IMG/VR virus record: IMGVR_UViG_3300025147_000031
Coordinates: 1-34,700 of that record
DNA: 34,700 nt
Direction: 5' to 3' (one strand)
From: a virus
A model generated the notes under the pieces. The model was not told where the DNA came from. It did not search any database and saw only the letters and a list, made by a program, of their open reading frames with translations. Of the stretch, positions 1 through 34,700 are shown one piece after another. A program made the position numbers and the translations under genes. The first letter of the stretch is position 1, and every line of letters begins with the position of its first letter.

Positions 1-60
1 AAAAACAAATCACAACGATCATTTAACTTGATAATCAAATTAAAAATGGGGTGAGCCAAT

Positions 61-483
61 GTGCTAAACAAAAAAACAGAAGACTGTAGAAAAGAAAAAG
101 CCGAAATTATTAAAGCCTACAATTTATTCAAGCCCCACGTACCCCCAGGCGCAACCTTAACAATCGAAGAAACCGACTCTAAACTATGCTCAAGATATTA
201 CATTAGAATGGAATACACCAGCAAGAAGTCCGGTCGTAAAATATCAATCCTTGCCAAAGGAGACCACCTACCACCAACAACTAACTCATTAAGATTCTAC
301 CTAGCCCAGATACAGCTAACACCAACCGAGGTAGCAAAAGAGTTCAGCAGTATTTATTATCGAGAGCGAGTGGCCAGACAAAACGCCTTTTTATTTAGCG
401 GAGGAAAATCAAGAGGTAACAGCGTACAAGTCGCAAGCGCAGTTCAACAAATCGACAAGCTAGTATTTGAAGAATATAATTAA
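61..483 (+). CDS. Unrecognised 140-aa protein at the head of the packaging module
   Basis: I do not recognise this family. The GTG start at 61 is chosen because an in-frame TGA lies at 52 and a GGGGTGAG purine-rich ribosome site sits just before it; the overlapping ATG at 59 opens only two codons. The product is lysine-rich at the N-terminus and has a compact middle part with Cys43 and several Tyr, ending in a short acidic tail; no signal peptide or membrane segment is visible. It ends where the ribosome site of the next gene begins (its TAA overlaps AAGGAG), so the two are probably translated together. Its position before the small terminase suggests a late or packaging-associated role, but that is inference from context only. 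Confidence 0.7.
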   Translation: MLNKKTEDCRKEKAEIIKAYNLFKPHVPPGATLTIEETDSKLCSRYYIRMEYTSKKSGRKISILAKGDHLPPTTNSLRFYLAQIQLTPTEVAKEFSSIYYRERVARQNAFLFSGGKSRGNSVQVASAVQQIDKLVFEEYN

Positions 484-491
484 GGAGCATT

Positions 492-773
492 ATGAAACTT
501 AAAGCGGATGAATCATTTGAGAGACCTACAACTGAACCAAGTTATTATACAATTGGAAAGTATTGGGATGATAACACCGCAACTACTATGTATGAGTTAA
601 AGATACATTCCCAGATAGTAGGCAGTAGCTCATACCTTAAAGGTGGTATATTAACAAAACCAGTGAAAGTGTATAGTAGTGGCGAACCAAGATGGTTTAC
701 GACTATAAAGGCTCAGGGCGATAAAAAATGGGCTACGGCAATAGCTGAACACTACGGTCTAAAAATAGAATAA
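492..773 (+). CDS. Unrecognised 93-aa protein
   Basis: Start at ATG 492 behind a strong AAGGAG five to ten bases upstream. The predicted protein is soluble, rich in Tyr, Thr and Lys, with no cysteine and no membrane segment. Nothing in it matches a family I know. It is followed at once by a copy of the TGATACCCTAA late motif, so it is the last gene of a short unit that may begin beyond the left edge of the window. Confidence 0.7.
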   Translation: MKLKADESFERPTTEPSYYTIGKYWDDNTATTMYELKIHSQIVGSSSYLKGGILTKPVKVYSSGEPRWFTTIKAQGDKKWATAIAEHYGLKIE

Positions 774-785
774 TACTGTTTAAAA

Positions 786-800
786 TGATACCCTAAAGAC
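786..800 (+). promoter_or_regulatory. Putative late promoter, copy 1 (TGATACCCTAAAGAC)
   Basis: One of six near-identical copies of TGATACCCTAA found only in gaps before late modules. This copy precedes the 58-aa gene and the terminase genes. There is no consistent -35 box at a fixed distance in the set, so the element is probably read by a modified or accessory-guided polymerase. The promoter role is inferred from repetition and position. Confidence 0.6.
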
Positions 801-821
801 AACATAACTAGGAGCTACGAC

Positions 822-998
822 ATGAAAATTATGAAAGACAACAAAGAAATTAAAGACGCAAAGATTTACTATAATATGGGTGGCCAACCTGAGTTAGTCC
901 AAATCGAAGGCGTAAACTACGACATCAAAGCTTTTGAACTTATCGAGACGAAAGACCAAGTCAAAACCAAAGACGTTAAAGAGACAAAGAAGAAATAA
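822..998 (+). CDS. Small basic/acidic 58-aa protein before the small terminase
   Basis: ATG 822 follows GGAG at 811 with ideal spacing and is the first gene behind the late motif at 786. The product starts MKIMKDNKEIKDAKIYYNMG and ends in a run of alternating Lys and acidic residues. A similar layout, with a short gene whose centre reads VQIEGVNYDIKAFELIE, is not one I can assign to a family. A protein of this size and charge directly before terminase could be a minor packaging factor, but there is no motif to prove it. It ends three bases before the next start. Confidence 0.65.
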   Translation: MKIMKDNKEIKDAKIYYNMGGQPELVQIEGVNYDIKAFELIETKDQVKTKDVKETKKK

Positions 999-1001
999 AA
1001 G

Positions 1002-1520
1002 ATGGCTGGCGGTAGACCATTGAAGTTTGAATCAGTCAAAGAGTTACAACTCAAGATTGACGCTTACTTTGATGAGTGCGACCCACACCCAGAGTTAAAG
1101 GTTAGTTACGAATACAGCCAGATAACCGTCACAAAGAAACGCAAAGATGGAACTGAGTACGAATCATTAGAAGATGATAGGTCAGTTAAGCCCACATCGA
1201 AAGAAGAATGGGTAGTATCGTATCAGAAACATTACACTATTACTGGCCTAGCTAACTTCTTAAATACGAGCCGAGAGACACTTATAAACTATGAGAAACG
1301 TGACGAGTTTTTTGACACTATAAAAGCGGCCAAGGATAGAGTTGAAGAACAGTGGGAAAACTTGTTGATAGGATCTAATGCCACTGGCCCTATATTTAAC
1401 CTCAAGAATAACTACGGTTGGCGAGATAAGACAGAGCAAGAGATAAGCAACCCTGATGGTTCACTCAACCCATACAATGCTTTGACGGCTGAAGAACTAC
1501 GCAAATTAGCTGACAGATAA
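1002..1520 (+). CDS. terS: Terminase small subunit
   Basis: 172 aa, typical for the family. The N-terminus AGGRPLKF followed by a VKELQLKIDAYFDEC helix is the usual opening of small terminases of this type. A helix-turn-helix-like stretch (YTITGLANFLNTSRETLINYEK, residues about 85-105, read in two halves) would bind the packaging site. The C-terminal part contains the family hallmark GPIFNLKNNYGWRDK near residue 130-145. The subunit forms a ring that recognises phage DNA and loads the large subunit. The gene sits four bases after the preceding small gene, so it is probably coupled to it, and 90 bases before the large subunit gene. Confidence 0.9.
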   Translation: MAGGRPLKFESVKELQLKIDAYFDECDPHPELKVSYEYSQITVTKKRKDGTEYESLEDDRSVKPTSKEEWVVSYQKHYTITGLANFLNTSRETLINYEKRDEFFDTIKAAKDRVEEQWENLLIGSNATGPIFNLKNNYGWRDKTEQEISNPDGSLNPYNALTAEELRKLADR

Positions 1521-1610
1521 CTCATGTATGATATATTCTTGATGACTTGGTGCGAGAATATACGGCTCAGTATAATCCAACATACAAATCTAACGTCAAG
1601 GCTGATATAA

Positions 1611-3005
1611 ATGACTGAAATACCAGAATATGTACAACGTGAAGCTAAAAAAGAACTCGCTAGACGTTTCTTCTACGACTATTGCCAATATCGTTATCCA
1701 AAGCTATATAAAGACGAACGAACTTATCTAAAAGAAGTCTGTGATAAAATCCAAGCCTTTGTTGAACAGAACGACAAACGCTTCCTTGTCATCAATCTGC
1801 CACCACGCTTTCTAAAGTCGCTCACTGGCACTTGTCTGGTCGAGTGGCTATTTGGTTTAGACCCATTATTAAAAGTTATGACTGGCTCTTATAATGAGAA
1901 GCTATCATCAACCTTTGCTGGTAAAGTTCGAGACACGATTGATGAGCAACCCTCAAAAGGTGTTGAAGTTTATAATAACTTATTCGCTAAGACTAAAGTA
2001 AAGTACGGCCAAGCTAGTAAATCACTCTGGGCATTAGAGGGCAGTGGTCAAGACAACTATCTAGCCACCTCACCCACTGGAACGGCTACAGGTTTCGGTG
2101 CTAACTATATAATCCTAGATGATATTATTAAAAACGATACCGAGGCTTACAATCAATCAGTTCTAGACGGTCACTTCGATTGGCTGGCTAATACTATGTT
2201 GTCTCGTACTGAGGGCGATAACTGGAAAGTGATTGCGATCATGACACGCTGGGCTAAAGATGACCTTGCTGGTCGTATTATTCAACACTATGGCGATTTA
2301 GTCGAAGTCATTACTTTTAAGGCTGTCCAAGATGACGGCTCAATGCTTTGTGACGGTATACTGACCAGAAAAGACTACGACATTAAGACTAAAGAGATGA
2401 ACCCCGATATTGTCGAGGCTAACTACAATCAAAAGCCGATAGATGTTAAAGGCCGTCTATATCATACCTTTAAGACCTACAGCGAAGCCCCTGCTGGCCA
2501 AGTAGTTAAGAAGAATTACACCGATACTGCCGATAAAGGTACTGACTTCTTATGTAGCGTGAACTGGGAAGAACACGATGGTAATGTTTACCTAACTGAT
2601 ATTTATCATAGCGACAAGGCGATGGAAGATACTGAACCGGAAACTGCCCGAATGATTTATAAAGGTGGTATCAACGAGGCTACTATCGAAAGCAATAACG
2701 GTGGTCGTGGCTTTGGTAGAAATGTTAAACGTATTATCAGTGATACCTACGACAGTAATAAGACCGTCTTTATCGAGAAAAACCAAACATCTAATAAAGA
2801 AGCACGTATCTTGTCATCGAGTGCATGGGTTCAAGAACACGTCTTTATGCCCGATGATTGGGAGACCAAATACCCAGAGTTCTATGCACAGGTAATGGCT
2901 TATCAACGTAAAGGAAAGAACGCTCACGATGACGCTTGTGATGTATTGGCTGGTATTTACGAGTTAGTTACTAGTGGCAATGTTACAGAGTTTAGCTTTG
3001 AATAA
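1611..3005 (+). CDS. terL: Terminase large subunit (packaging ATPase and nuclease)
   Basis: 464 aa, a normal length. The ATPase half has a Walker A-like PPRFLKSLT at residues 64-72 and a Walker B strand YIILDD at 166-171, in the order expected. The nuclease half has acidic clusters typical of an RNase-H fold: DTADKGTD at about 305-312, TIESNNGG near 358 and AHDDACD near the C-terminus. It powers DNA into the prohead and cuts the concatemer. An in-frame TAA directly before 1611 fixes the start; the ribosome site is poor (AAGGCTG), so translation may rely on a short overlapping upstream frame that ends here. The late motif copy 2 follows 15 bases after the stop. Confidence 0.95.
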   Translation: MTEIPEYVQREAKKELARRFFYDYCQYRYPKLYKDERTYLKEVCDKIQAFVEQNDKRFLVINLPPRFLKSLTGTCLVEWLFGLDPLLKVMTGSYNEKLSSTFAGKVRDTIDEQPSKGVEVYNNLFAKTKVKYGQASKSLWALEGSGQDNYLATSPTGTATGFGANYIILDDIIKNDTEAYNQSVLDGHFDWLANTMLSRTEGDNWKVIAIMTRWAKDDLAGRIIQHYGDLVEVITFKAVQDDGSMLCDGILTRKDYDIKTKEMNPDIVEANYNQKPIDVKGRLYHTFKTYSEAPAGQVVKKNYTDTADKGTDFLCSVNWEEHDGNVYLTDIYHSDKAMEDTEPETARMIYKGGINEATIESNNGGRGFGRNVKRIISDTYDSNKTVFIEKNQTSNKEARILSSSAWVQEHVFMPDDWETKYPEFYAQVMAYQRKGKNAHDDACDVLAGIYELVTSGNVTEFSFE

Positions 3006-3020
3006 ATTGACAACCTTTTG

Positions 3021-3035
3021 TGATACCCTAAAGAC
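3021..3035 (+). promoter_or_regulatory. Putative late promoter, copy 2 (before portal)
   Basis: TGATACCCTAAAGAC, preceded by TTTTG as in copies 3 and 6. A TTGACA occurs at 3007 but the spacing to the motif is only 14 bases and is not repeated at other copies. The portal ATG at 3038 begins three bases after this string and no Shine-Dalgarno sequence fits between, so the mRNA may be leaderless. Confidence 0.65.
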
Positions 3036-3037
3036 AT

Positions 3038-5065
3038 ATGAAAAATAAGAGTCTGATAAATAGATTTATAGCCCAAGTTGGCCGCACAATCAACAAATAC
3101 GAAGCCAATGGCAACAATCTTGGTCATAGTTTAAGTGCAACCGCTGTCAGTGGTCTTTTAGGCACTGGTGGAGCGCATATCAACGTCTTAGAAGAGTATC
3201 AAGGCTTTGCTTGGAAAGCTATCAACATACGAGCCGAGGTGCTGTCATCACAGGACTTATTCATTGAACGATTAGTTAATAAGAAATGGCAAAAAGATGA
3301 GATGCACGAGTTTAACGCTGTACTTGAGGGTGCAGTTGGACAACCTGACTTGTCAGATTTAATGTATGCTTATGAAGTTAATCAATGTCTATATGGTGAG
3401 TCATTCTGGTACTTTTCTAAAGGTGATAAATCTAGTAAGCCAATGGGTATCTATACACTAGACCCATCTTGCGTAACAGTTATGATTGATAGTAACAAAC
3501 GAGTGGCTGGTTACGTCTATCAAAAAGACGGTGATCGTATAGCCCTAGATATTGACGAAGTATTACATGACTTTATTTATGACCCTCGACATCCGTATCG
3601 TGGTACTGGCCCAATGCAGTCAGCTGGGTGGTTCGTCCGTTCAGCTCGCTATGTGAATACTTACGTTAATAACTTCCTAGAGAATAACGCTATTCCTGCC
3701 GGTGTAGTTGTGGCTAAAGGTACAGTCAATGATGATGACTGGAAACTATTTAAGACACAATGGACTTCACAGCATGGTGGGATTGATAATGCTGGTAAAA
3801 CTGGATTCGTTCGTGGCTCAGACCTCGACTTTGTAAAGACTGGACTATCACTTGGCGAAGTTGACTTTGAGAAGATGAAAAACACCTCACGTGATGATGT
3901 AATGGTAATGTTTGGTGTAAGCAAGCCAATGATGGCAATCTTTACTGATATTAACCGAGCCTCGGCTGTTACAGCAAGGCAGTTGTTTACTATTACTTTG
4001 ACTCAACCTGCTCTTATGAAACTAAGCCGTAAACTATCTAAGCGTGTTGCCCGTTGGTATGGTCTTAGCTTCCGTATCGGTTCCAGCAATCCAGTGCCAG
4101 AAGATGAAGATGCAAAACTAGCTACTTATGATAAAGGTATTGGCCGTTGGTTCACAGTCAACGAAGCACGTGCAGCTTATGGAATGGGAGCAATCGCTAA
4201 TGGTGATGTAATTGACAGCGCATTAAAGACAGTTGCTCCTGTTAAATCTATCGGCAAAGTTACAATCCGAACCAAAAGCAACAAGCATGAACTCAACTAT
4301 GAAATGAAAGAATCATTCAGAAGCAAGACCGAGGACATTCAAACCAAACACGAGCAAGCCTTTATCCAGAAGTCCAATCAAGTCTTAAAAGACCAAAAGG
4401 CTATGGTATTAGCCCAATTAGAACCCAGAAAGCTATTAGATGCCCATTTTGACGCTGCTGTAGAGGCTAAGAACCTTTCAGATGAAGTCTTACCTATCTT
4501 AATCGAATTAGCGGCCGTACAAGGGCAGTTAGCGGCTGAACTCGTGGGAAGTGCTGAATCAAGCTTTGTAATGACTGATGTGATGAAAAAATACGTGGCT
4601 GACTCCATCGCTAAAGCTTCATTAGCTTTTACAGAAGAAACTCAAGCCAAGATTGCTCAAGCGATTACCGAGGGCTTAACCGAGGGCGAGTCTGTCGCTA
4701 AAATAGGCAAACGAATCAACAGCATTTATGATGACGTACTTAACACTAAGACCCCAGGCTATCGTATTGAACGCTTAGCTCGAACTGAAGTTATTAAAAC
4801 CAGTAATGAAATCACCGAAGCAAGCTATAAACAGTCCGGTGTGGTTAGTAAGAAGGAACTTTTTAACAATCCTGGCGCATGTGAGTTTTGTGTAGCGTTA
4901 AGTGGTTCAATCGCACAACTTGGTGGAACGTTTGTATCAAAGGGTAGTACTATAACAGGGTCTAACGGTGGTACACGAGTAAATGATTACGAAGATATAC
5001 AACACCCTCCGATACATTGTAATTGCAAATGTGCGCTCCTTCCGATTATAGATGGGGCTGACTAA
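3038..5065 (+). CDS. Portal protein fused to a MuF/SPP1-gp7-like head morphogenesis domain
   Basis: At 675 aa this is far longer than an ordinary HK97-type portal of about 400 aa. Residues 1-390 carry portal features: the opening helices, the NQCLYGESFWYF strand, the PMGIYTLDP turn, and the SRDDVMVMFGVSKPMM stretch near residue 285. The C-terminal 150-200 residues look like the minor head protein of Mu F/SPP1 gp7 type: RLARTEVIKTSNEI, then FNNPGACEFCVALSG, and finally HPPIHCNCKCALLPI, with paired cysteines that could bind metal. In other phages these are usually two adjacent genes. The portal ring is the DNA gate at the unique capsid vertex; the MuF part is packaged or sits inside the head. 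ATG 3038 is the only sensible start. Confidence 0.9.
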   Translation: MKNKSLINRFIAQVGRTINKYEANGNNLGHSLSATAVSGLLGTGGAHINVLEEYQGFAWKAINIRAEVLSSQDLFIERLVNKKWQKDEMHEFNAVLEGAVGQPDLSDLMYAYEVNQCLYGESFWYFSKGDKSSKPMGIYTLDPSCVTVMIDSNKRVAGYVYQKDGDRIALDIDEVLHDFIYDPRHPYRGTGPMQSAGWFVRSARYVNTYVNNFLENNAIPAGVVVAKGTVNDDDWKLFKTQWTSQHGGIDNAGKTGFVRGSDLDFVKTGLSLGEVDFEKMKNTSRDDVMVMFGVSKPMMAIFTDINRASAVTARQLFTITLTQPALMKLSRKLSKRVARWYGLSFRIGSSNPVPEDEDAKLATYDKGIGRWFTVNEARAAYGMGAIANGDVIDSALKTVAPVKSIGKVTIRTKSNKHELNYEMKESFRSKTEDIQTKHEQAFIQKSNQVLKDQKAMVLAQLEPRKLLDAHFDAAVEAKNLSDEVLPILIELAAVQGQLAAELVGSAESSFVMTDVMKKYVADSIAKASLAFTEETQAKIAQAITEGLTEGESVAKIGKRINSIYDDVLNTKTPGYRIERLARTEVIKTSNEITEASYKQSGVVSKKELFNNPGACEFCVALSGSIAQLGGTFVSKGSTITGSNGGTRVNDYEDIQHPPIHCNCKCALLPIIDGAD

Positions 5066-5739
5066 TGCCTAATTGCCAAACTTCTAAGTCTACATGTAAA
5101 CACTGTGGAGTAGAGTTTATGTATTCTAAGTGGGATAGTGGCGGTTTGTTTTGTACCCATAAACACTTCATAGAGTATCGAGCTATCCCAGAGCATAGCG
5201 CACGTTGGTTCACTTGCATAGAGTGTGGTGTATCTAAGAAAGGCACTAGAAAAGACCAAAAATATTGTGGCTCTAAATGCCAAATGAATTACGAATACAA
5301 GACCGGTACTCGTGTCGGGAGTGATATAACTAAGAACGCTCACCAAAGAATCAGTGAAGTTGGGTTTCCAGATAAAATAGGTAAGAAGATACCCCAGCTA
5401 CATAACTTGGAAGTCTATAAGAAAGTGTCTATAGCCAAGACTGGCGTGCCAGTGCTTAAACTACGCAAGCTAATAACTAAAGATAAATCATATTGGAAAT
5501 CAGCCGACTATCAGGCTTGGCGTAAACTGGTTATGCGACGAGACAATTTCACATGTACTAAATGTGGCGATAATACCGGTGGTAATTTAGAGGTTCACCA
5601 CGTATTACCAGTATCTCTATTTCGAGAAAAGATGCTAGACCCTATTAACGGTATTACTATGTGTAAAGACTGTCATAAGCAGACAAGCACATGGGGTGCT
5701 AAAGCTAAACTACTAACAAGATTGGACTTTGGTTACTAA
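5065..5739 (+). CDS. HNH endonuclease with N-terminal zinc-finger-like part
   Basis: 224 aa, overlapping the portal stop by one base (TAATG). The C-terminal 80 residues form an HNH module: WRKLVMRRDNFTCTKCG, then LEVHHVLPVS, then NGITMCKDCHKQ, giving the two CxxC metal ligands and the catalytic His pair. The N-terminal half has three further Cys pairs (CKHCG, CIECG, CGSKC), which could bind DNA or metal. HNH proteins next to terminase/portal genes often help packaging, but this gene is also compatible with a homing endonuclease lodged between head genes. Because of the tight overlap I lean to a resident gene. Cut site unknown. Confidence 0.85.
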   Translation: MPNCQTSKSTCKHCGVEFMYSKWDSGGLFCTHKHFIEYRAIPEHSARWFTCIECGVSKKGTRKDQKYCGSKCQMNYEYKTGTRVGSDITKNAHQRISEVGFPDKIGKKIPQLHNLEVYKKVSIAKTGVPVLKLRKLITKDKSYWKSADYQAWRKLVMRRDNFTCTKCGDNTGGNLEVHHVLPVSLFREKMLDPINGITMCKDCHKQTSTWGAKAKLLTRLDFGY

Positions 5740-5740
5740 T

Positions 5741-6466
5741 ATGCCTGACGAGGATATACAATTCCTATCACTAGAACAACTACACGATGACCTAGTGCAG
5801 TTGAAATCTAGCTTTGACTCCAAATTAGAAACTCTTGGGGCTGATATTGCCTATAACTTACCTGAACAGAAAGAAATCGGGCAGTTAGATGTTGTAGTTA
5901 AAAACCCCACACTGTTTGACGGCAAGGTTGAAGTCCAAAACGAACTAACAGCTAAGATTACTAACCTCGACCAAGTAATTATCAAGCTAAATGAAGTAAT
6001 CCAATCTAACAAAGACAATAAGACCGATGAAGTAAGCGTTAAGAACCAAATAAACCTCGATGAAGTATCAGGCTTACTCAAGAAGTTACTATTAAAAGAC
6101 ACTGCGATCAACGTCAAAGCCCCAATAGTCAAAGTAAACAACCCAGACAAGATAAACATCGCTAACTTCCCAACTAACCCTAAAGATGCTATAGCTGTTA
6201 GATTAAGTGATGGCGATAAGTTCATAAACGAACTAACCAAGATTGTATCAAGTGGTGGTGTTAATATCTCAACCTTATCTAAAGAGGATACCGTTAAAAA
6301 ACTACTCGGCTTCGGAGTTGGGGAGTATGATACCGTAGACCTCGGCTTTACCGATGCAACCAAATTAACCTTATCAACAATTATCTATAAAAAGAGTGGT
6401 GCAACCCTGGCGACAATCACCGTAACTTCGCCAGATGGAACAACTACTCGGTTTGCGAAGTCTTAA
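5741..6466 (+). CDS. Unrecognised 241-aa structural-region protein with coiled-coil N-terminus
   Basis: I start it at ATG 5741, directly behind the stop of the HNH gene; an earlier in-frame TTG at 5729 would add four residues. The first 120 residues are predicted to be helical and rich in Leu/Lys/Asp heptads (LEQLHDDLVQLKSSFDSKLE). The C-terminal 45 residues change to beta-rich sequence with TKLTLSTIIYKKSGATLATI. The helical stem plus beta head suggests a fibre or whisker base, and the next gene, which starts at the last base of this stop (TAATGG), encodes a large beta-rich protein. No family recognised. Confidence 0.7.
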   Translation: MPDEDIQFLSLEQLHDDLVQLKSSFDSKLETLGADIAYNLPEQKEIGQLDVVVKNPTLFDGKVEVQNELTAKITNLDQVIIKLNEVIQSNKDNKTDEVSVKNQINLDEVSGLLKKLLLKDTAINVKAPIVKVNNPDKINIANFPTNPKDAIAVRLSDGDKFINELTKIVSSGGVNISTLSKEDTVKKLLGFGVGEYDTVDLGFTDATKLTLSTIIYKKSGATLATITVTSPDGTTTRFAKS

Positions 6467-8907
6467 TGGCTAATCAGATTGACCTATACCGACTACCGCA
6501 ACCAGTGGTAACCCTCACGCCTACTACTGGGGGGACTTTGTCTATTGGAGTGCCTGTCTATTACAAGGTAGTCCCTTGGGGTGGTAATGGTAATCCATCG
6601 GCTGCCTCTGTTTATGAGCACTTCAATGGCCCTGCCTCACTAGAAGTGTCATTTACTCCAGACGCTACAAACAGGTCTTGCTCACTAGCAATAACTAATC
6701 CTGACGGTATGGCTTCGGGTTGGCATATTTTCAGAAGCACCGTCTCTGGCTCATATTTACCAGCTACTCATTTAGCCTTTGCCTTAAAAGCAACGCCCAC
6801 ATACATTGATACAGGAATTGCCACTATTGCTCTTGTATCTTCTTATTGTGATGAAATAACAGTCGATATGCCACTAATAAATGTTCGTGGTCACTATAAG
6901 GACTTCGTATCTGTGGCTGGAACTCATACGCTTAGTGGTAACACCCTAACCTTTGCTTCTGGCACATTCATAGTCAATGAGTTCAAAGACCGAGTAATTT
7001 ACTTCTTTACTGACAGGGTTCGATTTGTTGAGTCAGACGGAATATCACAACTCCGCTATGCTAAAGTCAGAACTAACACTGCTTCATCTATAACCTTTGA
7101 AACCCCTATTATTGTAGCCCCTCTCGCTGGAGATGTCTTTTATGTAAGTTGGTTAATTGATGATGTCTATGACGCTTCTGTCGCTGGGGCTTGGGGTAAT
7201 ATAGCTTCTCCAAGTTACTTCTCACAAGGCGGAAAAGCAGTTATTATCAAAAACAGTTACAAGAGTTATCAAATAAATGCGACGCTTTATATCAACTGGA
7301 GAGACGCAGCAGCTGACCACGCTATGTTTGGCTGGTCCAGGGAAACTGTAGAGTTTGGTCAGGCTTGTCGCTTCTTTTCTCTTTATAATGCCGTAGTTTA
7401 TTGTGGTAATTGTAACAGTGACATCGGCTCGGGTTTCGGAGTGACCATTATCCATAATATGAGTAACTTCATAGCAGCAGTAGATACCCTACAATCTGGT
7501 CATCTAATCAGTGGAGAGCACGACATTACTGGCATGAGACTTACTTGTAGGTCTAACTATCCTACTTCGTTCGGTAACGATGCTATTCAACCTACCTGGG
7601 GTGGTATCAATCCTCCAGTTTATGGGAAAAATAGAGTATCTGGCTGTGCTTTTGAGGGGTTAAGGGCTTCTACCCCTGCGATGTCTGTAATCTTCAAAAA
7701 CAACAGCTTCAACGAGTGCGGACAGGCAATAGAGGCAACTAACAATGAAGCTGATGGGCTGACCATTTTGGATTCAAGGTCTGACGCTATAAGGTGTTCT
7801 TCAGTAGTAGAGAGCCGTTTTTATAACCTACACGCTGCTGGACCTACTAACTTACTGGATATGTATGCCTCAGATACAGACGCTACCCATCTAATCAATC
7901 CCTCTATTGAAACAGTTAATAAGATATTGGGTAGTGGAGTTGCCGACTCGATTCACTGGGAGGTTTCTCCCTCTGGTGGCGCTGTCTGGCTACAATACCA
8001 AATGGGGGCATTGATTAAAAACGCTGTTACAGGACTACCAGAAGCAGATGTTATTATGGAGGTCTTCGATAAGACTACAGGGCTTCCAATCTATGCTGAA
8101 ATCACAGACCGCAAAAAGACTGGTAAACTTCACTACGCTAAAGGCGTTTACTCTGTATCTAATAGTGTTAGAAACTTGCGTGGTGCTTGGTATCCTAAGG
8201 TAAAGACCACAGAGATACTTCCTGCTGTATATATTTATGGTAGGTATTATGGATATTCAAATGCAGCTATGACACTAACTATCGGTAACAAAGACCCTGC
8301 TGTCGCTGGTAAATATGGTGACTGGAACTCTGGTATTCAAGTCCTACCAGCCAAGAACTTCACAGGATGGAACGCTATCGCAAACGAGATTGTCTATACG
8401 TTCGACCCTACTAAGACCTATCTAGCCCATCAATATGGTGACTTCAAATATGTAGGCTATATCACACAAGTAATACCAACAGCCCCAGTAACCTATGATG
8501 GACTCGGCTTTAAGACAATTACAGCCGAAGAAGGACTCATTACGCTACCAACTGGCTATGCTGGTCAAAGTTTTATGCCTTATATGAAAGTAGACGCTCG
8601 AAGATTCTACTCAGACGCACTTGGGGTTATCCCACTACTGGACTTTAATGCGATGAAGATTATGAAAGGCACTCATACCTATAATGATAATGTCCGAACC
8701 TATCTCAATAACTGGGAAATTAGATTTTCAAAGGTAGGTTTTAAGACAGTAAAAATCCCGTATAACGCTTTAAACAATGAAGCTAACTCTCGCAAGGGAG
8801 TCGTGCTACCAATCTTAATAGAACCAGGCACAGGCTTCGCACCAGTAATTACTTGTGACTTCGCCCCTGCAATCAATATTGGCGGTGCTAACTATATGAA
8901 GCTATGA
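6466..8907 (+). CDS. Large fibre/spike-like protein in the head module
   Basis: 813 aa, beginning MANQIDLYRLPQPVVTLTPT, overlapping the previous stop by one base. The N-terminal 130 residues look like fibronectin/Ig-like strands (SFTPDATNRSCSLAITNPDG). Residues about 250-480 read like a right-handed beta-helix with short repeated strands and loops (FKNNSFNECGQAIEATNN, ESRFYNLHAAG). The last 250 residues are beta-rich with many Tyr and Gly. This is the architecture of a tail spike or head fibre. It lies between portal and protease, not with the tail genes, so it could decorate the capsid; that placement is unusual. No catalytic residues can be assigned with confidence. Confidence 0.65.
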   Translation: MANQIDLYRLPQPVVTLTPTTGGTLSIGVPVYYKVVPWGGNGNPSAASVYEHFNGPASLEVSFTPDATNRSCSLAITNPDGMASGWHIFRSTVSGSYLPATHLAFALKATPTYIDTGIATIALVSSYCDEITVDMPLINVRGHYKDFVSVAGTHTLSGNTLTFASGTFIVNEFKDRVIYFFTDRVRFVESDGISQLRYAKVRTNTASSITFETPIIVAPLAGDVFYVSWLIDDVYDASVAGAWGNIASPSYFSQGGKAVIIKNSYKSYQINATLYINWRDAAADHAMFGWSRETVEFGQACRFFSLYNAVVYCGNCNSDIGSGFGVTIIHNMSNFIAAVDTLQSGHLISGEHDITGMRLTCRSNYPTSFGNDAIQPTWGGINPPVYGKNRVSGCAFEGLRASTPAMSVIFKNNSFNECGQAIEATNNEADGLTILDSRSDAIRCSSVVESRFYNLHAAGPTNLLDMYASDTDATHLINPSIETVNKILGSGVADSIHWEVSPSGGAVWLQYQMGALIKNAVTGLPEADVIMEVFDKTTGLPIYAEITDRKKTGKLHYAKGVYSVSNSVRNLRGAWYPKVKTTEILPAVYIYGRYYGYSNAAMTLTIGNKDPAVAGKYGDWNSGIQVLPAKNFTGWNAIANEIVYTFDPTKTYLAHQYGDFKYVGYITQVIPTAPVTYDGLGFKTITAEEGLITLPTGYAGQSFMPYMKVDARRFYSDALGVIPLLDFNAMKIMKGTHTYNDNVRTYLNNWEIRFSKVGFKTVKIPYNALNNEANSRKGVVLPILIEPGTGFAPVITCDFAPAINIGGANYMKL

Positions 8908-9098
8908 ACAGATTTAATAAGCCAGAGGGTGCGGTCGAGATACGTTGCTCGACCCCGATTGATGCTATACGGACTTGTAATAAGTTTCTAGGCTACACTC
9001 ATCTATGTTTTGATTATAAATACTGTAAGAGTTGTGGCAAGATGAACTACTACGAGGTCGTCACGGCTAAAGGCTTAGAGATTATTAAGCACTTGTAA
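8904..9098 (+). CDS. Small cysteine-rich 64-aa protein
   Basis: Overlaps the fibre gene by four bases (ATGA), so it is translationally coupled to it. The sequence has HLCFDYKYCKSCGKMNY, a cluster of three Cys and a His that could bind zinc, and an otherwise mixed alpha/beta composition. I do not recognise the family. It is the last gene of the portal unit; the late motif copy 3 follows within 15 bases. Confidence 0.65.
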   Translation: MNRFNKPEGAVEIRCSTPIDAIRTCNKFLGYTHLCFDYKYCKSCGKMNYYEVVTAKGLEIIKHL

Positions 9099-9110
9099 TT
9101 TGCTGTTTTG

Positions 9111-9125
9111 TGATACCCTAACTTT
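9111..9125 (+). promoter_or_regulatory. Putative late promoter, copy 3 (before protease and capsid)
   Basis: TTTTGTGATACCCTAACTTT. Unlike copies 2 and 4, about 75 bases separate it from the protease start. That leader can form a stem between TGTCTAC (9140-9146) and GTAGATA (9173-9179) with CCCATTAGGG inside, and also contains a short reading frame. Confidence 0.6.
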
Positions 9126-9138
9126 AGAAACGACCAAG

Positions 9139-9210
9139 ATGTCTACCGATTACAGCCCATTAGGGTTAAATTGTAGATATTATCTTAAACGAGGAAATTA
9201 TGAAACTTAA
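9139..9210 (+). CDS. Possible 23-codon leader peptide overlapping the protease start
   Basis: ATG 9139 opens a frame encoding MSTDYSPLGLNCRYYLKRGN plus three residues, ending at TAA 9210, ten bases inside the protease gene in another frame. The amino-acid composition is protein-like and the overlap could couple translation to the protease gene, as happens with short leader frames. There is only a weak AAG ribosome site. It could equally be chance. Confidence 0.3.
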   Translation: MSTDYSPLGLNCRYYLKRGNYET

Positions 9211-10033
9211 AGCCAACACATTAACGCAAGTATTCAGCACACTTACAATCAACAAAGCCGCTAAATTACCTGAGGGTCAATTTGAGGCTGTCCTATCAAC
9301 CGAGGATTTAGATCGTCATGGTGAGATAGTTTCAGTTAAAGGTCTTATCATCCCTAAAGGACAAGTCATCAAGATGTATTACAACCATCAGACTTATGGC
9401 GAGTCAATGCCTATTGGTAAATGGCTAAAGGTTTATAAGCAAGCTGGTAAGTTAATGGGGCTTGGTGAAATAGATATGGAAGATGAGTTTGCTGTCAAGG
9501 TCTATAAAAAGATTAAAGGCGGTTACATCGACTCTATCTCAATCGGTTTTTACCCTCAAGAATATGACGGTGAAGCATCTGTTTGGACTAAATCAACACT
9601 TGTTGAAGCCTCTGTTGTGGCTGAACCGGCTAACGTGAACGCTAAGATTACATCTAAGGCGCTAGGCTATACCGAAGAAGAGTTCGAGACCTCACTAAAG
9701 GTTAAATTAAAAGCCGTTGAAGAAGTAAAAGAACCTATCGTTCCACCTGTTGAAGTTGAGCCTACTATTGTAGAAGTACCCGAAGTCGTAGAGCCTACAC
9801 CCGAAGAAGTCATCACTGCCGAGATTGAAAAGATGACAAATAAAGACGAGCTACAAGCCGTCTATGAAGTTTTGAAAGCACAGACAGTGGCCGTTGGCAT
9901 AACCTTGAATGAGTTAGCCCAGAATCCCACAGAAAGTACTCAGAGCCGTATCAAACTACACATCCGGTCGGTCAAGGGAAGTGCAGATACGCTGTCACAT
10001 ATATTAAAAGTTAAACTTAAGGAGTCTAACTAA
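9200..10033 (+). CDS. HK97-type prohead maturation protease with C-terminal scaffold-like tail
   Basis: 277 aa. Residues 25-155 form a peptidase S78-type domain: the FEAVLSTEDLDRHGEIV opening, the catalytic-His strand MYYNHQT, the catalytic-Ser strand DSISIGFYP, and the VVAEPANVNA end. It cuts the capsid N-terminal arm and scaffold during head maturation. Residues 160-277 are acidic, Pro/Glu/Val-rich then helical, and probably act as internal scaffold. ATG 9200 follows GAGGAA. Directly adjacent to the capsid gene, as usual. Confidence 0.92.
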   Translation: MKLKANTLTQVFSTLTINKAAKLPEGQFEAVLSTEDLDRHGEIVSVKGLIIPKGQVIKMYYNHQTYGESMPIGKWLKVYKQAGKLMGLGEIDMEDEFAVKVYKKIKGGYIDSISIGFYPQEYDGEASVWTKSTLVEASVVAEPANVNAKITSKALGYTEEEFETSLKVKLKAVEEVKEPIVPPVEVEPTIVEVPEVVEPTPEEVITAEIEKMTNKDELQAVYEVLKAQTVAVGITLNELAQNPTESTQSRIKLHIRSVKGSADTLSHILKVKLKESN

Positions 10034-11260
10034 ATGGACGAAAAAGAAATCATAATCGACGAAGCTGTCACAAAAGCTATTGCCGAACAAGTAACAAAGG
10101 CTATCCAGCCACAAATCGACGCTCTTAAGGTCGAAAAAGAATTAAAAGAAAAAGAAGTTGTTAAAATTGCTGGTGAAGCTGAAGTTGTTGAAGGCGAAAT
10201 TGTTGACCCACTAGACACGATGACAAAAGAAGCATTTGCTGTCGCTCAAGTTACAGCTGCCCTAACAGGCAACACTGCTGAACTTAGCAAATTAAATGCA
10301 CACGCTATGAAAAGTCTTAAAGCTGCCGGTCTTGTCGAAAAGGCTACTTACTTAAATGCTGGTACAACTGCTGACGGTGGAACATTCGTTCCTAACGCTG
10401 CTTTGCTTGCCGACATTTTCACAGTATTGCCTAGCTTCTCACCACTATCAAGCATGCTACGTGAAATTACGTTGCTTGAAGGTGATAGCCTAGATATTTC
10501 AACTCTTACTGCTGATGTCATCATGACTGAAGTCGGTGTTGAAGGTGGAACTAAAACCGTTACTAAACCAACTACTGGTGAAGTTAATCTTGCTGTTCGT
10601 GAGTTCGCAGGTATTGCACTTCTTACAAAGAAACTACTACGTCAGGCTTCTGTAGACATCTACGCCATCCTACGTGATAGCTTTGCTCGTGCAATTGCTA
10701 AGAACCGTGAAAAGTTGATTTTAACTGACGCTTCAAGTGGTATTACACTTAAAGCTGGTATAGTTACTAAGACTGCTGCTGCAACAATGACAACTGTCGC
10801 TAAATTGACTGTTAAAGATGTTAAGGCTATGCCTTACTTAGTACCTTCTGCTTCTGCTGCTGGTGGAAACTACGTGTTCTCACGTGCTCTACTTGGTGAG
10901 CTTGATGCTAAAGAAGATACGACAGGTCAACCAGTTGTAACTATCAACGCTGGAAACAGTGCTGGTGCTTTGAGTGGTACATTCAACGGCTACCCATTTG
11001 TAGTTGCTGAAACACTTGGAACAGTTGACGCTATTAGTACAGTTCACGCTGTATTCGGTAACTTCAAACAGTTCGGTGTTGTCTTGAAGCAAGGTGCTAT
11101 CGAATCACAAGTCTTTGACAGTGGTACTGTTACTGACGGTGGTGCTGTTATACACAATTTAATTCAGGAAAATAAATTAGCTCTTAGGGTCGCCAACTAC
11201 GAAAATGTTGGATTTCCTCTACCGGGCGCCTTTGTTATCTTGAAAACAGCTGCTGCCTAG
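10034..11260 (+). CDS. Major capsid protein, HK97 fold
   Basis: 408 aa, starting right at the stop of the protease gene behind GGAG (10021). The first 100 residues are a highly charged helical delta domain, removed by the protease in this family. The folded part starts near residue 105 with KATYLNAGTTADGGTFVPNA, a typical HK97 capsid opening, and carries the long spine helix region (AIAKNREKLILTDASSG) and the late beta strands ending LPGAFVILKTAAA. It forms the icosahedral shell. A strong intrinsic terminator follows within 25 bases, which would trim or cap expression of this most abundant product. Confidence 0.93.
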   Translation: MDEKEIIIDEAVTKAIAEQVTKAIQPQIDALKVEKELKEKEVVKIAGEAEVVEGEIVDPLDTMTKEAFAVAQVTAALTGNTAELSKLNAHAMKSLKAAGLVEKATYLNAGTTADGGTFVPNAALLADIFTVLPSFSPLSSMLREITLLEGDSLDISTLTADVIMTEVGVEGGTKTVTKPTTGEVNLAVREFAGIALLTKKLLRQASVDIYAILRDSFARAIAKNREKLILTDASSGITLKAGIVTKTAAATMTTVAKLTVKDVKAMPYLVPSASAAGGNYVFSRALLGELDAKEDTTGQPVVTINAGNSAGALSGTFNGYPFVVAETLGTVDAISTVHAVFGNFKQFGVVLKQGAIESQVFDSGTVTDGGAVIHNLIQENKLALRVANYENVGFPLPGAFVILKTAAA

Positions 11261-11281
11261 TACTAACCATACTAATAAGAG

Positions 11282-11306
11282 AGAGCCTCGAAAGGGGTTC
11301 TTTTTT
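11282..11306 (+). terminator. Intrinsic terminator after the capsid gene
   Basis: AGAGCCTC, GAAA tetraloop, GGGGTTCT (eight pairs including two G-U), then a run of six T. It separates capsid expression from the endonuclease gene and the connector genes. Confidence 0.85.
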
Positions 11307-11307
11307 A

Positions 11308-11316
11308 TGCTATAAT
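11308..11316 (+). promoter_or_regulatory. Extended -10 promoter for the inserted endonuclease gene
   Basis: TGC TATAAT, a perfect consensus -10 with the TGn extension, right behind the capsid terminator. No good -35 is needed for such promoters. It is unlike the phage late motif and gives the endonuclease its own, host-type promoter. Confidence 0.6.
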
Positions 11317-11326
11317 AGAGACACAG

Positions 11327-11400
11327 GTTAGAGACTGTACAATCAATTGATTATTGAAACAGCCCCGTAGCTCTAACTGCTGGGCTGTTTTAGTTAGAGG
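11327..11400 (+). promoter_or_regulatory. Leader with competing hairpins controlling the endonuclease start
   Basis: AAACAGCCC (11357-11365) pairs perfectly with GGGCTGTTT (11382-11390), followed by TTTAG, a terminator-like hairpin. Its loop contains CTCTAACT (11371-11378), which can pair either with GTTAGAG upstream (11327-11333) or with AGTTAGAG downstream (11392-11399); the latter overlaps the ribosome site AGAGG of the endonuclease gene. The same loop can thus hide or free the start. Pairing is seen in the sequence; switching is inference. Confidence 0.55.
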
Positions 11401-11404
11401 CAAT

Positions 11405-11944
11405 ATGAAACAATGCAGCATAGACGGTTGTATGACAACTCAAAAGTATCTTAGGTTAGGTCTCTGCCGTAGACATTATTTAGATGATAGGCTTACTGCC
11501 CATAGTATTAGCTACTCATATAATTATGGCCCGCTCTACCAAACATGGACTGATATGAGGTCAAGATGCCATGATATTAATAATAAAGCCTATCACAATT
11601 ACGGTGGTCGAGGCATAAAGGTTTGTAAACGCTGGGATAGCTTTGGCAACTTTCTAGCCGATATGGGGGATAAACCTACCACTGGGCACAGTATCGATCG
11701 TGTTAATAACAATAAAGGCTATAGTCCATCAAATTGCCGTTGGGCTACAAGGACAGAGCAGAATAGGAATAGAAGAGCCCCTAAGGATAATACATCTGGT
11801 GTAATGGGCGTTTCATTCGACAAGCGTAGTGGTAAATGGGTAGCTTATATTAGGGCAGGTGGTGTTTTGCACGGTCTAGGATACTATAATACAATTCCAT
11901 TGGCCGCAACTGCTCGCAAAGAGGGTGAACTCAGATACTGGTAA
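11405..11944 (+). CDS. HNH homing endonuclease with AP2-like DNA-binding domain
   Basis: 179 aa from ATG 11405, which has AGAGG at the right distance; an upstream in-frame TTG lies inside the leader hairpin. N-terminal CSIDGC and CRRHY form a zinc-finger-like start. The HNH core follows: MRSRCHDINNKAYHNYGGRG, KVCKRWDSFGNF, then GHSIDRVNNNKGYSPSNCRW with the catalytic His, ending in QNRNRR. Residues 130-179 (GVMGVSFDKRSGKWVAYIRA...) are an AP2-like domain for target recognition. Such genes are selfish elements that insert into intergenic gaps of conserved phage genes. It breaks the capsid-connector unit and brings its own promoter and leader. Confidence 0.92.
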   Translation: MKQCSIDGCMTTQKYLRLGLCRRHYLDDRLTAHSISYSYNYGPLYQTWTDMRSRCHDINNKAYHNYGGRGIKVCKRWDSFGNFLADMGDKPTTGHSIDRVNNNKGYSPSNCRWATRTEQNRNRRAPKDNTSGVMGVSFDKRSGKWVAYIRAGGVLHGLGYYNTIPLAATARKEGELRYW

Positions 11945-11965
11945 GTTGATAAAATGGTTCATATA

Positions 11966-11980
11966 ACATACCCTTATAAC
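11966..11980 (+). promoter_or_regulatory. Variant late promoter before the connector gene
   Basis: ACATACCCTTATAAC, followed by TATATG. Compare copy 5, GATACCCTAAACTTATAA then ACTATG. It keeps ATACCCT and the distance to the start codon and would restart late transcription behind the inserted endonuclease gene. Weaker match than the six main copies. Confidence 0.4.
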
Positions 11981-11983
11981 TAT

Positions 11984-12535
11984 ATGACATACATTACTCA
12001 ACCCAACCTTGAAGCAAAGCTCGGTAGAACATTAACGGCCAACGAATCAAGCTATTTTACTAGCGTATTAGCCCCATCAATTGACGCTTATATTGATAAA
12101 CAAACCGGCACAACCTTTGGCGGTTCAACTCCATCAACCATCTACGTTGATGGTAATGATGAAGAACTTGTCGTAATCCCAACAATGCACACTATTACTG
12201 AGGTCAAACAAGACGAAGTTATTATGGCCGTCAATACTTATTCGCTATATCCTAGAGGTGCTGTTGATAGCCTAGCTATTAGAAACACTGCCGACTGGAA
12301 TAAAGGCGATGAGAATATATCAGTTACAGGCGTACTAGGTTACACAGTAATCCCTGCCGACATCAAACTTGCGGCCTTAGAACTTGCTACTAATTCGATG
12401 ACCGAAATAGTCAACGGTTATAAGAGTGAATCTGTCGGTGATTGGTCTGTTAGTTATGACAATTCAATTAAAGGTATAACCCCACAATCTCTCGGCATAC
12501 TTGAGGGATACGCACGACTTAGCAGGAGAATGTAA
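11984..12535 (+). CDS. Head-tail connector (gp6-like)
   Basis: I prefer ATG 11984 (MTYITQPNLEAKLGRTLTAN) because the frame upstream to ATG 11954 overlaps the late-promoter-like sequence and adds a poor-looking N-terminus; 11954 remains possible. About 183 aa. The N-terminal helices (LEAKLGR, SYFTSVLAPSIDAYIDKQTG) and the central DELVVIPTMHTITEV beta part fit head-completion proteins of the gp6 type, which bind under the portal. It ends with a one-base overlap (TAATG) to the next gene. Confidence 0.75.
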   Translation: MTYITQPNLEAKLGRTLTANESSYFTSVLAPSIDAYIDKQTGTTFGGSTPSTIYVDGNDEELVVIPTMHTITEVKQDEVIMAVNTYSLYPRGAVDSLAIRNTADWNKGDENISVTGVLGYTVIPADIKLAALELATNSMTEIVNGYKSESVGDWSVSYDNSIKGITPQSLGILEGYARLSRRM

Positions 12536-12825
12536 TGAACTACCCACATAGCGCCTCAATCGAACGAAGTGCTTTAGTCGGTACTAAGTACGTCTTTTCA
12601 GTTGTCGGTTCGAGTGTTTGTTTTATACAGCCTATAAATGCCGAGGAAGTCCAACTGTTTGGGATTGCCTTTTCTAAAGGGTTCAAATGCTATATGCCAA
12701 TGACTGCTGATATAACGGCTGGCGATCGTGTCATCTTCAATGCTGAAACTTATGGGGTTAAAGGTGTTAGCACGTATAACTTTGGTAAATTACAACATAA
12801 AAAGATTGCTCTAGAAAAGTTATGA
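12535..12825 (+). CDS. Head-closure/head-tail adaptor-like protein
   Basis: 96 aa, overlapping the previous stop by one base. All-beta small protein (SASIERSALVGTKYVFSVVG, ADITAGDRVIFNAETYGVKG) as expected of stoppers/head-tail adaptors (gp16/gpFII class). Position between connector and the gp10-like gene is the standard place for such a protein. The next start lies four bases inside its end. Confidence 0.7.
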   Translation: MNYPHSASIERSALVGTKYVFSVVGSSVCFIQPINAEEVQLFGIAFSKGFKCYMPMTADITAGDRVIFNAETYGVKGVSTYNFGKLQHKKIALEKL

Positions 12826-13208
12826 ACATATCTTTCACATCTAATGCTGACCAACTAAGAGCTGCTTTTAACAAAGCCCCTGCTCTAGTTACTCGTCATT
12901 TACAGAACTGGATTGAGACCTCATCGGCTCTAGTCGAGCGACAAGCTAAACAAGAAGTACCGGTCTTAGTCGGTCGCCTACAAAATAGTATCTTTCAAAC
13001 GATTAGACCACTTTATGCTGCCGTTCAGCCTAACGCTGTTTATATGGGGTGGGTACATGACGGTGCTAAGTCACCATTTGCCCCACTTAAACTTCGAGGC
13101 AGTTCATACGGTGGCAATCCATTTATGACCAGAACCTACGTCAGTCTTAAACCACAGATTGAACGTAACGCTGAAAAAGCTGTAGATAAAATATTGAGGA
13201 GTATCTAA
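12822..13208 (+). CDS. HK97 gp10-like tail/neck protein
   Basis: 128 aa, overlapping the adaptor gene by four bases (ATGA). The N-terminal helix with SSALVERQAKQEVPVLVGRLQNS, the central beta part ending YMGWVHDGAKS, and NPFMTRTYVSLKPQIERNAE are classic gp10-family marks. It takes part in joining tail to head. GAGGAGTATC at its end serves as ribosome site for the next gene. Confidence 0.85.
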   Translation: MNISFTSNADQLRAAFNKAPALVTRHLQNWIETSSALVERQAKQEVPVLVGRLQNSIFQTIRPLYAAVQPNAVYMGWVHDGAKSPFAPLKLRGSSYGGNPFMTRTYVSLKPQIERNAEKAVDKILRSI

Positions 13209-13664
13209 ATGTCCATAACAAAAATCAAAGACAACGTACAAGCCTTACTAACGGCAACAGACTATTTTGTAACCGTTCTACCAGCAGCCCCATCACAACA
13301 GGCCGACTTTGCTGGTTATCCATCGGCTTGTCATTACTACATTGATACAGCCAGTGATTATGCGACAGTTAGCCAGAATCGACGAGTGATTGAGTATATT
13401 GTTGAGATGTATCTAGTCACGCCTACAACAGTTACCCTATCTGACCAGTTCGCTCAAGCCTATAAGCTACTTGATGACGTTATTGATATGTTCGACCATA
13501 CTATAGACCTGTCAGAGGGTTTAGGCACTACACTGGGGCTTACACGAGCTTGTGAAGTAATGCGACCTGCGCCAGGAACGATGACAAGAGTAACTATTAA
13601 CGACGGCCCGGGCTTAATGCTTGAAATAAGATTATTCTGTGAGATAGATAAGTCGTTCAGATAA
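13209..13664 (+). CDS. Tail terminator-like protein
   Basis: 151 aa, starting directly after the gp10-like gene with GAGGAG in front. The mixed alpha/beta sequence with EYIVEMYLVTPTTV and LMLEIRLFCEID and its size suit the tail-terminator (gpU-like) class that caps the tube. The assignment rests on order (gp10, terminator, tube) plus general fold impressions rather than on a sharp motif. Late motif copy 4 begins six bases after the stop. Confidence 0.65.
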   Translation: MSITKIKDNVQALLTATDYFVTVLPAAPSQQADFAGYPSACHYYIDTASDYATVSQNRRVIEYIVEMYLVTPTTVTLSDQFAQAYKLLDDVIDMFDHTIDLSEGLGTTLGLTRACEVMRPAPGTMTRVTINDGPGLMLEIRLFCEIDKSFR

Positions 13665-13669
13665 ATCTG

Positions 13670-13684
13670 TGATACCCTAAACTC
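13670..13684 (+). promoter_or_regulatory. Putative late promoter, copy 4 (before tail tube)
   Basis: TGATACCCTAAACTC, then ATATG: the ATG at 13687 lies immediately behind it, the same geometry as copy 2, again with no Shine-Dalgarno in between. Confidence 0.65.
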
Positions 13685-13686
13685 AT

Positions 13687-13818
13687 ATGAAAGCGATTAA
13701 CCCAACAGTTAAAGAAGTCAAAGAATTACAAACCTATACATTCCCTGAACTTGGCGTTGCTATCAAGGCTGAGAGTATGGAAGACGCAATAATTAAAGTT
13801 AAAAAGGAGATAAAGTAA
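13687..13818 (+). CDS. Unrecognised 43-aa protein before the tail tube gene
   Basis: ATG 13687, starting MKAINPTVKEVKELQTYTFP, to TAA 13818, which overlaps the tube start by one base (TAATG). It ends in a lysine-rich helix and its last codons contain AAAAGGAG, the ribosome site for the tube gene. Sequence is protein-like (FPELGVAIKAESMEDAIIKV). Translation of this short frame may mainly serve to couple the abundant tail tube protein to the promoter. The 58-aa gene at 822, also first behind a late motif, has a comparable size and charge. Confidence 0.65.
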   Translation: MKAINPTVKEVKELQTYTFPELGVAIKAESMEDAIIKVKKEIK

Positions 13819-14801
13819 TGGCCGAACTTGGGAGACAAATTAAATATGGAATCGGTATTGAAACCGTTGCCGGTACTGCTGTACCAGCTACTAAGTGGAT
13901 TAACCAGTTAAGTTTTGAGCTTAATCCTATATCAACTTACGCAACTAACAACGCTGCATGGGGTAACATCGTAAAAACTAACGGTGCTGATGTTCTTAGA
14001 ACTCATACCGAGGGTAAATTAGAAGCTAAATTAACTGATATAACATCTGGGTACTTCTTACTAGGTGCTTTCGGTAGCGTCTCAAGTGCCTCAAATGCTG
14101 ATGCTTCTGGCTTAGTCTTTGACCACACCTTTTCTATTAACGAAAACATCAACGGTAAAAGTTTTACATTAGTCCGTAAAGACGGTATTGCAACTGAAGC
14201 CTTTGCGCTTGCTCGTATGGGTAAATGGGAATTGAGCATGAAGCTTGATGACTATATTACTTATTCGGCTGACATCATTGCTAAAAAAGGTGCATCAACG
14301 ACTGCTACTGTTGCTTACGTTGAAGAGGCTGAGTTCGTACCAAAGCACATAACCGTTAAAACGGCTGCTGACCTTGCTGGTCTTACTGGTGCAACTGCTC
14401 AGACGACTGTTGAATCATTCACACTAACTGTTGACCCTAGCATTGAAATTGATTGGGAATCTGGAAGTGCTGACCCTGCTGGCATTACTAGCCGGGGCTA
14501 CGAAGCTTCATTTGAAATGACTTGCCGATACAACGATACAATATTCCAAGACGCTTACAAGAACGGCACAGCCCTTGCTCTACAAATCACAGCCTTAAAC
14601 TCTGATGTTACTATCGGAACTACTGCAAAGCCTAAACTTGTTATCACATCACCTAAGATGAATATCACAGACTGGACACGTAAAGAGGACTTAGACAGCC
14701 CACTTACACAGACAATGACTGGTACAATCCACTACAGCCCAGCCGATGCTAAAGCCATCACAGCTGTACTCACCAACAAAAAAGCCACTTATATAGCTTA
14801 A
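13818..14801 (+). CDS. Major tail tube protein
   Basis: 327 aa. Opens MAELGRQIKYGIGIETVAGT, a common start of tail tube proteins of Gram-positive siphophages, followed by alternating strands (GKLEAKLTDITSGYFLLGAFG, residues about 70-90) and a duplicated two-domain design. A second half contains SFTLTVDPSIEIDWE and the strand TRGYEASFEMTCRYND-like region. It polymerises into the tube that conducts DNA. Strong AAAAGGAG ribosome site, suiting a highly expressed protein. The chaperone genes follow after 20 bases with AAGGAG. Confidence 0.88.
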   Translation: MAELGRQIKYGIGIETVAGTAVPATKWINQLSFELNPISTYATNNAAWGNIVKTNGADVLRTHTEGKLEAKLTDITSGYFLLGAFGSVSSASNADASGLVFDHTFSINENINGKSFTLVRKDGIATEAFALARMGKWELSMKLDDYITYSADIIAKKGASTTATVAYVEEAEFVPKHITVKTAADLAGLTGATAQTTVESFTLTVDPSIEIDWESGSADPAGITSRGYEASFEMTCRYNDTIFQDAYKNGTALALQITALNSDVTIGTTAKPKLVITSPKMNITDWTRKEDLDSPLTQTMTGTIHYSPADAKAITAVLTNKKATYIA

Positions 14802-14820
14802 TAAATTAAAAGGAGTTCCC

Positions 14821-15177
14821 ATGCAGGACACAATAGAAATTAAACTACCAGTAAGCGGTAAGACCGTTGTAATCCGAAACTACACCACTCGTAACGATGA
14901 TGAAAAGTCCGAGGATATACTTTACCTTGGTGTTAATGCTGACCAAAAATCAGGCGTTGCAGGTAGTGAGCAATCAGTTAAGTTCCCACTAGCTAATGTT
15001 ATGGCAAGTACCGAGGTTTATGTTAAACGACTTACTATCTCAATAGATGGCGAGACTAATAATATCGCTACACAACTAGGCGAGTTACGATCAGCCGACT
15101 ATGCCGCTATCCAAAAAGCCGTTGAGGAAGTAGTCGAAACAAACAGCCCAAAAGCGAGTACGGTCAAGAAAGCCTAG
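14821..15177 (+). CDS. Tail assembly chaperone G
   Basis: 118 aa behind AAAAGGAG. It lies between tail tube and tape measure, where long-tailed phages encode the G and GT chaperones. The protein is beta-rich at first (IEIKLPVSGKTVVIRNYT) then helical, ending SPKASTVKKA. A slippery C CCA AAA (15147-15153) lies nine codons before the stop and leads into the overlapping frame described next. It helps assemble tape measure and tube and is not expected in the virion. Confidence 0.85.
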   Translation: MQDTIEIKLPVSGKTVVIRNYTTRNDDEKSEDILYLGVNADQKSGVAGSEQSVKFPLANVMASTEVYVKRLTISIDGETNNIATQLGELRSADYAAIQKAVEEVVETNSPKASTVKKA

Positions 15178-15377
15178 CTAAACGCTACAATCGAGAGATT
15201 GACGACTATTCCAAAACCTTACGCTTCCCTAAATCTAACCAACAAATAAGCTCACGAATGGATGTAGTGCGTATTTGCGATGCCTTTGGGTGGACTTACC
15301 AACAGTATATTGAGCAACCTAGCTGGTTCATCACTTTGTTAATCGGTAAACGCTCGATTGATAGCCAGAAGAAATAA
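15126..15377 (+). CDS. Tail assembly chaperone T, made as G-T fusion by -1 frameshift
   Basis: The -1 frame relative to the G gene is open from 15126 to TAA 15377. After a slip at CCCAAAA it reads SEYGQESLAKRYNREIDDY and on to FGWTYQQYIEQPSWFITLLI. There is no sensible independent start codon and it fills the gap before the tape measure gene exactly. The fusion would be about 185 aa. Ratio of G to GT is normally a few percent; here it depends on the slip site and any downstream structure. Confidence 0.85.
   Translation, partial: GSSRNKQPKSEYGQESLAKRYNREIDDYSKTLRFPKSNQQISSRMDVVRICDAFGWTYQQYIEQPSWFITLLIGKRSIDSQKK
15147..15153 (+). other. -1 ribosomal slippery heptamer C CCA AAA
   Basis: In the G frame the codons are CCA AAA preceded by C, giving CCC AAA after a one-base backward slip: a full match to the X XXY YYZ rule. 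Position is right for a tail chaperone frameshift. Confidence 0.85.
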
Positions 15378-15386
15378 CTAATTTCG

Positions 15387-15401
15387 TGATACCCTAAACT
15401 T
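15387..15401 (+). promoter_or_regulatory. Putative late promoter, copy 5 (before tape measure)
   Basis: TGATACCCTAAACTT, nine bases after the T stop. The tape measure ATG is 23 bases after its first T, with no purine-rich ribosome site in between. Confidence 0.65.
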
Positions 15402-15409
15402 ATAAAACT

Positions 15410-16891
15410 ATGAATGATAAAACCCTACAGATTGTAATCAAGGCACAAGACCAAGCCAGTAAAGTTATGTCGCAAGTAGGCGACAGAATAGAAGCCGTCG
15501 GAAGTAAAATGCGAGACATCGGCAAAAGTATGACCGCAATGGTAACTTTACCGATAGTCGCAGGCTTCGGTTTAGCTATAAAAGCCGCCTCTGACTTGAA
15601 TGAAACCCTAAACAAGGTAGATGTTGCCTTTGGCGATCAAGCGAAAAATGTAAAAGACTGGTCTAAAACCTCAATTAAATCAATGGGATTAGCTCAACAG
15701 TCAGCCTTAGACGCTGCTTCGCTATTCGGTGATATGAGTACATCAATGGGGTTAAACACTGACGAAGCCGCTAAGATGTCTAAAGGCCTTACACAATTAG
15801 GTGGCGACTTAGCATCATTCAAGAACATACAATTTTCAGAAGCTCAGACAGCCTTAGCTGGTGTATTTACTGGCGAAACCGAATCGCTTAAACGCCTGGG
15901 TATCGTGATGACAGAAGTAAACCTATTGGAGTTCGCTAAAAGACAGGGTATAACTAAAACAATTCAAGAAATGACACAGGCTGAAAAGGTACAACTTAGG
16001 TATAATTATATATTGAGTGTAACTAAGAACGCACAAGGTGATTTTATTAGGACATCAGACGGTGCAGCTAACCAAACAAGAATGACTGGCGAACGAGTTA
16101 AGCAACTAGCGGCCGACATTGGAGAAAAGTTGTTACCTATATATATCAAGTTACTAGAAGTCGGCAATAAGGTCATAACATGGTTTCAGTCGCTCTCAAC
16201 AGAACAACAGAACGCTATGTTGATTATCGCAGGAGTAGTCGCTGCTATTGGCCCATTGTTGATAGCCTTTGGGTCTATCGTTACTGCGCTTGGTGGGGTA
16301 GGAACGGCTGTCGGAACTGTCAGCACTGCGTACGTTGGTCTAAGTACACTTATCGGAACTCCGTTGATCGTACCGGCTATCGTAATAACTGCTGCACTAA
16401 TCGCTATAAAAGAATTACTAGGCTGGTGGAACAAACTACAAAATGACGCACAAACTGGCAAAGATGCAGTAATAACAGCTGCTCAGCAAGCCGATAATGC
16501 CACTAGACAAAGCTTCAGTAATATAACTAGCAATGCGAATAAAGCAGCAGCAGCCGTTAAAAAAGCTGGCGGTTCTGGCGGCGCACAGATCAACGCCTAT
16601 ACAGCTACGTTCACTCAAGGCCCAGGAATAAACAAATCAAAGTTCGCCACTGGTGGATTTACTGGTAGAGGTTCAACCAACGAAGTGGCCGGTATTGTTC
16701 ACAAAGGCGAGTACGTCATACCGCAAAGTGGGGTTAATCAATCAACTGGACTTCCTAATATAAAAAGTGGTGGAGATTCAATCTTTAATATGTATGGCAC
16801 GATAAGTCTTAATGACGCTAGTGCAGTTGACCGTTACTTTGACAGAATAAATGCCCAGAAAGAACTAGGCGGTTTGGGAGTTGGGGTCTAG
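15410..16891 (+). CDS. Tail tape measure protein
   Basis: 493 aa. The N-terminal DKTLQIVIKAQDQASKVMSQ and the MRDIGKSMTAMVTLPIVAGF segment are the usual tape-measure opening; residues 120-260 carry the LASFKNIQFSEAQTALAGVF and RLGIVMTEVN stretches common in this family. Two hydrophobic segments (about 265-300 and 310-335) are rich in Gly/Ala/Ile and could insert into the host membrane on DNA entry. The C-terminal third is Ala/Asn/Gly-rich, with a GGFTGRGSTNEVAGIVHKGE turn typical of tape measure ends. Its moderate length predicts a short to medium tail. Overlap with the next gene region is nil from ATG 16893. Confidence 0.92.
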   Translation: MNDKTLQIVIKAQDQASKVMSQVGDRIEAVGSKMRDIGKSMTAMVTLPIVAGFGLAIKAASDLNETLNKVDVAFGDQAKNVKDWSKTSIKSMGLAQQSALDAASLFGDMSTSMGLNTDEAAKMSKGLTQLGGDLASFKNIQFSEAQTALAGVFTGETESLKRLGIVMTEVNLLEFAKRQGITKTIQEMTQAEKVQLRYNYILSVTKNAQGDFIRTSDGAANQTRMTGERVKQLAADIGEKLLPIYIKLLEVGNKVITWFQSLSTEQQNAMLIIAGVVAAIGPLLIAFGSIVTALGGVGTAVGTVSTAYVGLSTLIGTPLIVPAIVITAALIAIKELLGWWNKLQNDAQTGKDAVITAAQQADNATRQSFSNITSNANKAAAAVKKAGGSGGAQINAYTATFTQGPGINKSKFATGGFTGRGSTNEVAGIVHKGEYVIPQSGVNQSTGLPNIKSGGDSIFNMYGTISLNDASAVDRYFDRINAQKELGGLGVGV

Positions 16892-16892
16892 T

Positions 16893-17666
16893 ATGGCTGG
16901 TATAACAAGTATCACATTTGATAGTTTTGACTTTGTAGCTCATGGGCTAGTGATTACTAATTTTGACCATTTAACTTTGCCATCTCGCAATAACCAATTA
17001 GAGACTTTAGCCAATGAAGATGGAGCTTTACTGGTTCAATCACAGCTAGGTACTAAACCTATTATCATTGAGGGTTATTACACAGGCTCTAGCGTGGCTG
17101 ACGCTCAAAATATGTATGATACGTTAGCTCAAGCCCTAAACCGTCAACAGCGCCCTCTAATCGTGCCACACGCAGGTGCTAAACGAACTTATATCGCTAC
17201 GCCACAGAACGTAATCCTTAAACAGCCTGATGGTCTTAATCGTTTAACATTTAGCTTTGAGTTCGTCGTACCAAAAGGAAGTTCGATTGAATCAGACCGT
17301 ACTACGATAATCAACACGACTAATACTTTACCAGTAGCAACTATTCCGTTTACAATTCTAGGTTCAGTTACAGCTCGACCACTAATCACGATGACGTTTA
17401 ACATTATAGTCGGTGGTACAAGTAAAACAGTTACCATCCGCAATGCTAAAGACTTTATCGGTCTAACCTTACAACGGACTTGGTTAACAGGTGATACACT
17501 TTCAATCGACTCGGCTAACTTTCAGATATATATTAACGGAGTTCTGACAGTCCCGAGTGGTCGTATGCCTACTTGGTCTCCAGGAACAGGCTCGTTATAT
17601 TATGGCGATACGTTTACCAGTCGATCAGTTTCAATTAGTGCATCATATCAACAAAGTAATCTATAA
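16893..17666 (+). CDS. Distal tail protein (Dit-like)
   Basis: About 257 aa from ATG 16893; an in-frame TTG at 16881 would overlap the tape measure gene. The N-terminal half (ITFDSFDFVAHGLVITNFDH, then GALLVQSQLGTKPIIIEGYY) is the beta-rich ring-forming part of Dit proteins, with LAQALNRQQRPLIVPHAG in the helix region. The C-terminal half resembles a jelly-roll galectin-like domain (RNAKDFIGLTLQRTWLTGDT). Dit forms the hub ring at the tail tip, next to the tape measure. Order tape measure, Dit, tail tip proteins is standard. Confidence 0.8.
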   Translation: MAGITSITFDSFDFVAHGLVITNFDHLTLPSRNNQLETLANEDGALLVQSQLGTKPIIIEGYYTGSSVADAQNMYDTLAQALNRQQRPLIVPHAGAKRTYIATPQNVILKQPDGLNRLTFSFEFVVPKGSSIESDRTTIINTTNTLPVATIPFTILGSVTARPLITMTFNIIVGGTSKTVTIRNAKDFIGLTLQRTWLTGDTLSIDSANFQIYINGVLTVPSGRMPTWSPGTGSLYYGDTFTSRSVSISASYQQSNL

Positions 17667-17675
17667 AGGAATAAT

Positions 17676-18032
17676 ATGTCAGCAACAACACCATTCATCA
17701 ACTCATTACTAGAAGCAGGATTCAAAGGTACTACCTATACAGGTGGAGTTATTAAACTTAAACTATTTACTGGCAACTTGCCAAGTTCAGCAGGTGTTGA
17801 AGTAACTGGTGGTGGATACGTCGCTCAGACTTTGACATTTGCTAGTGCCAGTGTCAAAAAGATAACCTCGGCTCAAGTAACTTTCACTAATCTACCAACT
17901 ACTACAATCGTAGCTTATGGTGTTTACTCAGGGGCTACTTTAATAACCGAGAAACTTATAACCCCATCATTTACAGCCGACCTCTCAACCAATGAATTAA
18001 AGGTAACCTTTGACTTTAGTCTGAATGCGTAG
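17676..18032 (+). CDS. Tail-tip associated beta protein, unrecognised family
   Basis: 118 aa behind AAAGGA. Starts MSATTPFINSLLEAGFKGTT and is almost all beta, with many Thr/Ser, a composition shared by small tail-tip or fibre-base proteins. No cysteine, no membrane segment. Its place between Dit and the large tail protein argues for a virion component of the tail tip. No catalytic motif seen. Confidence 0.7.
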   Translation: MSATTPFINSLLEAGFKGTTYTGGVIKLKLFTGNLPSSAGVEVTGGGYVAQTLTFASASVKKITSAQVTFTNLPTTTIVAYGVYSGATLITEKLITPSFTADLSTNELKVTFDFSLNA

Positions 18033-18035
18033 ACT

Positions 18036-20348
18036 ATGGTTCAACTAATAACTAAAACTGGCGCTGGAGCTAACTTTCCTGTAGATGGGGAAGTATATGG
18101 AAGCTCCTATCCAGATGGGTTGCCTGCTAATGCCCTTGCTGTTGGTGCTGGTTCAGGAGCTATAGTATCCGATAATATCATGCGAGTTGAATTACTGGCA
18201 TCTAGTGTACCTAGCCAATTTAACGAGTTACATCATATTATAATGTGCTTCGATACTACATCTATACCTATCGGTTCGACTATTACGAACGCCGCTGTAA
18301 GTCTTTACTGTGAGTCAAAAGTTAATGGTATGAGTGATATAGCTGCATATTTGGTTAGTGTCACACCATCATCTTTTGATAATCTTATCAGCTCCGACTA
18401 TCCTAAAGTGAATAGTCTTAATGGATCAGTTTATTTCGCATCATATAATTATATCAATGTGGGTACTTATCATACATCAAATCTACCGAGTAAAGACTTT
18501 TATAGGATAAATACCGGCGGAACTACATCATTTGGCTTAAAAGTGGCGTTCCCTCAATGGGTATCTGGAGCTAGATCAGGTTTTAGTTTTTATACAGCCG
18601 ATCAAGGCGCATCTTACGCCCCAACCCTCACAGTCAACTATACGCCACCAGCTACAGTCGCGAGTTTCACTTCTACGCCAAACTCGCTAAACGCTGGCCA
18701 ATCGGTTACTTTTGCTGACACTTCAACTAATGTTCCAACATCATGGCTATGGGATTTTGGCGATGGCACGACCTCAACGCTTAAAAATCCGACACACGCT
18801 TACGCAACTGTTGGCCAATTTACTGTATCTCTAACCGCTACTAATGAGGGTGGTAACAACACAGTTACAAAAACAAATCTCATTACAACAACGCTCGAGT
18901 CGCATACACTCATATTTTCAGACCTGTCCAGCGGAGCTGACACCCTAATATTAGACTTCCAATCGCAAACAGGTATATTCTCTGACGAAGCAAACGGTGG
19001 TTCTCCGACAGGCGGTGGCGACACACTATACATTTCAACGACCTTCCAATCACTACCTCAAAAAGAATATGAGTATCGAGTCTTTGATGAAGCTGGTAAT
19101 TACATAAGTACGTGGCAAGATGTCAAATCAGACTTTAGTTACTCACAACGAGTCAATGAGAATGCCACTGAGTTAAATGTAATGATTGGCCGTGCGCCAG
19201 ATAACCGTATTGCTAAACTTGAAGCCTTAAAAGATAAGAACGGTAATGATATTCTTGATAGTAGTTCAACTATTATTTATGTATCAACTGAAACAGAAAA
19301 CTCTGTCGGTGAGGGTACTGATATTAGAGAAAATCTAAACGTCGAAGTCTATTGTTTTTATGGCGGATACGAAGCCTTAAAAGATAAAAACGGTAACGAT
19401 ATTTTAGACAATCTATCAAATGTCATCTTAACTGGATACGGTAATCCAAACGGTAAACGAGTTTACACAGGTTATATTGCTGATTATGATTTGACTTATG
19501 GTGATGTTACTGGTGTAGATGTAGTTATTGCTCCGTTTGCAACTGAAATGAGCCATTACATTTTCAAGTCCGGTACGGCTACGACTGTAAATTATGGGTT
19601 AACCGACCCTATTGTGATGGCACGTAATGCAATGGATAACTATATCGCTCAAGGTGGTGTAATAACCTACACAGCCGAGTCAATGCCGTTATCTGGTGAA
19701 CAAGCCCCTTACGAGTTCAACCTGCAAACAACTAGAGCCTCAATTGATAAGACAGTTGACCTGTTACCTAGTGGTTATTATCACTATGTTCACCCTGGCG
19801 AAAATGTTCAATACGAACTACAAAAAGCTGTTACGGCTCATCATACATTCTATTATGAGAAACATATCACTCAATTAAAGCTTAAGAAGTCAATCACACA
19901 ACTAATTAACAAGGTCTATTTTGTTGGTGGCGAAACTACCCCAGGCGTAAGTTTGTTTAAGTATTACGAAGATACTGCGAGTGTAAGTTCACTAAGACCT
20001 GGCTTAGAAATACTATCAGATAGTCGTGTCATTGTAGATACATCAGCTTCCATTCTTAGTAATAGAAAAATAGCCGAGTTCAAAACGGCTCGCTGGCGAA
20101 CATCTGTCGTTATTACTGATGCCGTTTATGATATTGAAACCATAAAACTAGGGCAGATGGTGGACTTTAAGAACTTCGGCACGTTCGCAGATACGTTAGT
20201 TTTACAGATTGTTGGGATTGATCGTAAAAAACATAGCGTCAATCTTGACCTCGATATGGTAATCCCAGGTGAAGCTAAACGGCTAGAGGACTTGAAACGA
20301 GCTATATTGTCAGAGCAAATTGCTAACGTCGGTACAACCCCAACTTAA
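18036..20348 (+). CDS. Large tail-tip protein with PKD domain and baseplate-hub-like C-terminus
   Basis: 770 aa. Residues 1-205 form an all-beta domain of the kind seen in DNRLRE-like adhesive modules (TTSIPIGSTITNAAVSLYC). Residues about 207-285 are a PKD domain: SFTSTPNSLNAGQSVTFADT and WLWDFGDGTTSTLKNPTHAY. From residue 330 on the sequence (EYRVFDEAGNYISTWQDV, LNVMIGRAPDNRIAKLEAL, YIADYDLTYGDVTGVDVVIA) resembles the siphovirus Gp37-like/hub class that closes the tail tip and binds the host. A repeated KDKNGNDILD segment sits inside. It probably combines the hub with a sugar-binding PKD arm. Confidence 0.75.
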   Translation: MVQLITKTGAGANFPVDGEVYGSSYPDGLPANALAVGAGSGAIVSDNIMRVELLASSVPSQFNELHHIIMCFDTTSIPIGSTITNAAVSLYCESKVNGMSDIAAYLVSVTPSSFDNLISSDYPKVNSLNGSVYFASYNYINVGTYHTSNLPSKDFYRINTGGTTSFGLKVAFPQWVSGARSGFSFYTADQGASYAPTLTVNYTPPATVASFTSTPNSLNAGQSVTFADTSTNVPTSWLWDFGDGTTSTLKNPTHAYATVGQFTVSLTATNEGGNNTVTKTNLITTTLESHTLIFSDLSSGADTLILDFQSQTGIFSDEANGGSPTGGGDTLYISTTFQSLPQKEYEYRVFDEAGNYISTWQDVKSDFSYSQRVNENATELNVMIGRAPDNRIAKLEALKDKNGNDILDSSSTIIYVSTETENSVGEGTDIRENLNVEVYCFYGGYEALKDKNGNDILDNLSNVILTGYGNPNGKRVYTGYIADYDLTYGDVTGVDVVIAPFATEMSHYIFKSGTATTVNYGLTDPIVMARNAMDNYIAQGGVITYTAESMPLSGEQAPYEFNLQTTRASIDKTVDLLPSGYYHYVHPGENVQYELQKAVTAHHTFYYEKHITQLKLKKSITQLINKVYFVGGETTPGVSLFKYYEDTASVSSLRPGLEILSDSRVIVDTSASILSNRKIAEFKTARWRTSVVITDAVYDIETIKLGQMVDFKNFGTFADTLVLQIVGIDRKKHSVNLDLDMVIPGEAKRLEDLKRAILSEQIANVGTTPT
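19221..19410 (+). repeat. Internal direct repeat, two 40-base copies 150 bases apart
   Basis: The 40 bases at 19221-19260 and 19371-19410 are nearly identical and encode (L/Y)EALKDKNGNDILD twice in frame. Both copies end in a beta strand (SSTIIYV, LSNVILTG). The spacing is exactly 50 codons, which suggests partial duplication inside the tail-tip protein. Confidence 0.8.
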
Positions 20349-20356
20349 TAATTTTG

Positions 20357-20371
20357 TGATACCCTAAGCGC
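20357..20371 (+). promoter_or_regulatory. Putative late promoter, copy 6 (before fibre and lysis genes)
   Basis: TTTTGTGATACCCTAAGCGC, eight bases after the hub gene. The first ATG (20375) opens only four codons (MTIS), ending before the ribosome site of the next gene; it may be a vestigial leader. Confidence 0.65.
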
Positions 20372-20426
20372 ATAATGACAATAAGCTAAGAAACCCAGAT
20401 TATTTAATAAGAAAGAGGATAACGTC

Positions 20427-20960
20427 ATAGCAGTAATTAACACATATCCAGATGACACAGTAACAATCGGAACCGACAAGCTTTTAACTGTTAATACAGA
20501 TGGTGCTACGGTTATTACCCCTGTTGATACCTTGAAAGCTTATTTACTTTCTGCTGGTGGAGTAACTAATACAGCCCTAGCAGGTGGGATAACTGGCGAT
20601 AAACTCACTAGTTATAAAGTTCAAAGGCAAAACGACACGACTAATACCACACTTACTGGAGCTAGGATAGAGACTGGCTGGGGATGGATACTAGGCACTG
20701 GCGGGGTATCTTATGCCGGAGAGAATATCTCATTCTCTACACCTTTTACTGTTGCGCCAATAGTTATCTGTAGCAATGTTGGCTCTCGTCTTACTACTAA
20801 CCCGACTCTTATAAGTGACCTTACTAGTCCAGCCGATATGATAATTGAAACGAGTGCTGTCGCCACTGGCGGATTCCGCTTAGATATGGAAACTCGTGCA
20901 GCTAATAACACTGATGTAAATAAACGATATGGCTACTCATGGATAGCAATTGGTGCTTAA
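20427..20960 (+). CDS. Tail fibre protein with H-type lectin-like C-terminus, apparent AUA start
   Basis: The frame is open from 20385. No ATG, GTG or TTG lies in it before TTG 20532, which has no ribosome site and would cut off a protein-like stretch. AAGAGGAT (20413-20420) is placed seven to eight bases before ATA 20427, giving MAVINTYPDDTVTIGTDKLL and 177 aa in all. The C-terminal 100 residues (ETGWGWILGTGG, FSTPFTVAPIVICSNVG, NKRYGYSWIAIGA) match the look of H-type lectin domains found on phage fibres and would bind host sugar. Start choice is inference. Confidence 0.7.
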   Translation: MAVINTYPDDTVTIGTDKLLTVNTDGATVITPVDTLKAYLLSAGGVTNTALAGGITGDKLTSYKVQRQNDTTNTTLTGARIETGWGWILGTGGVSYAGENISFSTPFTVAPIVICSNVGSRLTTNPTLISDLTSPADMIIETSAVATGGFRLDMETRAANNTDVNKRYGYSWIAIGA

Positions 20961-20992
20961 TGACACCATATAAAACAAAAGGAAACAACTAG

Positions 20993-21328
20993 ATGGTATC
21001 ATCTAAAAGTCAAAAAGAGCTAGAAGAGCCTGTCAAAGGTTACGAACTACAAGCTGTCGCAGATAAGATTGATGCTTTTAGAGAATTATACGTAACTAAT
21101 ACAAATACTTTTACTCAGGCTTATATTACTAGGGCTGACCATCATGCTGAATTACAAGATGCCGTCACTGCCTCGGAAAAAGCTATGGCAATCATTTGTA
21201 CAGATGTTACCAATCTTAAAACTACGATTGGTAACTTAAAAAAGTTTGGTTATTCTATGGCTCTGCTAGTTGGTGGGTTGTTAATTAATCTAGTCTGGCA
21301 ATACATAACGAACTCAGGTAAATTATGA
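20993..21328 (+). CDS. C-terminally membrane-anchored coiled-coil protein (XhlA-like layout)
   Basis: 111 aa. Residues 1-85 are helical and charged; residues 86-106 form one membrane segment (YSMALLVGGLLINLVWQYI), leaving a short tail. This layout is shared by XhlA-type accessory lysis proteins, though the sequence match is only general. ATG 20993 lies behind AAAGGAAAC. It overlaps the next gene by four bases (ATGA), so it belongs to the lysis/envelope unit. Confidence 0.65.
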   Translation: MVSSKSQKELEEPVKGYELQAVADKIDAFRELYVTNTNTFTQAYITRADHHAELQDAVTASEKAMAIICTDVTNLKTTIGNLKKFGYSMALLVGGLLINLVWQYITNSGKL

Positions 21329-21939
21329 AAAAGTTTAGAAAAATAATCATACCAATACTAGTAATTTTATTCTTCCTGTTTTTAGGTTGGGTTATTTACA
21401 TAAATAACATTACGATTGATAAACTTCGCTCTGAGGGTAAGCCGTACGTTACTGGTGTTACTACTGTCCCTGCCGTAGACGGTGATAAGGGTGCAACTGG
21501 TGATACTGGTGCAACTGGTCGCAGTCCAACCCCTGCTGAGATAGCTCAATCTGTGGCAGATTACTGTGCTACGACTGGCACTTGTGTCGGGCAGATACCA
21601 ACTCAAGCTGTTGTATTTGCGGCTGTCTCGCAATTCTGTGGTAATAATGCCTGTCAAGGAGTCGCTGGCTTAAATGCCACACCTGCCGACGTTCAACTAG
21701 CTGTTACTGGTTACTGCGATAAAGGGGCGTGTATTGGCCCACAAGGGCTGACTGGCCTAAAGGGTGCTAACGGTGAAACTCCACAACTACAATGCGTTAC
21801 ACGGCTCGTTACAACGGTTAAAACTAACTTTATAGCGTGGAAACTACCTAGTCAACCAAATACAGCCTATATAGATTTATATAAACTTCCAAAATGGGCT
21901 GAATGTTTGAACCCTGTTGATTTAACTATAACAATATAA
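21325..21939 (+). CDS. Membrane-anchored protein with collagen-like triplets
   Basis: 204 aa. Residues 5-27 are a single N-terminal membrane anchor (KIIIPILVILFFLFLGWVIY), with basic residues before it, so the rest is outside. Two collagen-like Gly-X-Y tracts follow: residues 53-65 (GDKGATGDTGATG) and about 138-152 (GPQGLTGLKGANGE). Between them are two similar segments each with paired Cys (DYCATTGTCVG, QFCGNNACQG, GYCDKGACIG) after an (A/V)xxAVxxxC pattern, a three-fold repeat likely stabilised by disulfides. A collagen-like stalk bearing Cys knots next to the endolysin suggests an envelope or spanin-like helper, function unknown. Confidence 0.7.
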   Translation: MKKFRKIIIPILVILFFLFLGWVIYINNITIDKLRSEGKPYVTGVTTVPAVDGDKGATGDTGATGRSPTPAEIAQSVADYCATTGTCVGQIPTQAVVFAAVSQFCGNNACQGVAGLNATPADVQLAVTGYCDKGACIGPQGLTGLKGANGETPQLQCVTRLVTTVKTNFIAWKLPSQPNTAYIDLYKLPKWAECLNPVDLTITI

Positions 21940-21950
21940 AGGAGTAAACG

Positions 21951-22811
21951 ATGGCTTGGAAACAATTGAGAGATGCAAACTGGCGAGTACCTTATGTCGG
22001 TGGCTGGTGTCTTAAATACGTGCAAGACGCTTTCGGAACAGACCACCCAGACCCAGATGCTACTAATGCCTGGAATGATAATTACGGAAATGGCAATCAC
22101 TACGACCTGCCACCAGTCGGTAAGACTGTACCAGTTTACTTCTCGCTTGGTAACGTACCACAAGGTCACGTGGCTATCTCATTAGATGATGGTATGGTAG
22201 CATCTTCAACTCAAGGTGGCTCTCACCCACAAGGTTATCTACACCCTAACCTTAATGACTTAATCGCTATTTATGGAAGATATAACGGTGGTTGTCATTA
22301 CTTAGGCTGGAGTGAGTTTGTTGGAACAGTCCGAGTAGTAGAGAACGCTACGCCAATGGTTACCACAGCCCAAGTAAATGAACTTTATCAGACAATCTTA
22401 GAGAGGTCACCTGATGTTGCTGGTCTAACTCACTTCGTCGGTCATTATACGTATGACTTTGTTAAAGCTGACCTACTAGCCTCTGGCGAACGCAAAACAC
22501 TACTTTCCAATAAAGCTGCTGCAATCTTAGCCAAACTAACCGCTGATAAAGAGGCTGCTAGACTAGCCGAAGTCACAAGATTAGCTGAGATAACACGCCT
22601 CCAAGAGATTGCCAGACTTGCTGAAGTAGCTAGATTAAAAGCTATAGCTGATGCCAAAGCCATTCAAGACGCTAAAGACGCTGAGACGGCTCGTATTGCA
22701 GCCGAGAAGGCTAAAGCCGATGCTATCGTAGAAGATAACACTCAATTCACTTCGTGGTTGAAAAACCTATTTATTATAATCGGTAAGTTTCTTACCAGTT
22801 GGAGAAAATAG
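21951..22811 (+). CDS. Endolysin with CHAP-like domain and DUF4214-like repeat
   Basis: 286 aa. Residues 8-115 look like a CHAP/NlpC-type cysteine hydrolase: VGGWCLKYVQDAFG with Cys20 as nucleophile and QGHVAISLDDG with His73. Residues 135-180 (VNELYQTILERSPDVAGLTH) resemble a DUF4214 unit, seen in surface proteins. Residues 185-255 form a long helix with a six-residue RLAEVT/RLAEIT/RLQEIA-type repeat, and the last 20 residues are hydrophobic-amphipathic with Trp. It cuts peptidoglycan at the end of infection. Neighbour of two holin candidates. AAAGGAG ribosome site. Confidence 0.85.
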   Translation: MAWKQLRDANWRVPYVGGWCLKYVQDAFGTDHPDPDATNAWNDNYGNGNHYDLPPVGKTVPVYFSLGNVPQGHVAISLDDGMVASSTQGGSHPQGYLHPNLNDLIAIYGRYNGGCHYLGWSEFVGTVRVVENATPMVTTAQVNELYQTILERSPDVAGLTHFVGHYTYDFVKADLLASGERKTLLSNKAAAILAKLTADKEAARLAEVTRLAEITRLQEIARLAEVARLKAIADAKAIQDAKDAETARIAAEKAKADAIVEDNTQFTSWLKNLFIIIGKFLTSWRK

Positions 22812-22812
22812 A

Positions 22813-22947
22813 ATGGTCTATAAGATTTCAATGGTCATTTTTCTAATATCAATCGGTGCAAGTCTAGTCTTTTCACTACCTTACACAGCATTAATCGCTG
22901 GTATCTCGGCTTTTGTCGCTGGTATCGCATTAGTAGTAGGAGCATAA
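22813..22947 (+). CDS. Small two-segment membrane protein, possible holin/antiholin
   Basis: 44 aa, starting MVYKISMVIFLISIGASLVF and ending GIALVVGA. Nearly the whole protein is hydrophobic and makes two short membrane helices around a Pro turn (SLPYTAL). It lies between endolysin and the r1t holin, two bases from each. The GGAGA ribosome site overlaps the endolysin end. Size and place suit a second holin or antiholin. Confidence 0.65.
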   Translation: MVYKISMVIFLISIGASLVFSLPYTALIAGISAFVAGIALVVGA

Positions 22948-22948
22948 T

Positions 22949-23179
22949 ATGTTCACAAAAACATTTTTAATCGATGCTTTGGAACGTGCAATCAAGACCT
23001 TTGCACAGACAATAGTAGCTTTAGTATTAGTCGTAGCCCCAACTATGGGTGAAGAGTTACTAGAGGTTAATTGGATACCTGTATTAGGAGTAGCTTTTAT
23101 AGCTGCTGTTATATCAATTTTGACAAGTATTGCTTCATCACTTACTGGAAATAAAAACTCAGCATCGTTGATTAAGTAA
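22949..23179 (+). CDS. r1t-type holin
   Basis: 76 aa. The pattern FLIDALERAIKTFAQTIVAL, then EVNWIPVLGVAFIAAVISIL and TSIASSL is that of the lactococcal r1t holin family: one membrane helix, a Trp-containing turn and a second helix. It makes membrane holes that release the endolysin. Overlaps the next gene by one base (TAATG). Confidence 0.88.
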   Translation: MFTKTFLIDALERAIKTFAQTIVALVLVVAPTMGEELLEVNWIPVLGVAFIAAVISILTSIASSLTGNKNSASLIK

Positions 23180-23382
23180 TGGAACGTATCGGTCAAACCC
23201 TCCTAGAGGAAATCGCCTTACTGCCAGAAAAAGACCACCAATACGTTAATATGACTGGGGTATTAGGTATGATTGCTACCGAGATGGTCGCTAGAGATGC
23301 CCACAATGACTGTTATATTTGTAAGAAAAAAGCTGACGAATATCAGGCTTATTTAGACGGTGGTGAAGACCCCAGAGACTAA
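23179..23382 (+). CDS. Unrecognised 67-aa protein after the holin
   Basis: Starts at the last base of the holin stop. Contains NDCYICKKKADEYQAYLDGG: a single CxxC in a helical, acidic protein, preceded by VLGMIATEMVARDAH. It shares layout with the following gene, which also has a CxxxC and a DYLDRYDN stretch, so the two may be distant copies. No membrane segment. Function unknown. Confidence 0.65.
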   Translation: MERIGQTLLEEIALLPEKDHQYVNMTGVLGMIATEMVARDAHNDCYICKKKADEYQAYLDGGEDPRD

Positions 23383-23383
23383 T

Positions 23384-23632
23384 ATGGAACGAGAACTTCA
23401 AAGTCTACCCTTTACCGAACTTGTCGCTTTGAAACTTACCGGCACTCCTGAACAAGCCCATCACGTTGAAATGGAAACACGTAGTCGCTATGCAGATTTT
23501 AGAGACTACCTAGACCGTTACGACAATCTAACCCCAGACCAAAAATGTGTCGCAGGGAGTTGTCTAAGCTATCGCATGGCACTTGGGGCTGTTAATCACG
23601 TAGTAACTAACCCATCGGATATTAGGTTCTGA
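23384..23632 (+). CDS. Unrecognised 82-aa protein, possible paralogue of its neighbour
   Basis: ATG 23384 directly follows the previous stop; an in-frame GTG at 23360 would overlap it and is less likely. The start MERELQSLPFTELVALKLTG recalls MERIGQTLLEEIALLPEK of the gene before, and KCVAGSC carries two Cys. Soluble and helical. Function unknown; late-unit position after lysis genes. Confidence 0.65.
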   Translation: MERELQSLPFTELVALKLTGTPEQAHHVEMETRSRYADFRDYLDRYDNLTPDQKCVAGSCLSYRMALGAVNHVVTNPSDIRF

Positions 23633-23635
23633 CTT

Positions 23636-24085
23636 ATGTCGGATATGAGTTACCCCGTCAATGAGTACGGAGTAGCTCTGTCCAGTTACGAATTGGGCTA
23701 TAGTGAACCAACTGACCCAGAACGTCAAACAAACATAAATCATCTACAATGGATTGAGAGAATATACAGAGTCGTCGGCAAGGGCGCTCTTTTTATATGT
23801 TTTAGAGACCTCAAATGCTTACAAGAACCAATGTACATGGATGAACACCAAAGCCTACACGATACATTCTCCCAACCTAAAATGCCAACCCCAGCCCAAG
23901 CCTATGAAGAAATTGAGCGAGCGCAACTAAATGGCGAGTGTTTCTCTAGGCGTATGTCAAGAAAAAAACGTGAACAGATGGGATACGTTGCTATCGGTGG
24001 TTATGCCCAGATACCTATAACAGATGAAAGGCTGTTGGCCTGTAAAAAAGACTGTGATTTTATAATAAATAGTAGATGGAATTAG
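23636..24085 (+). CDS. Unrecognised 149-aa protein
   Basis: ATG 23636 lies three bases after the previous stop. Contains four Cys spread over the protein (ALFICFRDLKCLQ, LNGECFSRR, LLACKKDCDFI) and a basic stretch RRMSRKKREQMG that could contact DNA. The end overlaps the start region of the next gene. Cysteine content and basic patch would suit a DNA-binding regulator, but no helix-turn-helix or zinc-finger spacing is clear; unassigned. Confidence 0.65.
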   Translation: MSDMSYPVNEYGVALSSYELGYSEPTDPERQTNINHLQWIERIYRVVGKGALFICFRDLKCLQEPMYMDEHQSLHDTFSQPKMPTPAQAYEEIERAQLNGECFSRRMSRKKREQMGYVAIGGYAQIPITDERLLACKKDCDFIINSRWN

Positions 24086-24093
24086 GAGTTGAA

Positions 24094-24297
24094 ATGACAC
24101 GATCAAACATGGAAATAAGTTATACTGAGATAAGCCCAGAAGTTTTAGTTAATCGGAATAACGAACTAATCACTTTACTTGAAATACCTTGCCATAAAGA
24201 ACGAGCCGATAGACTTAAACGTGAACTAGCCGAAGTCTCATTTGAAATTATGCAGAGAGTGCGTGCAGGTGAGCTTGATATTGAGATGACAGACTAG
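24094..24297 (+). CDS. Unrecognised 67-aa acidic helical protein
   Basis: I choose ATG 24094, which has AGGAG five bases upstream, rather than ATG 24076 inside the previous gene. The body (VNRNNELITLLEIPCHKERA, then DRLKRELAEVSFEIMQRVRA) is a helical hairpin. The last 20 codons contain the -35 and most of the spacer of the RNA promoter at 24275-24303. It is the last gene of the late unit. Confidence 0.65.
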   Translation: MTRSNMEISYTEISPEVLVNRNNELITLLEIPCHKERADRLKRELAEVSFEIMQRVRAGELDIEMTD

Positions 24298-24303
24298 TAT
24301 AAT
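24275..24303 (+). promoter_or_regulatory. Sigma-70-like promoter for the structured RNA
   Basis: TTGATA (24275-24280), exactly 17 bases, TATAAT (24298-24303). It starts inside the end of the previous gene and lacks both the late motif and the early CATTAGCG element, so it is probably read by host polymerase throughout infection. Confidence 0.75.
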
Positions 24304-24308
24304 AGATG

Positions 24309-24459
24309 TACGCCCTGAAGCTGTAATGCTCTAGGTAATCGGTATCTGACCTGCAGAGATGGTATCGGCAAGACTGAGGACAAAGAGGAGTAATTACCTT
24401 ACAAAAACTCAGGTATAACAATACAAATAAATAAGCCCCATTACGAGGCTTATTTATTT
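24309..24459 (+). ncRNA. Structured RNA A, about 150 nt
   Basis: Bounded by a consensus promoter and a strong terminator with no real gene between. AGGTAAT (24333-24339) pairs with ATTACCT (24393-24399). Inside is CTGACCTGCAGAGATGGTA (24346-24364), which matches RNA B at 28830-28847 in 16 of 19 aligned positions. An AAGAGGAG (24383-24390) ribosome-site-like sequence sits next to the closing stem, and only a 13-codon AUU frame follows it. CTGAG (24374-24378) can pair with CTCAG near 24408. This fits a free regulatory or decoy RNA rather than a leader. Function unknown. Confidence 0.6.
24425..24459 (+). terminator. Bidirectional intrinsic terminator
   Basis: AAATAAATAAGCC (24425-24437) and GGCTTATTTATTT (24447-24459), 13 perfect pairs with a nine-base loop. 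It ends RNA A and the late unit on the + strand and the minus-strand gene at 24479 from the other side. Confidence 0.85.
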
Positions 24460-24478
24460 ACTTGGTATAACTAGTCTA

Positions 24479-24745
24479 CTATTTGATTATCACGCCACCT
24501 GTGAGCTTGTGTGAGGTCGTGGGTGCTATAAACGGTACTAGGTGCAACGCTCCGTCAATCACAAAGACCTGTTTATGAATATTAGGTTTGCTATATCTAG
24601 CTTGGATTCGTTTTAATGAATCGGCTGATAATCTATCAAGTTCTATTTTACGGTTACGTTTCGCTATTACGCCTAGGTTTAATATCGGACTGAGTGAACG
24701 CCCAACATTGTTTATGCGTCGGTCTATATCTGATAGTTGTGTCAT
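24479..24745 (-). CDS. Only minus-strand protein gene; frame extends upstream into a signal-peptide-like segment
   Basis: ATG at 24745 (minus) has AAGAGG five bases upstream and gives 88 aa (MTQLSDIDRRINNVGRSLSP...), basic and soluble. However the same frame stays open to about 24910 and the added residues read TDYLVILISGIALLSTPLLA followed by GYTKKEGSL, a convincing signal peptide or membrane anchor, then a Lys/Arg/Asn linker. No ATG, GTG or TTG lies in that part; candidates are ATT 24880, ATC 24886 or CTG 24892. So either a longer exported protein starts with a rare codon, or the start was lost and the short form remains. Family unknown. A weak minus promoter (TTGCAT/AACAAT) lies near 24974-25002. 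Confidence 0.6.
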   Translation of the reverse strand: MTQLSDIDRRINNVGRSLSPILNLGVIAKRNRKIELDRLSADSLKRIQARYSKPNIHKQVFVIDGALHLVPFIAPTTSHKLTGGVIIK

Positions 24746-25090
24746 ATAACCTCTTTTCTTATTTCTTTTGTTATTTTTAGGTACTATAAGCGACCCCTCT
24801 TTTTTTGTGTAACCGGCTAGTAGAGGAGTAGATAATAAAGCAATACCTGATATTAGGATTACTAGGTAGTCAGTTTTAATCTTGATCGTCAGTTCGCTGT
24901 GCTTTAAGCCTTAAAAGGATATTAAAAAATAGTTTACTAATTAAATTGATTAAATCAGATGTTAAAGTACGTGATTGTTTACATTCATCAGTTCAATGCA
25001 AGCTTTACGATAGCCTAAAACGTTGAGCCATTTTAGTAAGTTATTTTATAGTATCACTTACAGGCAATGGTCAGCGACTCCTCAATACTA

Positions 25091-25119
25091 TTGCGAATAT
25101 TGTTCATATGAGTTACTAT
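25091..25119 (+). promoter_or_regulatory. Promoter for a very short + strand RNA
   Basis: TTGCGA (25091-25096), 17 bases, TACTAT (25114-25119). Transcription would start near 25126 and stop at the terminator at 25170, giving only about 45 nt. The hairpin ATAGTAT/ATACTAT (25048-25054, 25085-25091) lies just before. Confidence 0.45.
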
Positions 25120-25150
25120 AGATAGTAATTCGATAAAACTACATTGATTG

Positions 25151-25170
25151 AGGCCCGAAAGGGTCTTTTT
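25151..25170 (+). terminator. Intrinsic terminator (AGGCCC GAAA GGGTCT, T-run)
   Basis: Six pairs with a GAAA loop followed by five T. No protein gene precedes it on the + strand for 850 bases, so it must end a short noncoding transcript. Confidence 0.75.
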
Positions 25171-25305
25171 CTCTGCTTGTTTATATTCCCAACCTGTTTG
25201 TTAATTTCTTTCGATAAAACTAACATTCAGTTACTGACAACTATATACCTATATTGATACGCACGTAAAGTACAAAGCATAATTACGTTGTGTATAACTT
25301 GCGAA
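25171..25305. other. AT-rich intergenic stretch without a gene
   Basis: Nothing coding on either strand. The 13-mer TTCGATAAAACTA at 25210-25222 repeats the one at 25129-25141. A weak + promoter-like pair TTGATA/CATAAT lies at 25254-25283. The AT-richness, short repeats and many hairpins around it make it a candidate replication origin, not proven. Confidence 0.3.
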
Positions 25306-25419
25306 CAAATAAAAGTAGCCCCTAAACAGTAATGTAATTGGGGCTACACACACTAAGGTGGTTATGTAAGGTGCTTACAGGCGTGTCCTAAATATCTCTA
25401 CATCGGGTGTTTCTGTACT
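25306..25419 (-). ncRNA. Putative minus-strand sRNA E
   Basis: Promoter TTGTAA (25454-25449), 17 bases, TACCAT (25431-25426) on the minus strand; the RNA contains a perfect 6-bp hairpin TGTAAG/CTTACA (25365-25379) and ends in GTAGCCCC/GGGGCTAC (25347-25315) followed by TTTTATTT. No convincing coding frame (a 15-codon AUU frame exists). About 115 nt. Confidence 0.45.
25315..25347 (-). terminator. Minus-strand terminator of sRNA E
   Basis: Eight perfect pairs, 17-base loop, and a T-rich run only on the minus-strand side, so it acts on leftward transcripts. Confidence 0.65.
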
Positions 25420-25456
25420 AATATTATGGTAATACTTATGGTTGGGTTTTACAAGA

Positions 25457-25533
25457 CAATAAAATAGAACTTAGCAGACAGTAGATTGGATTAACGATCG
25501 CCCTGGGGCAAGAGTTACTGCTAAGTTCTATAT
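25457..25533 (-). ncRNA. Putative minus-strand sRNA D, about 77 nt, closed by a 14-bp stem
   Basis: On the minus strand ATAGAACTTAGCAG pairs perfectly with CTGCTAAGTTCTAT (25531-25518 and 25477-25464) and is followed by TTTTATTG, so the closing stem doubles as terminator. Inside is a second hairpin TAAC...TGCC/GGCG...GTTA. A minus promoter with exact 17-base spacing stands directly upstream. There is no coding frame. Compact closed structure suggests a stable regulatory RNA. Confidence 0.6.
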
Positions 25534-25539
25534 ATCTAT

Positions 25540-25568
25540 ATATTACCATTTTGAGCCTATAAAATCAA
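25540..25568 (-). promoter_or_regulatory. Minus-strand promoter of sRNA D
   Basis: TTGATT (25568-25563), 17 bases, TAATAT (25545-25540). Its -35 box lies only 13 bases from the -35 of the divergent early promoter at 25582, so the two may compete. Confidence 0.6.
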
Positions 25569-25581
25569 TCACATAAAAGGC

Positions 25582-25610
25582 TTGCAATATATCAACCATT
25601 AGCGTACAAT
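25582..25610 (+). promoter_or_regulatory. Early promoter 1 with CATTAGCG spacer element
   Basis: TTGCAA, 17 bases ending CCATTAGCG, TACAAT. It stands before the Rad52-type gene. Shares the spacer element and -10 with the promoters at 32423 and 33826. Confidence 0.8.
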
Positions 25611-25645
25611 TATACCCAGTAGAACAGTAATGAAAGGATTAACAA

Positions 25646-26380
25646 ATGGCACAAGTAAAAGAAATAGCAGAACAGTTATCAGAACCGTTTGATCCACAGG
25701 ATATTGAATGGCGAGTTCAACAGGCTGGTGAAGCCAATGGTAAAAAATGGGCTATGGTTTTAGCCTATATAGATAATCGAGCAATCATGGGTAGACTAGA
25801 TAAAGTATTTGGTATTGCCGGTTGGCAGAACGAATATCAACCGTTACCTGATGGCGGAATAATTTGTGGCATTAAAGCTAAAATAGGTGATGAATGGATT
25901 GTTAAATATGATGGCGCTGATAAGACTAATATTGAGGCTACTAAAGGTGGGCTTAGCAACGCTATGAAACGTGCTGGAGCGCAATGGGGTATTGGCCGTT
26001 ATCTATACGGACTTGAGGCAACATTCGTTAAGCCACAAGACGGCAAAGCACCAGACCACGATAATTACATATCTGGCTATAGTAAAGACTTTGGCAAATA
26101 TTATTTTGAACGCCCACAACTACCTAGCTGGGCATTGCCAAAAGGCGCTAAGGTAGAAGTTACTAAGACCGAGACTAACCCTGAATGGTCTTATGACGAA
26201 CGAGACAAGCAATTAAAAGAAATAACAGCCGTCGGTATCCAACTAGGTTACGACATAGCAACACTTGATAAAAGAATAGCTAAACTAAATAATAGCAATG
26301 ATGCTAAATCACTATTAACTAACTTTCGTGAGATGATGAAAGCTGAAAAATCTAAAAAAGAGGAAGTACCATTCAAATGA
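25646..26380 (+). CDS. Rad52/Rad22-type single-strand annealing protein
   Basis: 244 aa. The N-terminal 150 residues show the family pattern: IEWRVQQAG, WAMVLAYIDNRAIMGRLDKV, FGIAGWQNEYQPLPDGGIIC, then TKGGLSNAMKRAGAQWGIGR and YLYGLEA. Such rings anneal single strands and serve phage recombination and replication. The C-terminal 70 residues are a helical, lysine-rich tail. It is the first gene of the early unit and behind the strongest early promoter, with GAAAGGA as ribosome site. As no polymerase or helicase is seen, this may be the central DNA-metabolism gene of the phage. Confidence 0.88.
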   Translation: MAQVKEIAEQLSEPFDPQDIEWRVQQAGEANGKKWAMVLAYIDNRAIMGRLDKVFGIAGWQNEYQPLPDGGIICGIKAKIGDEWIVKYDGADKTNIEATKGGLSNAMKRAGAQWGIGRYLYGLEATFVKPQDGKAPDHDNYISGYSKDFGKYYFERPQLPSWALPKGAKVEVTKTETNPEWSYDERDKQLKEITAVGIQLGYDIATLDKRIAKLNNSNDAKSLLTNFREMMKAEKSKKEEVPFK

Positions 26381-26592
26381 ACGACCATCACGACCAAGAT
26401 TACAACCCAGAGTTAGCACGAGACCTAGCCGAGATGACGCAACCCGACTACCCAGAGCTAAAGATATATAAAGGTGGCGATATACCACCAGAACTTATCT
26501 ACATAAATAGTAAGGCTTATTATATTGCTCACGTTACAGACGATGTAGACGGCCAAAGAACTGCTATTTTAGTAGTATGGTCGCCTTTCTAA
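26377..26592 (+). CDS. Unrecognised 71-aa acidic protein
   Basis: Overlaps the annealing gene by four bases (ATGA). The acidic N-terminus (NDHHDQDYNPELARDLAEMT) and the beta-like end (AYYIAHVTDDVDGQRTAILV) show no known motif. Coupled to the Rad52-type gene, so perhaps a partner in DNA metabolism; inference only. Confidence 0.65.
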   Translation: MNDHHDQDYNPELARDLAEMTQPDYPELKIYKGGDIPPELIYINSKAYYIAHVTDDVDGQRTAILVVWSPF

Positions 26593-26982
26593 ATGGACTT
26601 AAAGCAGACCCCAATCGAAGTGCCGGCAACGCTTGAGGGTATTACTCGCAAAAAGGATCGTTCGGTTTCGTTCCGGTTTAACTCATTACTTGAAGTATCT
26701 AACGCCGACTTTGGCGAAATGGATAAACTATTCCAATCAGTCGGCTACCTATTATTTGCCGAACGAAGTTTAACTAACGAAGATATACCTGATGAGGAAA
26801 TAGAGACCGATATATCTAAATCGCAATCAGTCCAATTAAGAGATGCTCTATGGGTACTTTATAAGGCTCGTGGCAATCGCACCGAGGATAAAGAACTATG
26901 GAACATCTTTTATAGAAAGCAAATGCAAGTGTTCAAAGCTAGAGTGCTAGATGAAGTCCACAAACTAGACGATACTAACTAA
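26593..26982 (+). CDS. Unrecognised 129-aa protein of the recombination unit
   Basis: Starts right after the previous stop with no clear ribosome site, so coupled translation is likely. N-terminal beta part (TLEGITRKKDRSVSFRFNSL), then an acidic, helical end rich in Lys/Arg/Asp (FYRKQMQVFKARVLDEVHKL). Genes with this shape often accompany single-strand annealing proteins in phages. No catalytic motif is seen. Confidence 0.7.
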   Translation: MDLKQTPIEVPATLEGITRKKDRSVSFRFNSLLEVSNADFGEMDKLFQSVGYLLFAERSLTNEDIPDEEIETDISKSQSVQLRDALWVLYKARGNRTEDKELWNIFYRKQMQVFKARVLDEVHKLDDTN

Positions 26983-26993
26983 TAGGAGATAAA

Positions 26994-28187
26994 ATAAACA
27001 AGATGAATGTATTAAGTTTGTTCGATGGGATGAGTTGTGGTCAAATTGCACTCAGGCAATTAAATATACCGATTGAAAAATACTATGCTAGTGAGATAGA
27101 CAAATATTCTATTCAAATCACACAGAAAAACCACCCTAGCACTATTCAATTAGGTGATATTACAAAGTGGCGTGAATGGGATATTGACTGGTTAAGTATA
27201 GATTTAGTTTTTGGTGGTAGTCCTTGTCAGGGCTTTAGTTTTGCCGGTAAACAGTTAGCCTTTGATGACCCACGATCTAAATTATTCTTTGATTTCATTG
27301 ATATAGTAAATCATGTTAAGCAGCACAACCATAAAGCAAAGTTTCTATTAGAAAATGTAAGAATGAAAAAAGAATACCTTGATGTTATATCTGAGTACAT
27401 CGGAGTTCAACCAGTTAAGATTAACTCAGCTCTTGTGTCAGCTCAGAATAGGGTTAGGTATTACTGGACAAACATAGCCGAATTGCAACAGCCTGATGAC
27501 TTAGGTATTTTACTAAAAGACATTATTGAAAGTGGGGATATAACCGAAACAAAGGCTAGAACTATTGACGCTAACTATTTTAAGGGTGGCAAGATTGGCG
27601 GCACTCATCAAAGTTCAAAACGCAACTATCTTGTAACTGGTGGTGCTATTCGTGGACGATATAATCAAGACGGCAAGACAGAACAGCAACTTGAGGTACA
27701 GGGGACGCAACGAGCCAACTCAATTACTACAGTTCAAAAAGATAGCCTATGTATTAAAGTAGGCGAAGCCGATATTAAGGGACATGATAGTATTAAGCGA
27801 GTTTATAGCCCAGAGGGTAAATCCCCAACATTAACAACAATGGGCGGTGGACACAGAGAACCAAAAATAGCAGTCTATGAGGCTACTAAAAAAGGGTATG
27901 CCGAGGCTGGAGTTGGCGAGGGGTTAGACCTGACATTCCCTAACAGTAAGACTAGGCGTGGTCGTCTAATGCAATACAAATCAAATTGCTTAACATCTGC
28001 TAATTATGAATATGGGATAGTGCAACCAGATATTACTTGGCGTAAATTAACACCACTAGAGTGCGAAAGACTACAGACAGTACCCGATGGATATACAGAG
28101 GGGGTATCAAATACCCAACGCTATCGTATGCTAGGTAATGGTTGGACAGTTGAAGTAATCAAACATATATTCAGGAATCTATTATGA
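26994..28187 (+). CDS. dcm-like: C5-cytosine DNA methyltransferase, probable AUA start
   Basis: From ATG 27003 it is 394 aa with all key motifs: FDGMSCG (SAM binding) at residues 7-13, GGSPCQGFS with catalytic Cys at 75, LLENVRM at 116-121, NSALVSAQNRVRYYWT near 150, and the C-terminal RMLGNGWTVEVI. The region between residues 165 and 330 is the target recognition domain; the site cannot be read from sequence. AGGAG (26984-26988) is 14 bases from ATG 27003 but an ideal five bases from ATA 26994, which is in frame and would add Met-Asn-Lys. Either start leaves the function unchanged. It likely shields phage DNA from host restriction. Confidence 0.9.
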   Translation: MNKMNVLSLFDGMSCGQIALRQLNIPIEKYYASEIDKYSIQITQKNHPSTIQLGDITKWREWDIDWLSIDLVFGGSPCQGFSFAGKQLAFDDPRSKLFFDFIDIVNHVKQHNHKAKFLLENVRMKKEYLDVISEYIGVQPVKINSALVSAQNRVRYYWTNIAELQQPDDLGILLKDIIESGDITETKARTIDANYFKGGKIGGTHQSSKRNYLVTGGAIRGRYNQDGKTEQQLEVQGTQRANSITTVQKDSLCIKVGEADIKGHDSIKRVYSPEGKSPTLTTMGGGHREPKIAVYEATKKGYAEAGVGEGLDLTFPNSKTRRGRLMQYKSNCLTSANYEYGIVQPDITWRKLTPLECERLQTVPDGYTEGVSNTQRYRMLGNGWTVEVIKHIFRNLL

Positions 28188-28684
28188 AAGAGCCTAAATG
28201 CAAAATATGTGGCGGCAAACACTACAAAACATTTTGTTCACAAGCCCCTAAAACTCCCATCAAACGTACACCAATAAAACTAAAGCCTAGTAAGCCTAGA
28301 CGTAAAAAATCAGACCGAGATAAACTAAAAAAGAAGCTAGAACTGGCCGTTAAAACCTATATCAAACAGCGAGACAACTACACCTGCCAGCATTGCCATA
28401 AAAAAGTTGAAGGCTCTAACTGCCACGCCTCACATATTCTATCAGTGGGCGCACACTCTAATATGCAATTTGAACCACGTAATATGAAAGTTCTTTGTTT
28501 CCATTGTCATCGTCAATTTTGGCATGGCGATCCTGCATTATCTAGCCACTGGTACATACAGACGTTCCCAGAGAATTGGGCATATTTAATAGAGCAATCC
28601 AACACAGCATTAAAGATACCAACCTGCGAACTACAAGATAGAATTGACTATTATACCGAGCTTGTGGATAACTCTACTATCTAA
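28184..28684 (+). CDS. NinG-like HNH/zinc protein
   Basis: 166 aa, overlapping the methyltransferase by four bases (ATGA). Basic N-terminus with KCKICGGKHYKTFC, then KPRRKKSDRDKLKKKLELAV, then the core CQHCHKKVEGSNCHASHILS and MKVLCFHCHRQFWHG. These pairs match the lambda NinG layout, an HNH-like metal site that acts on branched DNA in recombination. Adjacent to the methyltransferase and close to the annealing gene, it fits the phage recombination unit. It is the last gene before RNA B. Confidence 0.85.
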   Translation: MKEPKCKICGGKHYKTFCSQAPKTPIKRTPIKLKPSKPRRKKSDRDKLKKKLELAVKTYIKQRDNYTCQHCHKKVEGSNCHASHILSVGAHSNMQFEPRNMKVLCFHCHRQFWHGDPALSSHWYIQTFPENWAYLIEQSNTALKIPTCELQDRIDYYTELVDNSTI

Positions 28685-28689
28685 TGTTA

Positions 28690-28718
28690 TTGACGAAAGC
28701 ATTAGCGTATGCTAAGAT
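28690..28718 (+). promoter_or_regulatory. Promoter before RNA B, spacer contains the GCATTAGCG element
   Basis: TTGACG (28690-28695), 17 bases, TAAGAT (28713-28718). The spacer holds AGCATTAGCGTATGCT, an imperfect palindrome which includes the same GCATTAGCGTA as at 32423 and 33826 but shifted, so the element is conserved apart from the -10 box and is likely a protein-binding site. Confidence 0.6.
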
Positions 28719-28724
28719 GTTCAC

Positions 28725-28918
28725 ATAACCACAGTAGAACTGGGTTACCGAACCAAAAGCGATGAGATGATTAGAGCCTCACACCGTACGCTACAAGGTA
28801 AATCGCACCACATTAACAATTAAGCGTAGCTGACTGGCGAGATGGTAATAACGGCTCGAGCAGTTATAAGCTATTACGAAGGGTGCAAGTGCCTTCCTCG
28901 TCAGCCACATACGCTTAA
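28725..28918 (+). ncRNA. Structured RNA B, about 190 nt
   Basis: Begins behind the promoter at 28690. First part: GGTT/AACC hairpin and a GCGAT/ATCGC-closed arm up to about 28805. Second part: TTAAGCGTA (28820-28828) pairs with TACGCTTAA (28910-28918) and GCTGAC (28829-28834) with GTCAGC (28900-28905), 15 pairs in all; inside GTAATA (28845-28850) pairs with TATTAC (28872-28877) and AAGG with CCTT. The core CTGACTGGCGAGATGGTA (28830-28847) recurs in RNA A. No gene of useful length lies here. The 21-codon gene at 28944 follows, so it could also act as a leader. Confidence 0.65.
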
Positions 28919-28943
28919 TACAAAACAAAAAGGAGAAACAAAC

Positions 28944-29009
28944 ATGAGTATTCTAGCAATCAAACGCTACGATCAACCAAATAAAATCAAGTTCATAACT
29001 ATCAAATAG
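28944..29009 (+). CDS. 21-aa small peptide after RNA B
   Basis: MSILAIKRYDQPNKIKFITI plus one Lys, with AAAAAGGAG eight bases before ATG 28944. The ribosome site is one of the strongest in the window, so the peptide is probably made. It is basic with hydrophobic ends. Its stop contains the start of the next ribosome site (TAGGAG). Confidence 0.55.
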   Translation: MSILAIKRYDQPNKIKFITIK

Positions 29010-29018
29010 GAGAACTGA

Positions 29019-29150
29019 ATGTACCGATACAACAAACTATTAAAAGACAACTGGCTGCTAATATCACTAACGATTATCGGAATAATCACATTAGTAATAT
29101 GGTTTGACAATTTCATCTGGATATTAAATCAAACAAAAGGAATAAACTAA
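29019..29150 (+). CDS. 43-aa single-membrane-segment protein
   Basis: ATG 29019 follows TAGGAG. The sequence starts MYRYNKLLKDNWLLISLTII and has one membrane segment (about residues 12-34) with basic residues before it, ending in a short polar tail. No family known. It is directly followed by another membrane-anchored gene. Confidence 0.6.
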   Translation: MYRYNKLLKDNWLLISLTIIGIITLVIWFDNFIWILNQTKGIN

Positions 29151-29151
29151 A

Positions 29152-29388
29152 ATGAAAAACAACATCGTAAAAGACGCAAAAGCTCAAGTAAAAGCCAACA
29201 AGCAACCACGAACGATCAAAGTCAAAAGCTTAATCAAAGCTTTAGTTATTAGCGCAATCATACTATTAACTGCCGGTGTATTTTATAACCTCGGACAATA
29301 CAATCAACGCCAAAGTACAGCCGACATTGACCAAAAGGCGATCATCCGAGTACAAGACATCAAAGCCTTAATGACAGTAGTAAAATAA
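29152..29388 (+). CDS. Membrane anchor half of a split transglycosylase (78 aa)
   Basis: Lysine-rich N-terminus of 24 residues, then a membrane segment about residues 25-46 (SLIKALVISAIILLTAGVFY) and an outside linker ending RVQDIKALMTVVK. AAAAGGAAT ribosome site. The next frame (-1) begins at its stop (ATAA) and carries a lysozyme-like domain without any export signal of its own; the two together would make a proper membrane-anchored enzyme. The A AAA TAA end could allow -1 slippage. See next entry. Confidence 0.7.
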   Translation: MKNNIVKDAKAQVKANKQPRTIKVKSLIKALVISAIILLTAGVFYNLGQYNQRQSTADIDQKAIIRVQDIKALMTVVK

Positions 29389-29795
29389 CACAGATTGACT
29401 TAGCCGAGCCAATCGTAACGCCACAGGCTAACCCAAAAGACGAAGTGGCAGAACAAACCGTCTTTGTACCTATCACGCCACAGAACGCAACTACGCAAGC
29501 CACAGGCGGTATAGAGGGCATAGTACGTGCAGCAGCTAACAAGTATGGTATCAGCGAGGACTATTTTGTCAGCGTAGCACGTTGCGAAAGCACCCTAAAC
29601 CCTAATAGTGTGAATTATGACTATTACGAGAACGGAAACCCTAGCGGACTATTCCAACACATTAGTGGTTACTGGTCAGCAAGAGCCGAGAAATACGGAT
29701 ATGCCGGTGCAAGCGTTCTTGATCCTGTGGCTAACGCAAACGTAACAGCAGCAATGTTCGCAGACGGACTAACTAATTTATGGGAGTGCAAGTAA
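29385..29795 (+). CDS. Lysozyme-like lytic transglycosylase domain, fused by frameshift or started at AUA
   Basis: The frame is open through the stop of the previous gene; ATA 29385 overlaps TAA by three bases, much as ATGA does elsewhere. A GTG start exists at 29445, but it lacks a good ribosome site. After a linker rich in Thr/Pro/Gln the domain reads IVRAAANKYGISEDYFVSVA, RCESTLNPNSVNY with the catalytic Glu, and GLFQHISGYW, the usual SLT/Rpf-like order, with a final NLWECK. It would cut peptidoglycan outside the membrane. No signal peptide in this frame alone, which favours the fusion with the membrane anchor before it. Early placement points to a role other than final lysis. Confidence 0.75.
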   Translation: MTQIDLAEPIVTPQANPKDEVAEQTVFVPITPQNATTQATGGIEGIVRAAANKYGISEDYFVSVARCESTLNPNSVNYDYYENGNPSGLFQHISGYWSARAEKYGYAGASVLDPVANANVTAAMFADGLTNLWECK

Positions 29796-30049
29796 TGAAA
29801 CTAGGTGTACAAATAATCAAAGAAAACTGGATGGAATCAATGGTCAGACGAGCCGAGGAAAGTCTAAGCACCCTTACTATCCGTAAACCAGTGGTAAAGC
29901 ATATACCGATTGAAGTATGGACTGATATTGGCGGTCAAGGACTTATAAGTTTATCTAAATGGTTCCCCTGTGAAGTAAGAAACTCAGGTGGCAAAACATA
30001 CTTAGTAACAACAATAAGTCATATAAGTATAGGATTGGAGAATAAGTAA
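29795..30049 (+). CDS. Unrecognised 84-aa protein
   Basis: ATG 29795 overlaps the transglycosylase stop by one base and has GGGAG nine bases upstream; ATG 29780 lies inside the previous gene and is less likely. Helical start (VQIIKENWMESMVRRAEESL), then beta strands with VVKHIPIEVWTDIGGQGLIS. No motif known. Overlaps the next start by one base. Confidence 0.65.
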   Translation: MKLGVQIIKENWMESMVRRAEESLSTLTIRKPVVKHIPIEVWTDIGGQGLISLSKWFPCEVRNSGGKTYLVTTISHISIGLENK

Positions 30050-30081
30050 TGACTATTAACGAACAAACAAAGGAGAGCAAG

Positions 30082-30663
30082 ATGGGCAAAACTTATGAAG
30101 TCTTAAAGCCTCTAGTCAATGCCGAAGTTGGTACTAAACTAAAACATTTATCTAGCACTCCATATCAGACAGCTGGTTTATACACCGAAGACCATAAGAT
30201 TATTGTATTGTGGTGTCATATTGATACGGCTATTGAGCAAGGTTTTATTATAGGAGCAGTTATGACAGAAGATAGTAATGAGCTATCCAAAGCAATCAAA
30301 AAAGCATTTACAGATAACGATATGACCGAAGATGGTTGTAGTGATTATGAGGATATTGAGTTATTTGATACAAAGCAAGTAGTCGATGACATTATTGCCT
30401 ACGTTCAATCTAACTATATTCTAAAATCAGAATCAGACAATTCCGTTGATGAAGCAGAAAAGTTTAATTACGATTTTGGATATAAATGTGGCGTAAATGA
30501 GATAACCATGAGTGGCGATTATATTCTAAAATCAGATGTAGAGTGGATAATAATCGGTGAAGATGAACCACAGACAGAAAATGGGTTATTACCTGATCGA
30601 GTTGATAGACGTAATCAACTCCGAGCAGAACAACGTAACCGTCTAAAAGAAAGTAGTAAATAA
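30082..30663 (+). CDS. Unrecognised 193-aa acidic protein
   Basis: ATG 30082 has AAGGAG six bases upstream; an in-frame ATG 30049 overlaps the previous stop and would add 11 residues that contain this ribosome site, so I prefer 30082. Two copies of (N/D)YILKS(E/D) and an acidic middle (DGCSDYEDIELFDTKQVVDD) are seen; the end is basic (RRNQLRAEQRNRLKESS). No family recognised. Confidence 0.65.
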   Translation: MGKTYEVLKPLVNAEVGTKLKHLSSTPYQTAGLYTEDHKIIVLWCHIDTAIEQGFIIGAVMTEDSNELSKAIKKAFTDNDMTEDGCSDYEDIELFDTKQVVDDIIAYVQSNYILKSESDNSVDEAEKFNYDFGYKCGVNEITMSGDYILKSDVEWIIIGEDEPQTENGLLPDRVDRRNQLRAEQRNRLKESSK

Positions 30664-30664
30664 T

Positions 30665-31060
30665 ATGACCAAACCTAAGACTGTAGTAGATATACCAGAA
30701 ATTAAGCGTAATCCAAAACACTACTATGCTATAAGTTGTGAGCATATATGTACTGTACTATTGGATGAATACATAATGAAGAAAGCAAATAAACTCCTCT
30801 TGAAATATAGAAATGAAATGAATGGGTTACTTTCTAATAATACAGAACATTTAATAGAGCAAAATTGGGCGTTAGCATATCCGAATAAAGAACAAACATC
30901 TTTTTATAGTTCTAATCCAATAAAAGAATATCAAGTCTATACACAGCCATTTACTACTAGAAAAGTTGATAATATCTTTGAAGGAATTGGCGAATATAAA
31001 ATACACGATAGAGATGTTATAGATGTGGTTAAAAAGATTATGGAAAGTGAGCAATTATGA
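30665..31060 (+). CDS. Unrecognised 131-aa protein
   Basis: Starts two bases after the previous stop, without a clear ribosome site, hence probably coupled. AT-rich, with a lysine-rich helix (DEYIMKKANKLLLKYRNEMN) and a C-terminal helix (HDRDVIDVVKKIMESEQL). Base composition is richer in A/T than the late genes, as are the neighbours to 31060. The stop overlaps the first 15-codon mini-gene. Confidence 0.65.
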   Translation: MTKPKTVVDIPEIKRNPKHYYAISCEHICTVLLDEYIMKKANKLLLKYRNEMNGLLSNNTEHLIEQNWALAYPNKEQTSFYSSNPIKEYQVYTQPFTTRKVDNIFEGIGEYKIHDRDVIDVVKKIMESEQL

Positions 31061-31104
31061 CCTTAGTTAATACAGACGATAAGAAAGTAAGGGGTATAAA
31101 ATGA
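31057..31104 (+). CDS. 15-codon mini-gene, copy 1 (MTLVNTDDKKVRGIK)
   Basis: ATG overlaps the previous stop by four bases (ATGA), and its own TGA overlaps the next ATG (31101), so it links two genes. The sequence recurs almost unchanged at 31689, giving MTLVNTDDKK in both. Conservation at peptide level and matching couplings argue that it is translated; its role may be a leader for reinitiation at the gene behind it. Confidence 0.6.
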   Translation: MTLVNTDDKKVRGIK

Positions 31105-31685
31105 GTAAAGAATATATTAAGTTCAAACTAACAGACGAGTTCATAACATTTTGGGGCGGTAAGTTATTCCGCATTGAGGCAACCGCATCATTTGGTGATG
31201 TAGAAAAAGGCGACAAGGGCGGTTATGTAGAAAAAGCAGAAAACCTATCTAATGAGGGCGATGCTTGGGTCTCTGGCAATGCTCAGGTCTATGGCAATGC
31301 TCGGGTCTCTGGCGATGCTCAGGTCTCTGGAGATGCTCAGGTCTCTGGAGATGCTCGGGTCTCTGGAGATGCTCAGGTCTCTGGAGATGCTCGGGTCTCT
31401 GGCAATGCTTGGGTCTATGGCAATGCTCAGGTCTATGGCAATGCTTGGGTCTATGGCGATGCTCGGGTCTCTGCAAAGAAAGCATTTAATAAAGGTTGGT
31501 TCATCGGCGGTGATGATACAGAAAAGATTACCAGAATTGAAGACCAAATGGGTAATGATTACTGGAAAACACAATATGTATTGGGTGACTACGAGATTAA
31601 CGATATTGAACCAGCAGAAGAAAAAGCTACCCACCCTAAAGAAATTGTGATTGACGGTGCAACTTATATTCTGAAGGATAAATAA
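31101..31685 (+). CDS. Hexapeptide-repeat left-handed beta-helix protein
   Basis: 194 aa. Residues 53-124 hold twelve six-residue turns of the form G(D/N)A(Q/R/W)V(S/Y), a left-handed parallel beta-helix. N-terminal 50 residues (KEYIKFKLTDEFITFWGGKL, then RIEATASFGDVEKGDKGGYV) match a fold common to phage proteins of this type; the C-terminal 70 residues are mixed alpha/beta with a final IVIDGATYILKDK. No acetyltransferase residues are visible. Flanked on both sides by the 15-codon mini-genes. Possible roles include a DNA mimic or scaffold for other proteins, but none can be shown here. Confidence 0.85.
   Translation: MSKEYIKFKLTDEFITFWGGKLFRIEATASFGDVEKGDKGGYVEKAENLSNEGDAWVSGNAQVYGNARVSGDAQVSGDAQVSGDARVSGDAQVSGDARVSGNAWVYGNAQVYGNAWVYGDARVSAKKAFNKGWFIGGDDTEKITRIEDQMGNDYWKTQYVLGDYEINDIEPAEEKATHPKEIVIDGATYILKDK
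31257..31472 (+). repeat. Twelve 18-base tandem repeats coding the beta-helix
   Basis: Period 18 bases (core GGTCTCTGGAGATGCT with variation), in frame with the gene. High DNA-level identity suggests recent gain or loss of turns by slippage. The repeats also open long chance frames on both strands, which are not genes. Confidence 0.9.
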
Positions 31686-31688
31686 GTT

Positions 31689-31736
31689 ATGACCTTAGTC
31701 AATACAGACGATAAGAAAGAAAGGAATATGAAGTAA
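31689..31736 (+). CDS. 15-codon mini-gene, copy 2 (MTLVNTDDKKERNMK)
   Basis: Identical to copy 1 at 10 of its first 10 residues. Starts three bases after the hexapeptide gene and its TAA overlaps the next ATG (TAATG, 31736). The DNA repeat runs from two bases before the ATG to the AAGG that serves as ribosome site for the next gene. Confidence 0.6.
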   Translation: MTLVNTDDKKERNMK

Positions 31737-32032
31737 TGAGCAAATCAACAGTTATATATGAACGAGTATGGTATTTGCCGACATCACTTGTCGCAAAAGA
31801 TGGAAGCGTTACGTTGATAGGGCATATATTCAAGATAAAAAGAACCGACACAGGCAACATCCTTTTAGATAACAAAACCAATGCGTGGGATTTTCCTAAC
31901 GATGGTGAGATGGTAAGTTTCATCAGAAAGAATAAGGCGTGTGCGTTGCCCTACGAAGCTGAGGGAAACCCAAGGTTCATTCCCACCAGAATACGAAACA
32001 TGGTTAAAAAGTTTAAGGTAGAGGATAAGTGA
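31736..32032 (+). CDS. Unrecognised 98-aa protein
   Basis: Coupled to mini-gene copy 2 by one-base overlap. Starts MSKSTVIYERVWYLPTSLVA; both this and the hexapeptide gene start MSK and both lie behind a mini-gene. Beta-rich, basic at the C-terminus (RFIPTRIRNMVKKFKVEDK). No family seen. Confidence 0.65.
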   Translation: MSKSTVIYERVWYLPTSLVAKDGSVTLIGHIFKIKRTDTGNILLDNKTNAWDFPNDGEMVSFIRKNKACALPYEAEGNPRFIPTRIRNMVKKFKVEDK

Positions 32033-32042
32033 GGTAGTGATA

Positions 32043-32420
32043 ATGAGTGATGACGATATTCTAAATAAAGGTGGGACACAAGACGATGTTGATGAATATG
32101 CACGACAAAATGGTGCAGAACTAACTAAAGAAGATTTTATCACCCCTGTTATGACAGACGATATAGATAAACGTTTAGATAAGATACTAAAAACATTTGC
32201 TATCACTATAAATGGCGACAGTAAGACAGGTTTCACATTAGACACATCAGACGCCAAGCAAGCTATTTTACTAGCTCATCAAAAAGAAGTAGAGCGGATA
32301 ATCGGGGAAAATGTAGAATTATCTGGCAAAAACGATATAGCAATCAACTTGCAGATTACTATAGAAAACAGTTTACGAACCGAACAACTTCTACGAGCTA
32401 ATATAAAAGAAGATCGATAG
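32043..32420 (+). CDS. Unrecognised 125-aa acidic protein
   Basis: ATG 32043 has GAGG eight bases before; an in-frame GTG 32037 is possible. Starts MSDDDILNKGGTQDDVDEYA, helical and acidic, ending in a long helix (TIENSLRTEQLLRANIKEDR). No motif known. Last gene of the unit; the next early promoter starts two bases after its stop. Confidence 0.65.
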   Translation: MSDDDILNKGGTQDDVDEYARQNGAELTKEDFITPVMTDDIDKRLDKILKTFAITINGDSKTGFTLDTSDAKQAILLAHQKEVERIIGENVELSGKNDIAINLQITIENSLRTEQLLRANIKEDR

Positions 32421-32422
32421 GC

Positions 32423-32451
32423 TTGCATATACTCAAGCATTAGCGTACAAT
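32423..32451 (+). promoter_or_regulatory. Early promoter 2 with GCATTAGCG spacer element
   Basis: TTGCAT, 17 bases ending AAGCATTAGCG, TACAAT. Same as the promoter at 33826 in both boxes and the last 10 bases of the spacer. Confidence 0.85.
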
Positions 32452-32484
32452 CTTACTTAGTAATAAGTAGAAAGGATTACAAAA

Positions 32485-32724
32485 ATGAGTAGCACAATAC
32501 AGGTTTATACAAACGACGTAGTTATAGAGGAAGTAACAGGTCAACGCTTATTCGGAACAGTTGACGATGTACAAGTAACTATTAAAGACGTAGACGCTTC
32601 CGACATCGTACCTGAGTTTATAGTTAGTGAACTATTAGACGCAATCGACTTTGCCGACATCGAGAAGTATTACCTTGCTCGCAAAGGTGATAGTGATGAC
32701 GAAGATTTCAGTGGGGCTGAGTAA
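32485..32724 (+). CDS. Unrecognised 79-aa acidic protein
   Basis: AAAGGA ribosome site, first gene after early promoter 2. Beta-like N-terminus (STIQVYTNDVVIEEVTGQRL) and a strongly acidic C-terminus (ARKGDSDDEDFSGAE). Such small acidic early proteins often bind host factors or mimic DNA, but this is a guess from composition. One-base overlap with the next gene. Confidence 0.65.
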   Translation: MSSTIQVYTNDVVIEEVTGQRLFGTVDDVQVTIKDVDASDIVPEFIVSELLDAIDFADIEKYYLARKGDSDDEDFSGAE

Positions 32725-32984
32725 TGAGCCAGGCAACGGAACTACTAAAAGAGTTCAAAAGGCGTGGCCAGATATTCAACTACGAACTTGCAACCGATTA
32801 TCATTTGCTACAGTACGTTGGTAGAATCTACGAATTACGCCACACATACGGTGAAACGATTGAGTGTCTACCAGACCCCGATGGCCGCAAAGGTGTGAAC
32901 TTATACGTTTATCACCCTAAACAGCCTACACAGGCCACCCTAATAGCCGTAGAGCCACTAAAACAAGAAAGGCGATATGAATAA
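32724..32984 (+). CDS. Unrecognised 86-aa protein
   Basis: Coupled by one-base overlap. Starts MSQATELLKEFKRRGQIFNY; the middle (YHLLQYVGRIYELRHTYGET) and the end (NLYVYHPKQPTQATLIAVEP) look like a small winged-helix-like protein: helices then a beta wing with RGQIFNYELA...GRIYELR, the pattern of helix-turn-helix proteins used by some phages. Possible DNA-binding regulator, moderate support only. Confidence 0.65.
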   Translation: MSQATELLKEFKRRGQIFNYELATDYHLLQYVGRIYELRHTYGETIECLPDPDGRKGVNLYVYHPKQPTQATLIAVEPLKQERRYE

Positions 32985-33175
32985 TGCCCGACACAGCCGA
33001 AACAGAAACCATAAGAAAAAATATGAAACTAATTGACAACAGGATAAAAAGCCTTAGCGATGAACTTCTATGTTACAGCATAGACGCAATCAGCCTTGAA
33101 CTAGACCGACGTTCCGACAAGCACATAAAATATCACGTAGAAAGATTACAGAGGATAAATCAATGCAGATACTAA
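32984..33175 (+). CDS. Unrecognised 63-aa helical protein
   Basis: Coupled by one-base overlap. Helical hairpin (IRKNMKLIDNRIKSLSDELL, then ISLELDRRSDKHIKYHVERL). No motif known. Ends by overlapping the next small gene by 13 bases. Confidence 0.65.
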   Translation: MPDTAETETIRKNMKLIDNRIKSLSDELLCYSIDAISLELDRRSDKHIKYHVERLQRINQCRY

Positions 33176-33306
33176 CAAAATTAAAAATAAGAGTGGCTAT
33201 TAAGAAATACAACAAGCGTATAGCCCTGCAAATCTCTGACTATATGGGCTGGCCGGAAGAAGAAGTGATGAACGTGATCAATTTAATGGAAGATAATAAG
33301 AGGTAA
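33163..33306 (+). CDS. Unrecognised 47-aa basic protein
   Basis: ATG 33163 has AGAGGA seven bases before, inside the end of the previous gene. Starts MQILTKLKIRVAIKKYNKRI, then YMGWPEEEVMNVINLMEDNK, so a basic helix followed by an amphipathic helix. Its last codons form the ribosome site AGAGGTAAG of the next gene. Confidence 0.6.
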   Translation: MQILTKLKIRVAIKKYNKRIALQISDYMGWPEEEVMNVINLMEDNKR

Positions 33307-33308
33307 GT

Positions 33309-33536
33309 ATGAGCTACAAAGAAACAATGATTGCCAAGTACGGCAGTGAAGAATTATGGAAAGCCCACCTACGAGAAATCGCAGCTAAGGGCGGCGCTAA
33401 ATCATCTGGATACAAGTTTGGGCATGGCAAAGTAGACCCTAGCGTTGCCGGTGCTGCTGGTGGTAAAGTCAGCCGTAGGGAATACCCAAGTATCGCTGGT
33501 TATAAAGGCGGCAGGGTTAAACGCCCAAAAGCTTAG
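33309..33536 (+). CDS. 75-aa Gly/Lys-rich protein with KGG-type repeats
   Basis: AGAGG ribosome site. N-terminal helix (SYKETMIAKYGSEELWKAHL), then GG-containing basic repeats (AAKGGAKSSG, GAAGGKVSRREYP, AGYKGGRVKRP). Similar KGG-rich short proteins, some like bacterial stress-induced repeats, occur in phages; the role is not settled. Probably binds nucleic acid via its basic turns. Confidence 0.7.
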   Translation: MSYKETMIAKYGSEELWKAHLREIAAKGGAKSSGYKFGHGKVDPSVAGAAGGKVSRREYPSIAGYKGGRVKRPKA

Positions 33537-33545
33537 TGATATAAT
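33517..33545 (+). promoter_or_regulatory. Sigma-70-like promoter before the AUU mini-gene and RNA C
   Basis: TTAAAC (33517-33522), 17 bases, TATAAT (33540-33545). Lies partly in the end of the KGG gene. It lacks the CATTAGCG element. Confidence 0.5.
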
Positions 33546-33596
33546 TATAAACAGACACCAACACAACAAATACATTCAACTAAAGAGGAGTATTAC

Positions 33597-33689
33597 ATTA
33601 GTACACTTGAAAAGTTTAACCTGACATTTGAATATGATCTAAATCTAAGAGACGTAAAGAGTCGAATAAAGAAGCGCACAATCAAGTAA
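33597..33689 (+). CDS. 30-aa peptide with apparent AUU start
   Basis: AAAGAGGAG (33582-33590) is followed after six bases by ATT 33597, which opens a frame to TAA 33689 reading (M)STLEKFNLTFEYDLNLRDV then KSRIKKRTIK. No ATG/GTG/TTG alternative in this frame. Protein-like composition with a basic end and a canonical ribosome site make translation likely. Lies directly before RNA C. Confidence 0.5.
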   Translation: MSTLEKFNLTFEYDLNLRDVKSRIKKRTIK

Positions 33690-33697
33690 CTTAACAT

Positions 33698-33824
33698 CAT
33701 AAATGGTATCAATAAGGGATAAGGTCAGAGGATGGCGACGACTAATAAGTTGCGGCATGACCCTTACTCCACATAGGGAATGTACTTATAACTCCAGCTG
33801 ACCCCCTTACTAATACCATTTATG
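33698..33824 (+). ncRNA. Structured RNA C, about 127 nt
   Basis: CATAAATGGTAT (33698-33709) pairs with ATACCATTTATG (33813-33824), TAAGGG (33713-33718) with CCCTTA (33804-33809), GGTCAG (33723-33728) with CTGACC (33798-33803): 24 perfect pairs in three stacked blocks. Inside are hairpins CGACT/AGTTG (near 33738-33751) and CCCT/AGGG (near 33761-33778). GGTCAGAGGATGG recalls the CTGAC...GAGATGG core of RNAs A and B. No coding frame. It ends one base before the next promoter. Confidence 0.7.
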
Positions 33825-33825
33825 C

Positions 33826-33854
33826 TTGCATATTCCTAAGCATTAGCGTACAAT
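33826..33854 (+). promoter_or_regulatory. Early promoter 3 with GCATTAGCG spacer element
   Basis: TTGCAT, 17 bases ending AAGCATTAGCG, TACAAT; its -35 follows directly after the closing stem of RNA C. Drives the two exported proteins behind it. Confidence 0.85.
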
Positions 33855-33911
33855 GTGACTTAGATATGAAACGAATATAAAATAATAATCATATCGAAAG
33901 CGAGTTATAAA

Positions 33912-34079
33912 ATGAAAAAAACCTATATCGTATTACTAACAGCTCTAGTTGTGATGTTATCTTACTTTGCTATAGCTAGTCACTATCAGTATTTAGAGAC
34001 TCCAAAAGGTTGTCATCTGGTAAGTGGTTACGAAGTCCCCAAAGGGCAAACCCCGCCAGAAGTATGGTCTTGTTATTAG
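33912..34079 (+). CDS. Small exported 55-aa protein with two cysteines
   Basis: ATG 33912 follows GAAAGCGAG. N-terminal signal peptide or anchor (KKTYIVLLTALVVMLSYFAI), then a 30-residue outside part with Cys39 and Cys54 (GCHLVSGY, VWSCY) that could form one disulfide. No family known. Coupled in one unit with the CAP protein three bases on. Confidence 0.6.
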   Translation: MKKTYIVLLTALVVMLSYFAIASHYQYLETPKGCHLVSGYEVPKGQTPPEVWSCY

Positions 34080-34082
34080 GGT

Positions 34083-34589
34083 ATGAAACAAATCACTCAC
34101 AAAATTATAACCATCACATTAGTAATTATCATTGCTATATTAGTTGGTTATATTTTAACTCCGACTAAAACGATAGCCCCAGCACAGCGTATAGACAGCA
34201 TTAGTATAAATGCCGATGAACAAACCGTCTTAGAACTTGGAAACGATTACAGGGCTTCTAAACAGCTTACAAAGCTATCTATCAACAGTCAACTAATGAA
34301 ATCAGCCCAAGCAAAAGCCGATGACCTATGTAAATCCGGCAACTGGTCGCACACAGACAGCCAAGGCCGAGAGTTCTATAGTTTTATACAGGCAACTGGT
34401 TATAAATATGAACACGCTGGCGAAAATCTAGCCAAAGGTTACGCTACCCAAGAACTAGCTTTTAAGGCTCTAATAAATAGCCCAACTCACCTGGAGAATA
34501 TCGTCGGTGATTATAAAGAAATCGGTATCGGTATTAGCGATTGTAACGGCCAAAACTACTTAGTAGCGCATTACGGCATTCAAAAATAG
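34083..34589 (+). CDS. Membrane-anchored/exported CAP (SCP/PR1-like) domain protein
   Basis: 168 aa. Residues 6-27 are a signal anchor (HKIITITLVIIIAILVGYIL). Residues 50-166 form a CAP domain: LGNDYRASKQLTKLSINSQL, GNWSHTDSQGREF with the metal-binding His, YKYEHAGENLAKGY with the family HAGENLA signature, and SPTHLENIVGDYKEIGIGI with the second His. CAP proteins act outside cells, but their biochemical role in bacteria is unclear. A CAP domain in a phage early unit is unusual and points to remodelling of the host envelope or exclusion of other phages. Confidence 0.85.
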   Translation: MKQITHKIITITLVIIIAILVGYILTPTKTIAPAQRIDSISINADEQTVLELGNDYRASKQLTKLSINSQLMKSAQAKADDLCKSGNWSHTDSQGREFYSFIQATGYKYEHAGENLAKGYATQELAFKALINSPTHLENIVGDYKEIGIGISDCNGQNYLVAHYGIQK

Positions 34590-34604
34590 TGATAACCTAA
34601 TAGC
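34590..34604 (+). promoter_or_regulatory. Variant late promoter at the right end
   Basis: TGATAACCTAATAGC, one base different from TGATACCCTAA in the core, with the ATG of the last gene 17 bases after its first T. It would start the late unit that continues over the window edge to the left-end genes. Confidence 0.4.
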
Positions 34605-34606
34605 AA

Positions 34607-34700
34607 ATGACCAAGCAAAAAGACCTCAAAGACATATCTGAGATACTGTTCAACGCTAAATTAGAACGCCTAAACTTTATTCAGAAGTGGCTACTTAGAC
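34607..34700 (+). CDS. Partial small protein running off the right end
   Basis: ATG 34607 reads MTKQKDLKDISEILFNAKLE and on to KWLLR at the edge. If the ends are joined, the frame continues QKQITTII and stops at TAA 33-35 bases into... the left side (about position 25), giving 39 aa. The basic/hydrophobic helix pattern is protein-like. First gene behind the variant late motif. Confidence 0.55.
   Translation, partial: MTKQKDLKDISEILFNAKLERLNFIQKWLLR

Follow-up and report, generated by a model that had tools for sequence, protein, structure and literature searches.

The window, meaning the whole stretch of DNA analyzed, comprises 34,700 bases of IMG/VR virus record IMGVR_UViG_3300025147_000031. 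It is siphovirus-like, with terminase, portal, protease, capsid, and tail genes, and further genes code for an Erf-like annealing protein, a DNA cytosine methylase, and a CAP protein. There are no end repeats in the window, so a stretch is possibly missing and one end may be absent. A search of named phages for near DNA returned no match to the window, and neither the capsid nor the major tail protein matched named phages; the portal has only 20–27% identity to theirs. Bacterial genomes were scanned twice for relatives of the capsid and portal, and none were found. Uncultivated relatives were collected using the portal, capsid, and major tail protein. Portal identity to the window is 73% in L043, 57% in L044 (hereafter G001), 55% in L049, and 53% in L026, capsid identity is 58% in L027 and L028, and major tail protein identity is 57% in L062. 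G001 is a near-complete relative of 36 kb that is missing a short stretch around the protease. Late-region gene order is common to the window and its relatives, and those that bear the motif described below belong to a clade of phages known from metagenomes alone.

Six exact copies of TGATACCCTAA, first reported in a sequence-only reading of the window, are present at 786, 3021, 9111, 13670, 15387, and 20357, all on the plus (late) strand. Exact copies are absent from the minus strand, and a reversed-pattern control also gave zero. The 9-base core, TGATACCCT, occurs six times in the forward and zero times in the reverse direction, against 0.17 expected under an order-2 Markov model. Two variants had been listed as well. 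The one at 34590 (TGATAACCTAA) differs by one mismatch. At 11966, four relatives have intact sites at the same place, but the window sequence, ACATACCCTTA, has three mismatches, lacks the TG, and is the weakest site. A T-rich TTTTG, TCTG, or TTCG, said to precede four copies, precedes five. The 11-mer originally described is also not the true unit of the repeat. Its final AA and the T-run lie outside the conserved part, which in relatives takes the form TRTGNTA(C/A)CCT; the last AA is phage-specific, and L026 has CCG at that place. Positions of the redefined element and of the early promoters discussed below are listed in Table 1.

Table 1. Predicted late and early promoters in the window and early promoters in relative G001
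Feature	Sequence	Position	Strand	Predicted RNA start	Downstream gene or detail
Late promoter	AATGATACCCT	784..794	+	about 801-802	ATG 822, Shine-Dalgarno AGGAG
Late promoter	TGTGATACCCT	3019..3029	+	3036-3037	portal ATG 3038, predicted leaderless
Late promoter before protease/MCP	TGTGATACCCT	9109..9119	+		ATG 9200 with own Shine-Dalgarno
Degenerate late promoter	TAACATACCCT	11964..11974	+		head-tail connector ATG 11984
Late promoter	TGTGATACCCT	13668..13678	+		ATG 13687, predicted leaderless; opens 43-aa gene ahead of major tail protein
Late promoter	CGTGATACCCT	15385..15395	+		tape-measure ATG 15410
Late promoter after tail gene	TGTGATACCCT	20355..20365	+		four-codon ORF at 20375 (ATG ACA ATA AGC TAA), main gene beyond
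Late promoter	AGTGATAACCT	34588..34598	+		ATG 34607, predicted leaderless; gene runs off window
Early promoter	TTGCAA-17-TACAAT	25582..25610	+		precedes Erf-like gene
Early promoter	TTGACG-17-TAAGAT	28690..28718	+		
Early promoter	TTGCAT-17-TACAAT	32423..32451	+		called by sequence
Early promoter	TTGCAT-17-TACAAT	33826..33854	+		called by sequence
Early promoters of G001	TTGACT or TTGCAA; TAATAT or like	G001rc 18234, 20404, 22864, 24864			

A motif search on the window and related phages, the check originally proposed, found the element at corresponding late-gene starts, where it is kept although the surrounding DNA has diverged. It occurs at the gene before the small terminase in the window (784), L043 (1184), and G001 (G001rc 29798), at the portal in the window (3019) and L043 (3231), and at a small gene ahead of the portal in L026, L049, and G001. 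The head-tail connector has an intact element in L026 (9507), L062 (1292), G001 (G001rc 2032), and L027 (2226), and a degenerate one in the window. Both the gene before the major tail protein and the tape measure have the element in the window, L026, L062, and G001, and the gene after the tail has it in the window (20355) and G001 (G001rc 11289). Support is weaker at the protease, where the window copy (9111) is far from the gene and the sites in relatives are far or decayed (L026, TGATACCCA; L049, TGATACCTT; L028, TGGTAACCA).

Word counting with no presupposed motif across 108 late junctions from seven phages gave TG.T.CCCT and TG.TA.CCT as the top words, found at 16–18 junctions in six phages against 0.2–0.4 expected. 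Most terminase relatives at about 50% identity (L008–L019) have no motif, so its presence cannot be predicted from the terminase alone. The motif is also absent from L065, which has only distal tail genes in common with the window (28–36% identity), and thus follows the capsid/tail module. Exact 16-mer matches were identified in 12 viral contig stretches and were mostly single and without context. A few motif matches fall inside genes, such as those at G001rc 505 and 8052. Intragenic matches are what a chance or codon-usage repeat would produce, but the number of copies, their bias to one strand, and their conservation at orthologous junctions rule that explanation out for practical purposes.

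Two small late-region genes lie next to these sites. A 58-aa gene at 822-998, which directly follows the first late promoter, has conserved counterparts in L043 and G001 (53%). Between the capsid and the connector, a small gene is found in three phages (window 11354-11944, 196 aa; L026 9038-9454; G001rc 1065-1649) and is absent from L027 and L028; in the window it adjoins the degenerate promoter at 11966. The 196-aa protein has no match in NCBIfam, and the gene is perhaps a homing endonuclease.

Alignment of 29 sites produced the consensus T-R-T-G-N-T-A-(C/A)-C-C-T, with a YWA start-like triplet at the expected start, 6–8 nt on. These sites were collected by their core, so part of the core conservation in the logo follows from the selection itself; their flanks, spacing, and positions were not used for picking them. 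TRTG occupies −17 to −14 (T in 21 of 29 sites; R, T, and G in 28 each), and of these the TG belonged to the search core and T(−17) and R(−16) did not. The purine at −16, in 28 of 29 sites, has a P value of 1e-7. No column upstream of −17 exceeds 0.45 bits, which indicates that there is no conserved −35 box and extends to the full alignment what had been reported for the window. Between TG and TA the base varies freely, as it does in TRTGnTATAAT: the window and L026 have A, G001 has mostly T, and L027 and L028 have G. Compared with TATAAT, only T−12, A−11, and T−7 of the hexamer match, and −10 to −8 are CCC or ACC. The CC at −9/−8 is invariant in all relatives and does not occur in the sigma-70 consensus. 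By its sequence, the element would be an extended −10 (TRTGn) promoter with the hexamer TACCCT (TAACCT in some) replacing TATAAT. Because the middle of the hexamer differs, it is a variant of the extended −10 class and not a plain member. The CC is its odd feature and suggests a helper protein.

A gene ATG lies 7–10 nt after the hexamer at 15 of the 29 sites (2.7% by chance, P = 1e-16), and Shine-Dalgarno sequences are absent from these genes. The Shine-Dalgarno match is shorter at motif-proximal starts (mean 3.1 versus 4.8 nt, P = 2e-5) in a comparison for which part of the late starts were hand-picked. Most genes inside operons carry a Shine-Dalgarno, and where the gene is 25–99 nt from the motif it is back in most cases. 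A transcription start immediately downstream of the motif would produce this distribution. The spacing and missing ribosome sites lead us to predict that the late messages of first genes are leaderless. Predicted starts fall within 10 bases of the motif, as had been anticipated, and the sequence supports the late-promoter role. Not all near starts are strictly leaderless, given ATG distances of 14–15 nt for the window's tape-measure site and for the site ahead of the portal in L026. The gene that follows the tail module seems to start at an ATA (20427), behind a Shine-Dalgarno-like GAGGA, and this ATA aligns with GTG in G001.

Early promoters of the −35/17/−10 type were identified in the window (n = 4) and in G001 (n = 4). 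Those of the window mostly pair TTGCAT or like with TACAAT and have AAGCATTAGCG or a near variant of it within the spacer, and those of G001 have AAGCTGTAG or AAACTGTAG there. None of the eight has CC in the hexamer; A, T, or G stands at −9/−8. The two phages, with different early genes, thus have the same two-class promoter design as judged from their DNA. The fixed block in the 17-bp spacer of each phage's early promoters (AAGCATTAGCG; AAGCTGTAG) may be an operator through which early genes are shut off.

Several features of the early region were noted separately. Non-coding stretches near the CAP gene in the window (33690-33825) and in L043 (255-425) form long capped stems, with folding far stronger than that of shuffled sequences (z −5.2 and −5.4). 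No Rfam family was found in the window, and these stretches are a possible phage structured RNA. About 200 gene-free bases (28720-28915) lie downstream of an early promoter and include a long stem at 28823-28915 (z −1.7). Positions 31101-31685 code for a YdcK-type beta-solenoid repeat protein with 18-base tandem repeats.

As in the sequence-only reading, no phage RNA polymerase or sigma factor was recognized. No sigma-70 region 2 domain was found in the window, and no early protein of the window or G001 matched a sigma or polymerase family. The genes earlier nominated as activators, at 23179-24297 and 26377-26982, are not supported in that role: they have no significant BLASTP match in G001, which retains the promoter at the gene starts where the window has it. 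The only early genes recognizably common to the two phages encode the CAP protein and NinG-like proteins. Searches at the level of protein families recognized no gp39/AsiA-like protein. Model quality was too low for a fold search with either 61–480 (AlphaFold pLDDT 46) or 26593–26979 (AlphaFold pLDDT 60). L043 has a conserved counterpart of the 140-aa gene at 61–483 (56%), and G001 does not. An early 86-aa protein (32724-32984) weakly matches the winged helix family HTH_39 (E = 0.0015, short of the cut-off) and is a possible regulator. The simplest reading of these results would be that the box is recognized by the host's holoenzyme, with a small and rapidly diverging phage protein assisting or redirecting it.

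We consider it likely that the repeat serves this phage and a clade of its relatives as their late promoter, a −35-less extended −10 element read by the holoenzyme. The motif, its conservation, its spacing, and the difference between the two promoter classes are observed in the DNA, and from them we infer promoter activity, a start site, and leaderless translation. The RNA polymerase holoenzyme would recognize TRTG together with the hexamer's TA---T and begin RNA synthesis 7–8 nt past the hexamer. Since many late genes open at this point, their messages would have a leader of 0–4 nt and no Shine-Dalgarno; units with a more distant gene would use a normal ribosome site. With early genes on −35/17/−10 promoters, the switch would be from −35-dependent to −35-independent initiation. 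It is quite possible, although we hold this step tentatively, that an early phage protein makes the promoters late, either by shifting sigma region 4 off the −35 box, as gp39 and AsiA do, or by aiding opening at the weak CC hexamer.

Plain reading by the primary sigma leaves the invariant CC at −9/−8 unexplained. The CC might mark a non-primary-sigma specificity in which an unrecognized small phage or host protein remodels the sigma region 2 reading and opening of the −10 box. We regard this as rather unlikely; if true, the late switch would work via altered −10 specificity and need neither a new sigma nor an upstream activator. Recognition by an alternative sigma, or by a sigma-like phage factor, dedicated to reading CCT in the hexamer would account for the retention of CC in all relatives and its absence from all eight early promoters, and for the finding that TRTGNTANNNT placed 6–11 nt before a gene contains CCC or ACC in 12 of 13 cases. 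The domain and family searches described above and the lack of any early gene recognizably common to both phages, apart from those for the CAP and NinG-like proteins, speak against such a factor, and we judge it improbable.

Readings in which the element is not a promoter fare worse. Stoperator sites, of the mycobacteriophage L5 kind, are bound by the phage repressor, and a one-sided repressor site or operator near late starts would explain an asymmetric sequence with constant direction relative to transcription. It would not explain the fixed ATG spacing, the YWA start signal, or the TRTG match; no other conserved promoter block lies nearby, the element sits at the starts of late-gene units, and no phage repressor was recognized in the window. 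We give this very little weight. An RNA-level signal in late messages, such as a processing site or translation enhancer, would suit an element that adjoins many start codons without a Shine-Dalgarno. At W 786, W 9111, G001rc 29798, and other sites, however, the gene is 25–99 nt off and mostly has its own Shine-Dalgarno, and a translation signal is not expected at such distances; this reading is also highly unlikely. Under the preferred reading, a −35-less extended −10 promoter, the element provides a rule by which late transcription can be read from sequence across a clade of metagenome-only phages. Late operons and true start codons become callable (e.g., 11984 instead of 11954), and the invariant CC offers a direct test for a helper acting on the −10 region.

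Phages of the T7, N4, SPO1, and phiKZ kinds encode their own polymerase or sigma, and none was recognized in the window. At the middle promoters of phage T4, AsiA diverts sigma region 4 and MotA takes part (PMC2613000, PMC7403470); the present element likewise has a −10 box without a usable −35 box, but no conserved −30 block like the MotA box and no AsiA family match were found. TRTGn extended −10 promoters of Gram-positive bacteria have the form TRTGnTATAAT (PMC2613000), which the element resembles in TRTG at −17 to −14, the free −13, T−12, A−11, and T−7, and from which it differs in having CCC or ACC in place of TAA at −10 to −8. In leaderless genes of Actinobacteria and Deinococcus-Thermus, a TANNNT box lies about 10–12 bp upstream of the start codon (PMC3160421, PMC12340547). 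The distance from −10 box to start (15 of 29 sites) and the missing Shine-Dalgarno are alike here, but the middle three bases of the bacterial box carry little information and those of the phage element are fixed. Most middle and late messages of Thermus phage phiYS40 are leaderless (PMC3594737), as predicted here from sequence; no relationship to that phage was found, and leaderless starts would be limited here to the gene that opens a unit. In Thermus phage P23-45, gp39 inhibits −35/−10 promoters, and the middle and late promoters are of the extended −10 type (PMC7403470). The window and G001 resemble this T. thermophilus phage in having early −35/−10 and late extended −10 promoters and differ in that no gp39-like protein was recognized and in the hexamer CC and leaderless junctions, which are features of the clade. 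A P23-45-like mode of working is therefore a likeness we infer and not an assigned membership of that kind, and it would place a −35-dependent to −35-independent switch, with predicted leaderless late messages, beyond the Thermus phages.

Follow-up and report, generated by a model that had tools for sequence, protein, structure and literature searches.

The lambda OOP RNA is a 77-nt, intrinsically terminated transcript made near the origin and directed opposite to the early genes. The lambda 6S late leader RNA (pR'-tR') is a short RNA set between its promoter and a terminator in front of another unit, and transcription is stopped at this terminator until an antiterminator acts. OOP RNA is antisense to cII and small RNAs of phages are a known kind, as reviewed (PMC12197685). 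The Ceduovirus phages c2, bIL67 and 923 carry a noncoding region between the early and late modules that supports plasmid replication without phage proteins, and the sequence of this origin region varies between groups with its position kept (PMC7150918).

The sequence analysed here was the uncultured-phage record IMGVR_UViG_3300025147_000031 (34,700 nt), the full stretch of which is referred to as the window. A noncoding control region between its late and early units is predicted to encode at least two short intrinsically terminated RNAs (D and E), and probably three. A second contig of 5,555 bases bridged the end of the window to its start via 77 extra bases, giving a closed phage genome of approximately 34,777 bases of which the window is short by those 77 bases only. 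The late side (1,002 to approximately 23,200) included terminase, portal, capsid, tape-measure and holin genes, and the early unit opened at 25,646 with an Erf/Sak-type annealing protein, after which came genes for a 129-aa protein, a DNA methyltransferase and an HNH/NinG-like protein. The scanned proteins of the window included none recognised as an integrase, repressor, initiator, helicase, primase or polymerase, which is a weak negative since several early proteins had no match. A YdcK-type beta-solenoid gene containing tandem repeats of about 54 bp (31257-31473) was bordered on both sides by a repeat of about 57 bp (31055-31109 and 31687-31744).

Promoter-terminator pairs between the late and early units

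The original prediction described a cluster of short RNAs on both strands in about 690 bases lacking a protein gene (24893-25581), and a convincing protein gene was indeed absent from this stretch and onward to 25645. The features of the region and its borders were as follows.

24424-24460, no strand assigned: bidirectional terminator between the late operon (plus strand) and the leftward frame (minus strand), from terminator and folding scans
24479-24910, minus strand: leftward open frame, open to 24910, with an ATG at 24745 and a CTG as possible start at 24892
25091-25119, plus strand: promoter of the plus RNA, TTGCGA-17-TACTAT, from promoter and pair scans
25126-25172, plus strand: predicted plus-strand RNA of about 45-50 nt with its terminator at 25150-25167, from promoter, terminator and folding scans
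25306-25419, minus strand: predicted RNA E of about 105-114 nt, from terminator score, folding and pair scan
25426-25454, minus strand: promoter of RNA E, TTGTAA-17-TACCAT, from promoter and pair scans
25457-25533, minus strand: predicted RNA D of about 77 nt, from folding and pair scan
25540-25568, minus strand: promoter of RNA D, TTGATT-17-TAATAT, the top minus-strand promoter score in 24.3-25.65 kb
25582-25610, plus strand: main early promoter, TTGCAA-17-TACAAT, from promoter scan, repeat copies and spacer element

A pair scan, in which a hairpin (at least 6 closing pairs) had to be followed by a T-rich tail and preceded at 25-140 bases by a sigma-70-like promoter, returned exactly the three pairs described before (plus RNA, E and D), at the same places, and nothing else in the region. 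The spacers, which had been called exactly 17 bases, were 17 bases in all three pairs, although this was partly a product of the choice of boxes in the original prediction. The promoter of D was back to back with the main early promoter, as had been proposed, the two -35 boxes being 13 bp apart. The terminator of the plus RNA (25150-25167) was GAGGCCC-GAAA-GGGTCTT followed by TTTCTCT, and that of E (25347-25315, minus strand) had the arms GTAGCCCC/GGGGCTAC followed by TTTTATTT. In D, a perfect 14-bp 5'-proximal closing stem (25518-25531/25464-25477) was combined with an inner hairpin and, on the 3' side, a bulge of 14 nt, and the closing-stem arms were followed by the U-rich tail TTTATTGTCTT. 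At the sequence level, D, E and the plus RNA each had their own promoter and intrinsic terminator and coded no protein. A 13-bp repeat, TTCGATAAAACTA, was located at 25129 and 25210 with no further exact copies. The leftward frame (24479-24910, minus strand) had a signal-anchor-like N-terminus readable from the CTG at 24892, no database match or homologue and no ATG, GTG or TTG start before 24745.

Shuffles of the same 689 bases gave mean pair counts of 0.31, 0.20 and 0.13 at three thresholds and none of 300 reached three pairs, although the cut-offs were chosen after the promoter scores were known and the exact odds are not to be relied on. Under the same rule, an upstream promoter was present at 18 of the 90 terminator-like sites in the real genome (20%), and compared with this rate the region, where three of the four terminators had a promoter, was only modestly unusual (binomial p ~0.03, calculated by hand). 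The folding energy of D was -26.7 kcal/mol against -10.6 in shuffles (z = -6.1). Across the 3,462 windows of a folding scan, z was below -5 at two genome loci only, the D hairpin (25464-25531, minus strand) and the late terminator at 24424-24460. The E terminator had the best combined score across the half of the genome that was scanned (16-34.7 kb), while E and the plus RNA folded only slightly better than shuffles (z of -1.9 and -1.8). The promoters of the three RNAs were weak to average and ordinary genome-wide; the strength of the local case is in the hairpins. None of the Rfam 15 covariance models matched the window at the gathering cut-off. A second cluster of promoter-terminator pairs was seen around short early-region intergenic stretches at 28.6-29.1 kb (28600-29150), adjoining the promoter at 28690 and a TTATCCACA site at 28663-28671.

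Early-promoter element and similarly arranged regions in other phages

The early promoter was a repeated one (TTGCAA/TTGCAT, 7 bases, ACCATTAGCG or AGCATTAGCG, TACAAT) located at 25,582, 32,423 and 33,826, with a variant early promoter at 28,690 and another in the 77 bases that close the genome between 34700 and 1 (spans 25582-25610, 28690-28718, 32423-32451 and 33826-33854). It carried the element TTGNNN-N7-AGCATWAGCR-TACAAT, the core of which (AGCATWAGC) had four exact copies in the closed genome, all within promoter-like spacers; the spacer of the 25582 promoter held ACCATTAGC (25595-25603), with one mismatch to the core. A search for the element identified three further contigs where it lay upstream of genes, namely the uncultured phage contigs L112 (3300011116_000398), L138 (3300022179_001485) and L139 (3300032309_001977) of IMG/VR. 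Other matches were inside long open frames and look like chance, and a mis-spaced promoter pattern gave 17 matches, a figure that serves as a rough gauge of chance matches only. The five matches in genome contigs were apparently within coding frames and the element therefore gave no pointer to a sequenced host. The presence of an operator-like AGCATWAGC in the -35/-10 spacer of both the window early promoters and the promoters of the three contigs suggests a DNA-binding regulator, coded by phage or host. A weak winged-helix match was located at 32,724-32,984. The earlier proposal that the RNAs form a control centre in place of a repressor was not supported, because the early promoters share this operator-like site.

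Three early proteins of the window had distant homologues in L112, arranged in the window order: the 129-aa protein (E 1e-14), the DNA methyltransferase (E 9e-17) and the HNH/NinG protein (E 4e-6). Gene order was compared for L112, and the sequences indicate that the two early units are related. The tetranucleotide profile of L112 was also the nearest to the window among the compared loci (r 0.65), and given this and the ordered early homologues the two phages probably have similar hosts. Early-side genes of the window at 34083-34589 and 29445-29795 encoded a CAP/SCP-domain protein and an SLT transglycosylase, and a transglycosylase was likewise included in the L112 early unit.

The early and late units of L112, L138 and L139 diverge, with a noncoding region between them. 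RNA1 was a 50-nt hairpin RNA pointing away from the early promoter, its -10 box back to back with that promoter and with no promoter above the scan cut-off. Its fold combined an inner hairpin and a 3'-side bulge with a 5'-proximal closing stem; the loop was perfectly conserved, and there was one double compensatory change, which is not significant alone. RNA2 was located as follows.

L112:7968-8094, L138:869-994 and L139:2063-2188, pointing away from the early promoter: RNA2, a 126-nt structured RNA

RNA2 had a consensus promoter (TTGACA-18-TATAAT) and a T7 terminator. All of its 39 pairs (100%) were kept paired; seven showed double compensatory changes and one pair was co-inserted, a result reached by none of 500 shuffles; with three sequences of which two are close, the seven changes represent one comparison, L112 against L138 and L139. 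The covariation spanned the whole length of RNA2, beyond the terminator stem. Rfam covariance models run against the three contigs matched only a tRNA elsewhere in L112, and RNA2 was without a match. RNA3 was an RNA of about 50 nt on the opposing strand with a T7 terminator, present in L112 and L139 and absent from L138. Its TTGACA-17-TATAAT boxes were kept with a diverged spacer, and in L112 it crossed the leader of the first rightward gene. Two extra strong plus-strand terminators were located between RNA1 and RNA2 in L112 only (L112:7637-7762).

Moving outward from the early promoter of the window, D (back to back and pointing away), E (pointing away) and the plus RNA (short and opposing) were matched in order and direction by RNA1, RNA2 and RNA3 of L112 and L139. 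D and RNA1 were also alike in topology, from the 5'-proximal closing stem and inner hairpin to the bulge on the 3' side; homology of D and RNA1 was considered and dropped, the topology being alike and sequence support absent. Models of RNA1 and RNA2 identified no homologue in the window, where the best match (E 0.29) fell in a coding region. Neither blastn against the phage collection nor a comparison with loci fetched via the annealing protein, terminase or methyltransferase yielded a relative of the noncoding region, and no other copy of the D stem pattern was present in the viral contig collection; two near-identical contigs (G001 and G002) end short of covering the region. A literature search for the same layout returned nothing direct. 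The parallel was spotted after both layouts had been seen, and three units would agree in orientation by chance in 1 of 8 cases, so that it lends support to the short RNAs and is not proof of them.

Short RNAs are probable here because distant phages carry an equally arranged set, one member of which has its fold kept by paired mutations. Together with the local statistics this favours the short RNAs on both strands that had been predicted: the existence of D and E is, on balance, likely, and the plus RNA is probably a real short RNA as well.

Possible roles of the RNAs and other explanations

Transcription in this phage, its timing and every functional step are what we infer from the sequence. 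The promoters of D and E, which face away from the main early promoter, would be used by host RNA polymerase, and both RNAs would thus be made together with the early genes. D would form a stable hairpin in which the 5' end of the RNA pairs with the terminator arm. D and E overlap no gene and would most likely be trans-acting regulators that work by binding proteins or by base-pairing. The plus RNA opposes D and E and overlaps only the hypothetical leftward leader; any transcript running leftward to the frame at 24910-24479 (possible starts at 24892/24745) would be complementary to it. The plus RNA may act as an antisense RNA on that leader, which is the simplest reading because it crosses the leftward path to 24,910-24,479 as RNA3 crosses the L112 leader. 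Predicted base-pairing of D, E and the plus RNA with phage translation starts was no better than that of shuffled RNAs. The roles proposed for the three RNAs are tentative.

A possible explanation, compatible with the one above, is that the region is a replication origin whose short transcripts would serve initiation through priming, R-loop formation or strand opening. As in Ceduovirus, the region is a noncoding stretch with early-unit promoters at this genome position (PMC7150918), and the scanned proteins of a genome 77 bp short of closed included none recognised as an initiator, helicase, primase or polymerase. Within the region, A+T reached 80% at 24900-24949 and a DnaA-box-like TTATACACA was located at 25289-25297. 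This site was single, however, DnaA boxes occurred at chance frequency in the genome, and the iterons or clustered DnaA boxes of a DnaA- or initiator-type origin were not found in the region. The GC-skew check suggested for an origin was run and gave no support, with no significant switch and the best position elsewhere. The promoters flanking the Ceduovirus origin are early promoters, whereas D and E run the opposite way.

It is unlikely that only the terminators are real, acting as insulators of transcription in both directions between the late and early units, with the promoter-like sites arising by chance in A+T-rich DNA. The ordinary promoter scores would agree with this, as would the 20% of terminator-like sites in the genome that have an upstream promoter, but the proportion here was three out of four, the D promoter sets the start directly at the 5' arm, and RNA2 in L112, L138 and L139 combines a consensus promoter with full-length covariation. 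Rather improbable is the explanation that D and E are attenuated leaders acting in cis, where leftward transcription toward 24910-24479 would be halted at each terminator until an antiterminator acts, in the manner of lambda pR'-tR'. The D and E terminators do stand in tandem upstream of the leftward frame, and RNA1 and RNA2 are upstream of late genes and in the same direction in the three contigs. The leftward frame, however, lacks homologues and a usual start codon before 24745 and differs in direction from the window late genes, and no antiterminator was recognised.

Comparison with known systems

The catalogue of structured small RNAs from lytic phages is poor, and coordinates are given here for at least one covarying RNA family with no Rfam match (RNA2). 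RNA2 would be a new family, and D and E would possibly be new families. The layout can be used to seek such RNAs beside early promoters after sequence similarity is gone, and if the region is also an origin it would add to the candidates for phage replication that lacks a recognisable initiator.

D resembles the lambda OOP RNA in being short, intrinsically terminated and directed against the early direction, whereas OOP is antisense to cII and D overlaps no gene. The order of promoter, RNA and terminator in the lambda 6S late leader fits RNA2 of L112 better than the window, where D and E are not directed at the late genes and no Q-like protein was recognised. Rfam scans of the window and of L112, L138 and L139 gave no match to any OOP-type family. 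Compared with the Ceduovirus origin, the directions of the short transcripts differ, and origin function was shown there by plasmid replication whereas the window was read at the level of sequence; the window too has early-region promoters in a noncoding stretch that separates the early from the late modules.

The regions of L112, L138 and L139 differ from that of the window in that their RNAs have no sequence similarity to D, E or the plus RNA, their late genes are divergent where those of the window are in tandem, L138 is without RNA3 and L112 has extra terminators. They share with it the early-promoter element, distant early genes in order (L112) and two RNAs pointing away with one opposing, and this kept layout is the unusual part of the finding. 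Phages sharing the element could conceivably have a control region of fixed layout and free sequence, in which a set of RNAs of unrecognised families and the shared operator would run the early switch or start replication.
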